From NCBI RefSeq assembly GCF_009498735.1, contig NZ_ML762450.1, forward strand, positions 1 to 44,502: a stretch of 44,502 nucleotides of DNA, in the 5' to 3' direction. This DNA is from Gracilibacillus oryzae (lineage in GTDB: Bacteria; Bacillota; Bacilli; Bacillales; Amphibacillaceae). The notes under the pieces were generated by a model that saw only the letters and a program-made list of their open reading frames with translations, ran no database searches and had not been told where the DNA came from. Of this stretch, positions 1 through 44,502 are shown piece after piece. Position 1 is the stretch's first letter. The number at the start of each line of letters is the position of its first letter. The translations under genes were made by a program, and so were the position numbers.

Positions 1-57
1 CTGGTTGTTTTGTTCAGTTTTCAATGATCAATGTTTATCGCCGTCTCTCAAAAGCGA
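1..57 (-). other. rRNA operon leader (5' part, runs off left edge)
   Basis: Read on the minus strand, the sequence after the promoter at 65-93 carries a boxA-like antitermination stretch (ATTGAAAACTGAACAAAAC) of the kind found ahead of 16S genes in Bacillus rrn operons. The structural RNA gene would start beyond base 1, so only the leader is visible. Seen: the promoter and the boxA-like string. Inferred: that the downstream gene is 16S rRNA rather than a tRNA or 5S gene. Confidence 0.6.
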
Positions 58-93
58 CCTCCTAAATATAACATTTTCATAAAAGTAAGTCAA
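58..93 (-). promoter_or_regulatory. strong sigma-A promoter of rRNA-type operon
   Basis: On the minus strand, -35 TTGACT (88-93) and -10 TATATT (65-70) are separated by exactly 17 bp. Together with the boxA-like leader that follows, this is the usual layout of a Bacillus rrn promoter. Transcription runs leftwards out of the window. Confidence 0.7.
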
Positions 94-444
94 CACTTTT
101 TTATAAAAATAATTTCTATTCGTTTTAGAAGTCATCACTTATTAATGCGACTTGAATAGAATAACACGGATATCGCGGTTAGACAACTGGTAATTAATGT
201 AACGAAATTGTATATTATGATTGAATAGACTTTATACTATAAAAGAGTGCAACAGAGTAAAATTTCTTACTTTTGAATTGCAGCTAACTCTTTAGATAGC
301 AACCAGACACTTTTGCAATTTAGAGATGATCAGATTGTTTCTTTCTCTTCTTTTAACCTCAGAAGTCTTTTTCTAAACTACAATATCGTATTAATTCTTC
401 CTATATAATATTTTCCCTCTTATTCAGTTTTATTCTCTTTATTT
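94..444. other. gene-free AT-rich region
   Basis: No open frame with a ribosome binding site is visible on either strand. The stretch is AT-rich and separates the outward-facing rRNA-type promoter from the degenerate 52-bp repeats. No stem with a T-tract was recognised in it. Confidence 0.5.
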
Positions 445-600
445 ATTACATACCTCCCTGATCGAGCCAATGTTTTGATGCCATGATGCTTTCTTAACTT
501 CAAAACTCACTAATCCTGCCAGCGTTTTGATGCCATGACGCCTTCTTATCATCATAACTCCATGAGCCAGACCAAATTTTAATAATATAAAACCAGCTTC
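445..600. repeat. degenerate 52-bp tandem repeat (about 3 units)
   Basis: The string GTTTTGATGCCATGA occurs at 472 and again at 524, exactly 52 bp later; a weaker third copy keeps the TTTT run in register at 577. Between the first two copies an inverted repeat TCAAAAC (500-506) / GTTTTGA (524-530) with a 17-base spacer is visible. The period equals that of the arrays at 26799 and 44090, although overall sequence differs. The units lie downstream of galU, beyond its terminator. Confidence 0.6.
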
Positions 601-666
601 TTTGTTTAGTACTATTATAGAAAGAAAGTGTTTTTACGTGCTTAATCCCGTAAGGTAATCACAAAA

Positions 667-708
667 AGAATCCGCACTGATTTTTCGTGTGAAAATCGTC
701 CGGATTCT
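667..708 (-). terminator. rho-independent terminator of galU
   Basis: The stem AGAATCCG / CGGATTCT encloses a second small hairpin. On the minus strand it is followed directly by TTTTT. It lies just after the galU stop codon in the direction of transcription. Confidence 0.75.
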
Positions 709-733
709 ATAATTTCTCATGATTCTTCTATAT

Positions 734-1609
734 TTATTTCACTGTTTGACTGACTAGGTCTTCCAGCATTTTCTGAACTTCTTCTCCTATTTCTTCATTT
801 TGAAGAGCGAATTCCAAGGTTGTTCGCACAAATCCCAGCTTCTCTCCTACATCATATCTTTTTCCTTCAAAGTCATAGGCAAATACACTTTGAGATTCAT
901 TTAATTGTTGAATCGCATCTGTCAATTGGATTTCTCCACCTGCACCTAATTGTTTTCGATCAAGATATTTCATTATTTCAGGAGTCAAAACATAACGACC
1001 CATAATCGCTAAATTGGAAGGAGCTGTTCCTTTCTCCGGCTTTTCAACAAATTGATGTACAGAATAACATTTTCCATGCTGTGCTGCAGGATCAACAATA
1101 CCGTAACGATGCGTGACATTCTCCGGCACTTGCTGCACTCCAATAACAGAGTTGCCCAAGTCTTGATATTGATCAATCAATTGTTTGAGGCACGGGGTTT
1201 CTGCTTGTACAATATCATCGCCTAATAAGACCGCAAAAGGTTCATCACCAATAAATTTCCGGGCACACCAAACTGCATGTCCTAATCCGAGCGGCTCTTT
1301 TTGACGTATATAGTGGATTTCGACAGATGCTGGCTGTTTCACTTTTTCTAATAATTCCAGCTTTCCTTTTTTCAACAAATTGTCTTCCAGCTCAAAATTG
1401 TTATCAAAGTGATCTTCAATGGCACGTTTCCCTTTCCCTGTCACAATAATAATATCCTCTATGCCAGATGCTACTGCTTCTTCTATTATATATTGAATTG
1501 TTGGTTTATCGACAATTGGGAGCATTTCCTTTGGCATTGCTTTTGTAGCCGGCAAAAATCTGGTTCCAAGCCCTGCTGCAGGTATGATCGCTTTTCTTAC
1601 TTTTTTCAT
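734..1609 (-). CDS. galU: UTP--glucose-1-phosphate uridylyltransferase
   Basis: Makes UDP-glucose from UTP and glucose-1-phosphate in the cytoplasm, feeding glycolipid, teichoic acid and exopolysaccharide synthesis. The 291-residue length is typical of the bacterial GalU/GtaB family. The N-terminal nucleotide-binding loop [20 protein letters not shown] and the following [14 protein letters not shown] are diagnostic, and VEKPEKG and [10 protein letters not shown] later in the chain are also conserved. The ATG start has GGAGG a few bases upstream. It is monocistronic: a terminator follows at 667-708 and the next gene upstream ends in its own terminator. Family assignment is very secure; several paralogues are common in Bacillaceae, so a dedicated pathway cannot be named. 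Confidence 0.95.
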
Positions 1610-1713
1610 TATAAATTATCCTCCATAATGGTGATTTTGTATCATCATATAGATTTTATCAAGAAATTATGATAAATATAATAATTTACAGTGAATTTAT
1701 TGTTAAAAAAATA

Positions 1714-1740
1714 GCATTCGCTTCTCACTCCAGCGAATGC
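1714..1740 (-). terminator. rho-independent terminator of the nitroreductase gene
   Basis: A perfect 9-bp stem GCATTCGCT (1714-1722) / AGCGAATGC (1732-1740) has a 9-base loop. On the minus strand it is followed by an ATTTTTTT tract. It lies about 50 bp past the stop of the nitroreductase gene. Confidence 0.85.
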
Positions 1741-1788
1741 TTAATATTACCGAACGGCCAATACCGTTGCCCAATGATAATCAATATA

Positions 1789-2355
1789 TTAGAAACTTCC
1801 TTTAATGATCGTTTCTTTCAGTGACCGGCGATTTGATGGCTTTTCTCGTTCCTGATAAGCCTCTTCCAGAATACTTATATCATCCTGGTAGCCTATCGCG
1901 ATAAGGGCATGAACATCATACTGGTCTGGAATATTCAAAAGTTCGCGAGCCTTATCTTTGTATATCCCACCCATCGCGTGTGTGATAAGTCCGTTTTTCC
2001 ATGCTTGCAGTGATAAATAGCCCCATGCAGTACCAGCATCAAAAGCATGAGCACCCCCTGCTTCTGTATCGGAAAGTAAGAGAGCGTATACTGGTGCAGC
2101 CTTGCACCATTTTAAATTACCTTCCATTATAAACTGGTTAAATAGATCCTTCTCTTCTTTCGTACTCGCGATCACAAAACGCCAAGGCTGTTTATTACTA
2201 GCTGAAGGGGCCCAGCGTGCTGCTTCAAAAATACTCATTAATACAGCTTCTTCCACTTCTTTCCCGGAAAAAGCTCTAGGTGACCAGCGATTTATAAACA
2301 TTTCATCGATTAAATAATCTGCTTTACGAAAATCATTCACATTCAATTTATCCAT
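1789..2355 (-). CDS. nitroreductase-family FMN oxidoreductase
   Basis: A 188-residue member of the nitroreductase fold family, which uses FMN and NAD(P)H to reduce nitro, quinone or similar compounds. Visible family marks are RWSPRAF near the N terminus (FMN phosphate contact), AARWAPSASNKQPWRF, and the C-terminal region with AIGY. Length fits short YdfN/YodC-like members. An in-frame upstream extension to 2445 exists, but the start at 2355 is preceded by GAGGAGG at proper spacing, so the shorter form is chosen. The gene stands alone with its own terminator. The substrate cannot be deduced. Confidence 0.88.
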   Translation of the reverse strand: MDKLNVNDFRKADYLIDEMFINRWSPRAFSGKEVEEAVLMSIFEAARWAPSASNKQPWRFVIASTKEEKDLFNQFIMEGNLKWCKAAPVYALLLSDTEAGGAHAFDAGTAWGYLSLQAWKNGLITHAMGGIYKDKARELLNIPDQYDVHALIAIGYQDDISILEEAYQEREKPSNRRSLKETIIKGSF

Positions 2356-2469
2356 AACTATTCCTCCTCTGCTTTCTTTATTATAGGAGATGAATTGATC
2401 AAGTTCAAAAGATTGGACCGAATCACCTATTGCGGCAGATTTCATACATTATAGCGAGGAGGTATGGGT

Positions 2470-2634
2470 ATGCGCACATTTTTTTCTTTTTTTACTATTA
2501 TGTTTTTAGGATTTTTAATCTTTATACCAACATTGCTTTTCATCGTCCCATTTATAGGTATAAAGGTCTTCCTTGTTATCATTATTTTATTCATAATAGG
2601 ATTCAGTTTGGAATTATTTAAGTCTTTTTTATGA
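2470..2634 (+). CDS. small hydrophobic membrane peptide (54 aa)
   Basis: A 54-residue open frame starts at ATG 2470, seven bases after a near-perfect GAGGAGGT; a second in-frame ATG six bases earlier is too close to it. The product is almost entirely hydrophobic (FFSFFTIMFLGFLIFIP, then IGIKVFLVIIILFIIGF), consistent with two transmembrane helices. No family is recognised. It sits between the divergent nitroreductase and the XRE-TPR regulator downstream on the same strand. The good ribosome binding site argues it is real; function unknown. Confidence 0.55.
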   Translation: MRTFFSFFTIMFLGFLIFIPTLLFIVPFIGIKVFLVIIILFIIGFSLELFKSFL

Positions 2635-2732
2635 CAAAAAGTAAATTTTTTATAAAAAAAGAAGGAAAAAGAACTATTATGTCGAAAAAAGTATATAGTG
2701 AATTTATAAATTAAAGAAAAGAGGTTGATGAC

Positions 2733-3995
2733 GTGTTTCATTATGGTAAATTAATTAGAGATTACCGTAAGAGAAAGCATATGACACAGAAAGAACTGGC
2801 TATCGCAAGCAACTGTTCCTATTCCTATATCAGCAAAATTGAATCAGGTAAAATCGAGCCACCAAAGGATCTGATTGTAAAAATATCAGAAATACTGGAA
2901 ATTAAAGAATTACAAGATAACTACACGACCTCTCCTCAATTGGCGGACAAGCTAATAGAATGGCATCATACCATCAATGAACACAGAATCTTTAATGCGG
3001 ACAAGCTGTTTAAAGAACTGAAACCTCATTTCCCTTTACATCATATCAATTTAAACACACATTACTATATTAACCTTTTCCGCCATTTCTTACTTCGTTT
3101 TGACCATGCCCAAGCTAAACTCTTATTACCTAGAATCCTTGACTACACGAAAACTCTATACAAACAGGAATTATATATTTGTTATAAATCCCTCGGATAT
3201 TATTTTCTTCTTGATAATGATATCAAAAAGGCTTTACATTATTTGCAGCTGGCACGAAATACGGAAGATGTTTCAATAAATGAACCTGAAATTCATATAT
3301 ACTTTGCCATTATACATATTTACTTAAATGAGCCTGCTCATGCAGAGAATGAACTGATGGAAGCAAAAACTTATTATGAAACTCAAGTGGATCCGATCAA
3401 TCATCTTCTATTTAAATATTTACTTACTTTTCCTGACATCCTGCGCCATAAACATGACAAAGTCGTTAGTTCATTAGAAAAGATTCTGTCGCACTCTGTT
3501 TATCATTCCTTCCAAATAAAATATGAATTAATCTATTTCACATTAGGTTATATTTATATTGAAGAAAAGCAATTTAATAAAGCGATTTCAATATTGAGAA
3601 AAGCCATAACTAAAGAAAAAAATCCACTTTTTAAAGTAAAATATATCTACTTCCTTGCTATAGCGTATGCTTATAATGGCCAAAAAAATGAATCCCTTGA
3701 TTATATCCAAATTGGAATCGGGCTGAAATCAAACAGAAAATACCAGTATTGGCTCTATATTTTAAAAAAGATTATGTCAAATAAACTGTGTACAGAAGAA
3801 ACGAGCTTATACATCCATAAAAATATGCTTCCATACTTTACGAATACAGGCGACCAGCCTCAAATAAATGAATGTCACTTATTACTGTCGATCATTTATC
3901 ACAAAATGAATCATTATAAAAGAGCTAACTCCCATTTATTTAATGTTGTGAATGGTTTTCAACTGGCAGAATTAACGGAAAAGTATGAAGTATAG
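2733..3995 (+). CDS. XRE-family HTH regulator with C-terminal TPR-like repeats (RRNPP type)
   Basis: A 420-residue cytoplasmic regulator. Residues about 5-62 form a clear XRE helix-turn-helix (RDYRKRKHMTQKELA, then CSYSYISKIESGKIEP). The rest is all-helical with repeated 30-40 residue helical pairs, as in the PlcR/NprR/Rgg (RRNPP) regulators that bind secreted and re-imported oligopeptides. The start is GTG at 2733 with AAAGAGG eight bases upstream; the ATG at 2728 is out of frame. No cognate pro-peptide gene is evident: the next gene codes for a DUF1540 protein. It could equally be a peptide-independent XRE-TPR regulator, so the peptide-sensing role is inference. Confidence 0.8.
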   Translation: MFHYGKLIRDYRKRKHMTQKELAIASNCSYSYISKIESGKIEPPKDLIVKISEILEIKELQDNYTTSPQLADKLIEWHHTINEHRIFNADKLFKELKPHFPLHHINLNTHYYINLFRHFLLRFDHAQAKLLLPRILDYTKTLYKQELYICYKSLGYYFLLDNDIKKALHYLQLARNTEDVSINEPEIHIYFAIIHIYLNEPAHAENELMEAKTYYETQVDPINHLLFKYLLTFPDILRHKHDKVVSSLEKILSHSVYHSFQIKYELIYFTLGYIYIEEKQFNKAISILRKAITKEKNPLFKVKYIYFLAIAYAYNGQKNESLDYIQIGIGLKSNRKYQYWLYILKKIMSNKLCTEETSLYIHKNMLPYFTNTGDQPQINECHLLLSIIYHKMNHYKRANSHLFNVVNGFQLAELTEKYEV

Positions 3996-4067
3996 CCATG
4001 TTGCCAGTTATCTCCACACATATAATTACCGGGTTGTTTGATACTGTTAACATAGGAGGTGTGAATG

Positions 4068-4223
4068 ATGGCGAAAGATGTGAAATGTGAAGTGAATAAT
4101 TGTAAATATTGGATGAATGGAAACAGATGTCGAGCCAATATGATTTATGTTGTCAGCCACACAGGTAAAAGCGCTTCAGATGTGCAGGAGACAGATTGCC
4201 ATACATTTGAAGCGAAAGTCTAG
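4068..4223 (+). CDS. DUF1540 small cysteine-rich protein
   Basis: A 51-residue protein reading MAKDVKCEVNNCKYW at its start and ending ETDCHTFEAKV. The four-cysteine pattern (CxxxxxC, then C, then C) and overall sequence match the DUF1540 family, common in spore-forming Firmicutes and thought to bind metal; no function is established. AGGAGGT ends seven bases before the chosen ATG; an adjacent in-frame ATG at 4065 would add one Met. It follows the XRE-TPR regulator gene by about 70 bp on the same strand. Confidence 0.82.
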   Translation: MAKDVKCEVNNCKYWMNGNRCRANMIYVVSHTGKSASDVQETDCHTFEAKV

Positions 4224-4294
4224 CCTTAAATTAGAATGACAGGACCTCACAGACAGGTTATATGTTTTTACCATCAATCGTGCCTTCTTTATTG

Positions 4295-4325
4295 ACCACA
4301 GCTAACATGTTTCATTAGCTGTGGT
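4295..4325. terminator. bidirectional hairpin between convergent genes
   Basis: A perfect 11-bp stem ACCACAGCTAA (4295-4305) / TTAGCTGTGGT (4315-4325) with a 9-base loop lies between the DUF1540 gene and the convergent LCP gene. T-tracts are weak on both sides, so it probably serves both genes, less efficiently than the other terminators here. Confidence 0.6.
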
Positions 4326-4331
4326 TCTCTG

Positions 4332-5255
4332 CTAATTTTTCTCTGTGATCATTTTGTAGACCTTCTGGATTTCCTCCTCATTGAAAATGAAATAATAGGT
4401 ATCATCAATGATTGATCCGCTTCCCTGCAACATATAGCTAGTAAAATTATTTCTAGTGTCACGGTAATCAGCCATTAAATCAAGCATATGATGAAATTTC
4501 ATATTTGTTGTCACATTATCACCAAGTACATTAATTACATCATTTATCTTCGTAATTGATTGAAGACTTATCCCTTTTTCCACTATTGCTCTGATTACTT
4601 GACGCTGCCGTTCTGTTCTGCCAAAGTCCCCAGATGTGTCTTCTTTCCTCATTCTGACGTAGCCTAATGTATGCATTCCATCCAAGTGCAACTCACCTTG
4701 ATGATAATGAAATCCGTCACTTCCATGCCAGTCAAGGTCATTGTTCACAGTGATTCCACCAAGTGCGTCAACTAGACCTGACAAACCGTCCATGTTCATT
4801 TTTATATAGAAATCTAATTTTATACCAAGAAATTCTTCGACTGTATCAATCGACATATCCACCCCGCCAAAAGCATAGGCATGATTAATTTTATCCTGAA
4901 TTCCTTTTCCGGAAATCTCTGTTCTAGTATCCCTTGGAATACTGATTAATTGCATCTGATTATGCTGCGGATCTAAAGTCAGCACCATTACTGCATCAGA
5001 CCGCCCTCTATCATCTGTCCTTTCGTCTACTCCTAACAAAAGAATATTCAAAGATTCTCTTGCGTCGATTTTCTTATTTGTCAGTGTTTTATCAATAGCC
5101 ACAACTTCTTTATGTATCTTTTCATTTACCGTACTTTTCGCATTGTGATAAATAGAATAAACATAACTGCCGCCTGCCAGAACTGTTATCAAAACAATCC
5201 CTATTACAACCCATAACCAAAAAGTGGACTTCTTCCTTTTACGTTGGTTGTTCAC
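4332..5255 (-). CDS. LytR-CpsA-Psr (LCP) family envelope ligase
   Basis: A 307-residue protein of the family that transfers teichoic acids or other glycopolymers from undecaprenyl carriers to peptidoglycan at the outer membrane face. There is a short basic cytoplasmic N terminus, one transmembrane helix at about 12-34, then the LCP domain with LLLGVDER, the conserved arginine motif ISIPRDTRTEI and KINHAYAFGG, and FGRTERQRQVI further on. The start is GTG at 5255, eight bases after AAGGAG. A TGCTATAAT extended -10 lies just upstream. With galU, the VanZ-like gene and the sortase nearby it fits an envelope gene cluster, although the genes are not one operon. Confidence 0.9.
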   Translation of the reverse strand: MNNQRKRKKSTFWLWVVIGIVLITVLAGGSYVYSIYHNAKSTVNEKIHKEVVAIDKTLTNKKIDARESLNILLLGVDERTDDRGRSDAVMVLTLDPQHNQMQLISIPRDTRTEISGKGIQDKINHAYAFGGVDMSIDTVEEFLGIKLDFYIKMNMDGLSGLVDALGGITVNNDLDWHGSDGFHYHQGELHLDGMHTLGYVRMRKEDTSGDFGRTERQRQVIRAIVEKGISLQSITKINDVINVLGDNVTTNMKFHHMLDLMADYRDTRNNFTSYMLQGSGSIIDDTYYFIFNEEEIQKVYKMITEKN

Positions 5256-5293
5256 ACTGGTTTCTCCTTAATATGGAAATTTTTGATACTTAT

Positions 5294-5302
5294 ATTATAG
5301 CA
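5294..5302 (-). promoter_or_regulatory. extended -10 promoter for the LCP gene
   Basis: On the minus strand TGCTATAAT (TATAAT at 5294-5299 with the TG extension) lies about 40 bp before the GTG start of the LCP gene. No good -35 hexamer is seen at 17 bp, which is tolerated in extended -10 promoters. Confidence 0.4.
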
Positions 5303-5345
5303 CAAGTAAAAAAAACCGGGCATATTATTTGGAGAAATAGTTGTT

Positions 5346-6098
5346 TTAACTGATCTGATCTAAGGCTTGTTGCATAAGCTGATTCTCTCGTGCCTTTTTA
5401 AGTGATTGATACGTGTCATAAACTGTTTGTGCTTCACTCTCTGTGTACCCATTGCTTTCCAATTCACTCACTAATTGATTATATATTTGATTAAAGACAG
5501 CATCTGTATTTGCTTCTAAACGAGCCGCAGCAGACTGATATTTCTGAAATAAATATGTATAAGAGACATTATCACCTGATTGCTTCTTGTTACTGTATTC
5601 CGAATAAGCATAGGAAACTAACTCATTCAGTCTGACCTCAGCCTGACTCTGCAGTGATGTAAAAGCAGGCTCGTATTTAGCCACAATCCTCTCCGCTGTT
5701 GGTTGCATTCCAGCCGCCGGTGTACTGTCCTGATTCCCTTTTTGTGCTGAATTGTCCCCTTCTTCACTTGTCACAGATTCCCCTGATGAAGATTCGTTTT
5801 CATTTTGATTCGTATCACTTGGAATTTCTGCAGCGTAGGTTTCCTGCATATTCGCTTCTGATTTTTGATCAGGTTGTTTTGTTGACCCTTCATTATTTTC
5901 CAGATTGGCTGGATCATTTGTTGAATGTGGAGGTGTTGCCGACTCAGGTAATGTTATCTCATATTCATTATCAATAATGTTATCTACTTGCTCATCTTCA
6001 ATGTCATACTCTTTGATGAAAAGAAAATAACAAAGCAGCCCTACTCCTACAATCACTAATCCCAATAAAGAAAACAGAATCTTTTTCCACACATTCAT
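5346..6098 (-). CDS. membrane-anchored hypothetical protein with acidic linker and helical C-terminal domain
   Basis: About 250 residues. One transmembrane helix (ILFSLLGLVIVGVGLLCYF) near the N terminus is followed by a long Glu/Asn/Ser/Thr-rich linker of about 100 residues and a helical C-terminal region of about 115 residues (ERIVAKYEPAFTSLQ to LMQQALDQIS). The chain would be anchored with the bulk outside. No family is recognised. The start is uncertain: ATG 6098 or GTG 6092 lie after GGGAG, while an upstream GTG at 6119 lacks a ribosome binding site. It lies upstream of the LCP gene on the same strand, with the LCP promoter between, so joint transcription is possible but not shown. Confidence 0.75.
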   Translation of the reverse strand: MNVWKKILFSLLGLVIVGVGLLCYFLFIKEYDIEDEQVDNIIDNEYEITLPESATPPHSTNDPANLENNEGSTKQPDQKSEANMQETYAAEIPSDTNQNENESSSGESVTSEEGDNSAQKGNQDSTPAAGMQPTAERIVAKYEPAFTSLQSQAEVRLNELVSYAYSEYSNKKQSGDNVSYTYLFQKYQSAAARLEANTDAVFNQIYNQLVSELESNGYTESEAQTVYDTYQSLKKARENQLMQQALDQIS

Positions 6099-6290
6099 CA
6101 CTCCCTGAATCACCGCCACTCTATTATAGAATCCATCAGAGAGACAGCCTTTTAATTAATTTCAAGTTTATTACCAGCTCAACCATCTATTATATCAATG
6201 GGTTTTTATATCCCCCACTTACCATCTTCTTGTTATTCGATACTTTTCGATTAGGGGTATTACATATGGTTAGCGCTGTGATAAAAAAAT

Positions 6291-6334
6291 AGCATAATAT
6301 AGTTGTTTATAAAGATATTGTACTATATTATGCT
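6291..6334 (-). terminator. rho-independent terminator of the VanZ-like gene
   Basis: A 13-bp perfect stem AGCATAATATAGT (6291-6303) / ACTATATTATGCT (6322-6334). On the minus strand it is followed by ATTTTTTTAT, just past the stop of the VanZ-like gene. Confidence 0.85.
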
Positions 6335-6383
6335 GACGAAATTAAATGAATTTATGTAATTTTTGTAAAAAAATGAAGAAAGT

Positions 6384-6842
6384 TCATCTCTCATTTGAAA
6401 TAGTCCGGCGACTTGTTAACAGATAGACAAAAATTCCTGAAAACACCCCTAAACTATCGATAAAAACATCCGTAATCTGGGCACCGCGCCCAATTATAAA
6501 TAACTGATGCATTTCATCCAGTACAGCATACGAGATGCAAATGGTTATAGTGAGAAATACATGCTGTATGAGGTGAGAACCTTTCCGGCTTTTTTGCAGC
6601 GCGTACATCACCAGCAAACTGAAAATAAAATAAATAAAAAAATGGGCAAACTTGCGAATTTTACTGTTAAGTCTTACATCTTGCGCGTTTGACACATCAG
6701 GAAAGATATTCTCTGCCAGATTTATGATAAAGTGTGTTACCCCTGTACTAAGCTGATTCGAAGTTGTGGCTGGTTGATGTGACAGATAAAAGATGAATCC
6801 CATACATACAATAACCGCTATCCATGATAAATATTTATACAA
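6384..6842 (-). CDS. VanZ-like family membrane protein
   Basis: A 152-residue integral membrane protein with about four transmembrane helices. The VanZ-family marks are visible: LNSKIRKFAHFFIYFIFSLL in the middle and DEMHQLFIIGRGAQITDVFI with the following IDSLG near the end. Some family members confer low-level teicoplanin tolerance in enterococci; most Bacillus relatives have no proven role. The start is TTG at 6842, six bases after GAGGAG. The gene stands alone with a strong terminator. Confidence 0.88.
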   Translation of the reverse strand: MYKYLSWIAVIVCMGFIFYLSHQPATTSNQLSTGVTHFIINLAENIFPDVSNAQDVRLNSKIRKFAHFFIYFIFSLLVMYALQKSRKGSHLIQHVFLTITICISYAVLDEMHQLFIIGRGAQITDVFIDSLGVFSGIFVYLLTSRRTISNER

Positions 6843-7025
6843 TGAATTCTCCTCATTCCGGGCGATGTGATAGATACTCCAACTTTGAACTGTAGTGATT
6901 TTATGCCATTCCCGCTATCCTGTTACTCTTTAAGGGGAGCAATAGGATATTCCAATCATTTCTAATTTACTAAATCTGACCATATCTTGTCTACTTATTC
7001 CGTCTATTTTTTTCCAACAAAAAAA

Positions 7026-7060
7026 CTTATCACCCTTCATTACCATGAGAGAGTGATAAG
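7026..7060 (-). terminator. rho-independent terminator of the sortase operon
   Basis: The stem CTTATCAC (7026-7033) / GTGATAAG (7053-7060) is followed on the minus strand by a run of seven T. It lies just beyond the sortase stop codon. Confidence 0.85.
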
Positions 7061-7066
7061 CTTTCT

Positions 7067-7696
7067 TTACGGACTGCTTTTTAATTCAGTATAAACAATA
7101 TAACGATCTGGCGCATCGCCAATATAATCAAATGGGTAGCAGGTTGTCAGTGTCAAAGTTTCATAATCCTTTGGCACTGCAACTGAGCGGTCGTCAGCAC
7201 TTACAATTTCAAACCCGACAGCTTCATAAATGAAATCACCATATTTTGTTGAAAAAGTAATTTCATCACCAACTTCCAGATGCTCTAATTCGCGAAAGAC
7301 AGTGTCACGATGACCACTTAAAATAACATGTCCACCTTGCCCCGGAAGCATTGTCCCCATCATATGGCCAATACCTTCCTTTAATTCTTCTTCCCGCGTA
7401 CCTTGCACGACAGGATAGCTTAAGTCTAGAGACTCAATATTTAAAGCGCCAAGGCTTTCACCCGGCTTCGGTATGGTGTCCCAATAGTCCGTTTTAAACA
7501 CTTTTTGTTTATTTTCCGGCTTATAAGGCATCACTACCGTTTTTGAAAGATGGACAGTTGATTTCGTCATCTCCCAGCCAAAAATAGCAACTACAGAGAT
7601 ACCTGATACGATAAATAAAATGGGTATACCAATTAATACCCATTTTATCAATTTGCGTTTTTTTGACTTGCCTGATTCTCTTCTTTTCATTCCCAT
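7067..7696 (-). CDS. class D-type sortase (LPXTA sortase)
   Basis: A 209-residue cysteine transpeptidase that cleaves a C-terminal sorting signal and links the protein to the cell wall. It has a basic N terminus, a single transmembrane helix at about 17-41, and a sortase barrel with the catalytic residues visible: His129 in ILSGHRDTVF, Cys186 in TLTTCYPF and Arg198 in APDRYIVY. The TLTTC context and short N terminus fit class D sortases, which in Bacillus handle LPNTA/LPDTA signals. It lies 25 bp downstream of its likely substrate, which carries LPNTA, so the two form a dedicated sortase-substrate operon. The ribosome binding site is weak, suggesting coupling to the upstream gene. Confidence 0.92.
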   Translation of the reverse strand: MGMKRRESGKSKKRKLIKWVLIGIPILFIVSGISVVAIFGWEMTKSTVHLSKTVVMPYKPENKQKVFKTDYWDTIPKPGESLGALNIESLDLSYPVVQGTREEELKEGIGHMMGTMLPGQGGHVILSGHRDTVFRELEHLEVGDEITFSTKYGDFIYEAVGFEIVSADDRSVAVPKDYETLTLTTCYPFDYIGDAPDRYIVYTELKSSP

Positions 7697-7721
7697 TTTA
7701 AACAGCCCAATCTTGATTTAA

Positions 7722-8423
7722 TTATGAAAATTTGCGAGCTAATCTGACAGCAGGGAATAATGCTACTAAACCTAATGCTAATAATACACCGCCAATAGCA
7801 ATAGCCATAGGCATATCTGTAGCCGTATTAGGTAATTGTGATTCCGGCATTGGTACAAATGTTTCTGATGATTGTAATTCTTTTGCAGCTGCTACTGCAT
7901 CTTCCAAAGCGCTAATTTTAGTGGCTAAGCTACCTGCACTGATATCTTCAATGGAAGGGTCATATGACACAAGTTCATTTCCATCAAGATCAGTTACTGA
8001 TAAACGTAAACTTGATGTATCAACATTTGCTAGATTTGTAGTAAAATCGATAACATTTCCATTTCCGTCAACTAAATTGATTACTAAATGCGCTTTCTGT
8101 GCACTGTCATTTAATAGAGCAGCAACAGTGTTACGGTCAGCATCTGATAATTCTTCAGGTGATGATACTCCCGCAAGAATAGTTTGTGCTTCCTCTGCAT
8201 TTGCTACGATGCTTTCCAATTCAGAATCTGTAATTCCTGCTGTTTGAAGGTGTGTATAAAGATAGCTGATTTCCTGGTCATCTGCAATGTTCATTGTTGC
8301 AACTGCATCTACAAGTTCCTGTGCCGCATCTTGTTCATCAGCAGATAAACTGGCAAGTGGAGTAAATAGAGAGATTACGAGAATTGCTAGAGATACTATT
8401 AGGCCTTTTTTCATTGTCTTCAT
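7722..8423 (-). CDS. acidic LPNTA-anchored surface protein, sortase substrate
   Basis: A 233-residue secreted protein with a signal peptide at about 1-28 (cleavage near SLSA/DEQ), a very acidic ectodomain, and a sorting signal at 197-233: LPNTA, a hydrophobic helix, and the RLARKFS tail. LPNTA instead of LPXTG matches the specificity known for B. anthracis class D sortase, and the gene immediately precedes such a sortase. The ectodomain looks related to the 'processed acidic surface protein' group found beside LPXTA sortases; that label is from memory and not tested. A TTGACA promoter lies upstream. Function of the ectodomain is unknown. Confidence 0.85.
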   Translation of the reverse strand: MKTMKKGLIVSLAILVISLFTPLASLSADEQDAAQELVDAVATMNIADDQEISYLYTHLQTAGITDSELESIVANAEEAQTILAGVSSPEELSDADRNTVAALLNDSAQKAHLVINLVDGNGNVIDFTTNLANVDTSSLRLSVTDLDGNELVSYDPSIEDISAGSLATKISALEDAVAAAKELQSSETFVPMPESQLPNTATDMPMAIAIGGVLLALGLVALFPAVRLARKFS

Positions 8424-8471
8424 TACTTTAAATCATCTCCTTTTTCAATTTGATTCCATTATATCAGACTA

Positions 8472-8499
8472 GTATTATAATTTCAGCAAATATTGTCAA
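8472..8499 (-). promoter_or_regulatory. candidate promoter of the sortase-substrate operon
   Basis: On the minus strand a consensus -35 TTGACA (8494-8499) is followed after 16 bp by TAATAC (8472-8477). A TATAAT overlaps one turn closer at a poor 14-bp spacing. It lies about 50-75 bp before the substrate gene, followed by AAGGAG. Confidence 0.5.
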
Positions 8500-8699
8500 C
8501 AAATGTCTGATTATTGTGTAATTATATTGTTCAGTCTAGTCCTTACCCCTTTCTTACCTTTTCCACTACTGTATTTCTTTCCCTAAATAACTACCAGTTT
8601 AACTATTTTTTTATAATTTATAGAATATTTTCTACCTTCAGAAATCCTGAAGAGATCTTCCACTTTTCTGTAAAAATATATTCCCTTCCATTCGCAACC

Positions 8700-10937
8700 T
8701 TACAAAGCAGTGTCAACTCTTCTTTTCCGAAATTGACTTGGAGTAATGCCAACTTCTTTCTTAAATTTCCTCGTGAAATTCGCAACATCGTGATAGCCAA
8801 TTCGCTTTACGATCTCCTTAATTGGTAAAGAGGAGTCTAATAAGAGCCGCTGGCATGCTTTCATTCTCATATCCCAGATAATCTGGGTGAATGTGTAGCC
8901 TGTTTGTTCTTTTATGAAACGGCTGGCATAAGGCACAGATAAGTTTAAATAGACAGAAAGCTTTTCCAGACTCAAATCAGGGTTATTAAATTCTTTTTGT
9001 AAGTACTCCATTAACTGGTGACTTAACATATGGTGGCTGTTACGTTTTTTCTGATTTATTTCTTTACAGACAGAGACAGCAATTTGATCAAGCATCTGTT
9101 GCAGCTCATCAATTGATTGGAATGTGAAAAGCTGTTTAACAGATGTAACATCATACAGGATATTATGTTCTGCTATCACTTTCAACATTGTATTGATTAA
9201 ATCGTATGCCATTGCCCTTGTCATATCAATAGATGCTTGAATAGAGATAATATATTTGATAATATCCGTTATTGTTTCATCTGCAACGATATAATCTCCT
9301 TCTTTCAAACTTTGCGATAGCTTTACTTGCAAATTCATCGGAAACCATGTTGCGGAATTGTTTTGCTTGGCGATCTTTTCAAAATAAATACAGCTGCCTT
9401 GATTCGTGATCCGTGCATATTCCATTGCAGCTTTTGCTTCCACAAAGGAACGGTTTACCTTATCCACTCCATTGTAGAGTTGACCGACGCCAATAGAGAT
9501 CCTTGTGTTGCTTGGAATTTCTGCTTTTTTCGTGAGAGCATCAACATAATGCTGTTGATCCTTCTCATCTTCTAAACTGACGATATAACAATAACTGTTA
9601 TTGTCAGGAAGCTCCAGGCCATAACTGACTACATCTTTATCCATTTCCTCTTGCGCATAAAGTATCGAATCCGCATTTTCTCCAGATTGGGAAACCAGTA
9701 CAACAAAAATATAGTTACCTGGAAAAACCACACCAACATCAGCTAACATTGATGTTAATTCATGTTTATTTTCATTTTCTATTTTGCCTGTCAGCAACTG
9801 TGACAACAGCTGATCTTTTACATATGGAGCCTGGTATGCCACTTTGGTGTGCAGCTTTTCCGTTTTGTCTGACATAAACAAAATAGACTCACGTAAACTG
9901 GTAAGTTCATCTCCTGCATGTTTACCCAGCTGACTGGAATGGATGAGGTGTCTTGATTTTAATAGATTCACCAAGTTCTTCAAAGGCATATATTGATGTC
10001 TTGTGACAATCGTGATAATAATAAGTCCTGCAATTGCAATCGTTACTAGAATGTAAACAATTGTTTTCTGTAAGTGATTCAGCTGCTCAAAAAACTGATT
10101 TGTCGGTATAGCGGTAATAAAACTCCATCCCGTTAAATCGGAACGAATAGAAATAATAGAGTAATTTTCCCCACCGATACTTTTATGAATAACTTCCTGT
10201 TCTTTGTCAGCCAATTGCCTTATTTCTGCCGGAGAAACCGGGAAACTATCATTTGGTGATGCAACTGAATTTCCGTTATGATCAAAAATATAATTTGCCC
10301 CATCAAAATCTCCCAGCACCTGATCTACCAGGTGATGATAAGACTTTTCTCTAAGAAGGAAAACTACCTTTCTTCCATTGAAATGCCCGCCCCCTGAAGC
10401 GATAGGATAGATGTAGGAAACAACCTGCTCACCAGAAGAAAGCCGATATTTTTCGAAAACTGGCACATTACTTTTTTGTACAGCCATTCTAAACTGATTT
10501 ACAGCATCTTCTTTTATGTCGAATGTTTTTTGTGCATATGTGTCAAAAGCAGCTGTTCCTCTCGATGTATAAATATAGGGATGATCGTCGATATAGATAA
10601 ATAACCCATCAATATTAGAATTATTCGTATCATATTTGGATAATTGCTGAATCGCTAATTTGCTTTCATAAGGCTGCTGCAGCTTGAATGCCGACATTTT
10701 ATTGTCATTCGCAATATTTGTCGCAATGCTTTGCATATCCTTTATTCTCGTATCAGAAATATCTTTCACTTGTTCCAGTTTACTGAGATTGGATGTGATA
10801 ATTTCTTCTTCTATTATAGTTGTGGCTTCATTGGAAACAAAATAACTAATAAAAATAAATGGAATAAAAAAGATAATAAAATAAGATAGAAAGTACTTAT
10901 AAAACAATTGTGTCCTTTCTTGCAGCAGTGAGCGCAT
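8700..10937 (-). CDS. membrane-bound AraC-family regulator with extracellular Cache-like sensor
   Basis: A 745-residue one-component regulator: transmembrane helix about 15-37, an extracellular dCache-like sensor to about 290, a second helix about 291-313, a long cytoplasmic linker, and a C-terminal AraC DNA-binding domain of about 100 residues (LSLEKLSVYLNLSVPYASRF, then IGYHDVANFTRKFKKEVGIT). This architecture (YtdP/YesS-like) usually controls nearby carbohydrate transport genes. Here the nearest transport gene is the divergent solute-binding lipoprotein at 12179, with the EEP gene between. The ligand is unknown; control of the lipoprotein gene is inference. The ribosome binding site is weak. 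Confidence 0.88.
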   Translation of the reverse strand: MRSLLQERTQLFYKYFLSYFIIFFIPFIFISYFVSNEATTIIEEEIITSNLSKLEQVKDISDTRIKDMQSIATNIANDNKMSAFKLQQPYESKLAIQQLSKYDTNNSNIDGLFIYIDDHPYIYTSRGTAAFDTYAQKTFDIKEDAVNQFRMAVQKSNVPVFEKYRLSSGEQVVSYIYPIASGGGHFNGRKVVFLLREKSYHHLVDQVLGDFDGANYIFDHNGNSVASPNDSFPVSPAEIRQLADKEQEVIHKSIGGENYSIISIRSDLTGWSFITAIPTNQFFEQLNHLQKTIVYILVTIAIAGLIIITIVTRHQYMPLKNLVNLLKSRHLIHSSQLGKHAGDELTSLRESILFMSDKTEKLHTKVAYQAPYVKDQLLSQLLTGKIENENKHELTSMLADVGVVFPGNYIFVVLVSQSGENADSILYAQEEMDKDVVSYGLELPDNNSYCYIVSLEDEKDQQHYVDALTKKAEIPSNTRISIGVGQLYNGVDKVNRSFVEAKAAMEYARITNQGSCIYFEKIAKQNNSATWFPMNLQVKLSQSLKEGDYIVADETITDIIKYIISIQASIDMTRAMAYDLINTMLKVIAEHNILYDVTSVKQLFTFQSIDELQQMLDQIAVSVCKEINQKKRNSHHMLSHQLMEYLQKEFNNPDLSLEKLSVYLNLSVPYASRFIKEQTGYTFTQIIWDMRMKACQRLLLDSSLPIKEIVKRIGYHDVANFTRKFKKEVGITPSQFRKRRVDTAL

Positions 10938-11036
10938 GTTAATTCCCGCCTTGTTACTATGTATTTTATGGATTTACATTTGAAAATGATAGATTCTTAC
11001 CTTTGCCAAGAATTGCCGGCATTCTGATAATTTTCT

Positions 11037-11756
11037 TCAGCTGGTATGTTCTATTTTATAAACAGCCAAGATTGGCAAATGGTCAGACGACACTGTATCG
11101 ATAACCGCTCTCCCTATACAATCCAGCTCGGTTGAATGGCACAAATAATCAATCCGCTTTTGCGGTGAACTTGTTGGAAAGGTTAGTGCACTGGAATCTT
11201 GAAAACTATCCAACAGGTTGCTCTGTTTCAGATACATTTGTAATGTTTCATCAGTTGGCAGTACATTGAAGTCACCAGCTAAGATCACCGGCCCAGACAT
11301 AGGAAGCAGTATCTGCGAGATTTTCTCGAATTGCAATTCCCTTTCTTCCTTATCCAGCCCCAAATGTGTATTGAAAATATGAACAGATGATTCTCCAAGC
11401 TTTATTTCTGCATATAACAATCCTCTTGGTTCATTTCCTAAGTCAGGCAGAGGATAATTTTCATAGTAAACGATCGGATGTTTAGTTAAGATTGCATTAC
11501 CAAACTTTCTATTTTCGCTTCTTCCCTCTATTGGTGGAAGATCGATATTTGCTCCAAACCGGTATGTCATCTGAAGTAATTCCCCTAGTTTCTTTATTTG
11601 ATTTTGCCATTCACTTCTGTTCCCAAAATGACAATCAACCTCTTGAAGTGCAATAATATCTGCATCAGCACGTTTGATTGCTTCAGCAATATTTTCCAGC
11701 TCCAGACTACCACTCTCATCTGCTCCATGATGGATATTAAAGGACAATATTCTCAT
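11037..11756 (-). CDS. endonuclease/exonuclease/phosphatase (EEP) family hydrolase
   Basis: A 239-residue metal-dependent phosphoesterase. Family marks in order: MRILSFNIHHG at the N terminus, ADIIALQEVD with the metal-binding Glu, FNTHLGL, ILAGDFNVLP, and SDHLPILAVY at the C terminus. No signal peptide, so cytoplasmic. The start ATG has GGAGGG five bases upstream. It lies about 100 bp upstream of the AraC regulator on the same strand and may share its transcript. The natural substrate could be nucleic acid, an inositol phosphate or another phosphodiester; it cannot be chosen from sequence. Confidence 0.88.
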   Translation of the reverse strand: MRILSFNIHHGADESGSLELENIAEAIKRADADIIALQEVDCHFGNRSEWQNQIKKLGELLQMTYRFGANIDLPPIEGRSENRKFGNAILTKHPIVYYENYPLPDLGNEPRGLLYAEIKLGESSVHIFNTHLGLDKEERELQFEKISQILLPMSGPVILAGDFNVLPTDETLQMYLKQSNLLDSFQDSSALTFPTSSPQKRIDYLCHSTELDCIGRAVIDTVSSDHLPILAVYKIEHTS

Positions 11757-12178
11757 TAAAACCCTCCGTTCTGTTTTCCCTTAGTGCTAAACACCCTGAT
11801 AAGTTTCGCAAATGATCAGTGGAGCAAAAATCCCCCTCTGATCAAAGGCTCACTTTATTTTTTCATTATATCTGATCCAATAATTAGAATTGTTAACAGA
11901 ATGTAAAAAAATATTAATAAATACATCCTCTTTTCTTTTTTTGCAGATAGAAAAAATAATAGAAGGTGAAGCTCCTCCAGCCTTCAGCTGTTGCATTGTC
12001 CAGTTAACATCTAATTAACATATTAAGAAATACATACTGGCTAAAGACTACATATAGAAATGAAATATGCTCGTGTGATAGAAATAGGATACCGCCATTT
12101 GTCGAATGAAGGGTTCAAAAAACTATCTTGAACAAACCATTAGACAATCTGCCATGGCGTTATAACAAGGGAGGTTAA
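11757..12178. other. divergent intergenic region
   Basis: This 422-bp region separates the leftward EEP/AraC genes from the rightward solute-binding gene. It must hold both promoters, but no clear hexamer pair was found. An imperfect dyad near 11962-11993 (GAAGGTGAAGCT facing AGCCTTCAGC) could be an operator or the stem of an old terminator. GGGAGG precedes the GTG start at 12179. Confidence 0.4.
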
Positions 12179-13795
12179 GTGAAAGTGAAAAAATGGTTAC
12201 TGGTTTTTGTTATTGCTGCGCTTTGTTTTATGGCAGCATGTAGTAATGAAGGGAACGCAAAAGAAGATGAAAAAGAAGAATCCAATACGACAGCCAATAT
12301 AAACGAAACAGGCATGCCGATTGTGAATGAACCAATTACATTGCAATTTATGGCTCGTAAATCACTTGCTGAAGATAATGGAGATGTTCTGATCTGGAAA
12401 GAATACAGCAAGATGACCGGAATCAATGTAGAGTGGGAAATCGTTCCAAGATCCGGAATCGATGAAAAAAGAAATCTTGCCCTTGCCAGTGGGGATATTC
12501 CCGATGTGTTCTACCAAGCACATATGCCAAACACAGATTTATTAAAATACGGCAAGCAAGGCGTTTTTTTACCATTAAATGATTTGATTGATGAGCATAT
12601 GCCGAATTTAAGCAATCTGTTAAACGAGTATCCTGAGATTAAGAAGGGTATCACTTTCCCTGATGGAAACATCTACTCTCTTCCAATGATTTATGACCCT
12701 GAATTCACTTCCGTTATTGTTGGTCATAAGCTATGGGTAAGACAAGACTGGCTAGAAAAGTTGAATATGGAACAACCACAGACAACAGAAGAATTTTATC
12801 AATATTTAAAAGCAGTGAAAGAAACAGATTTGAACGGGAACGGCAAGCAGGATGAAGTTCCATATGGTGCTACACAAGTTTCCGGGCTTATGGCATGGTT
12901 AAAAGGTGCATATGGTGTCGGAAACAGAGGTGGAAATCATCCATTTATCGATATGGATCCAGATACCAATGAATTACGTTTTTATCCTACTACAGATGAA
13001 TACCTGGAAATGCTCAAGTATATGCACCGATTATTTGATGAAGGACTCATTCAGGAAAATATTTTTACAATCGAAGGGAATCAGGTTCAGGCAACAGGTG
13101 CAGAAGGCTTGTATGGAAGTACTGTGACAACAAGCCCTGAAACACTATGGGGAGAAGCAGGCAAAAATTATGTCGGGATGACTCCTCTAGAAGGACCAGC
13201 TGGTTTAAGATCTTATCATAATATGCGCTCACCTCTAGGCCAAATGGGGAACTTTGTTATAACAAATAAAAATCAGCACCCTGAAGCAACAGTCAGATGG
13301 ATGGACCATTTCTACGGTGATGAAGGAACAAAAATGTTCTTTATGGGAATTGAAGGAGAGACTTACACAGAGAATGAGGATGGATCTGTGGAATATGTAG
13401 ATAAGATTAAAAACCCTGAAGAAGGGATCACTTTCGAGCAGGCACTGGGCGATTATGTAACATGGTTAGGCGGTGGATATCCTGGAGTTGTGAAAGAAAA
13501 ATACTTCCAGGGTGCAGAAACATTGCCATCTTCCTTAGAAGCAACGAAGAAAATCGAACCATATATGATCGATGAAGTGTGGCCACTATTTACTTACACG
13601 AGAGAAGAAAATCAGAAAATCGCTTCATTCGGAGCAGATATCGAGAAATATGTTAATGAAATGAGAGACAAATTTATCACAGGCGCCGCTTCATTCTCCG
13701 AGTGGGAAGAATATGTACAAAATATCGAACAAATGAACTTGAAAGAATATATGGAAATTCAGCAGGCAGCTTATGAGCGATACAGCGCAAACTAG
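12179..13795 (+). CDS. extracellular solute-binding lipoprotein (LipO/YtcQ type)
   Basis: A 538-residue secreted lipoprotein that would capture an oligosaccharide for an ABC importer. The signal peptide ends in lipobox FMAAC (Cys21). The large family-1 binding fold follows, with QFMARKSLAEDNGDV and an EF-hand-like loop (TDLNGNGKQDEVPYG) as in LipO/YtcQ proteins of uronic acid or glycan systems. The start is GTG at 12179 after GGGAGG; a second GTG two codons later is possible. No permease genes adjoin it, so it must share permeases encoded elsewhere or act as a sensor. The divergent Cache/AraC regulator is its most likely controller. A terminator follows. Confidence 0.9.
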   Translation: MKVKKWLLVFVIAALCFMAACSNEGNAKEDEKEESNTTANINETGMPIVNEPITLQFMARKSLAEDNGDVLIWKEYSKMTGINVEWEIVPRSGIDEKRNLALASGDIPDVFYQAHMPNTDLLKYGKQGVFLPLNDLIDEHMPNLSNLLNEYPEIKKGITFPDGNIYSLPMIYDPEFTSVIVGHKLWVRQDWLEKLNMEQPQTTEEFYQYLKAVKETDLNGNGKQDEVPYGATQVSGLMAWLKGAYGVGNRGGNHPFIDMDPDTNELRFYPTTDEYLEMLKYMHRLFDEGLIQENIFTIEGNQVQATGAEGLYGSTVTTSPETLWGEAGKNYVGMTPLEGPAGLRSYHNMRSPLGQMGNFVITNKNQHPEATVRWMDHFYGDEGTKMFFMGIEGETYTENEDGSVEYVDKIKNPEEGITFEQALGDYVTWLGGGYPGVVKEKYFQGAETLPSSLEATKKIEPYMIDEVWPLFTYTREENQKIASFGADIEKYVNEMRDKFITGAASFSEWEEYVQNIEQMNLKEYMEIQQAAYERYSAN

Positions 13796-13807
13796 AGAGT
13801 AATTACC

Positions 13808-13831
13808 GGGGAATCATTTTATTGATTCCTC
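13808..13831 (+). terminator. rho-independent terminator of the solute-binding gene
   Basis: The stem GGGGAATCA / TGATTCCTC has a 6-base loop and is followed by TTCTTTTTT, 13 bases after the stop codon. Between it and the YjfF-like gene the 329-bp gap otherwise holds only a second hairpin near 14000. Confidence 0.85.
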
Positions 13832-13993
13832 TTCTTTTTTACCCTGGTATAAGGGTTTTTATGTTCATAATAAGAATGACATAGTAAGCAAAGACCACAT
13901 ATTTAGATGATATTGATAGATGGTGAATGAATGGACAGAGTTTGAGGCAGGTTTTGATTTAGTGATAAGATATTCACCTGCATAAGATTGGGA

Positions 13994-14024
13994 TGGGAAC
14001 AAACATTTACTTTGCTTGTTCCCA
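13994..14024. terminator. hairpin between convergent transcription units
   Basis: A perfect 9-bp stem TGGGAACAA (13994-14002) / TTGTTCCCA (14016-14024) with a 13-base loop. It lies about 100 bp past the end of the leftward ABC transporter operon and may terminate it. The T-tract is poor, so the assignment is tentative. Confidence 0.45.
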
Positions 14025-14124
14025 TTGTCTTATATTATTTGACAGATCCACTTACTAATCCTTCACTACACAGGTTCTCCTAAAATTCACAGTTATTTTA
14101 ACCTCTATTCCCACAATCTCCTCG

Positions 14125-15111
14125 TCATCCGTTAGCATGCTTTTTCTCACTTCTCCATACAATCACCCGTTGTAAAACAATAAATAATAATAATAATGCG
14201 CCAATGGCAATTTTTGTCCACCAAGAGCTAAGGGTGCCTTCAAATACAATAATTGTTTGGATTATGCCAAGAATAAGCACGCCTACTACACTTCCCGCTA
14301 CATAACCCGCGCCTCCAGTTAAAAGGGTACCTCCGATGACAACTGCTGCGATCGTATCCAGTTCCATCCCATTTGCATGCAAACCATAACCTGAAAGCAT
14401 ATAGAAGGTAAAAATTAAACCTGCTAAGGAGGCACAGAATCCGCTCAGGGTATAAATCAGTATTTTCGTTCGTGCAACAGGTAGACCCATCAACATTGCT
14501 GATTGTTCACTTCCCCCAATAGCATAAACATTCCTGCCAAATTTAGTAAAATGAGCTACGAACATGGCAATAAAAACAACAATAAGAGCAATTACCACAC
14601 TAATCGAAATAAAGTTTCCACCTGGAACAGGAATCTGGGAGTTTGCCATAAAGTTAAAGAATGGATGATCAATAGCAATTGTTTCCACACTAATCATATA
14701 ACTAAGTCCACGGGCTAAAAACATACCTGCTAATGTGACAATGAATGGCTGTAAATTGTAAAAATGAATTAAAGCACCCTGAATAACACCCAGAACAGTA
14801 CCTACCAACAAACTGATTGGTACGACGATAAATGGGGATAATTGTGCCTCCATTGTTAAACTTGCCGTTACCATACTTGTTAACGCGATCACTGATCCAA
14901 CTGACAGGTCAATCCCCCCAGATACTATAACGAACGTCATCCCTACTGCTATCACAATAAGAAAAGCATTATTAATAAATAAGTTGAGAAAAACCTGTGT
15001 GGAAAAGAAGCCTGTATAGCGCAAAGAACCAAAGCTGAACATGAGAACAAACAGGGAAATGGTTGCAACTAACGGAAGCTGTTTATAATCTAATGATAAT
15101 CGATTAATCAT
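14125..15111 (-). CDS. yjfF: sugar ABC transporter permease, YjfF type
   Basis: A 328-residue inner-membrane permease of the ribose/galactofuranose (BPD_transp_2) family with about 8-10 transmembrane helices. The signature GMTFVIVSGGIDLSVGSVIA is present, as are VTLAGMFLARG and GAGYVAGSVVGVLILGIIQT. The start overlaps the stop of the preceding permease as ATGA, so the two are translationally coupled. Two different permeases with one ATPase and a YtfQ-like binding protein reproduce the E. coli ytfQRT-yjfF galactofuranose importer. The symbol is by family; the sugar could be another furanose or pentose. Confidence 0.88.
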   Translation of the reverse strand: MINRLSLDYKQLPLVATISLFVLMFSFGSLRYTGFFSTQVFLNLFINNAFLIVIAVGMTFVIVSGGIDLSVGSVIALTSMVTASLTMEAQLSPFIVVPISLLVGTVLGVIQGALIHFYNLQPFIVTLAGMFLARGLSYMISVETIAIDHPFFNFMANSQIPVPGGNFISISVVIALIVVFIAMFVAHFTKFGRNVYAIGGSEQSAMLMGLPVARTKILIYTLSGFCASLAGLIFTFYMLSGYGLHANGMELDTIAAVVIGGTLLTGGAGYVAGSVVGVLILGIIQTIIVFEGTLSSWWTKIAIGALLLLFIVLQRVIVWRSEKKHANG

Positions 15112-16151
15112 GATAATGTCACACCCTCTCTGCCTTTTTGTTCTCCTGTTGGCTTAACTTTACCAATGCCAAATACTTTTCGGCGAAACTCTGCAGATTG
15201 CAATAAACAAACAACCAGCACTACTAGCGCTTTTACAACCAGATTGGTTTCTGCAGGAACACCGATTGAATAAATTGTCGTTGTTAAGCTTTGGATAATC
15301 AGTGCACCAATAACCGTACCCATAAGATAGAATCGGCCACCCATTAATGAAGTACCGCCAATAACTACAGCTAGAATGGCATCAAGTTCAAACCATAACC
15401 CAGCATTATTACCGTCAGCACTCATAACATTGGATGATAAAATCAAGCCGGCAACTCCTGCGCATAATCCGGAAAACATATAGACCATTAACATAATATT
15501 TTTCGAATTGATCCCTGCTAACCGGCTTGCATCAGCATTTGATCCAACCGATTCGATAAAAAGCCCAAGTGCTGTTTTCCTCGTTAACAAAACAGCCATA
15601 AGAAAAACAAATGCTACAATAAAAACAGAGAAAGGCAATGTCAATAAATAACCACCACCAATAAAAGAATACGGCTCATAATATACTGTTGTAATTTGCC
15701 CACCTGTAATCAACTGGGCAATTCCTCTTCCAGCCACCATTAATATTAAAGTTGCCACAATCGGCTGGACACCAACTCTTGACACAAGCAGACCATTCCA
15801 GCCTCCCACTACTAAACAAATTATTAGCGAAAGACCAATCGCCATCCATAATGGCCCTGATCCTTCACTAGCAGTATCAGCTACTGTCATCGCACCTATT
15901 GCCCCAGACATAGCAATGATCGAACCTACACTTAAATCAATTCCTTTTGTTGCTATAACTAAAGTCATTCCAATTGATATCAAGATTAATGGTGCCCCGC
16001 GATTTAAAATATCAATCAAACTTCCTGTTAAATGACCATTGCGCAATTCTATCGAAAAGAAACTACGGTCAAAAAATAAATTAATGACAAGAATAAGTAT
16101 TAATACAATAATTGGCCAAAATAGTTTTGTTTTCATCATTCCTTTCAACAT
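15108..16151 (-). CDS. ytfT: sugar ABC transporter permease, YtfT type
   Basis: A 347-residue permease of the same family, partner of the YjfF-like protein in a heterodimeric channel. GMTLVIATKGIDLSVGSIIA and GGTSLMGGRFYLMGTVIGAL are the family signatures, within about ten hydrophobic segments. Its start is two bases past the ATPase stop and AGGAGGG overlaps the end of the ATPase gene. Its own stop overlaps the next permease by 4 bp. The C terminus is basic and polar (KVKPTGEQKGREG). Assignment by gene order and similarity to ytfQRT-yjfF. Confidence 0.88.
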   Translation of the reverse strand: MLKGMMKTKLFWPIIVLILILVINLFFDRSFFSIELRNGHLTGSLIDILNRGAPLILISIGMTLVIATKGIDLSVGSIIAMSGAIGAMTVADTASEGSGPLWMAIGLSLIICLVVGGWNGLLVSRVGVQPIVATLILMVAGRGIAQLITGGQITTVYYEPYSFIGGGYLLTLPFSVFIVAFVFLMAVLLTRKTALGLFIESVGSNADASRLAGINSKNIMLMVYMFSGLCAGVAGLILSSNVMSADGNNAGLWFELDAILAVVIGGTSLMGGRFYLMGTVIGALIIQSLTTTIYSIGVPAETNLVVKALVVLVVCLLQSAEFRRKVFGIGKVKPTGEQKGREGVTLS

Positions 16152-16152
16152 T

Positions 16153-17670
16153 TCACATCCCTCCTGCCATCTCTTTCATTAAGTCCTGTTGCGTTAATTC
16201 ACGATCATTATCAAACTCCTGCACTTTCTTTCGATCCCGAAGTACTGCTATTCTGTCACATGTTCTCAATATCTCCTCAATCTCAGATGAAATGAATAAA
16301 ATTGACTTATTTTCTTTACTCAAATGTGTCATTAATTTCATAATTTCTGTTTTTGCCCCAATATCAATTCCGCGAGTTGGTTCATCCAAAATCAACAAAT
16401 CAGGATTAGTGACAAGCCATCTTGCAAGCATTACTTTTTGCTGATTGCCGCCACTAAGATTCTTAATTAATTGTTCTGGATTAGCTGGTCTGATATTTAA
16501 CAATTGAATATATTCTTCTGCAATCTTCATTTGCTTTGCTCTTGATAGATAACGAAACCAGCCATAAACACTTTGGATCGCCAGAATCATATTCTCTCTA
16601 ACCGTTAATTCTGGAATGATCCCTTCTGTTTTTCGATTTTCCGAACAAAAACCTATCTTATTGAGAATCGCACTTCTTGGTGTGGTAAAGTGAACATCCT
16701 TCCCGTTTATTGTCATTTTTCCTTTATCTGCTTTATCTGCACCAAACAAAACACGTGCCATCTCTGTTCGGCCAGAACCTAATAATCCTGCCAGACCATA
16801 GATTTCTCCTTTGCGCAATTCCAGATCAAATGGACTAATCTTCCCATTTAACCCAACCTCGTTAGCTTGGAGCATGGATTCTAAAGTATCTGACTGACTT
16901 ATATCTGTAGTTTTAGAAGAGATGGCTTCCAATTCAGCTAAATCTTTGCCTATCATTTTGGAAACAAGCTCCATCCGGTCGATTGCTTCTGTTTTATATT
17001 CACCGATCCACTCACCATTCCGTAATACAGTTAAGCGATCCGTAATTTCATAGATTTGATCTAAAAAGTGGCTAACAAAGACAATGGCAAGTCCGTCTTT
17101 TTTCAATTGTCTCATCACAGCAAAAAGCTGCTGAACTTCATCACGGTCCAAACTGGATGTTGGCTCATCTAAGATTAGAATTTTAGCAGATACATTAAGC
17201 GCACGTGCAATTGCAACCATCTGTTGAATTGCTACTGAATAGGAAGATAACAGCTTTGTCACGTCAATATTAAGCTGTAATCTTTCTAATAATTTCTCTG
17301 CATGCTGGTTCATCTCTTTCCATGCCAGTCTGCCGTATTTCTTTATTTCCCTTCCAATAAAAATATTTTCCGTTACAGAAAGGTTGCTGCAAAGATTCAC
17401 TTCCTGATACACTGTGCTTATTCCAAGCTCCTGTGCCTTTAACGGGCTATTAATCGAAACCTGCTTCCCTTCAAGGGTAACGGTTCCTTGATCAATCGAG
17501 TACACACCTGTTAATACTTTAATTAACGTTGATTTACCTGCACCGTTTTCCCCCATTAGTGCATGAACTTCACCAGGATAGAGTGATAATTGCACATCAG
17601 AAAGAGCTTTCACACCTGGAAATTCTTTTACGATATTTTTCATTTCTAATTTCGCTAGCTGCTGAGCCAA
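16153..17670 (-). CDS. ytfR: sugar ABC transporter ATPase, duplicated (YtfR type)
   Basis: A 505-residue ATPase made of two ABC cassettes, as in RbsA/MglA/YtfR. The first cassette has Walker A GENGAGKST and Walker B ILDEPTSSLD, with a degenerate signature (SYSVAIQQM). The second has a shortened Walker A (GLLGSGRTE), the signature LSGGNQQK and Walker B ILDEPTRGID. It energises import through the YtfT/YjfF-type channel. The start is TTG at 17670 with GGGAGG eight bases upstream. An 82-bp gap with a hairpin separates it from the binding-protein gene. Confidence 0.92.
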   Translation of the reverse strand: MAQQLAKLEMKNIVKEFPGVKALSDVQLSLYPGEVHALMGENGAGKSTLIKVLTGVYSIDQGTVTLEGKQVSINSPLKAQELGISTVYQEVNLCSNLSVTENIFIGREIKKYGRLAWKEMNQHAEKLLERLQLNIDVTKLLSSYSVAIQQMVAIARALNVSAKILILDEPTSSLDRDEVQQLFAVMRQLKKDGLAIVFVSHFLDQIYEITDRLTVLRNGEWIGEYKTEAIDRMELVSKMIGKDLAELEAISSKTTDISQSDTLESMLQANEVGLNGKISPFDLELRKGEIYGLAGLLGSGRTEMARVLFGADKADKGKMTINGKDVHFTTPRSAILNKIGFCSENRKTEGIIPELTVRENMILAIQSVYGWFRYLSRAKQMKIAEEYIQLLNIRPANPEQLIKNLSGGNQQKVMLARWLVTNPDLLILDEPTRGIDIGAKTEIMKLMTHLSKENKSILFISSEIEEILRTCDRIAVLRDRKKVQEFDNDRELTQQDLMKEMAGGM

Positions 17671-17693
17671 TTTGTCTGCCTCCCTCTCAAATC

Positions 17694-17732
17694 AGTAAGC
17701 CTAAAGCAAATCAGCATTGCTGTAGGCTACTT
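17694..17732 (-). other. intercistronic hairpin after the binding-protein gene
   Basis: On the minus strand AGTAGCCTA pairs with TAGGCTTACT (one bulge). No T-tract follows. In ABC operons such stems commonly protect the binding-protein mRNA so that it is made in excess over the membrane parts; that role is inferred here. Confidence 0.5.
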
Positions 17733-17752
17733 CATTGCATTATGGTTATTTT

Positions 17753-18835
17753 TTAATATTTACGTGTTGGCAGAAGCTCTTCTGCTTGATCCATTGTGTA
17801 CATGCTTTCTTCTACTGCAATACGTTTTTCAATTTCTCCTCCAGCAGCATGCTTTTCGATTAACTCTACTAATTGCGGGCCGAACAATGGATTACATTCA
17901 ATGGTTACATTCATTTTTCCATCTGCCATCGCTTCGAATGCTCCTCTTACAGCATCCACACCAATTATCTTAATGTCTTCACCTGGCTTTAATCCGTATT
18001 CTTCAATTGCCTGAATCGCACCAATCGCCATATCATAATTGTGAGAATATAATACATCAATATTTTCGCCATCTGATTTCAGGAAGGCCTCCATTACTTC
18101 TTTACCTTTTGCTCTAGTAAAATCACCTGTTTGCGATTTTATGATTTCAAACTTATCTTCTTTACTAACAATCTCTTCAAAGCCTTGTTTACGGTCAATC
18201 GCTGGTGCAGAACCAACTGTACCTTGCAATTCTACAATATTCACAGGTCCTTCCTGATCTGCCATTTCTTCCACTAACCAATTTCCTGCTTTACGGCCTT
18301 CTTCTACGAAATCAGAACCCAGGAACGTAACCCATAAAGAATCGTCATCAACATCTACGGCACGATCGACAAGAAACACTGGTATACCAGCATCCTTCGC
18401 CTCTCTTAATACTGTTTCAAATCCAGTTTCTACTACTGGCGAAAAGACAATTGCATCTACCTTCTGGGTAATAAAGGAACGTATAGCTTTAATCTGATTT
18501 TCTTGTTTTTGCTGCGCATCTGAGAATTTCAACTCATGACCAGCATCTTTAATTGCATTTTGAATCGATTTTGTATTAGCTGTACGCCATTCACTCTCAG
18601 CACCTACTTGAGAAAAACCTATTACTAATTTTTCAGCAGATTGATCATCACTTTCTTTTTCCTCTGTATCACTATTTGTTTCTTCCGGCTTAGTATCTTC
18701 CGCTGTCTGTTCTGTACCATTATCTGTATTTTCACCGTTTCCACTGCTTTCATCAGTAGAGCCACAAGCTGCTAACAATAATACTAGAAAGAATAACAAC
18801 ACAATTAATCCTTTAACTTTTAAAAATCTTTTCAT
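17753..18835 (-). CDS. ytfQ: sugar-binding lipoprotein, YtfQ type (galactofuranose-like)
   Basis: A 360-residue lipoprotein: signal peptide with lipobox LLAAC (Cys24), a long acidic Glu/Asp/Asn/Thr linker to about residue 70, then a periplasmic-binding-protein fold. Similarity to E. coli YtfQ is strong and collinear: IGFSQVGAESEWRTANTKSI, QQKQENQIKAIRSFITQKVD, PVFLVDRAVDV, VNIVELQGTVGSAPAIDRKQ, SQTGDFTRAKGKEVMEAFLK. It would deliver a furanose sugar to the YtfR/YtfT/YjfF-like channel. It is first in its operon; a cre-like site lies about 50 bp upstream. Ligand identity (galactofuranose versus arabinofuranose and others) is not settled by sequence. Confidence 0.9.
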   Translation of the reverse strand: MKRFLKVKGLIVLLFFLVLLLAACGSTDESSGNGENTDNGTEQTAEDTKPEETNSDTEEKESDDQSAEKLVIGFSQVGAESEWRTANTKSIQNAIKDAGHELKFSDAQQKQENQIKAIRSFITQKVDAIVFSPVVETGFETVLREAKDAGIPVFLVDRAVDVDDDSLWVTFLGSDFVEEGRKAGNWLVEEMADQEGPVNIVELQGTVGSAPAIDRKQGFEEIVSKEDKFEIIKSQTGDFTRAKGKEVMEAFLKSDGENIDVLYSHNYDMAIGAIQAIEEYGLKPGEDIKIIGVDAVRGAFEAMADGKMNVTIECNPLFGPQLVELIEKHAAGGEIEKRIAVEESMYTMDQAEELLPTRKY

Positions 18836-18884
18836 TCGGATAACCTCCCCTTTTCTTCTCCAGTAATTAATGGTTCCACATTAT

Positions 18885-18899
18885 TGTAAAACGCTTACA
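18885..18899. promoter_or_regulatory. cre-like operator upstream of the ytfQ-type operon
   Basis: TGTAAAACGCTTACA is a near-palindrome resembling the CcpA cre consensus. The half ATGTAAGCG (minus strand) is perfect and the other half is displaced by one base. It lies in the divergent region between the transporter operon and the sensing operon, so catabolite repression of one or both is plausible. Confidence 0.5.
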
Positions 18900-19108
18900 T
18901 ATAATTTGTAATAGAAATTCTTTTGAAAAAAATTAATTATTTATCAAATTTACTTTATAATGTTCAATATTTTTTGCTAGAAGTGTATTATTTTATAAAA
19001 AAGGTAAAATAGACTATTGAAAGTCTTTCCAATAAGTTAAACTATAGGAGAGTTAATGTTTGGAGAAATGTAGTTTTTCAATAAAACCATTAGTTAGGAG
19101 CGATTTTA

Positions 19109-20350
19109 ATGAATGCGTTTACAAACCTCCGCAAATTATCCATTCGCTCAAAGTTTCTTATTTTATTTATTTTACTTTTCGTCTGGTTTGGTCTTATACA
19201 GCTTATACAGTTCTTCTTATTTATTAACTATATCAAGCAATACGACGATATAACAGAAACTGTTCATTTAACTAATTCCATTCATGGTGAATTAAGAGAA
19301 CAATTAGAGGAAGAAATTAGAGATATTGTTTATGGAAAAGTATATTTTGAAGAGGGCAGACAGTATCTGATTTTATCTCAAATGAAGGAACATCTTAACA
19401 CTGTTGCAAGAAAGGAAATGGCACAACCTTTTACAAAGGAATTGGTGGAGGTAAGGACAATTCTGGATACAACAACGGAATATGTCGATAAGCTAGGCAT
19501 GCAAATAAAATCTAATGCACCTGCTGAAGAAAAATATATTACACAAGAGTATATTGGAATTGTCTCAGGTTTAATAAATGAGCATGTTCAGAAATTGCTG
19601 CAAAAAACCTTGCAGGAAAGTGAAATTCAAAAGGAGACAATGAAAGATAAAATCAACCGAGACATTGTTATAAGTATTACAGTCTACATATTATTAGTTG
19701 TGGTGACTTTTTTCATTATATGGATCACATCCAAACACATGTTAAAACCAATCTACTCTTTGCAGCACCTTGCCAGGGAAATCACCAAAGGAAATTTAAA
19801 TGTCACGATAAACCCTGTAAAAGCAACGAATGAAATTGATGACCTTTATAACGGTTTTCTAGCCATGACCAATTATTTAAAACAAATTATTAGTAGAGTA
19901 CAACATACAAGCAAGGAGATCATCCACACCTCCAGACAAATCAATCAAAGCACAGAAGAGAATCTTGCGGCTGGCGAACAAATGGCCTCTGCCAGTCAAC
20001 TCATCACCCGCGACTTACAATCGCAGCATATACAACTAGAACAACTGCAACGTGAAAATGCAAACTTATTGCAAAAGCAACTAAGCTTTCAACAAAAGTT
20101 AAATCAACTTCCAGTGAAAAATACTTTCGTCAATGAACACACTTCCAATACCATCAACATGATCATTCAATTACAGAAAAATATCGAGGAATTCAAAACT
20201 CAAATCTCTCACTGTTTCACTAATATGGAAGTGATCGGAGCACTTGGAGAAGAACAATTAACTACAATCGAGGAGATTGCCGAAAACTCTGATAAGCAAC
20301 TTGCCTATTTAGACCAACTTCAGAAGCAATTAAGGCAATTTACTATCTAA
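19109..20350 (+). CDS. HAMP-domain membrane protein with MCP-like coiled coil, no output domain
   Basis: A 413-residue protein: transmembrane helix about 16-39, an extracellular helical domain of about 145 residues, a second helix about 186-208, a HAMP domain about 209-262, then a long cytoplasmic coiled coil to the end. The part SKEIIHTSRQINQSTEENLA resembles the methylation-helix region of chemoreceptors, but the conserved hairpin tip that binds CheA/CheW is absent and there is no kinase or cyclase domain. It is first in an operon with a YesM-type kinase, a YesN-type regulator and a sugar-binding protein. A role as accessory sensor or scaffold for that kinase is inference. TAGGAG precedes the ATG. 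Confidence 0.8.
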   Translation: MNAFTNLRKLSIRSKFLILFILLFVWFGLIQLIQFFLFINYIKQYDDITETVHLTNSIHGELREQLEEEIRDIVYGKVYFEEGRQYLILSQMKEHLNTVARKEMAQPFTKELVEVRTILDTTTEYVDKLGMQIKSNAPAEEKYITQEYIGIVSGLINEHVQKLLQKTLQESEIQKETMKDKINRDIVISITVYILLVVVTFFIIWITSKHMLKPIYSLQHLAREITKGNLNVTINPVKATNEIDDLYNGFLAMTNYLKQIISRVQHTSKEIIHTSRQINQSTEENLAAGEQMASASQLITRDLQSQHIQLEQLQRENANLLQKQLSFQQKLNQLPVKNTFVNEHTSNTINMIIQLQKNIEEFKTQISHCFTNMEVIGALGEEQLTTIEEIAENSDKQLAYLDQLQKQLRQFTI

Positions 20351-20374
20351 ATGTAACCTAAGGGATGATGTATC

Positions 20375-22132
20375 ATGAACAGAAACTGGTTCACATGGTT
20401 AGACAAAAGCTTACGGATAAAAATGCTTGTTATGTTCGTACTTTTAACAGTTTTTCCTTTAATTTTAATCGGACTCATATCTTATATGAAATCTTCTAAT
20501 ATTGTTTCAGAACGAGCTTACAGTTTGGCTCAAATCAAAACAAGTCAAATTACACGAGAACTGGATGTTCTCTTTCAGGACATTAATCGCTTTAATGAAA
20601 TTGGAAAACAGCAGAGCACGGTTCAATTCCTGCTGCATCAAGAAGAAACTTATGAAGAGGCCAAAGAGATTTTAAGATTATTTGATTTTTACCAAAAAAG
20701 CTATTTATCAGGTGAAGAGATTTATGACATACAGATAATGAACTTAGAAGGGAAAACAATTAGTAATAATAAAGGTGTCTATCAACGTAATGATATAGAG
20801 ACAGAGCAATGGTTTAGTGAAGATCCCCGCCAGTCGAAGATGAAAATTATTTATCGAGATGGTTTCCCAAAACTTGAGATAAAGAAATCGATTGTATGGG
20901 ATATAACTGATACAGTCATCGGTTTTCTGAAAATTACTATTGATGCTTCTGCAATAACCTCTGTTCTGGATGATGTCCAGTTAACGGAAAGCAGCTCCTT
21001 TTTTATCACATCAAATAATCGAGATATTTTCTTTCAGCAAAAACAGGATAATGGAACATCTATCACCAACTTGGACTGGGATAATATCTCAGCAAATGAA
21101 CATGGCTACTATACAGATAATGCTATGTTTTACGTTTATGAAACAGCAGAAATGACCGAATGGAAAGTAATCGGGCTGGCTCCTGTTCATGAAATTATGA
21201 AAGATAGCAATGAAATCCGAACATTAATTTTTTTAACCGTTATTAGCAGTATTATTTTCGTTATTGGACTTTATATGTTTATTTCTAATAAATTGATTTT
21301 ACCGATCCGTATATTAAAAAACAAAATGACTCAGGCAGCCGAAGGGAATCTCAATGCAAAGGTCTATCCAGTTGGAGAGGATGAGATTGCAACATTAGGT
21401 TATAGCTTTAATCAGATGATCTCGAAAATTAAATCGCTTTTAAATCAGAGTATTGAAGAGGAGAAGAAATTGAAGGCAGCTGAATTTCGTACAATGCAGG
21501 CCCAAATTAACCCGCATTTTCTATATAACACACTTGATACTATCGTCTGGTTAGCAGAAGCAAAACAGCATGAATCGGTTATTGAACTGACCAAAGCTTT
21601 ATCACAATATAGCAGAATATCACTTAATAAGGGAAAAGACTGGATAACGATTGCAGATGAAATGTCTCATATTGATAGTTATTTATATATCCAACAAACT
21701 AGATACGAAGACATTTTAGATGTACAAGTTGATGTAGACCGTAATCTTTACCAATACCACATTTTAAAGCTGTTATTACAACCTGTTGTAGAAAATGCCA
21801 TTTACCACGGGATTAAAAATAAACGCGGCAAAGGATATTTGCGAATAAATGGTACATTAGCAGCCGATGATCAGATTCGGTTGGAAGTGATTGATAATGG
21901 TATCGGAATGAATGAAGCACGACTGCGCAAATTAAATGAACATTTAATCTCAGGCGAAGTAGTGCCGAACTCAAAAAACGGTTTTGGACTGATAAATGTG
22001 CAACAGCGAATTCAGTTATATTACGGGAAGGAATATGGATTAAAGATAAATAGCTGGAATGGGTCTGGCACGAGAGTCGTAATAACCATTCCTAAAAGGG
22101 GCGGAGAAATTGAAAAAAGTATTTCTAGTTGA
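20375..22132 (+). CDS. YesM-type sensor histidine kinase
   Basis: A 585-residue membrane kinase: helix about 18-40, extracellular Cache-like sensor to about 280, helix about 282-304, HAMP about 305-358, then a His_kinase (LytS/YesM) domain with the phosphoacceptor His381 in INPHFLYNTLD, the N box VVENAIYHG and the G box DNGIGM and GFGLINVQQR. It would phosphorylate the next gene's product, whose start overlaps its end by 23 bp. It follows the HAMP protein by 24 bp. The nearby binding-protein gene suggests the signal is a sugar-loaded extracellular protein rather than free sugar. Confidence 0.92.
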   Translation: MNRNWFTWLDKSLRIKMLVMFVLLTVFPLILIGLISYMKSSNIVSERAYSLAQIKTSQITRELDVLFQDINRFNEIGKQQSTVQFLLHQEETYEEAKEILRLFDFYQKSYLSGEEIYDIQIMNLEGKTISNNKGVYQRNDIETEQWFSEDPRQSKMKIIYRDGFPKLEIKKSIVWDITDTVIGFLKITIDASAITSVLDDVQLTESSSFFITSNNRDIFFQQKQDNGTSITNLDWDNISANEHGYYTDNAMFYVYETAEMTEWKVIGLAPVHEIMKDSNEIRTLIFLTVISSIIFVIGLYMFISNKLILPIRILKNKMTQAAEGNLNAKVYPVGEDEIATLGYSFNQMISKIKSLLNQSIEEEKKLKAAEFRTMQAQINPHFLYNTLDTIVWLAEAKQHESVIELTKALSQYSRISLNKGKDWITIADEMSHIDSYLYIQQTRYEDILDVQVDVDRNLYQYHILKLLLQPVVENAIYHGIKNKRGKGYLRINGTLAADDQIRLEVIDNGIGMNEARLRKLNEHLISGEVVPNSKNGFGLINVQQRIQLYYGKEYGLKINSWNGSGTRVVITIPKRGGEIEKSISS

Positions 22133-23612
22133 CGATGAAGCGGTGATCCGACGGGGAATCGCACAAAAAATTGATTGGGAAAAAGAAGGATTTATCTATT
22201 GTGGAGATGCATCTGATGGAGAAATGGCCTTACCATTAATTGAAAGACATCAACCAGATATTGTGATCACCGATATTAAAATGCCATTCATGGATGGGCT
22301 AACATTAGCAAGAATTTTAAAAGAAACACTGCCACATGTCAAAATAATCATTTTAAGTGGACATGATGAATTTGAATATGCAAGACAGGCTATTCGAATA
22401 CAAGTAGAAGAGTATTGTTTAAAACCTGTCAGCAGTAAGGACTTAGTATCTATTTTGAGAAAAGTGAGAATGGAAATGGAAACAACAAGAAATGTTTTTA
22501 AAAAAATTGAAACAAAAGAAGAACTTTATGAGCAGCTTTGCAAAGGTTCCCTGTCAACAGAAGAAATCATCCACCAGGCCAAAAACCTTCATGTAGATTT
22601 AATGGCAAGTTATTACTCTGTTCTTGTCGTCGAAAAAAATCTCGAACTGCTGGAACAAAAGATAGCAAGCTACCAGCCGTTACGCTTTTCAAAAGAAACG
22701 AAATGGGTACTTATTTTAAAACATGACATTGAGCAGAAATTACTCGAGGAAATAGCTGCAATGAAACAATTATTAACATCACACCACCCACCACTTTTAT
22801 TTGGGTTAGGCTCAATCGAAACAAGAAATGAACATATTACGATATCATATGAAAATGCATTAGAAGCTTACAGTTACAGTCGGGCAATCCAGTCTTATCC
22901 CTTTTTGCAAGACCACCAGGACGTGCATCGTGAATTAATGCAATCCTTTGATCGAAGAAAACTGATTCATTTTCTGAAATTTGGACAGCAAAGTCAATTG
23001 GATACATTTATTCGATCATATGCTAGTTTTATTTATCAAAAAAGAGACCTTTCCAATATATTTCTCTATTATTTCTTACTAGATTTCACGATCACACTTC
23101 GTCATTATTTAGAGGAATCCGATTATGACAAAAAATGCAAGGACATAATTGAACCATTAGAAAATTCGCTCCACCAAGTGCGGACAAAAAGTGAAATGAT
23201 CGATTTTATGAAAAAAATGCTTCAGCCTTTATTAATTCACCATGAGCAGCAATTCAGCAAGTACGGTAAATTGATCCAACAAGTAAAACAAGTAATTGCC
23301 GCCAGATATCATGATTCGAGTTTGTCCCTTAAGGAAATAGCTAACGAGGTAAATATTAGTGCATCTTATCTTAGCAATATTTACAGCAAGGAAATGGGCC
23401 AGACTATTTCAGAATATTTAACTAATACAAGAATGGAACAAGCAAAAGTGTTATTACAAACAACCAATGACAAAACATATGAAATTGCCTATAAAGTAGG
23501 CTTCAATGATTCTCATTATTTTTGTCATACATTTAAAAAAATGACAGGAATGACAACAAAGGAATATAAAAATCATGTAGCTGAAACGCTTTCGGAGACT
23601 AGCTTCACCTGA
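22110..23612 (+). CDS. YesN-type response regulator with AraC DNA-binding domain
   Basis: A 500-residue regulator. The receiver domain (1-120) shows the acidic pair in FLVDDE, phosphoacceptor Asp55 in IVITDIKMPFMDG and the lysine in CLKPVS. A linker of about 270 residues leads to a C-terminal AraC domain (LSLKEIANEVNISASYLSNI, then KVGFNDSHYFCHTFKKMTGM). The start is TTG at 22110, just after GGGGCGGAG, inside the kinase gene, so translation is coupled. By family and position it should activate the divergent ytfQ-type transporter operon; this is inferred, and no operator was identified. Confidence 0.9.
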   Translation: MKKVFLVDDEAVIRRGIAQKIDWEKEGFIYCGDASDGEMALPLIERHQPDIVITDIKMPFMDGLTLARILKETLPHVKIIILSGHDEFEYARQAIRIQVEEYCLKPVSSKDLVSILRKVRMEMETTRNVFKKIETKEELYEQLCKGSLSTEEIIHQAKNLHVDLMASYYSVLVVEKNLELLEQKIASYQPLRFSKETKWVLILKHDIEQKLLEEIAAMKQLLTSHHPPLLFGLGSIETRNEHITISYENALEAYSYSRAIQSYPFLQDHQDVHRELMQSFDRRKLIHFLKFGQQSQLDTFIRSYASFIYQKRDLSNIFLYYFLLDFTITLRHYLEESDYDKKCKDIIEPLENSLHQVRTKSEMIDFMKKMLQPLLIHHEQQFSKYGKLIQQVKQVIAARYHDSSLSLKEIANEVNISASYLSNIYSKEMGQTISEYLTNTRMEQAKVLLQTTNDKTYEIAYKVGFNDSHYFCHTFKKMTGMTTKEYKNHVAETLSETSFT

Positions 23613-23627
23613 AAATGAGGGATCGAA

Positions 23628-24578
23628 ATGCAAAAAAAATGGATTTTTCTACTACTCGGATTTTGTATTTGTATAAGTATTTTTATCATTTTTTCACAAT
23701 TCAATCAACCATTACTGCAAGAAGACAGGCAAGTGGAGGAAAAACCGTTATCTTCAGATTATACATTTGTTATTATTTATCCTGTTGCCCATCCTTTTTT
23801 CGAAAAGGTAACGAAAACCGCTCGTGAACAAGCAGCAGAACTGGGAATTAACATCATTATCGATGCACCGAAAATTGCTTCCGCAGCAGATCAGGCCATG
23901 ATTCTGGAATCCTATATAAAACAGCAAGTAGACGGAATTGCAATTGGAGCTACCGACCCGGAAATGATCACTCCTATCATTAATGAAGCAATTGATCAAG
24001 ATATCCCTGTTGTTTGTTTTGATACGGATGCCCCTAACAGTATGCGCCATGCCTATATAGGTACAGATAATTATTTGGCTGGCCTGCATTTAGGTGAGGC
24101 TGTGGCAAAGCATATGAATTATAAGGGAAAGATCATTGTTAGCAGCGGTTTACCAACAATGGAAAACTTACGGCTGCGAATTGAAGGTTTAAAAGCTGCT
24201 ATAGCACAATATCCTGATTTAAGGCTAGCAGAAATAGCGTATAGTAATGGAACAGACCCTGATACATTAAAAAATATTGAGCAATTGGTGGATAATTACC
24301 CTGATTTCAAAGGTTTTGTCGGCATTGATTCACTGGCCGGCCCTGCAGCTGTTACGGTATGGAAAGCACATGGCCTAGATAAAACTGCCGTTACGTTTGA
24401 TAATTTACCAATTGTTATGGAAGGAATCGAAAATGGACAAATTACCAGCACCATCTCTCAAAATCAAAACAAATGGGGAGACCTTCTAGTTCGAAGATTA
24501 TTGGAAATAGTTAACGGAGAAAAGATCAAAGAAAAAGAATATACCGAGACGATTGAGATTGAGTCTGTTCCACATTAA
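23628..24578 (+). CDS. membrane-anchored sugar-binding protein, probable co-sensor of the kinase
   Basis: A 316-residue ribose-type periplasmic-binding-protein fold behind an N-terminal transmembrane anchor (IFLLLGFCICISIFIIF) with no lipobox, so tethered rather than lipidated. Fold marks: YPVAHPFFEKVTKTAREQAA, YIKQQVDGIAIGATDP, IPVVCFDTDAP and YIGTDNYLAGLHLGEAVAKH. It starts 15 bp after the response regulator, with GAGGG upstream. A binding protein in operon with a kinase and YesN-type regulator parallels the XylFII-LytS-YesN xylose-sensing system of clostridia, where the binding protein presents the sugar to the kinase. It differs from the transporter's YtfQ-like protein, as expected for a dedicated sensor. 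Confidence 0.85.
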   Translation: MQKKWIFLLLGFCICISIFIIFSQFNQPLLQEDRQVEEKPLSSDYTFVIIYPVAHPFFEKVTKTAREQAAELGINIIIDAPKIASAADQAMILESYIKQQVDGIAIGATDPEMITPIINEAIDQDIPVVCFDTDAPNSMRHAYIGTDNYLAGLHLGEAVAKHMNYKGKIIVSSGLPTMENLRLRIEGLKAAIAQYPDLRLAEIAYSNGTDPDTLKNIEQLVDNYPDFKGFVGIDSLAGPAAVTVWKAHGLDKTAVTFDNLPIVMEGIENGQITSTISQNQNKWGDLLVRRLLEIVNGEKIKEKEYTETIEIESVPH

Positions 24579-24699
24579 TTTGTACACAGGGGACAGGCTT
24601 TTTGTTCCGTGGAAGAAGAAGAGAACTAAGCTCCTGTCTCCATGTCCCCCATTTTACTGGAAAACTCCTCTCTTTTTACTGGGACAGAAGCTGAAAAGA

Positions 24700-26700
24700 T
24701 TACCTGTAAAAATGGTTCAGTGCTCTTGTAAGTTCTTCTCCTAAAAATGGTGTTAAAGTTTCAGCATACGTTTTTGTTAAATGAGAATCGTCCTGGTATA
24801 CAAGTACATTGCCTATAACTGGTTTGCAGACTTCTTTCCCGCAAAATTTATCCGTTAAATCAGCATAATAAACATTATTTATTTCAAGTTCTTTGATGTC
24901 CCTAGTTAAATCCTCCAGGTCATTTTTTAATTCACACTCATTCGCAGCCACACCATTTTTTTCGACACATGTCGGAACGTTAAAATCCGCTCTAGGATTA
25001 TCTTTAACAGCAAAAATATTGATATCATTGTCATCTAACGTTTCCCATTGATCGACATAACCTTTTGGTATTCCCTTCCACTCCGTAGCATCCGCAGTGG
25101 TAAAAACCATGTCCGGCTCTTTCGCGATTAATTCTTTCATTACTCCATCATTCCACTCTGCGCATGTCTGTTGATCGAGTTTAGTTGTCAATAAATAAGA
25201 TTCACTCGAGAACCTGCACGCGCTTCTCGTATAGTTTAGTATCTTTATATTATTCTCATGAGCATAATTTTCAAGGGGAGCTAACCAATGAGCACTATGA
25301 GAACCGCCAACTAAGGCAACTGTATAATCAGGGTTATCCACTTCACCATATTCGCACATGATGACTTCTGACTTTTCCATTTCCTGATGGCATCCGTCTT
25401 TATAACTCTCCGGAAAATCATACTTTGCATTCGCAGTTATTGGTATAAAAGGTTCATCTGAATGAAACTCTACATCTGTTGCCATCACAAATGCTCCCGG
25501 ATGATCGGTGTTATTTATCTCCACTTTTACAGCTTCAGATTGAATATCTTTCAAGTGCCATGTCCAAGATCCTGTAAGTATGATGACGGGAAATGCACTC
25601 CCAAATAATATTAATGCCAGTTTTGTTTTGGGTTTAATTTTCTTCTTTCTAATTGGTTTTTCAAATAAAATCGTAGTTAAAAATGAACTGATTGCTGCCA
25701 ATACCATAATTAATAATCCATGAAAAACCGGGACACTCTCACTCTCAAAGATATTGTAATAGATAACTAAGAGAGGCCAATGCCATAAATAAAAGCCGTA
25801 AGATATACTACCAAATTTCACTAGAGGCTTTGCACTCAGTAACCGATGCACTCCGAATCTCCCGCCACTCTCACCGGCTACCAATATCATAACAGCTGCC
25901 ATAACAGGCCACAGAGCAGCATACCCAGGAAACATGGCTCCAACCTGCAGGATCAGACCACAACTGATTAATCCAAACAAACCCAGCCAGCCAATAACCC
26001 AATTCGTAACTTTATTAAAAGAAATTTTCACTATGATTAGAGAAAGAATACTTCCAGTTGCAAACTCCCAAACCCTTGCAAATGTATCAAAGTAAGCCCA
26101 AGGCTGATTGATAGATGTTATATAAATGGAATAGATTAAAGATAATAGAAACATAGCAATTATTGTAGGAAACAATAATTTTCTTATTGCAATTCCTGAT
26201 TTTTTAGCAAGTACTGATAAAGCTATTAATACAATGGTCCAAATAATATAGAACTGGAATTGTGTTCCCATTGCCCAAAAGTGCTGTACAGGACTGGCGA
26301 CATTATTCTGTGCTAAATAATCGACAGAATTACTGGCTAGTTGCCAATTCTCAAGATATAGCATGGAAGCCCATACTTCCTCTATAATCACATCCCACTG
26401 TGTTTGGGGTAAAAAATAAAAACCAGAGATGACAACAAAGATCAATACTGAAAAAGCTAGGGGAAACAATCTCTTCCCTAACCTGAGAAGAAATTCTATG
26501 CCATCGACGTTCCCCTTTCTTTCATACATGTTTAAAAGAGATGTGGTGATTAAAAATCCGGAAACAACAAAGAATACATCGACTCCACCAGAAATATTCC
26601 CAAACCAGATATGGTAAACAGCAACCAGTATGGCAGCTACTGAGCGTAATCCTTCAATTTCTGGTCTGAATTTTCTTTTTATCTTTTGAGAAGAGTTCAT
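24700..26700 (-). CDS. OatA-like membrane O-acyltransferase with SGNH domain
   Basis: About 666 residues: an N-terminal acyltransferase_3 domain with about ten transmembrane helices (FRPEIEGLRSVAAILVAVYH, GGVDVFFVVSGFLIT, FYLWHWPLL) and a C-terminal extracellular SGNH esterase-like domain of about 250 residues with the serine motif VGGSHSAHW (Gly replacing the usual Asp) and the Asp-His pair in YQDDSHLTK. Such proteins O-acetylate peptidoglycan or surface glycans. In-frame sequence extends to 26742, but the ATG at 26700 has GGAGG five bases upstream and is chosen. It converges with the sugar-sensing operon. Confidence 0.9.
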   Translation of the reverse strand: MNSSQKIKRKFRPEIEGLRSVAAILVAVYHIWFGNISGGVDVFFVVSGFLITTSLLNMYERKGNVDGIEFLLRLGKRLFPLAFSVLIFVVISGFYFLPQTQWDVIIEEVWASMLYLENWQLASNSVDYLAQNNVASPVQHFWAMGTQFQFYIIWTIVLIALSVLAKKSGIAIRKLLFPTIIAMFLLSLIYSIYITSINQPWAYFDTFARVWEFATGSILSLIIVKISFNKVTNWVIGWLGLFGLISCGLILQVGAMFPGYAALWPVMAAVMILVAGESGGRFGVHRLLSAKPLVKFGSISYGFYLWHWPLLVIYYNIFESESVPVFHGLLIMVLAAISSFLTTILFEKPIRKKKIKPKTKLALILFGSAFPVIILTGSWTWHLKDIQSEAVKVEINNTDHPGAFVMATDVEFHSDEPFIPITANAKYDFPESYKDGCHQEMEKSEVIMCEYGEVDNPDYTVALVGGSHSAHWLAPLENYAHENNIKILNYTRSACRFSSESYLLTTKLDQQTCAEWNDGVMKELIAKEPDMVFTTADATEWKGIPKGYVDQWETLDDNDINIFAVKDNPRADFNVPTCVEKNGVAANECELKNDLEDLTRDIKELEINNVYYADLTDKFCGKEVCKPVIGNVLVYQDDSHLTKTYAETLTPFLGEELTRALNHFYR

Positions 26701-26798
26701 AAAAGCCTCCATTTTGCCTGTATTTGAATTCTTAATAAGCATGAGCGAGGGGATATAGACTTTATACCAATACCTATTATTAAAAACTGCTTTAATTC

Positions 26799-27058
26799 AC
26801 TTTTAACAGGAAATATTCACTCTTCAGCTCTTCGCTTTCCACTTTATTTTACTTTTAACAGGAAAACTTGCCTCTACTCCTCTTCGTTTTCCGCTTTATT
26901 TTACTTTTAACAGGAAAACTTGCCTCTACTCCCCTTCGTTTTCCGCTTTATTTTACTTTTAACAGGAAAACTTGCCTCTACTCCCCTTCGTTTTCCGCTT
27001 TACTTTACTATTAACAGGAAATATATTCCTTGCTCTCTTTGGATTTCCTTTTAAGCTT
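26799..27058. repeat. 52-bp tandem repeat array (5 units)
   Basis: ACTTTTAACAGG recurs at 26799, 26851, 26903 and 26955, with the variant ACTATTAACAGG at 27007: five units of exactly 52 bp. Units 2-4 are almost identical; units 1 and 5 are diverged. Each central unit carries the inverted repeat GGAAAAC - 18 bases - GTTTTCC. Unit 5 keeps the stem with different bases (GGAAAT / ATTTCC) and unit 1 keeps GGAAA / TTTCC. The array lies in the gene-free region between the acyltransferase and the broken cellulase. Confidence 0.9.
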
Positions 27059-27128
27059 GAAGCTTAACGATATATTGCTTAAAACACCAACTGGGAATCT
27101 GGTCTATTACTTAAGTTAAAAAATCCCC

Positions 27129-27239
27129 TTAAGTTTTACTTTTTCTCCTTGTGCCTCCATTCGGACTAAGGATTGCCATAATCTCACCCTTGTTCACTTC
27201 AAAGGAAATATCCTTGTGAAATGCTGTATAGTGTTTAAG
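27129..27239 (-). pseudogene. decayed ABC-transporter ATPase fragment
   Basis: On the minus strand a 36-codon open stretch reads YTAFHKDISFEVNKGEIMA and then ILSPNGG. This matches the strand before, and the start of, the Walker A motif of an ABC ATPase (expected GPNGAGKTT). The Walker A breaks off after NGG and the frame ends at TAA; the upstream side runs into TGA. No start codon or ribosome binding site. It is a remnant of a lost transporter gene, lying between the 52-bp array and the cellulase. Confidence 0.6.
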
Positions 27240-27277
27240 TCAATTCTCAACACTATTTTACATATAAATACAATTTA

Positions 27278-27306
27278 TTGAAAGCCTTTTCCTATAGAAT
27301 TATTAC
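27278..27306 (+). promoter_or_regulatory. candidate promoter upstream of the cellulase
   Basis: TTGAAA (27278-27283) and TATTAC (27301-27306) are separated by 17 bp. A hairpin with a T-tract follows before the gene, so transcripts from here would pass through a possible attenuator. Modest consensus match. Confidence 0.35.
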
Positions 27307-27360
27307 GGTTAACATATAAATATCATCGTGGTGACTTAATAAGGTATAAAAAGAGGAATA

Positions 27361-27405
27361 TGTAGTGTACCTCTCAAAATAACATGAAAACAACACTACA
27401 TTTTT
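27361..27405 (+). terminator. hairpin with T-tract in the cellulase leader
   Basis: TGTAGTGT (27361-27368) and ACACTACA (27393-27400) form a perfect 8-bp stem followed at once by TTTTT. It could be an attenuator ahead of the cellulase gene or the end of an upstream transcript. The 24-base loop is long for a terminator. Confidence 0.4.
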
Positions 27406-27443
27406 AGGTATTTATCAAAAAATATATATGATATCTTATTAAA

Positions 27444-27455
27444 GTAAGCGCTTAC
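27444..27455. promoter_or_regulatory. cre-like palindromic operator before the cellulase
   Basis: GTAAGCGCTTAC is a perfect 12-bp palindrome with the CG centre of LacI/CcpA-family operators. In the 16-base cre consensus it has one mismatch. It sits immediately upstream of the AAGGAGG of the cellulase gene, positioned to block transcription. Confidence 0.6.
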
Positions 27456-27476
27456 TACAATAAGGAGGTTTAGCTA

Positions 27477-27872
27477 TTGAAACAGTATTTTTTTGTAAAA
27501 GTCTTTAGTTTAGCTATTCTATTCCTCAGCATTCATTCGTTAACAATATTTGCTGAGGAGAATACAACAGAAGAAATCGACATGGAAAAATATGCAGAAA
27601 GTATGCAGCCCGGCTGGAATCTTGGTAATACGTATGACGCAGTTGGTGAAGATGAAACAGCATGGGGAAACCCTTATGTCACAAAAGAGCTGATTGAGAA
27701 GATAGCTGCAGATGGCTTTAAAAGTATCCGCATCCCTATTACATTTGATCAGCGTATGGAATCAAGCGGTGATTATCAAATTGATCAAGATTATTTAGAG
27801 CGAATTGACCAGACTGTTCAATGGGCCTTAGAGGAAGATTTATATGTTATGATCAATGTTCATCATGATTAA
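27477..27872 (+). pseudogene. GH5 cellulase, N-terminal part (frameshifted)
   Basis: 131 residues: a signal peptide (about 1-26) and the first three strands of a glycoside hydrolase family 5 barrel (GWNLGNTYDA, FKSIRIPITF, LYVMINVHHD). The frame stops at TAA exactly where HHDSW would continue, and the rest of the enzyme follows in the next frame from 27872. The catalytic Glu residues lie in that second part, so this piece alone cannot be an enzyme. The start is TTG with AAGGAGG upstream and a cre-like operator before it, all intact, suggesting recent damage or a sequencing error. Confidence 0.75.
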
Positions 27873-29713
27873 TGATATGGATAGAAAAAGGCATGCAGGA
27901 AAATTATGATCAGACAGTCGCTCGTTTTGACGCGATCTGGACACAATTAGCCGATCATTTCAAAGATCACTCAACCAAATTAATGTTTGAAAGCATTAAT
28001 GAGCCTAGATTCAGTGGCACAGAGGAAGAGAGTCTGCAATATCTGGAGGTACTCAATACACATTTTCATCAGATTGTCAGAGAGTCCGGTGGGAACAATG
28101 ACGTCCGCCCGTTAGTTTTGCCAACATTGCATACAGGGTCAGAACCTCAATATGTAGAAAATTTATATGATTATATTGTCGAACTGGATGATCCTCATAT
28201 TATTGCGACAGTTCATTTTTATGGTTTCTGGCCATTTAGTGTGAACATTGATGGATATACTAGATTTAATGATGATGTGAAGAACGATATTATCCAAATT
28301 TTTGATCGAGTGCATGATACTTTTACTGCCAAAAATATTCCGGTAGTGATCGGGGAATATGGTTTACTAGGTTTTGACACAGATATCGGAGCAATTCAGC
28401 AAGGAGAGAAATTAAAGTTTTTTGAGTTTATGATCCATTACGCCGAGGAGAAAAATTTAGTGCATATGCTTTGGGATAATGGCCAGCACCTAAATCGAAA
28501 TACGCTCACATGGTCGGATCCGGAATTTTTCAATATGCTGAAAACAAGCTGGGATACACGATCTGCTGTACCAAATGATAACTTTATTTATCTTGAAAAA
28601 GGCGAGCAGGTAACAGAAAAAGAGATAATTTTCAAAATGCATGGGCATCAGTTTGAACACATTTACCTTGAGGATCAATTACTTCAGGAAGGTACTGATT
28701 ATACCATTAACGGAGATACTGTTATTTTCTCAAAAGCTATGCTTCAGTCCCTGATTACATCTGAAAAGACTGGATCTCTTGCAACGATCACTGTCACATT
28801 CTCTGGTGGTGTGGATTGGGAAATAGATGTACGTCAATATGCCAAGCCAGTTCTAGCAGATGCGGAAGGTACAACCACCAGCTTCAAGATACCAACTGAC
28901 TTTCATGGTGATCAATTGGCAACAATGGAGGCCTATTATGAAGATGGTACTATTGCCGGTCCACAGAATTGGACACCATTTAAGGAATATGGCTATACTT
29001 TTTCACCCAATTATGAAGATGGATATATCGAATTAAAGCAAAACTTTTTTAATGAAACAAACGATGGAAGAGTATTGTTGACTTTTTACTTCTGGAGCGG
29101 GAAAAAGGTAGAATATGTGATAGAAAAATCCGGGGAAACTGTGAAAACTGCACCTATTGTCCAATTTTCAGACATCTCCGGGCATTGGGCAGAAGATTTT
29201 ATTCAACAAATAGCAAATAAACAGTTCATACACGGTTATCCTGATGGAACATTTCGTCCAGTTACTTCCATCACCAGAGCTGAAATTACCCAAATAGTGG
29301 CAAACTCATTAGGATTAGAAACAGAGGCAACTGCAACCAGTTTTACTGATATAACAGGTGAAGAATGGTTTGCCAACAGCTTGTATGCTTTAGCAGAAAC
29401 AGATATAATTGCCGGATTTACTGACGGAACCTTCCGTCCAACGTCTAAGGTTACACGTGCTGAATTAGCTGCAATATTAGGCCGTGCAGTGGATTATGCG
29501 GAAGTAAATGCAGTAGAAAATAAGAAAACAGTGGATCAATTTACTGATGCAGCACAAATTCCGCAGTGGGCAATTGCAGATATCCAGACCGTTATTCAGC
29601 ATGATATTATGCAAGGTTTTCCGAATAACAGCTTTGCTGCAGAAGAACAGACAACAAGAGCTCAGGCAGTTACGGCAATTCATAATTTGTTGACAAAGAT
29701 TAACTTAAAATAA
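27872..29713 (+). pseudogene. GH5 cellulase, C-terminal part: catalytic residues, CBM_X2, CBM46, three SLH domains
   Basis: 613 residues continuing the GH5 barrel in the other frame. The acid/base is Glu44 in FESINEPRF and the nucleophile Glu162 in VVIGEYGL. After the barrel come an Ig-like CBM_X2 module (about 238-325), a CBM46-like module (about 328-425) and three S-layer homology domains (ISGHWAEDFIQQIANKQFIH, TDGTFRPTSKVTRAELAAIL and a third diverged one). GH5-CBM_X2-CBM46 is the architecture of the B. halodurans Cel5B endoglucanase; the SLH domains would hold it on the cell surface. The ATG overlaps the previous stop as TAATG, but this piece has no signal peptide, so it is the tail of a broken gene. 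Confidence 0.8.
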
Positions 29714-29732
29714 TGATAAAGAGGATGAACCA

Positions 29733-30118
29733 AAAGTAGTTTGTCCATACTGTAATCCGAACATCATGTGAATTGTTCGGATTACTTGTTTCTCTGAAAA
29801 CAGGATCTTTCATTCTCTACTTAATCTCAGCTTCCTCCTTGAAAGAGAGACTTTCAGGTAGAGTAGATGACCGTGCCTAAACTTACTTTAAGTGAAGCTG
29901 TCTTACATGTTGATATTCATTCTACTTATTAGTTTAGGAAACCCTTCAAAGCTGGGGAAAATGCGAGACTCCAATGGGAACAGCGCGAGCTGAAAATCCA
30001 CTTGGTAAAGCGGGTTTCTTTACCAAGTTAGTTGAAGCCGTGCCCATGGAAAGCGAGTATTTTCCCCAGCGGTGAACTAGCACTATCTATATTAGTACAT
30101 TAATGAGTAATACACTTG
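29733..30118 (+). repeat. dispersed structured element, copy A (RNA-like, 386 bp)
   Basis: Starts AAAGTAGT just after the cellulase stop and ends ACACTTG. It contains several stems: GTAATCCGAACA / TGTTCGGATTAC (29752-29785), CCTAAACT (29876-29883) / AGTTTAGG (29931-29938), and a long domain closed by GCTGGGGAAAAT (29951-29962) / ATTTTCCCCAGC (30059-30070) that encloses CTTGGTAAAG / CTTTACCAAG. It is clearly homologous to copy B at 39873. It fills most of the 456-bp gap to the ArsR-type gene. The first stem may also terminate cellulase transcription. Confidence 0.85.
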
Positions 30119-30169
30119 GGTAATTTTTGTTTGGATTTTAGATTAACTATTTTTGTTATTTCCAACGTA

Positions 30170-31093
30170 CTACTGATAAACAACTTTCAACTTAATGTCT
30201 TGCGGATAGTCCCCGAACTCTTTTCCAAATATGTTGAATCCACCTTTGTGAAGCGCATTTTCTTTAATCCCCACCCGGAATGTCAAAAAGTTGTTCGCAT
30301 GTAAATTCAAAGCATCAATTGTCAAATCACTAAATGGAATATCATCAATCATGGCATTGTCTTCTGTCACTTTCCACGTTTTCAATGTACCATATTGTGT
30401 ACTTGTACTTTCCGCCCAATATTTAGGATTTAACTTGCCAGGCCTGTCACCGAAATCACCTGGACTGGTCCATGTTCCAATACCTATTCCATTTAGCCAG
30501 ACTGTAATGTCAGACGGCCACTGGTGGTCATGGTTTGGCGCTTCTGAACACACTTCGAATGATACCAGTACTTCTTTAACTTTTGCATTCGGCGGAATAG
30601 CAAGCGGAAATTTATATTCTAAATAACCTTTTCGCGTCCAAATAAGTTGTGCCTTTGACCTCGCAGGATTATAGAAATTAACTGGATCATCTTCCTGAAT
30701 GATAAAACCTTCGTGGTCGGCCATACCGCATGTTGGCGAAACACTGAAGTCTGTATATTGGCCAATCGGCATTTCTATTTCATAGGTCTCATACTCACCT
30801 GTGTAAATCTTCGAAGTATTTAATTTAATATGTATATCGTCAAAGTTTCTTGTGCAAACTTTCATTGCTCCCCTGCTAGCCGGGCGGAGCTCTGTCAAAA
30901 TCAGGCCTGCTTCTTCTAATACTTTAATATGAGAGGCAGCAGTTGACATCGGAATATCAATACTCTCAGCCAGTTGATTTATGTTCATATTGTTACTGCT
31001 TAGAAGACTGATAATTTGCAACCTGACTTCTGAAGATAGCGCACGCGCAACTTTTCTTAGTTTTTTCTGATCTTCCAGTGATAACTCTAGCAA
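30170..31093 (-). CDS. ArsR-type winged-helix regulator fused to a beta-rich putative ligand domain
   Basis: 307 residues. The first ~95 form an ArsR winged helix (VARALSSEVRLQIISLL, NINQLAESIDIPMSTAASHI). The remaining ~210 residues are beta-rich and rich in Trp, Asn and Gly (WPSDITVWLNGIGIGTWTSP), resembling a galactose-binding or CBM-like sandwich. There is no signal peptide and no transmembrane helix, so it acts in the cytoplasm; the ligand domain probably senses an imported sugar. The start is TTG with AGGAGG nine bases upstream. It lies directly downstream of the GH43/GH2/transporter operon on the same strand, with its own promoter and a TTTCATT/AATGAAA dyad. The regulatory target is inferred. 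Confidence 0.8.
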   Translation of the reverse strand: MLELSLEDQKKLRKVARALSSEVRLQIISLLSSNNMNINQLAESIDIPMSTAASHIKVLEEAGLILTELRPASRGAMKVCTRNFDDIHIKLNTSKIYTGEYETYEIEMPIGQYTDFSVSPTCGMADHEGFIIQEDDPVNFYNPARSKAQLIWTRKGYLEYKFPLAIPPNAKVKEVLVSFEVCSEAPNHDHQWPSDITVWLNGIGIGTWTSPGDFGDRPGKLNPKYWAESTSTQYGTLKTWKVTEDNAMIDDIPFSDLTIDALNLHANNFLTFRVGIKENALHKGGFNIFGKEFGDYPQDIKLKVVYQ

Positions 31094-31111
31094 AATAAGC
31101 TACCTCCTAAC

Positions 31112-31136
31112 TTTCATTCTTATATTATAAATGAAA
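31112..31136 (-). promoter_or_regulatory. promoter with overlapping operator dyad of the ArsR-type gene
   Basis: TTTCATT (31112-31118) and AATGAAA (31130-31136) form a perfect 7-bp inverted repeat with an 11-base spacer that contains the minus-strand -10 TATAAT (31124-31129). TTGGAA (31148-31153) can serve as -35 at 18 bp. A dyad on the -10 suggests autorepression. Confidence 0.5.
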
Positions 31137-31187
31137 ACCCTATAATATTCCAATTTTTTTGGATAAAAGGTAGTCTAAAAGAAGGAA

Positions 31188-31219
31188 AAGGGACTTATCC
31201 ATTATCCGAATAAGCCCTT
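31188..31219 (-). terminator. terminator after the GH43 gene
   Basis: On the minus strand AAGGGCTTAT pairs with ATAAGTCCCTT (one bulge), followed by TTCCTTCTTTT. It lies 10 bp past the GH43 stop. Confidence 0.65.
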
Positions 31220-31228
31220 CTTGTTTCA

Positions 31229-33385
31229 CTATTGATCCGATGAATCCTTCTGACAGGTTACTTGCATATAATCTAAAGCAAATTCACCAGCATTGTGTGA
31301 TAAATTAATAGTTTGTACTCCTGCCGCTAACTCTACCAGGACAGAAGCACTCTCCAGCATCCCGGCTGTTGACGGAAACGCTAATTCAGCAATTTCCTGA
31401 TTGTTGATAATCACCTTCTGTGAACCAGTATCATTCGTGTTATTACTGTACACGAAGTTTAATTGATAGGTACCATTTTCCTCTACTTTTACCCGGTACT
31501 CCAGCTCGCTATCCTCACTAGTAAAGTTCACTTTTTGCTTATTGGATGCGGCAAGCGTATGAAGGACAGTTGTGTTTCTCACGTTTGCGTGTTCTGCTTC
31601 ATATTTATATTCTGGTGTATTTGGTACTATTTCAATAAAATCGATTTCGGCAAATGACTGTCCTTTTGTCAGTCTGATTTTATTTTCTTCGCTATCTAAG
31701 CTGATCTCCTTTTCAGCAAAATACCAGCTGTCCCAGCCATGATTTTGATAGGTAACTTCCCCGGCTGAATCCCCGTTAACAGATACATAGTGGGAGGATG
31801 GTTCACCCATTCCATTCGCATATCTCACTTTCAATGTATAATCTCCTGGCGGCAGCTCGACATCAAATTCGATAAAGCTGTCCTCAAAATCAATGTAACC
31901 GACCTTTGCCTGATTGGAAGCAGATGTATTGGCTACAATTTGGGCACGATTTATCCTTGCCTCCTCTGCCTCAAATTTATGACCGAGAGGAAGTTTCGGC
32001 GTAAGTGTTCCACTCTGTTCCCCTGAAGGCACTTTTAACAGAGCACCAGTTGCTGCGGGTTTGCCAAAGTTTGGTGTACCATCTTCCTTCCAGGTAATTT
32101 GCTGCATACGAATATTCCGGTCCCAGCCTGATCCCTGAAACTTGGCTGCATGGTAAATAATCCAATCCTCTGTTCCATCTGGGGACTTAAAGAAACCATT
32201 ATGTCCAGGTCCGTACACACCAACTTCTGGATCCTTTTCAAATACAGGTTCCGGGCTCTTTTCCCATGCGTTTGGATCAAGCGGATCTGCACCAGTAAAT
32301 GTCAACATTCCTAATTTATAATCGTCTGTCCAGCTTCCACTGGCAGAATAAATCAGAAACAGCTGACCATCCTTATTCCGCAAAAATTGCGGCCCTTCAT
32401 TCACATGTGGTTCGCCTATCTTTTCCCAGTCATATTCTGGTCTTGTTAATTCTATCCTTTCCCCGCTTATCGTCCACGGATTGGACATTGGTGCAATGTA
32501 GATATCCTGACGCACATTCACATCACCTTCCCAACCAGACCAGGCAAAATAATATTGTCCTTCTAATTCTAAAATCGTCCCATCAATTGCCCATTTGTCA
32601 GAAGGTGTTGTTATCTTTCCATAAGTGGTTCCTTCCGGATAAGAATAGTCACTGAATGGATCAGATGTTTCCGATTCCAGGATATGCATGCGTTGTTTTT
32701 CCATGTCACCACCAGATGCAGCAAAATAAATATACCATTTGCCATTAATAAAATGGATTTCCGGCGCCCAGATATGGGCACTGTTCGGCGCTCCCGGCTC
32801 TGGTGTCCAGACAACTTTACTTTCCGCTTCCTGCAAGCCTGAAATAGTTTTAGATTTCCATATTGTAATATTGTTACCAGTTGTATTGGTATAATAATAA
32901 TAGCCATCTGTATGTCTGACAATCCAAGGGTCTGCCCCATTTCCTATCACAGGATTTTCAAACAGCGCTACCGCATCTTCCTCATAATAAAATGTAATAT
33001 AGCCTATATCCGGTTGTTGTCCACCGTTATTTTTTGGTGCTTTTAACTCTTCCCCCATCGTTTCCTCCTGATCATAAGTATAGAGATTACCAGAATTACC
33101 ACCCTTCACAAAAACATATTTCATGCCAACAGTTGATTTCCAGTCAAATGTTTTGCTGTCATGAAAGTTGATTTGAATATTTTCGTTATGGTAAAATCCG
33201 CTTTCTGGTGTGTGACCATCTAGTTCTACCTTATATTGTTTTAATTCCTTTAATTCAGCTGGGAACGGATCATTCTTATCAAGCTGGATCGGACTGGAAG
33301 CAGCTCGTATACTGGAATGATTATTTAATAGAACAAATGACAAAGCTAAACCAGCAACAAACAAAAACACCATTAATTTTTTCAT
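31229..33385 (-). CDS. secreted glycoside hydrolase family 43 with two C-terminal CBM-like domains
   Basis: 718 residues with an N-terminal signal (KKLMVFLFVAGLALSFVLL). A short N-terminal region (to about 140) precedes a five-bladed GH43 propeller (about 143-460) with the acidic triad visible: Asp152 in GADPWIVR, Asp268 in KWAIDGTI and Glu330 in VNEGPQF. Two carbohydrate-binding-like sandwiches (CBM6/35 type) follow at about 470-595 and 596-713. GH43 enzymes release arabinose or xylose from plant glycans; this one is probably an arabinofuranosidase or xylosidase. In-frame sequence extends to 33481, but ATG 33385 with AGGAG and a signal peptide is the real start. It is separated from the upstream GH2 gene by a terminator-like hairpin. 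Confidence 0.9.
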   Translation of the reverse strand: MKKLMVFLFVAGLALSFVLLNNHSSIRAASSPIQLDKNDPFPAELKELKQYKVELDGHTPESGFYHNENIQINFHDSKTFDWKSTVGMKYVFVKGGNSGNLYTYDQEETMGEELKAPKNNGGQQPDIGYITFYYEEDAVALFENPVIGNGADPWIVRHTDGYYYYTNTTGNNITIWKSKTISGLQEAESKVVWTPEPGAPNSAHIWAPEIHFINGKWYIYFAASGGDMEKQRMHILESETSDPFSDYSYPEGTTYGKITTPSDKWAIDGTILELEGQYYFAWSGWEGDVNVRQDIYIAPMSNPWTISGERIELTRPEYDWEKIGEPHVNEGPQFLRNKDGQLFLIYSASGSWTDDYKLGMLTFTGADPLDPNAWEKSPEPVFEKDPEVGVYGPGHNGFFKSPDGTEDWIIYHAAKFQGSGWDRNIRMQQITWKEDGTPNFGKPAATGALLKVPSGEQSGTLTPKLPLGHKFEAEEARINRAQIVANTSASNQAKVGYIDFEDSFIEFDVELPPGDYTLKVRYANGMGEPSSHYVSVNGDSAGEVTYQNHGWDSWYFAEKEISLDSEENKIRLTKGQSFAEIDFIEIVPNTPEYKYEAEHANVRNTTVLHTLAASNKQKVNFTSEDSELEYRVKVEENGTYQLNFVYSNNTNDTGSQKVIINNQEIAELAFPSTAGMLESASVLVELAAGVQTINLSHNAGEFALDYMQVTCQKDSSDQ

Positions 33386-33434
33386 AGAATGCACTCCTTT
33401 TTCAGAATAAAAGTCAGCTCCAAAGAGTAAAACA

Positions 33435-33463
33435 GGGATTGTTCTTATATTGCGAACAATCCC
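33435..33463 (-). terminator. hairpin between the GH2 and GH43 genes
   Basis: A perfect 10-bp stem GGGATTGTTC (33435-33444) / GAACAATCCC (33454-33463) with a 9-base loop. On the minus strand TGTTTTA follows. It would end or attenuate the transporter-GH2 transcript before GH43. Confidence 0.7.
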
Positions 33464-33473
33464 ATGAGATGTG

Positions 33474-35234
33474 TTAATCATTAATTTCTTTTATTTTTTC
33501 CAGCGCTATTTTTGGTGTTCGATCTTCTTTCAATAACCCGTTAATTTCCTGCTGAACATCAGTGATTTGGGTATAACAATAACCAGTTATATATGGAATC
33601 TCTTTAATCGCATTGGTGATGCTACGGTAGCGTCTTAAGAATTGCTCTTCTGATTCCACTTGATTGCCATAACCCCAGCCGCTTCCTTCATTAAATGCGA
33701 TCCCGCCATATTCGGAAATTATGATTGGCTGTCCTTTGTACTCATATCCATTCGCAAATGGATACTTGTGATTGTTATGGGATAACTCATTATTTACAAT
33801 CGCCTCTTTATCCTTGTATCGATCAAAAAACTTTTCGCCAAACTCTTCATAATCATGAAGAGTAATAATGTCTGAGATAGTATGTTCCCAGCCATCATTC
33901 ACGATAACCGGTCTTTCCGGGTCTAGTGATTTTGTTAAATGGTAGATGGACTCTGTGAAAGCTTGTTCTCTCTTATTTGTCGCAATATTCGGTACTCCCC
34001 ATGATTCATTGAATGGCACCCATGTGATGATGGAGGGATGATTATAATGCTGATGAATAATTTCCAACCACTCTTTGGTGAAATTATCCACTGCCTGATC
34101 GGAATATTCATATGTTGCCGCCATCTCAGACCAAACCAGCAGTCCTTTCTTATCACACCAGTATAAAAAACGTTCATCCTCCAGCTTTTGGTGTTTACGC
34201 ACCCCATTAAAGCCCATTGCCAGGGTTTTTTCGATATCTTCTATCATCGCCTCATCTGATGGCGGTGTCAGCATTGAATCCTGCCAGTAACCCTGGTCTA
34301 GTAAAAGTTTCTGATAAACAGGACGGTTATTTAAAAGCACCTGTCCATCTTTGATAGATATTTTACGCATACCAAAATAAGAATGTACTTCATCAAGCAG
34401 GCGGTCTGCTTCGTATAAAGAGAATGTCACATCATATAAATGAGGATGTTCTGGTGACCAGTACATGACTTTCCATTCATTAAATTCAGCGAACAGATCT
34501 ACTTCAAACCTTATTGTGGAACGGTTTGGAGAGAAAGAAAATTGTTTTACTTTTTCTCCATTAAAGTTGATCAATGTATCTACTCTCAGTTGCTCATCGA
34601 TGTTTCCTGCCAAGGAATAGTCAAAAGCTACAGTGTTTGTATCAATATTTGGTGTCATTTTTACATGCTCAATATTTCTGTTTTCAAGAAATTCCAGCCA
34701 AACGGTTTGCCAAATCCCTGTTGTCTGCACATACCAGCAACCGAAGTTATCCTTTTTCCACCTTTGTTTTCCTCTTGGCTGATAACAGCTGTCACTGTCT
34801 TCCACCTTCACAATCAGATTATTTTTCTCACTCGTTGTAATTGCCTGGGAAATATCGAAACTAAAAGCAGCATTACCACCAACATGACTGCCAATATATA
34901 CACCATTCACCCATACTTTTGTTATATAATCAGATGCCTGGAAACGCAGCATCACCTTCTTGCCAATCTGCTCAACTGGTATGTCAAATGATCTCTGATA
35001 CCATACATAAGGATGAAATTTCTCCTCACCGATGCCGCTTGCTTTTGTTTCATACGTAAACGGAACCTGGATATCTCTTGAATCTGTCAAGTCCTGGTGC
35101 CATTGACTGCTTTCTCCCATATTTTCATCATCAAACGCAAACTTCCATGTTCCATTAAGATTGATCCAATTTTTCCGTTGAAATTGCGGTCTTGGGTATT
35201 CTGTTCTTTGATAGGTCATTGTTTTTTCTGTCAT
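33474..35234 (-). CDS. glycoside hydrolase family 2 protein
   Basis: 586 residues with no signal peptide, so cytoplasmic. Domains: N-terminal sugar-binding sandwich (about 15-185, VWVNGVYIGSHVGGNAAFSF), an immunoglobulin-like domain (about 186-290), and a TIM barrel (about 291-585). The acid/base is Glu410 in TWVPFNESWG and the nucleophile Glu508 in IISEYGGIAF. Short GH2 enzymes of this kind act on beta-galactosides, beta-mannosides, beta-glucuronides or alpha-arabinosides; the substrate cannot be fixed. It starts 15 bp after the MalG-type permease with AAAGGAG upstream, so it belongs to the transporter operon and probably hydrolyses the imported oligosaccharide. Confidence 0.9.
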   Translation of the reverse strand: MTEKTMTYQRTEYPRPQFQRKNWINLNGTWKFAFDDENMGESSQWHQDLTDSRDIQVPFTYETKASGIGEEKFHPYVWYQRSFDIPVEQIGKKVMLRFQASDYITKVWVNGVYIGSHVGGNAAFSFDISQAITTSEKNNLIVKVEDSDSCYQPRGKQRWKKDNFGCWYVQTTGIWQTVWLEFLENRNIEHVKMTPNIDTNTVAFDYSLAGNIDEQLRVDTLINFNGEKVKQFSFSPNRSTIRFEVDLFAEFNEWKVMYWSPEHPHLYDVTFSLYEADRLLDEVHSYFGMRKISIKDGQVLLNNRPVYQKLLLDQGYWQDSMLTPPSDEAMIEDIEKTLAMGFNGVRKHQKLEDERFLYWCDKKGLLVWSEMAATYEYSDQAVDNFTKEWLEIIHQHYNHPSIITWVPFNESWGVPNIATNKREQAFTESIYHLTKSLDPERPVIVNDGWEHTISDIITLHDYEEFGEKFFDRYKDKEAIVNNELSHNNHKYPFANGYEYKGQPIIISEYGGIAFNEGSGWGYGNQVESEEQFLRRYRSITNAIKEIPYITGYCYTQITDVQQEINGLLKEDRTPKIALEKIKEIND

Positions 35235-35249
35235 GTGAATTCTCCTTTA

Positions 35250-36140
35250 TTATCCTTTTATTCCTGTAAAGCTGATTCCTTTTACAATTTGTTTTTCAAA
35301 AATTAAAAATGCGATGATGACAGGGATGGAGGCAATCGCATTCGCTGTCATCGGCTGCACATATGCCTGTGAGTAGGTGGCATTAAACACCGGCAGCCCA
35401 ACTGGTAACGTGTAAAGCGTCTCAGACATTATCGATAAATATGGCCATAGGAAGTTGTTCCATGAACCGATAAATGTAAAGATACCGATAGCTGATAACG
35501 CTGGTTTTGCTAATGGCAGAACAATCTTGTAAAACAGTTTAAAATAGGAACACCCATCGATAATCGCGCTTTCAACCACTTCTTTCGGGACATTATCAAA
35601 AAAGCTTTTTAATATAATCACTCCCATTGGTGAGGCAATCATCGGCAAAATTAAGCCTGCATACGTATCGATCAGCCCTAAGCTTTTTGCTACCTCATAA
35701 AGAGGGATTATGGTTGCTTCACCAGGAATCATTAATCCCAGCAAAAAGAAGATAAAAATAAAATTTTTGTAGCGAAATTTCATCTGCGAAATAGCAAATG
35801 CCGCGAGTGATGTTATCAGTAAAGTTAAAACGGTTGTAATAAGTGCTACCACTACACTATTCAACAACCAGCGAAAGATTAAACTGCCAAACATTATGTC
35901 CGTATAATTCTGAAAGGTATATGGCGGTAAGAACCATTCCAAAGGCTCCGTTGTAGAAAATCCATTTGGCTTAATGGAAACAAATAACATCCAGATGATC
36001 GGCAGGATAAAAATCACCGCTATAATAAACCCCAGCGTCACCTTCAAACCTAGTTTCGGATCTCTGTTTCGCTGTAAGACCGTACTTTTGCTTCTTTTCG
36101 TTCGGCCAAGTGTTTCATGTCCTGTTTGCGGATCACTCAT
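35250..36140 (-). CDS. carbohydrate ABC transporter permease (MalG type)
   Basis: A 296-residue CUT1-family permease with six transmembrane helices. The EAA loop is visible as VESAIIDGCSYFKLFYKIVL followed by PLAKPALSA. A basic N-terminal tail of about 30 residues (TKRSKSTVLQRNRDP) precedes the first helix. The ATG lies right after the stop of the MalF-type gene, with GGGGGAG at its end. No ATPase gene is in the operon, as is usual for Bacillaceae CUT1 systems that share an MsmX-like ATPase. Confidence 0.9.
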   Translation of the reverse strand: MSDPQTGHETLGRTKRSKSTVLQRNRDPKLGLKVTLGFIIAVIFILPIIWMLFVSIKPNGFSTTEPLEWFLPPYTFQNYTDIMFGSLIFRWLLNSVVVALITTVLTLLITSLAAFAISQMKFRYKNFIFIFFLLGLMIPGEATIIPLYEVAKSLGLIDTYAGLILPMIASPMGVIILKSFFDNVPKEVVESAIIDGCSYFKLFYKIVLPLAKPALSAIGIFTFIGSWNNFLWPYLSIMSETLYTLPVGLPVFNATYSQAYVQPMTANAIASIPVIIAFLIFEKQIVKGISFTGIKG

Positions 36141-37016
36141 TTAGTTCTCCCCCGATCTTTGATTCTTTAATTGGACAATAGAGAGAATTAACAAGATAAA
36201 GAATAGAGCGTACGACATTGTCGCAGCATATCCTAAATTGTTTTGTTTAAAGCCAACCTCGTAAATGTATTGAATTAACGGCCTTGTTGCCCCGCCTGGT
36301 CCACCACCAGTAATTAACAGAATCTGGGCAAATACTTTATAGGATGCAAGTATCTGTAACAAAAGCACCACTCGTCCGATAGGAATAAGCTGCGGCAAGG
36401 TGATATACCTGAACATATCCCAGCGGGAAGCCCCGTCAATTTCACTCGCTTCATACAAGGAAGCAGGAATATCCTGTAAAGCCGCTAAGAATAAGATCAT
36501 ATTGAAACCTACCGTCCACCATAAAGTAACGACAACAATGGTCACCCATGCTAATCCTCTATCTGCCATCCACATCGGCTCCCAGTTAATCCCGAACATC
36601 TGAATGATATTGTTGACGAATCCGTTATATGGCTGAAGCATAAAAATCATCAGAAAAGAAATAACGGAAACCGACAGGATACTCGGAATGAAAAAGGAAC
36701 CACGGAAAAATGTCCTTAATTTCGTATTTAAGTTCGCCAATAATGCCAACCCTAATGCCAGCAAAACCATCGCAGGTGTTGTCAATATTACAAAGAAAGT
36801 CGTATTCCATAACGTTCGCCAAAAGTGTACATCCGAAAACATTTTCACATAATTTTCGAGTCCGACAAATTCTATTTTACGAACCAGAGTCCATTCATAG
36901 AGACTCATCTCCAACCCTTTGAAAATGGGAAAAATCGTAAAGATCACATAAGCAATAAAGAATGGCAATAAAAACGGGATTGCTTTTAAATCTTGATTCC
37001 ACTGTTTCTTTATCAT
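36141..37016 (-). CDS. carbohydrate ABC transporter permease (MalF type)
   Basis: A 291-residue CUT1 permease with six transmembrane helices, partner of the MalG-type protein. EAA loop: LYEASEIDGASRWDMFRYIT followed by LPQLIP. TTG 37019 and ATG 37016 are both in frame; AAGGAGG is seven bases before the ATG, which is chosen. It is separated from the binding-protein gene by a 112-bp gap containing a long hairpin. Confidence 0.9.
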   Translation of the reverse strand: MIKKQWNQDLKAIPFLLPFFIAYVIFTIFPIFKGLEMSLYEWTLVRKIEFVGLENYVKMFSDVHFWRTLWNTTFFVILTTPAMVLLALGLALLANLNTKLRTFFRGSFFIPSILSVSVISFLMIFMLQPYNGFVNNIIQMFGINWEPMWMADRGLAWVTIVVVTLWWTVGFNMILFLAALQDIPASLYEASEIDGASRWDMFRYITLPQLIPIGRVVLLLQILASYKVFAQILLITGGGPGGATRPLIQYIYEVGFKQNNLGYAATMSYALFFILLILSIVQLKNQRSGEN

Positions 37017-37050
37017 CAATTAACCTCCTTTTGTAAGGATGAATGAAATC

Positions 37051-37117
37051 AGGTCTGGTCCAGGTATTCCAACCGTATGGTGACAGATATATTGACAGGA
37101 ATGTCAGGACCAGATCT
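37051..37117 (-). other. intercistronic hairpin after the binding-protein gene
   Basis: AGGTCTGGTCC (37051-37061) pairs with GGACCAGATCT (37107-37117; one G-T pair). A small TGACA / TGTCA hairpin lies inside. No T-tract follows. It probably stabilises the binding-protein mRNA, as proposed for the stem at 17694. Confidence 0.55.
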
Positions 37118-37128
37118 TATCTAATCAC

Positions 37129-38421
37129 TTATTCCGCTATCAATTCGGTTACTTCCTTCTCAATTGTCGAAAACACTTCTTCTGCCGCAGCATCTCCTGC
37201 CCATAATAAATCCAGATTACGTACAACAATATCCTGGATACCACGCGCATGAACAGTACGGTCTGCATATTTTACATAATCAGCGACTTCCGCGTACTCA
37301 CTGCGATATGGCATTTCTTTAAATTCTTCCGATTCAACAACAGTATCTTTAGCCGGAATATGGCCAGCTTTCGCCCACATTGTGCCATTATCTGTAGCAA
37401 ATTTCATAAATTCAACGGCACCTTTTTGTACATCTTGATCGGGCTCGTTATAATATGGCAGTACAAAAGTGTGGGAGCTTGCCCATGCAGCTTCTTGGCC
37501 GAACATATTCGGGAAAGGCATTGGGGTAAAATTAAGACCTTCTGTCGTTTCCCACGTTCCAGTCGCCCAAACACCTGTTGACATTACTGCTGCATTCCCT
37601 GATTGAAAGTCGCTGTAGAAATCAGCTAAATTTATAGGCGTAACTTCATGTGTATGGTAAAAGTCATAAATATAGTTTGCTGCTGTAATTGCTTTCTCGT
37701 GGTCCAAGGCATAAGTTGGATTCTCCAGATCACCGGAAACGATATTCTCTCCTCCCAACTGGTTATATAGCGCCCACCAGATTCGGTACGGGTCCTCCCC
37801 AGCACTAGGGAAAGCGAAAGCTATTTTATCTTCTGGCAGCGCTTCCTTAAGAGAAGTTAAAAATGAAACAAAGCCTTCAGGAGTTTCTTCAAATTTTGGT
37901 GTGCCATCATCGTTCAGCAGTCCAGCTTCTTGGACAAGATCATTATTAATATACATAATTTCCGGGTGAGTATCGATTGGCACAGCATAGTTATTGCCAT
38001 CATAAATAGTGACATCTAAAACATTTTGATTAAACTCATCCCAAACAAGCCCAACATCCGCCGCATAATCATTAATATTCGTTACGAGTCCCTGGCTGAC
38101 TAGTTCAGGCAAAACATGACTGTGAGCTATTGCCAGATCAGGTCCCTTTCCTGATCCTACACTTGTAAGTAACTTTGTATAATATTCTTCATATTCCTGC
38201 TGCACATTATTTACGAAATACTTGTCTTGACTTTCATTAAATGCCGTCACAATTTCATCCATGTACCCCGCATCTCCACCACTAAACAAATTCCACATCA
38301 CTACTTCCGTAGCCCCTTCCGGAATTTCCACATCATTTCCTGTTGTCCCAGAATTGGAACATGCGGTCAATAACAACGCAGCGAAAACGACAACAATAAG
38401 TGTACTAAACCCCTTTTTCAT
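37129..38421 (-). CDS. sugar-binding lipoprotein (CUT1 ABC transporter)
   Basis: A 430-residue lipoprotein: signal peptide with lipobox LLTAC (Cys21), then a family-1 extracellular binding fold (VVMWNLFSGGDAGYMDEIVT, VGSGKGPDLAIAHSHVLPEL, SGNAAVMSTGVWATGTWETT). It is first in the operon with the two permeases and GH2, and presumably binds the oligosaccharide that GH2 later cleaves. A TTGACA/TATTCT promoter overlapped by a full cre site lies 80-110 bp upstream. Confidence 0.92.
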   Translation of the reverse strand: MKKGFSTLIVVVFAALLLTACSNSGTTGNDVEIPEGATEVVMWNLFSGGDAGYMDEIVTAFNESQDKYFVNNVQQEYEEYYTKLLTSVGSGKGPDLAIAHSHVLPELVSQGLVTNINDYAADVGLVWDEFNQNVLDVTIYDGNNYAVPIDTHPEIMYINNDLVQEAGLLNDDGTPKFEETPEGFVSFLTSLKEALPEDKIAFAFPSAGEDPYRIWWALYNQLGGENIVSGDLENPTYALDHEKAITAANYIYDFYHTHEVTPINLADFYSDFQSGNAAVMSTGVWATGTWETTEGLNFTPMPFPNMFGQEAAWASSHTFVLPYYNEPDQDVQKGAVEFMKFATDNGTMWAKAGHIPAKDTVVESEEFKEMPYRSEYAEVADYVKYADRTVHARGIQDIVVRNLDLLWAGDAAAEEVFSTIEKEVTELIAE

Positions 38422-38501
38422 GCTGGCTCCTCCCTTTATCTTTGAATATTATATTAGTTACAAATAAAATGTTTAATTACACTTTTTCTGTAACTTAGGT
38501 A

Positions 38502-38531
38502 TAGAATACGCTTACATTTTATAGATGTCAA
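38502..38531 (-). promoter_or_regulatory. sigma-A promoter overlapped by a consensus cre (CcpA) site
   Basis: On the minus strand -35 TTGACA (38526-38531), a 17-bp spacer and -10 TATTCT (38503-38508). ATGTAAGCGTATTCTA (38502-38517) fits the 16-base cre consensus WTGNAANCGNWNNCWW at every position and covers the -10 and most of the spacer. This predicts strong carbon catabolite repression of the binding-protein/permease/GH2 operon. Confidence 0.8.
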
Positions 38532-38943
38532 CACTTATTGCACCTTTTTGGTTAATTTATTTATATCTTTCTTTCGACATTTATATCATAACGGGTAACA
38601 AATTAAATATTATAGTTATCTAAGTCAGGGATATTATTTCTATTAGCTTGATTTAATTGATTTTTCCACTTTTTTAGATCATTTACATTTGATTGGCGAA
38701 AAGTATTATTACGTTTTGATACATCTTTTTTGTATTAATTACAAGATTCGACTCTTGAGAAAGTAAAAAAAATGATTCCCATCAAGTTGAAAGGAATCCT
38801 AGGGTTGCATTATATTACCCTTAGTATATTGAATAGCTGCAATTACTGTCATTATGTGCGTAAGTTCCGAAACCTTCCGCTTCCTCCAATAAGCAAAGAG
38901 AGAACAATTTATAACCGTTTCGACCTGCTTCCCTCTTCAAAAA
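38532..38943. other. gene-free region upstream of the glycan operon
   Basis: Apart from the terminator at 38774-38798 I see no gene: short open frames on both strands lack ribosome binding sites and have unlikely compositions. The stretch is very AT-rich between 38532 and 38770, which may suit upstream promoter elements or regulator binding. Confidence 0.5.
38774..38798 (-). terminator. rho-independent terminator downstream of the small membrane-protein gene
   Basis: The stem GATTCC (38774-38779) / GGAATC (38793-38798) is followed on the minus strand by ATTTTTTTTA. It lies about 150 bp past the stop of the membrane-protein gene ending at 38944. Confidence 0.65.
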
Positions 38944-39219
38944 TTAATCTGCCTTTTTACTTTCTGCTTCTGGATTAGTAGAATCTTCACTCTTAAAACT
39001 GCCAAAAACACCAAGAGCTAAACCTAATAACATAATGAAAAAGCCAGTGCCAGTCGACCCTATCATTAGCAAGATTCCCCCAAAAAGAGTGAGATGAATA
39101 CCAAAAAGTTGTATTTGTACCGCGGCAGGTCTAATAAAACCAACAGCATAAAAAAAGAAAAAACCTATAACAGTTAAGAGAAGAATAGCAAATAAAATAA
39201 TTCCAACAACTTGCAACAA
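38944..39219 (-). CDS. small membrane protein, unknown function
   Basis: About 91 residues with three hydrophobic segments (VVGIILFAILLLTVIGFFFF, LFGIHLTLFGGILLMIG, GFFIMLLGLALGVFG) and a hydrophilic tail ending AESKKAD. No family is recognised. The open frame extends to 39303, but the only good ribosome binding site (AGGAGG, 39228-39233) is eight bases before TTG 39219, so the short form is preferred. The gene is divergent from the membrane-protein gene at 39481. Confidence 0.55.
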   Translation of the reverse strand: MLQVVGIILFAILLLTVIGFFFFYAVGFIRPAAVQIQLFGIHLTLFGGILLMIGSTGTGFFIMLLGLALGVFGSFKSEDSTNPEAESKKAD

Positions 39220-39480
39220 TATCTGCACCTCCTGTATTCCTGCATATGGAAGCAGTGGTATAAGATAGTTTAAGTGTATCACAATTATCTTGACGGTGGA
39301 CACAGGATTACACGTTCACCAACCTTCCATTTGCTACGCCTCGAGCCTTATTTCCCTCATAGGTTTAACCTAGTATAATAAAGAGTGACTTTGATAAGCG
39401 GGATATTTTTCCTCCGTTTTAGCGAAACTTATCAAGAGCTTAACGTCTGTAATAATAATCTCGATAAAGGAGCATTCGAT

Positions 39481-39873
39481 ATGTGGAAGAGAGTTGCTAT
39501 GATTTTTTTAACCCTGACATTCGCTATTATTATCCTGTTATTAGCTGCAAAAAATCCGACAGGACCTAATACCGTTTCTTTTGATGAACCAATTGGGCTT
39601 TTGCTGTCTGCCGGGATGGTAGTAGTATTATTTTTGCCACCTCTTATTTTAGCTTTTTTTCAACATCTAGTTGCAAGAATCGTTTCTGCCATTTATCAAG
39701 GATTTTTCGTTCTTAGTTTTTTAATCCTTATTCCAGTAGGCTTTCTTGCACCTGACTTCGGGGTGATTATCGTCGCTGTTGCAGGTATTATTATTAGTAT
39801 TTGCAGTATTGTTGTCACAATTGTTGCGGGAAGAAAAAAAGGATATCCAGACTCAGTAAAAATGTATGTATGA
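39481..39873 (+). CDS. small membrane protein with four hydrophobic segments
   Basis: 130 residues with four predicted helices (VAMIFLTLTFAIIILLLAA, IGLLLSAGMVVVLFLPPLIL, AIYQGFFVLSFLILIPVGFL, GVIIVAVAGIIISICSIVVT) and a short basic tail. No family is recognised. Longer in-frame sequence starts at 39385, but AAAGGAG eight bases before ATG 39481 supports the short form. TATAAT at 39374-39379 may be its -10. Its stop codon touches the start of structured element copy B. Confidence 0.6.
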   Translation: MWKRVAMIFLTLTFAIIILLLAAKNPTGPNTVSFDEPIGLLLSAGMVVVLFLPPLILAFFQHLVARIVSAIYQGFFVLSFLILIPVGFLAPDFGVIIVAVAGIIISICSIVVTIVAGRKKGYPDSVKMYV

Positions 39874-40311
39874 AAGTAGTCCCTATGCAATCCGGACAAA
39901 TTAATTGAATCGTCTGGATTATTTGCTTTTTGAAAACAGAATCTATCATCCTATACTCAATAACTGGTCCTTCTTTTGGAGCGAGACTTTCATTGGAATA
40001 AATGAACGTGCCTGATCTTCCCTCAAGTGCCCCTCTTTTCATGATGGTATTCGTTCCACTTATTAGTCTAGAAGATCACAAAAAGCTGGGGAAAATGCGA
40101 GACTCCAGTTGTTCAGCGCGAGCTGAAAATCCACTTGGTAAAGTGACTTTCTTTACCAAGTTAGTTGAAGCCGTGCCCACGGTAAAGAAGACACTGCTCA
40201 AGCGCATTTTGCTTGAGTAGATGTCGCCCTTATGCCCGTGGTGAAAGCGAGTATTTTCCCCAGCGGTGAGCTAGCACAAACTAAATTAGTACATTTGTAA
40301 TGAGACACTTG
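39873..40311 (+). repeat. dispersed structured element, copy B (RNA-like, 439 bp)
   Basis: Homologous to copy A over its whole length and in the same orientation, again starting AAAGTAGT right at the end of a plus-strand gene. Stems: AATCCGGAC / GTCTGGATT (39889-39920), TGATCTTC (40013-40020) / GAAGATCA (40071-40078), and the main domain GCTGGGGAAAAT (40085-40096) / ATTTTCCCCAGC (40253-40264). Relative to copy A it has about 60 extra bases inside the main domain, between CCCACGG and CCGTGG, forming an additional hairpin around GCTCAAGC / GCTTGAG. It fills the gap before the PIN-domain gene. Confidence 0.85.
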
Positions 40312-40365
40312 TGTATTTATTATGCAATTTTCGAATGTTTTTATGTCTCAACCCTCTCCCCATTT

Positions 40366-41466
40366 TTATACGAATTCCACTTCTCCAGCAAATAGGTTCA
40401 CCTTTTCCATACGGATAACGGGCATATGAATGCTCGCACTTATTGTGAACATTTTGTCTGCAGACAGGATCACAATGTCTTCCTCGCTCTGGTATTCATA
40501 CAGATAATCTGCAATAATTTTTTCATCATTTTCGTCTATTCGCAGATTGTTAGCTCGCATAAACTGAGCATTCCACTTTTTGACGATAAAATCACACGGT
40601 TTGTTTGTGCGTTTGCCATTTTCAACAAGTTCATCCAACCTGTCACGAGCTCGCTTGCCTTTGGATTTCTTCTCAGCGTCTCCCTTTTTTATATTATAAT
40701 CCCATTCCCCCTGCACTGTTTTGCTGATCAACAGTTTATGACGTTTAAGCTCTTCCATGATATAGTCATCACATTCCATCAGGATGTTTGTGTCGATGGC
40801 AATTCTCACATTTTTATTATCCCAATATCTCAAGCTGCTGATATTTGTATTCATAATTTTTAACATGTCATTATAAGACACCAGGTGTTTCTCCAGCTCT
40901 GCATGCAATTGTTCCATATAAAGATAAATTTGTTTGTTTCGTGCACGAACAGAATGGATCTCTTTTTTTAATTGGGCTGCTGCCTTCTTTTCCTTTTTGA
41001 CTATCTTAGTTAAGTCAGTAAACTGTCCTTCGACATCCTCCCTTTCTGTTTCCATTACTCTCACCGCTTTCTTCACCTTTAAGAGACGGCAGACCTGGTA
41101 TACAGCTAACATCCTTTTTACCATTCCAAAAGCAAGAAGAACGATAACCGTTTCCTTCAACGCCTGAGTCCAATTCCAACCAGCAGAAATGTTGGAAACG
41201 ATAAGAAAACCAATGGCAAGAAAAGACAGGAAAGTAAGGATGTCCATTTTTTCTTTACTGTCTTTTTCTGAACTCAAGCGCCAGATCATTGACTCTGGTA
41301 TGAAGATGGCAGAAAGGATGCCATCTACGAAATCGTAATCAATTTTCTTACTGTCATCTTCTATACCAAGCATTTCATGAAGCAAATGAGAATAAATCGA
41401 AAATAATATACAACCAATCAGGAAGGGAAGCCCCATCCAGTAACAGACAAAATTAATAATCTCCAT
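40366..41466 (-). CDS. membrane-anchored PIN-domain protein (putative ribonuclease)
   Basis: 366 residues. Hydrophobic segments at about 6-28, 76-95 and 103-120 anchor it; a basic coiled coil runs about 130-205; the C-terminal ~150 residues form a PIN-like domain with the expected acidic set: Asp225 (IAIDTNILM), Glu254 (VQGEWDY), Asp314 (DENDEKIIADYL) and Asp337 (VILSADKMF). PIN domains are Mg-dependent endoribonucleases. A membrane anchor plus coiled coil is unlike ordinary VapC toxins. It follows a Gln/Glu-rich coiled-coil membrane protein by 15 bp, forming a two-gene operon. No antitoxin gene is evident. The domain call comes from motifs; the biological role is unknown. Confidence 0.75.
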   Translation of the reverse strand: MEIINFVCYWMGLPFLIGCILFSIYSHLLHEMLGIEDDSKKIDYDFVDGILSAIFIPESMIWRLSSEKDSKEKMDILTFLSFLAIGFLIVSNISAGWNWTQALKETVIVLLAFGMVKRMLAVYQVCRLLKVKKAVRVMETEREDVEGQFTDLTKIVKKEKKAAAQLKKEIHSVRARNKQIYLYMEQLHAELEKHLVSYNDMLKIMNTNISSLRYWDNKNVRIAIDTNILMECDDYIMEELKRHKLLISKTVQGEWDYNIKKGDAEKKSKGKRARDRLDELVENGKRTNKPCDFIVKKWNAQFMRANNLRIDENDEKIIADYLYEYQSEEDIVILSADKMFTISASIHMPVIRMEKVNLFAGEVEFV

Positions 41467-41481
41467 TAATCAACATCCTCT

Positions 41482-42339
41482 CTAATAATCATTTGGGTCA
41501 TGATGGCCAAAATCATCATAACTGTTATAGTCATCCATTGAATCATAATCATCTTGCTGTGAGTCGAAATCATCAAAAGGGTCATTGTTACTGTAATCAT
41601 CAGAATGAAAGCCCATCCCGTTTGCCTCGCCATCTTCCATTTCAGCGCGAATCATATCGCCATTGGTATTGTTCATCTCTTCTTCCATCTGCCTTTGCTG
41701 CTCTTCCATCAATCGCTGCTGTTCTTCCATTTGCAGCTGTTCATCCAACTGTCGCTGTTCCTCATCCATTTGTGTCTGAAACTCATCATCCTGTCGTTGC
41801 TGTTCTTCTATCAGCTCCTGCTCTTCTTCCCATTCCTGCTCCGCGATCAGTTCCTGCTCTTCCAGCAACTGGTCATCCTCCTCCATTTCATCTTCGATCG
41901 ATAACTGGTTTTCAAAAAAGCTATCTCGCTCTTCAAGAACCTCTTTATAACTGTGAATATTTTCTTCATACGTACTGAATAATTCCAGATTGCTCATTTC
42001 ATCCAGGTCAGTCTGATTGTATGTATTCAGGATACTGAGTGCCTGTCCTTCTGTAAGACTGGATTGTAATATGGTGTTTCGCTTTTGGATAAACTGTTCT
42101 TTAAACTGAAGCCAGCTTTCTTGCTCTGTTTGTGACTGTTTCAGCACACCCTGCAGCTCTTCTCCTTTTTTGGCAATGGTTTCCTGTACCACTGTCAGAT
42201 CATTTAACTTTTCTTGTTTGTCTTGAAGTTGTTCTTTTACGGAATGTAATTGCTCCTTCAAACCTTCTAAATCGTGATCTTTCGTAAAAAATACTAATAA
42301 ACCCAGAATAAGCATGATAATAATGACGATTGTTTCCAA
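41482..42339 (-). CDS. membrane-anchored Gln/Glu-rich coiled-coil protein with acidic tail
   Basis: 285 residues: an N-terminal transmembrane helix (IVIIIMLILGLLVFF), a coiled coil about 22-80 (LKEQLHSVKEQLQDKQEKLN), a middle helical part, then a long repeat-rich stretch of EEQ/EEQQRQM units at about 150-225, and a disordered C-terminal tail rich in Asp, Asn, Ser and Tyr ending HHDPNDY. The start is TTG at 42339 after GAGGAGG. It is the first gene of the operon with the PIN-domain protein. The coiled coils of both products suggest they bind each other. No family is recognised. Confidence 0.75.
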   Translation of the reverse strand: METIVIIIMLILGLLVFFTKDHDLEGLKEQLHSVKEQLQDKQEKLNDLTVVQETIAKKGEELQGVLKQSQTEQESWLQFKEQFIQKRNTILQSSLTEGQALSILNTYNQTDLDEMSNLELFSTYEENIHSYKEVLEERDSFFENQLSIEDEMEEDDQLLEEQELIAEQEWEEEQELIEEQQRQDDEFQTQMDEEQRQLDEQLQMEEQQRLMEEQQRQMEEEMNNTNGDMIRAEMEDGEANGMGFHSDDYSNNDPFDDFDSQQDDYDSMDDYNSYDDFGHHDPNDY

Positions 42340-42498
42340 ATTTTTTCTCCTCCTCTTGATTCAGCAATTATTTTATGCTAAATTTTAATTATGGCTAAAA
42401 TTCGATAACTAATGTAAATTTATCGTTGTTGAATTATCATATAACGAAAGATAAAAAAATACAATCATTTTTTTTAGAAGTTTAAAGGAGGAAGTGAA

Positions 42499-43026
42499 GT
42501 GGAACTATTTCAGATTTATACAATAAGAGGAAGCAGATTATGGCCGGCAGCCATTTACCAGCAGGAACAAACAGGTGAACTTACACAGTTACATAGCTTA
42601 GAAGAAATCAAACAAACATTAATTGCTAATGAGGAAATCGGCGTATGTGAATACAGCTCTCTGGGGGACTTTACTATAGATGATGTAATGTTTTATAAAA
42701 AAGGGATGATTGGCTCGATTGTCGGCCCAGTCCCTTTCACACCAATTAATCAAATGACACTGGATCATGTTTTATCAATTAAAGAAGCGGCTGAAATCTG
42801 GAAACTGTCAGATGGCAATATTATTCGCAAAGCAATTGATCGCGGCAATTTTGAGAAAGGAGAAGTCCGGAAGTCAGGCTCCACTTGGTTAATTTCCTAT
42901 GCAGGAATGCAGCGGATGTATGAAGCAGTGCCTGAGACTAAAGAAGAAGACTTCCCGCGGCTTCGCGTCCACAAGATGGAATTCAATTTCGAGAAAGGCA
43001 AAATGAAGCCAATCCCATTATTTTAA
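42499..43026 (+). CDS. small protein with excisionase-like helix-turn-helix
   Basis: 175 residues. An N-terminal ~90-residue domain (ELFQIYTIRGSRLWPAAIY) of unknown type is followed by a MerR/excisionase-like HTH at about 92-145 (LSIKEAAEIWKLSDGNIIRK, then GSTWLISYAGMQRMYE) and a basic tail. The start is GTG at 42499, seven bases after GGAGG. It is divergent from the coiled-coil/PIN operon, so it could regulate that operon; this is suggested only by position. Confidence 0.7.
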   Translation: MELFQIYTIRGSRLWPAAIYQQEQTGELTQLHSLEEIKQTLIANEEIGVCEYSSLGDFTIDDVMFYKKGMIGSIVGPVPFTPINQMTLDHVLSIKEAAEIWKLSDGNIIRKAIDRGNFEKGEVRKSGSTWLISYAGMQRMYEAVPETKEEDFPRLRVHKMEFNFEKGKMKPIPLF

Positions 43027-43067
43027 ATATCCCGGGACAAGCTCTCATTTTGCGAGGAGGAAGAAAA

Positions 43068-43418
43068 ATGTTCGGTATACCGTCAAAGTATCCTTTAGAT
43101 AAAATTGCTTGTAATAGTTGTGATGATCCGGAGGTGATTCGACTGATACGGCATCGCGCGTGCTTTAATCAGTTTGTTTTGATGATATGGCTAGTGATTC
43201 CTTTTGCTTTTCTCTACAGTAGAAATCACAGTTTTGCCTGGCTGCTCCTTACTGTCCTCACACTTTTTTGTATCTTGAGTGTTATTCAGATTTACAGGAT
43301 GATAAAGTTTTATAAAAGGGAAAAAGAAGAGTGGTACCTGTTTTGTTTATCCTGCAAACATATGGGGACAGCACCTGCAAAGGATGTAACAGACATTGAA
43401 GTAAGAGAAACGGAATAA
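43068..43418 (+). CDS. small membrane protein with two CxxC motifs
   Basis: 116 residues: CNSC at 15-18, two transmembrane helices in the middle (FVLMIWLVIPFAFLY and WLLLTVLTLFCILSVIQI), then CLSC near residue 97. The paired CxxC motifs on the two ends, which would face the same side, could form one zinc site. GAGGAGG lies five bases before ATG 43068. It lies 41 bp after the HTH gene and 17 bp before the oxidoreductase, so the three may be one operon. No family is recognised. Confidence 0.65.
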   Translation: MFGIPSKYPLDKIACNSCDDPEVIRLIRHRACFNQFVLMIWLVIPFAFLYSRNHSFAWLLLTVLTLFCILSVIQIYRMIKFYKREKEEWYLFCLSCKHMGTAPAKDVTDIEVRETE

Positions 43419-43435
43419 AGAATGGAGAGATTTTG

Positions 43436-44056
43436 ATGAATATTTTGTTATTAGGTGCGACAGGAAGAGTCGGCAATAAGATTTTAGCAAAGGCGATAGC
43501 AGATCAGCATCATGTCACCGCACTCGTCCGCTCACCTGAAAAACTGACGATACAGTCTGATTATTTGAATATTATAGACGGAAATGTTTTGAATGAAGGA
43601 GATATTGCTAGTTCGATGGCTGATGCTGATGTTGTGATCAGCGCTTTAAACACAGACAAAAATAATACACTTACCAAAAGCATGCCGCTAATTATTGATG
43701 CAATGAAACAGCATGAGATTTCCCGGATTGTTACAATCGGAACTGCAGGAATTTTGGATAGCCGGAGCCAGCCGGATAAGTATCGTTTCCAGACAAATGA
43801 ATCCAAACGCCGGTCCACAACCGCTGCAGAAGATCACTTGGCTGCCTATCAGCATTTGAAAGAATCAGACCTTGAATGGACAATCGTGTGCCCTACTTAT
43901 TTACCTGAGGGTCATGAAAAAGGCCAATACCTAACAGAAAAAAATTTACTCCCGCTTGATGGCAAGGAGATTAAGACAGGAGATACTGCAGCATTTGCAT
44001 ACGCAGAGCTGTTCGAGAAAAATTTTGTTCACTTTCGTGTGGGGATTGCTTATTAA
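43436..44056 (+). CDS. NAD(P)-binding oxidoreductase, atypical SDR (YwnB/NmrA-like)
   Basis: A 206-residue Rossmann-fold protein. The dinucleotide-binding motif LLLGATGRVGNKIL is at the N terminus, followed by ALVRSPEKL, DADVVISAL, IVTIGTAGI and DLEWTIVCPTYL. These fit atypical short-chain dehydrogenases of the NAD(P)H-binding (YwnB) group, which include flavin reductase-like and regulatory members. ATG 43436 is chosen over the adjacent TTG; GGAGAG lies upstream. Substrate unknown. Confidence 0.85.
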   Translation: MNILLLGATGRVGNKILAKAIADQHHVTALVRSPEKLTIQSDYLNIIDGNVLNEGDIASSMADADVVISALNTDKNNTLTKSMPLIIDAMKQHEISRIVTIGTAGILDSRSQPDKYRFQTNESKRRSTTAAEDHLAAYQHLKESDLEWTIVCPTYLPEGHEKGQYLTEKNLLPLDGKEIKTGDTAAFAYAELFEKNFVHFRVGIAY

Positions 44057-44089
44057 GAGAAGGGTAAATGATTAGGCGTTCTCTTTTTC

Positions 44090-44502
44090 TGCTTCTCAAG
44101 GTGACTAAACCCGTTCCGAATGCCTTGAGCTTCTCTTTGCCTTTCTCTCAAGGCATTCACACCCGTTCCGAATACCTTCAGCTTCTCCTGGCCTTTCTCT
44201 CATGGCATTCACAACCATTCCGAATGCCTTGAGCTTCTCCTGGCCTTCTCCTCATGGCATTCACACCCATTCCGAATACCTTCAGCGTCTCCTTTCTTTC
44301 CTCTCAAGGCATTCACACCCATTCCGAATACCTTCAGCTTCTCCTGGCCTTTCTCTCCTGGCATTCACAACCATTCCGAATGCCTTGAGCTTCTCCTGGC
44401 CTTCTCCTCATGGCATTCACAACCATTCCGAATACCTTCAGCTTCTCCTTTCTTTCCTCTCAAGGCATTCACACCCATTCCGAATACCTTCAGCTTTTCC
44501 TG
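44090..44502. repeat. 52-bp tandem repeat array (8 units, continues past right edge)
   Basis: TTCCGAA recurs at 44114, 44166, 44218, 44270, 44322, 44374, 44426 and 44478: eight times at exactly 52-bp spacing, up to the window end. Units contain GGCATTC - 11 bases - GAATGCC, or the variant GAATACC. Two arm types (GAATGCCTTGAG and GAATACCTTCAG) alternate in a pattern that repeats every three units (156 bp) over the last six. The rest of each unit is C/T-rich on this strand. No open frame, no spacers. Confidence 0.92.

Follow-up and report, generated by a model that had tools for sequence, protein, structure and literature searches.

Tandem arrays of short units in the intergenic DNA of Gracilibacillus oryzae have a nearly uniform period and a common direction relative to replication. 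A 785-kb sample of this genome contained 31 tandem arrays that lie outside long open frames, 30 of them with a period of 51-53 bp. In 28 of 30 arrays the leading strand was the purine-rich one, as it was in 16 of 19 arrays of other genomes. The combination of a narrow period with a common polarity points to a shared mechanism that builds or uses the arrays. A sequence-only reading of the window (the whole stretch of DNA that was analysed, 44,502 nucleotides) had described three arrays of 52-bp units, and had held that a broad spread of periods lacking a peak at 52 would speak against a repeat system; such a spread was not seen in the sample.

Period and anatomy of the units

The three arrays of the window are indeed present (Table 1), and the boundaries of array 2 and the start of array 3 listed there are better placed than those first proposed. 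Array 1 lies next to galU (gene 734-1609, with an NTP_transferase match) and was missing from the TRF output at score 30; its identity at a lag of 52 was 0.663, compared with a maximum of 0.495 in shuffled sequence (lags 20-78; 0/2000 shuffles reached 0.663), and a lone family-D copy at C8:47768 matches it. The units of array 2 occupy positions 26796-27055, and its homologues are further arrays in the same genome. Array 3 runs past the end of the window, to about position 44694 of contig C27, and has 32 matches across the genome, itself counted. The three had been called unrelated, which holds for their sequence families but not for their architecture, which is common to them.

Table 1. Positions of the three arrays and of one array flank in the window.
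Feature	Position	Strand	Purine fraction (minus strand)	Description
Array 1	445..600	-	0.58	three degenerate 52-bp units, family D; 134 bp past galU 3' end
Array 2	26789..27048	-	0.69	five 52-bp units, family A, in divergent gap; TRF period 52
Array 3	44109..44502	-	0.70	7.6 units of 52 bp, family B; TRF period 52, score 567
Right flank of array 2	27044..27158			115 bp; also at C8:54754-54865 (flank of another array) and at the site in sister species G010

In the two largest families, A and B, the unit is built from a pair of conserved half-sites in inverted orientation; the loop and the linker are both purine-rich, and the loop is variable. Information content per column is 1.57 and 1.58 bits for the arms of family A (118 units; loop 0.43) and 1.48 and 1.49 bits for those of family B (120 units; loop 0.47), values that are inflated in the columns of the inner arms, by which the units were located; the outer columns of family A, unused in unit finding, are likewise conserved. 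One mismatch of the palindrome is fixed, with A in both columns 3 and 44 in 112 of the 118 family A units. Among all 60 collected arrays (periods 49-54), some of them related and hence not independent, 43 had a best consensus dyad above 200 base shuffles at p<0.05; taken singly, array 2 gave p=0.015 and array 3 p=0.07. The short dyads reported earlier are thus real, except that in array 3 the 11 bp given as the spacer are the linker side of the dyad. Selection for a hairpin within arrays was rejected on the absence of unit-by-unit covariation of the arms within 56 arrays. By eye, the half-sites of families A and C are distantly alike, as are those of D and E.

Unit spacing is exactly 52 bp in 228 of 269 cases and 51 bp in 35, and all 269 fall within 50-53 bp; the inner geometry differs between families, while total unit length stays near 52. 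Unit length looks constrained, because there are fewer indels per substitution in the arrays (74:1368) than in orthologous intergenic DNA (57:415; Fisher p=9e-7), a comparison to be read in the light of the preference of TRF for arrays with few indels. The arrays of this genome are made of entire repeated units with 78-96% TRF matches; a CRISPR array would combine a constant repeat with unique spacers. Single copies are less frequent than arrays, the 785-kb sample having three units outside arrays.

Replication, gene context and occurrence in other genomes

Families A and B keep a single orientation per contig, and on the six contigs for which the leading strand was determined, all 17 sites were concordant. 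The arrays also favour convergent gaps, which hold 10 of 23 sites but make up 16% of all gaps (p=0.0019); both this preference and the strand polarity are additions to the sequence-only reading. The polarity points to replication or single-stranded DNA rather than to simple same-face binding. A role at the RNA level, governed by gene sense, was also considered, arrays next to co-directional genes having mostly a purine-rich sense strand; it was dropped because the replication strand sets the orientation in convergent and divergent gaps too, and because array 3 deviates.

Further genomes of Gracilibacillus, another genus of its family, Neobacillus and Paenibacillus also contain arrays with a period of 51-52 bp, made of different sequences. 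Orthologous sites change fast: two of them carry either a lone unit or nothing in the sister species G010, with a single unit at the site of array 2, and comparable sites carry different families in different species of one genus. No such arrays were found in 40 stretches from 11 other genomes of relatives or in three 50-kb stretches of E. coli. Inspection by eye, rather than a statistical test, revealed no likeness between the Paenibacillus and Neobacillus units and those of G. oryzae. Array 2 was unmatched in a plasmid collection and array 3 in a phage collection. A larger transposon around the arrays was rejected, as the 115-bp flank of array 2 recurs at only one other place in the genome and in G010, and in 0/19 of the remaining genomes searched. 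Among the matches listed in the open-access literature, there was no account of such arrays.

Relation to known repeat systems

Within the arrays of the window and of five other stretches there was no Rfam match above the gathering score, and a known structured RNA was rejected on this ground; the window had none at all, and the single match in the other stretches was a TPP riboswitch located beyond the array. In integron attC sites, a variable loop is enclosed by inverted boxes that are conserved and contain fixed mismatches; the sites are folded single strands for which replication orientation matters. The array units share the inverted boxes, a fixed mismatch and the variable loop, but have no gene cassettes between them and a constant length of 52 bp. 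MIRU, STAR and BOX boxB are intergenic repeats of about 45-60 bp, arranged in tandem and variable in copy number; to our knowledge, each VNTR system of this type has one sequence family, whereas the several families described here have a period and a replication polarity in common. Chi and the KOPS/SpoIIIE motif resemble the arrays in being skewed to the leading strand, but are short, dispersed oligomers. The Chi motif AGCGG occurs at 4.38 per kb in arrays compared with 0.76 per kb; a reading as Chi was rejected, since the motif is found mainly in units of family A and in some of family B. A reading as the SpoIIIE-type octamer was rejected as well, that octamer occurring once in the sampled arrays.

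The likeness to REP, BIME and REPIN elements is broader: the arrays are imperfect palindromes, intergenic, in many copies and of several families, with 43 of 60 dyads above shuffles and 30 arrays outside long open frames in 785 kb. PMC3733652 describes REPs as imperfect palindromes in many copies, with several families per genome, intergenic and mainly between convergent or unidirectional genes. The arrangement differs, however, in that the array units are direct head-to-tail repeats at a fixed 51-53 bp, whereas REPs are paired in opposite orientation; the alternation of BIMEs and REPINs was not seen in the arrays, and the E. coli REP clusters examined here have alternating units at 28 and 54-79 bp. 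Unlike usual REPs, the arrays outnumber single units.

Canonical membership of the REP/RAYT system fails, because a GTAG/GTGG foot is absent next to the arms in the family A and B consensuses (other families were only looked over) and because two array-bearing genomes, G002 and G195, have no Y1_Tnp match; in G024 the sole match has the size of IS200. The G. oryzae genome has one RAYT-like Y1_Tnp gene (263 aa), which has units of family C no more than 1.3 kb away, and in other genomes 51-53 bp arrays were found within about 1.5 kb of RAYT relatives at 0/29 loci. Given these loci and the two genomes lacking a Y1_Tnp match, RAYT is unnecessary as a general driver. According to PMC6006769, its classes 2.6 and 3 also lack the GTAG/GTGG foot, so that a divergent REP class may be compatible with its absence here.

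Explanations for the arrays

The explanation that we tentatively favour, at somewhat under an even chance, is that the arrays are REP-like hairpins, which would be recognised as single strands in the template of the lagging strand and would multiply where they stand. Each unit of about 52 nt would be a non-coding imperfect palindrome of two 11-14 nt half-sites flanking a purine-rich loop; its recognition in this single-stranded form would set the orientation of the array relative to replication and would let units move to new intergenic sites, and head-to-tail amplification in place would proceed by unit length. A HUH-type or another dedicated enzyme may be responsible; according to PMC6006769, IS200/IS605 relatives insert on the lagging strand, and enzymes related to RAYT act on lagging-strand single strands. 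The REP-like model is favoured by the conserved arms around a free loop, the fixed mismatch, the replication polarity, the preference for convergent gaps, the scarcity of units at the two G010 sites, the three solo units and the RAYT-like gene with family C units nearby. It counts against the model that G002 and G195 lack a Y1_Tnp match, that the 29 loci of RAYT relatives have no arrays nearby, that the GTAG/GTGG foot is absent in families A and B, that the arms do not covary, that solo copies are rare and that it contains nothing that demands 52.

A dimeric host DNA-binding protein (nucleoid, segregation, translocase or topoisomerase partner) might instead occupy the inverted half-sites, with a spacing of about five turns kept by selection and a polarity that reads replication direction, like that of other polar motifs of the chromosome. 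Such binding, which we consider possible but rather unlikely, would fit the inverted and conserved half-sites with their free loops, the 269 of 269 intervals at 50-53, the low ratio of indels to substitutions, the constant total length over a varying inner geometry and the preference for convergent gaps. Five turns of 10.4 bp do make 52 bp, but if the helical repeat is 10.4 bp, the many-copy 51-bp arrays would drift around the helix, and 35 of the 269 spacings are 51. Helical phasing, by which the period had originally been explained, is not supported as a general rule: P. jilunlii has a 51-bp array of 11 copies, and quantisation by 10.4 bp was not significant in 14 other periods (Rayleigh p ~0.15), those up to 90 bp among 18 collected by hand. 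Moreover, a nearly symmetric dyad does not need polarity, and an essential role is unlikely in view of the sister species, which is nearly devoid of units at the same sites, and of the 0/40 stretches from 11 genomes. The polarity, the independence of length from sequence, the 43 of 60 arrays whose dyads exceed shuffles and the fast turnover would all agree with orientation-dependent replication slippage, in which the polymerase stalls or slips at hairpins of the lagging-strand template that have purine-rich loops, replisome geometry gives duplications of about 52 nt, and the arrays are a mutational by-product. We nevertheless regard it as improbable, since pure slippage would neither keep the arms more conserved than the loops across arrays at separate loci nor spread one family to many loci, and the stretches of E. 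coli and of the relatives had no such arrays. Shared descent from one ancient 52-bp element that split into families, its length kept by inheritance only, would be suggested by the distant similarity of half-sites between A and C and between D and E, but is very improbable: the Paenibacillus and Neobacillus units look unlike those of G. oryzae, indels are under-represented relative to substitutions, and different families occupy comparable sites across species of one genus.

It is also conceivable, though in our view doubtful, that a dedicated lagging-strand machinery without need for a Y1 transposase builds and keeps tandem hairpin arrays of 51-52 nt and of any sequence in several Bacillales lineages. 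Such a fork-tied ruler would make the arrays polar landmarks near gene ends, with half-sites that change rapidly between species. Fast-changing sequence combined with a fixed unit length and strand orientation implies a physical ruler that acts at the replication fork or on the structure of the chromosome, and array orientation is predicted to flip at the origin and the terminus in each array-rich genome. Identifying the ruler would show either that the REP/RAYT world reaches into Bacillales, with a novel mode of array building, or that there is a polar system of chromosome organisation.

Period and distribution of the arrays

The three tandem arrays that the sequence-only reading had pointed out are all real (Table), arrays 2 and 3 by TRF and array 1 by comparison of its lag-52 identity with shuffles. 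The identity of array 1 was 0.663, a value reached by 0 of 2000 shuffles (maximum 0.495; lags 20-78); the best 80-bp lag identity elsewhere in the window, arrays excluded, was 0.62 (lags 20-199). A 59-bp segment adjoining the flank of array 2 (window 27157-27215), by eye the broken start of an ABC-transporter gene, matched C8:68149-68207 at 95%. Among the matches listed, the galU gene of the window shares 84% identity with its counterpart in Gracilibacillus kekensis and 83% with the one in G. orientalis, and the genus is therefore probably Gracilibacillus.

Contig C27 is 52.5 kb long, and the window covers its first 44.5 kb; the draft genome to which it belongs has 53 contigs and totals 4.63 Mb. 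A census (TRF score 80, period at least 20, outside long open frames) covered 785 kb of this genome including the window, that is, all of C8 and C27 and 20-kb stretches from C1 (nine) and from C3, C4 and C5 (six each). The proposal of a period common to unrelated arrays was not refuted: a broad spread of periods with no peak at 52 bp was not found, and 30 of 31 arrays had periods of 51-53 bp. The remaining one, of 60 bp (L310 13417-13810 on C4, 6.6 copies), was the sole deviant outside long open frames; two arrays within long open frames, with periods of 21 and 234 bp, were counted apart. Together, the 30 arrays account for 1.28% of the sampled DNA, at a density of one per 26 kb. Centre-to-centre spacings of units (n=269, from 44 arrays, part of which had been retrieved through a match to sequence family A or B) were 52 (228), 51 (35), 53 (5) and 50 (1). 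Arrays contain fewer indels per substitution (74:1368) than intergenic DNA aligned to the sister-species genome G010 (57:415; Fisher p=9e-7), a deficit that may in part be ascertainment, as TRF prefers indel-poor arrays; the ratio in aligned coding DNA was 54 indels to 2955 substitutions.

Ten of about 23 array sites of family B (grouped from 32 matches) lie less than 500 bp from a contig end (Table), and therefore arrays probably break the assembly, so that their number is underestimated. In both C8:178975-179896 and C8:191335-192012, a 51-53-bp array of one family is followed by a family B array, the joining DNA (75-80 bp) being similar in sequence. The 23 sampled sites with called genes on either side of one gap (further sites, including window arrays 1 and 3, dropped out) comprised 10 convergent, 10 tandem and 3 divergent cases, compared to 48, 187 and 60, respectively, for all gaps of at least 100 bp, which is an excess of convergent sites (p=0.0019) under crude gene calls (open frames of at least 90 aa).

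Coordinates of the window arrays and of family B sites at contig ends
Feature	Family	Position	Remark
Array 1	D	window 445-600	degenerate, missed by TRF; lag-52 identity
Array 2	A	window 26789-27048	TRF
Array 3	B	window 44109 to past window end	TRF
Contig-end site	B	C34:78-616	
Contig-end site	B	C21:90-261	
Contig-end site	B	C28:144-494	
Contig-end site	B	C35:87-224	
Contig-end site	B	C24:231-378	
Contig-end site	B	C36:137-309	
Contig-end site	B	C3:307930-308127	
Contig-end site	B	C8:191531-192011	
Contig-end site	B	C22:60282-60449	
Contig-end site	B	C38:20846-21289	

Anatomy and strand polarity of the units

On the purine-rich strand, the family A unit consists of ATAAAGCGGAAAAC, an 18-nt loop, GATTTCCYGTTAAT and a linker. 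Information per column, over 118 units at 11 loci, is 1.57 and 1.58 bits for the two arms, 0.43 bits for the loop (76% purine) and 0.60 bits for the linker (71% purine). Family B (120 units; 20 of 21 loci tried) gives 1.48 and 1.49 bits for the arms and 0.47 bits for the loop (79% purine). All these figures are inflated, since the arms served to locate the units and the purine-rich strand was the one read. The outer columns of family A (1-7 and 40-46), which played no part in locating units, are for the most part conserved. Of 60 arrays with periods of 49-54 bp, 43 had dyads exceeding shuffles; mismatches are fixed at some columns (112 of 118 family A units have A at both positions of the pair 3/44), and the arms showed no unit-by-unit covariation within 56 arrays. 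The inner geometry varies between families, while the total length stays near 52.

With the leading strand assigned from local GC skew, the purine-rich strand was the leading strand in 28 of 30 arrays of the G. oryzae sample (24 of 26 where the bias is clear); in other genomes this held for 16 of 19 arrays, and for 13 of 13 where the bias is clear. Sampled genes lie mostly on the minus strand, with negative GC skew, in C8 (122/142), C1 (115/147), C4 (84/107), C5 (70/101) and C27 (25/42; the least clear bias of the six contigs); C3 is reversed, with 92 of 114 genes on the plus strand and the opposite skew. On each contig all family A matches share one orientation, as do all family B matches, and at 17 of 17 sites of these families on the six contigs of known bias the orientation agrees with the leading strand. 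Mean purine content was 0.621 in the 30 arrays versus 0.521 in 211 non-array intergenic segments, the latter weakly biased. Array 3 has plus-strand genes on either side, yet its purine-rich strand is the minus strand, which argues against gene direction as the determinant of polarity. AGCGG, the Chi motif of B. subtilis, has 44 occurrences on the leading strand and 9 on the lagging strand of the sampled arrays, and its leading-strand density is 4.38 per kb in arrays versus 0.76 per kb in the sample.

Occurrence and turnover in other genomes

Three genomes of the genus (G002, G015 and G008, the last chosen through a family A match) and G024, from another genus of the family, carry 51-52-bp arrays that differ in sequence. 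Around galU, TRF gave a row of 51-53 bp in 6 of 79 named loci (L123, L145, L152, L156, L168 and L180), some within open frames or low in copies; clear intergenic cases are those of Neobacillus soli, Paenibacillus jilunlii and P. senegalensis. In P. jilunlii (L145 763-1907), two 51-bp families with strong palindromes are adjacent, and the first recurs past 2000. Neobacillus mesonae has three 52-bp arrays, in two of four stretches. No such arrays were detected in six stretches of G011, in 40 stretches from 11 genomes of the family and order (G024 included) or in three 50-kb stretches of E. coli K-12. Other periods also occur, for example, 42 bp in Pontibacillus: P. chungwhensis L148 has long 42-bp arrays at 17213-18075 (20.7 copies) and 19318-19819 (12.0 copies), neither with a dyad exceeding shuffles. 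Arrays of 82 bp are present in Paenibacillus pectinilyticus (L171 703-1580, 10.8 copies) and N. mesonae (L291 9127-9444, 3.9 copies).

Orthologous sites differ, and thus arrays differ strongly within one genus. The array 2 site contains one unit in G010, and past the amidohydrolase gene adjoining ecsB there are about five units in G. oryzae and none in G010. At the latter site, the lag-52 signal of G004 is degenerate (0.68), G009 and G014 have lag-42 signals (0.73 and 0.78), and G001 has a fragment that by eye resembles the G002 family (lag-51 identity 0.55, within noise); the remaining genomes compared have no such signal there. G015 carries a 52-bp array on the opposite side of the amidohydrolase gene.

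Possible origin of the arrays

Since arms are conserved and loops are free in arrays at different loci, the sequence pattern would call for sequence-specific recognition of the units. The best-known cases of strand polarity are elements that are processed in single-stranded form on the lagging-strand template, such as those of the IS200/IS605 group (PMC6006769). Because the arms and loops imply recognition and the polarity recalls such single-strand handling, our tentative first choice is that the arrays might behave like REP elements. Its main rival, a putative host binding array, is somewhat less probable, and neither REP-like behaviour nor host binding accounts for the value of 52.

A RAYT-like enzyme as the general cause was rejected unless it has been lost elsewhere: G002 and G195 have arrays and no Y1_Tnp match, and such a match was absent from 9 of 32 genomes searched. 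Relatives of the RAYT-like protein of G. oryzae are present in 31 of 60 genomes of the family (E <= 1e-15). This protein (263 aa) is the only Y1_Tnp protein of the genome, and family C units lie within 1.3 kb of its gene (L194 226-370 and 1096-1147, contig C24). The gene and these units possibly form a REPtron, and in G. oryzae family C may be a substrate of the enzyme.
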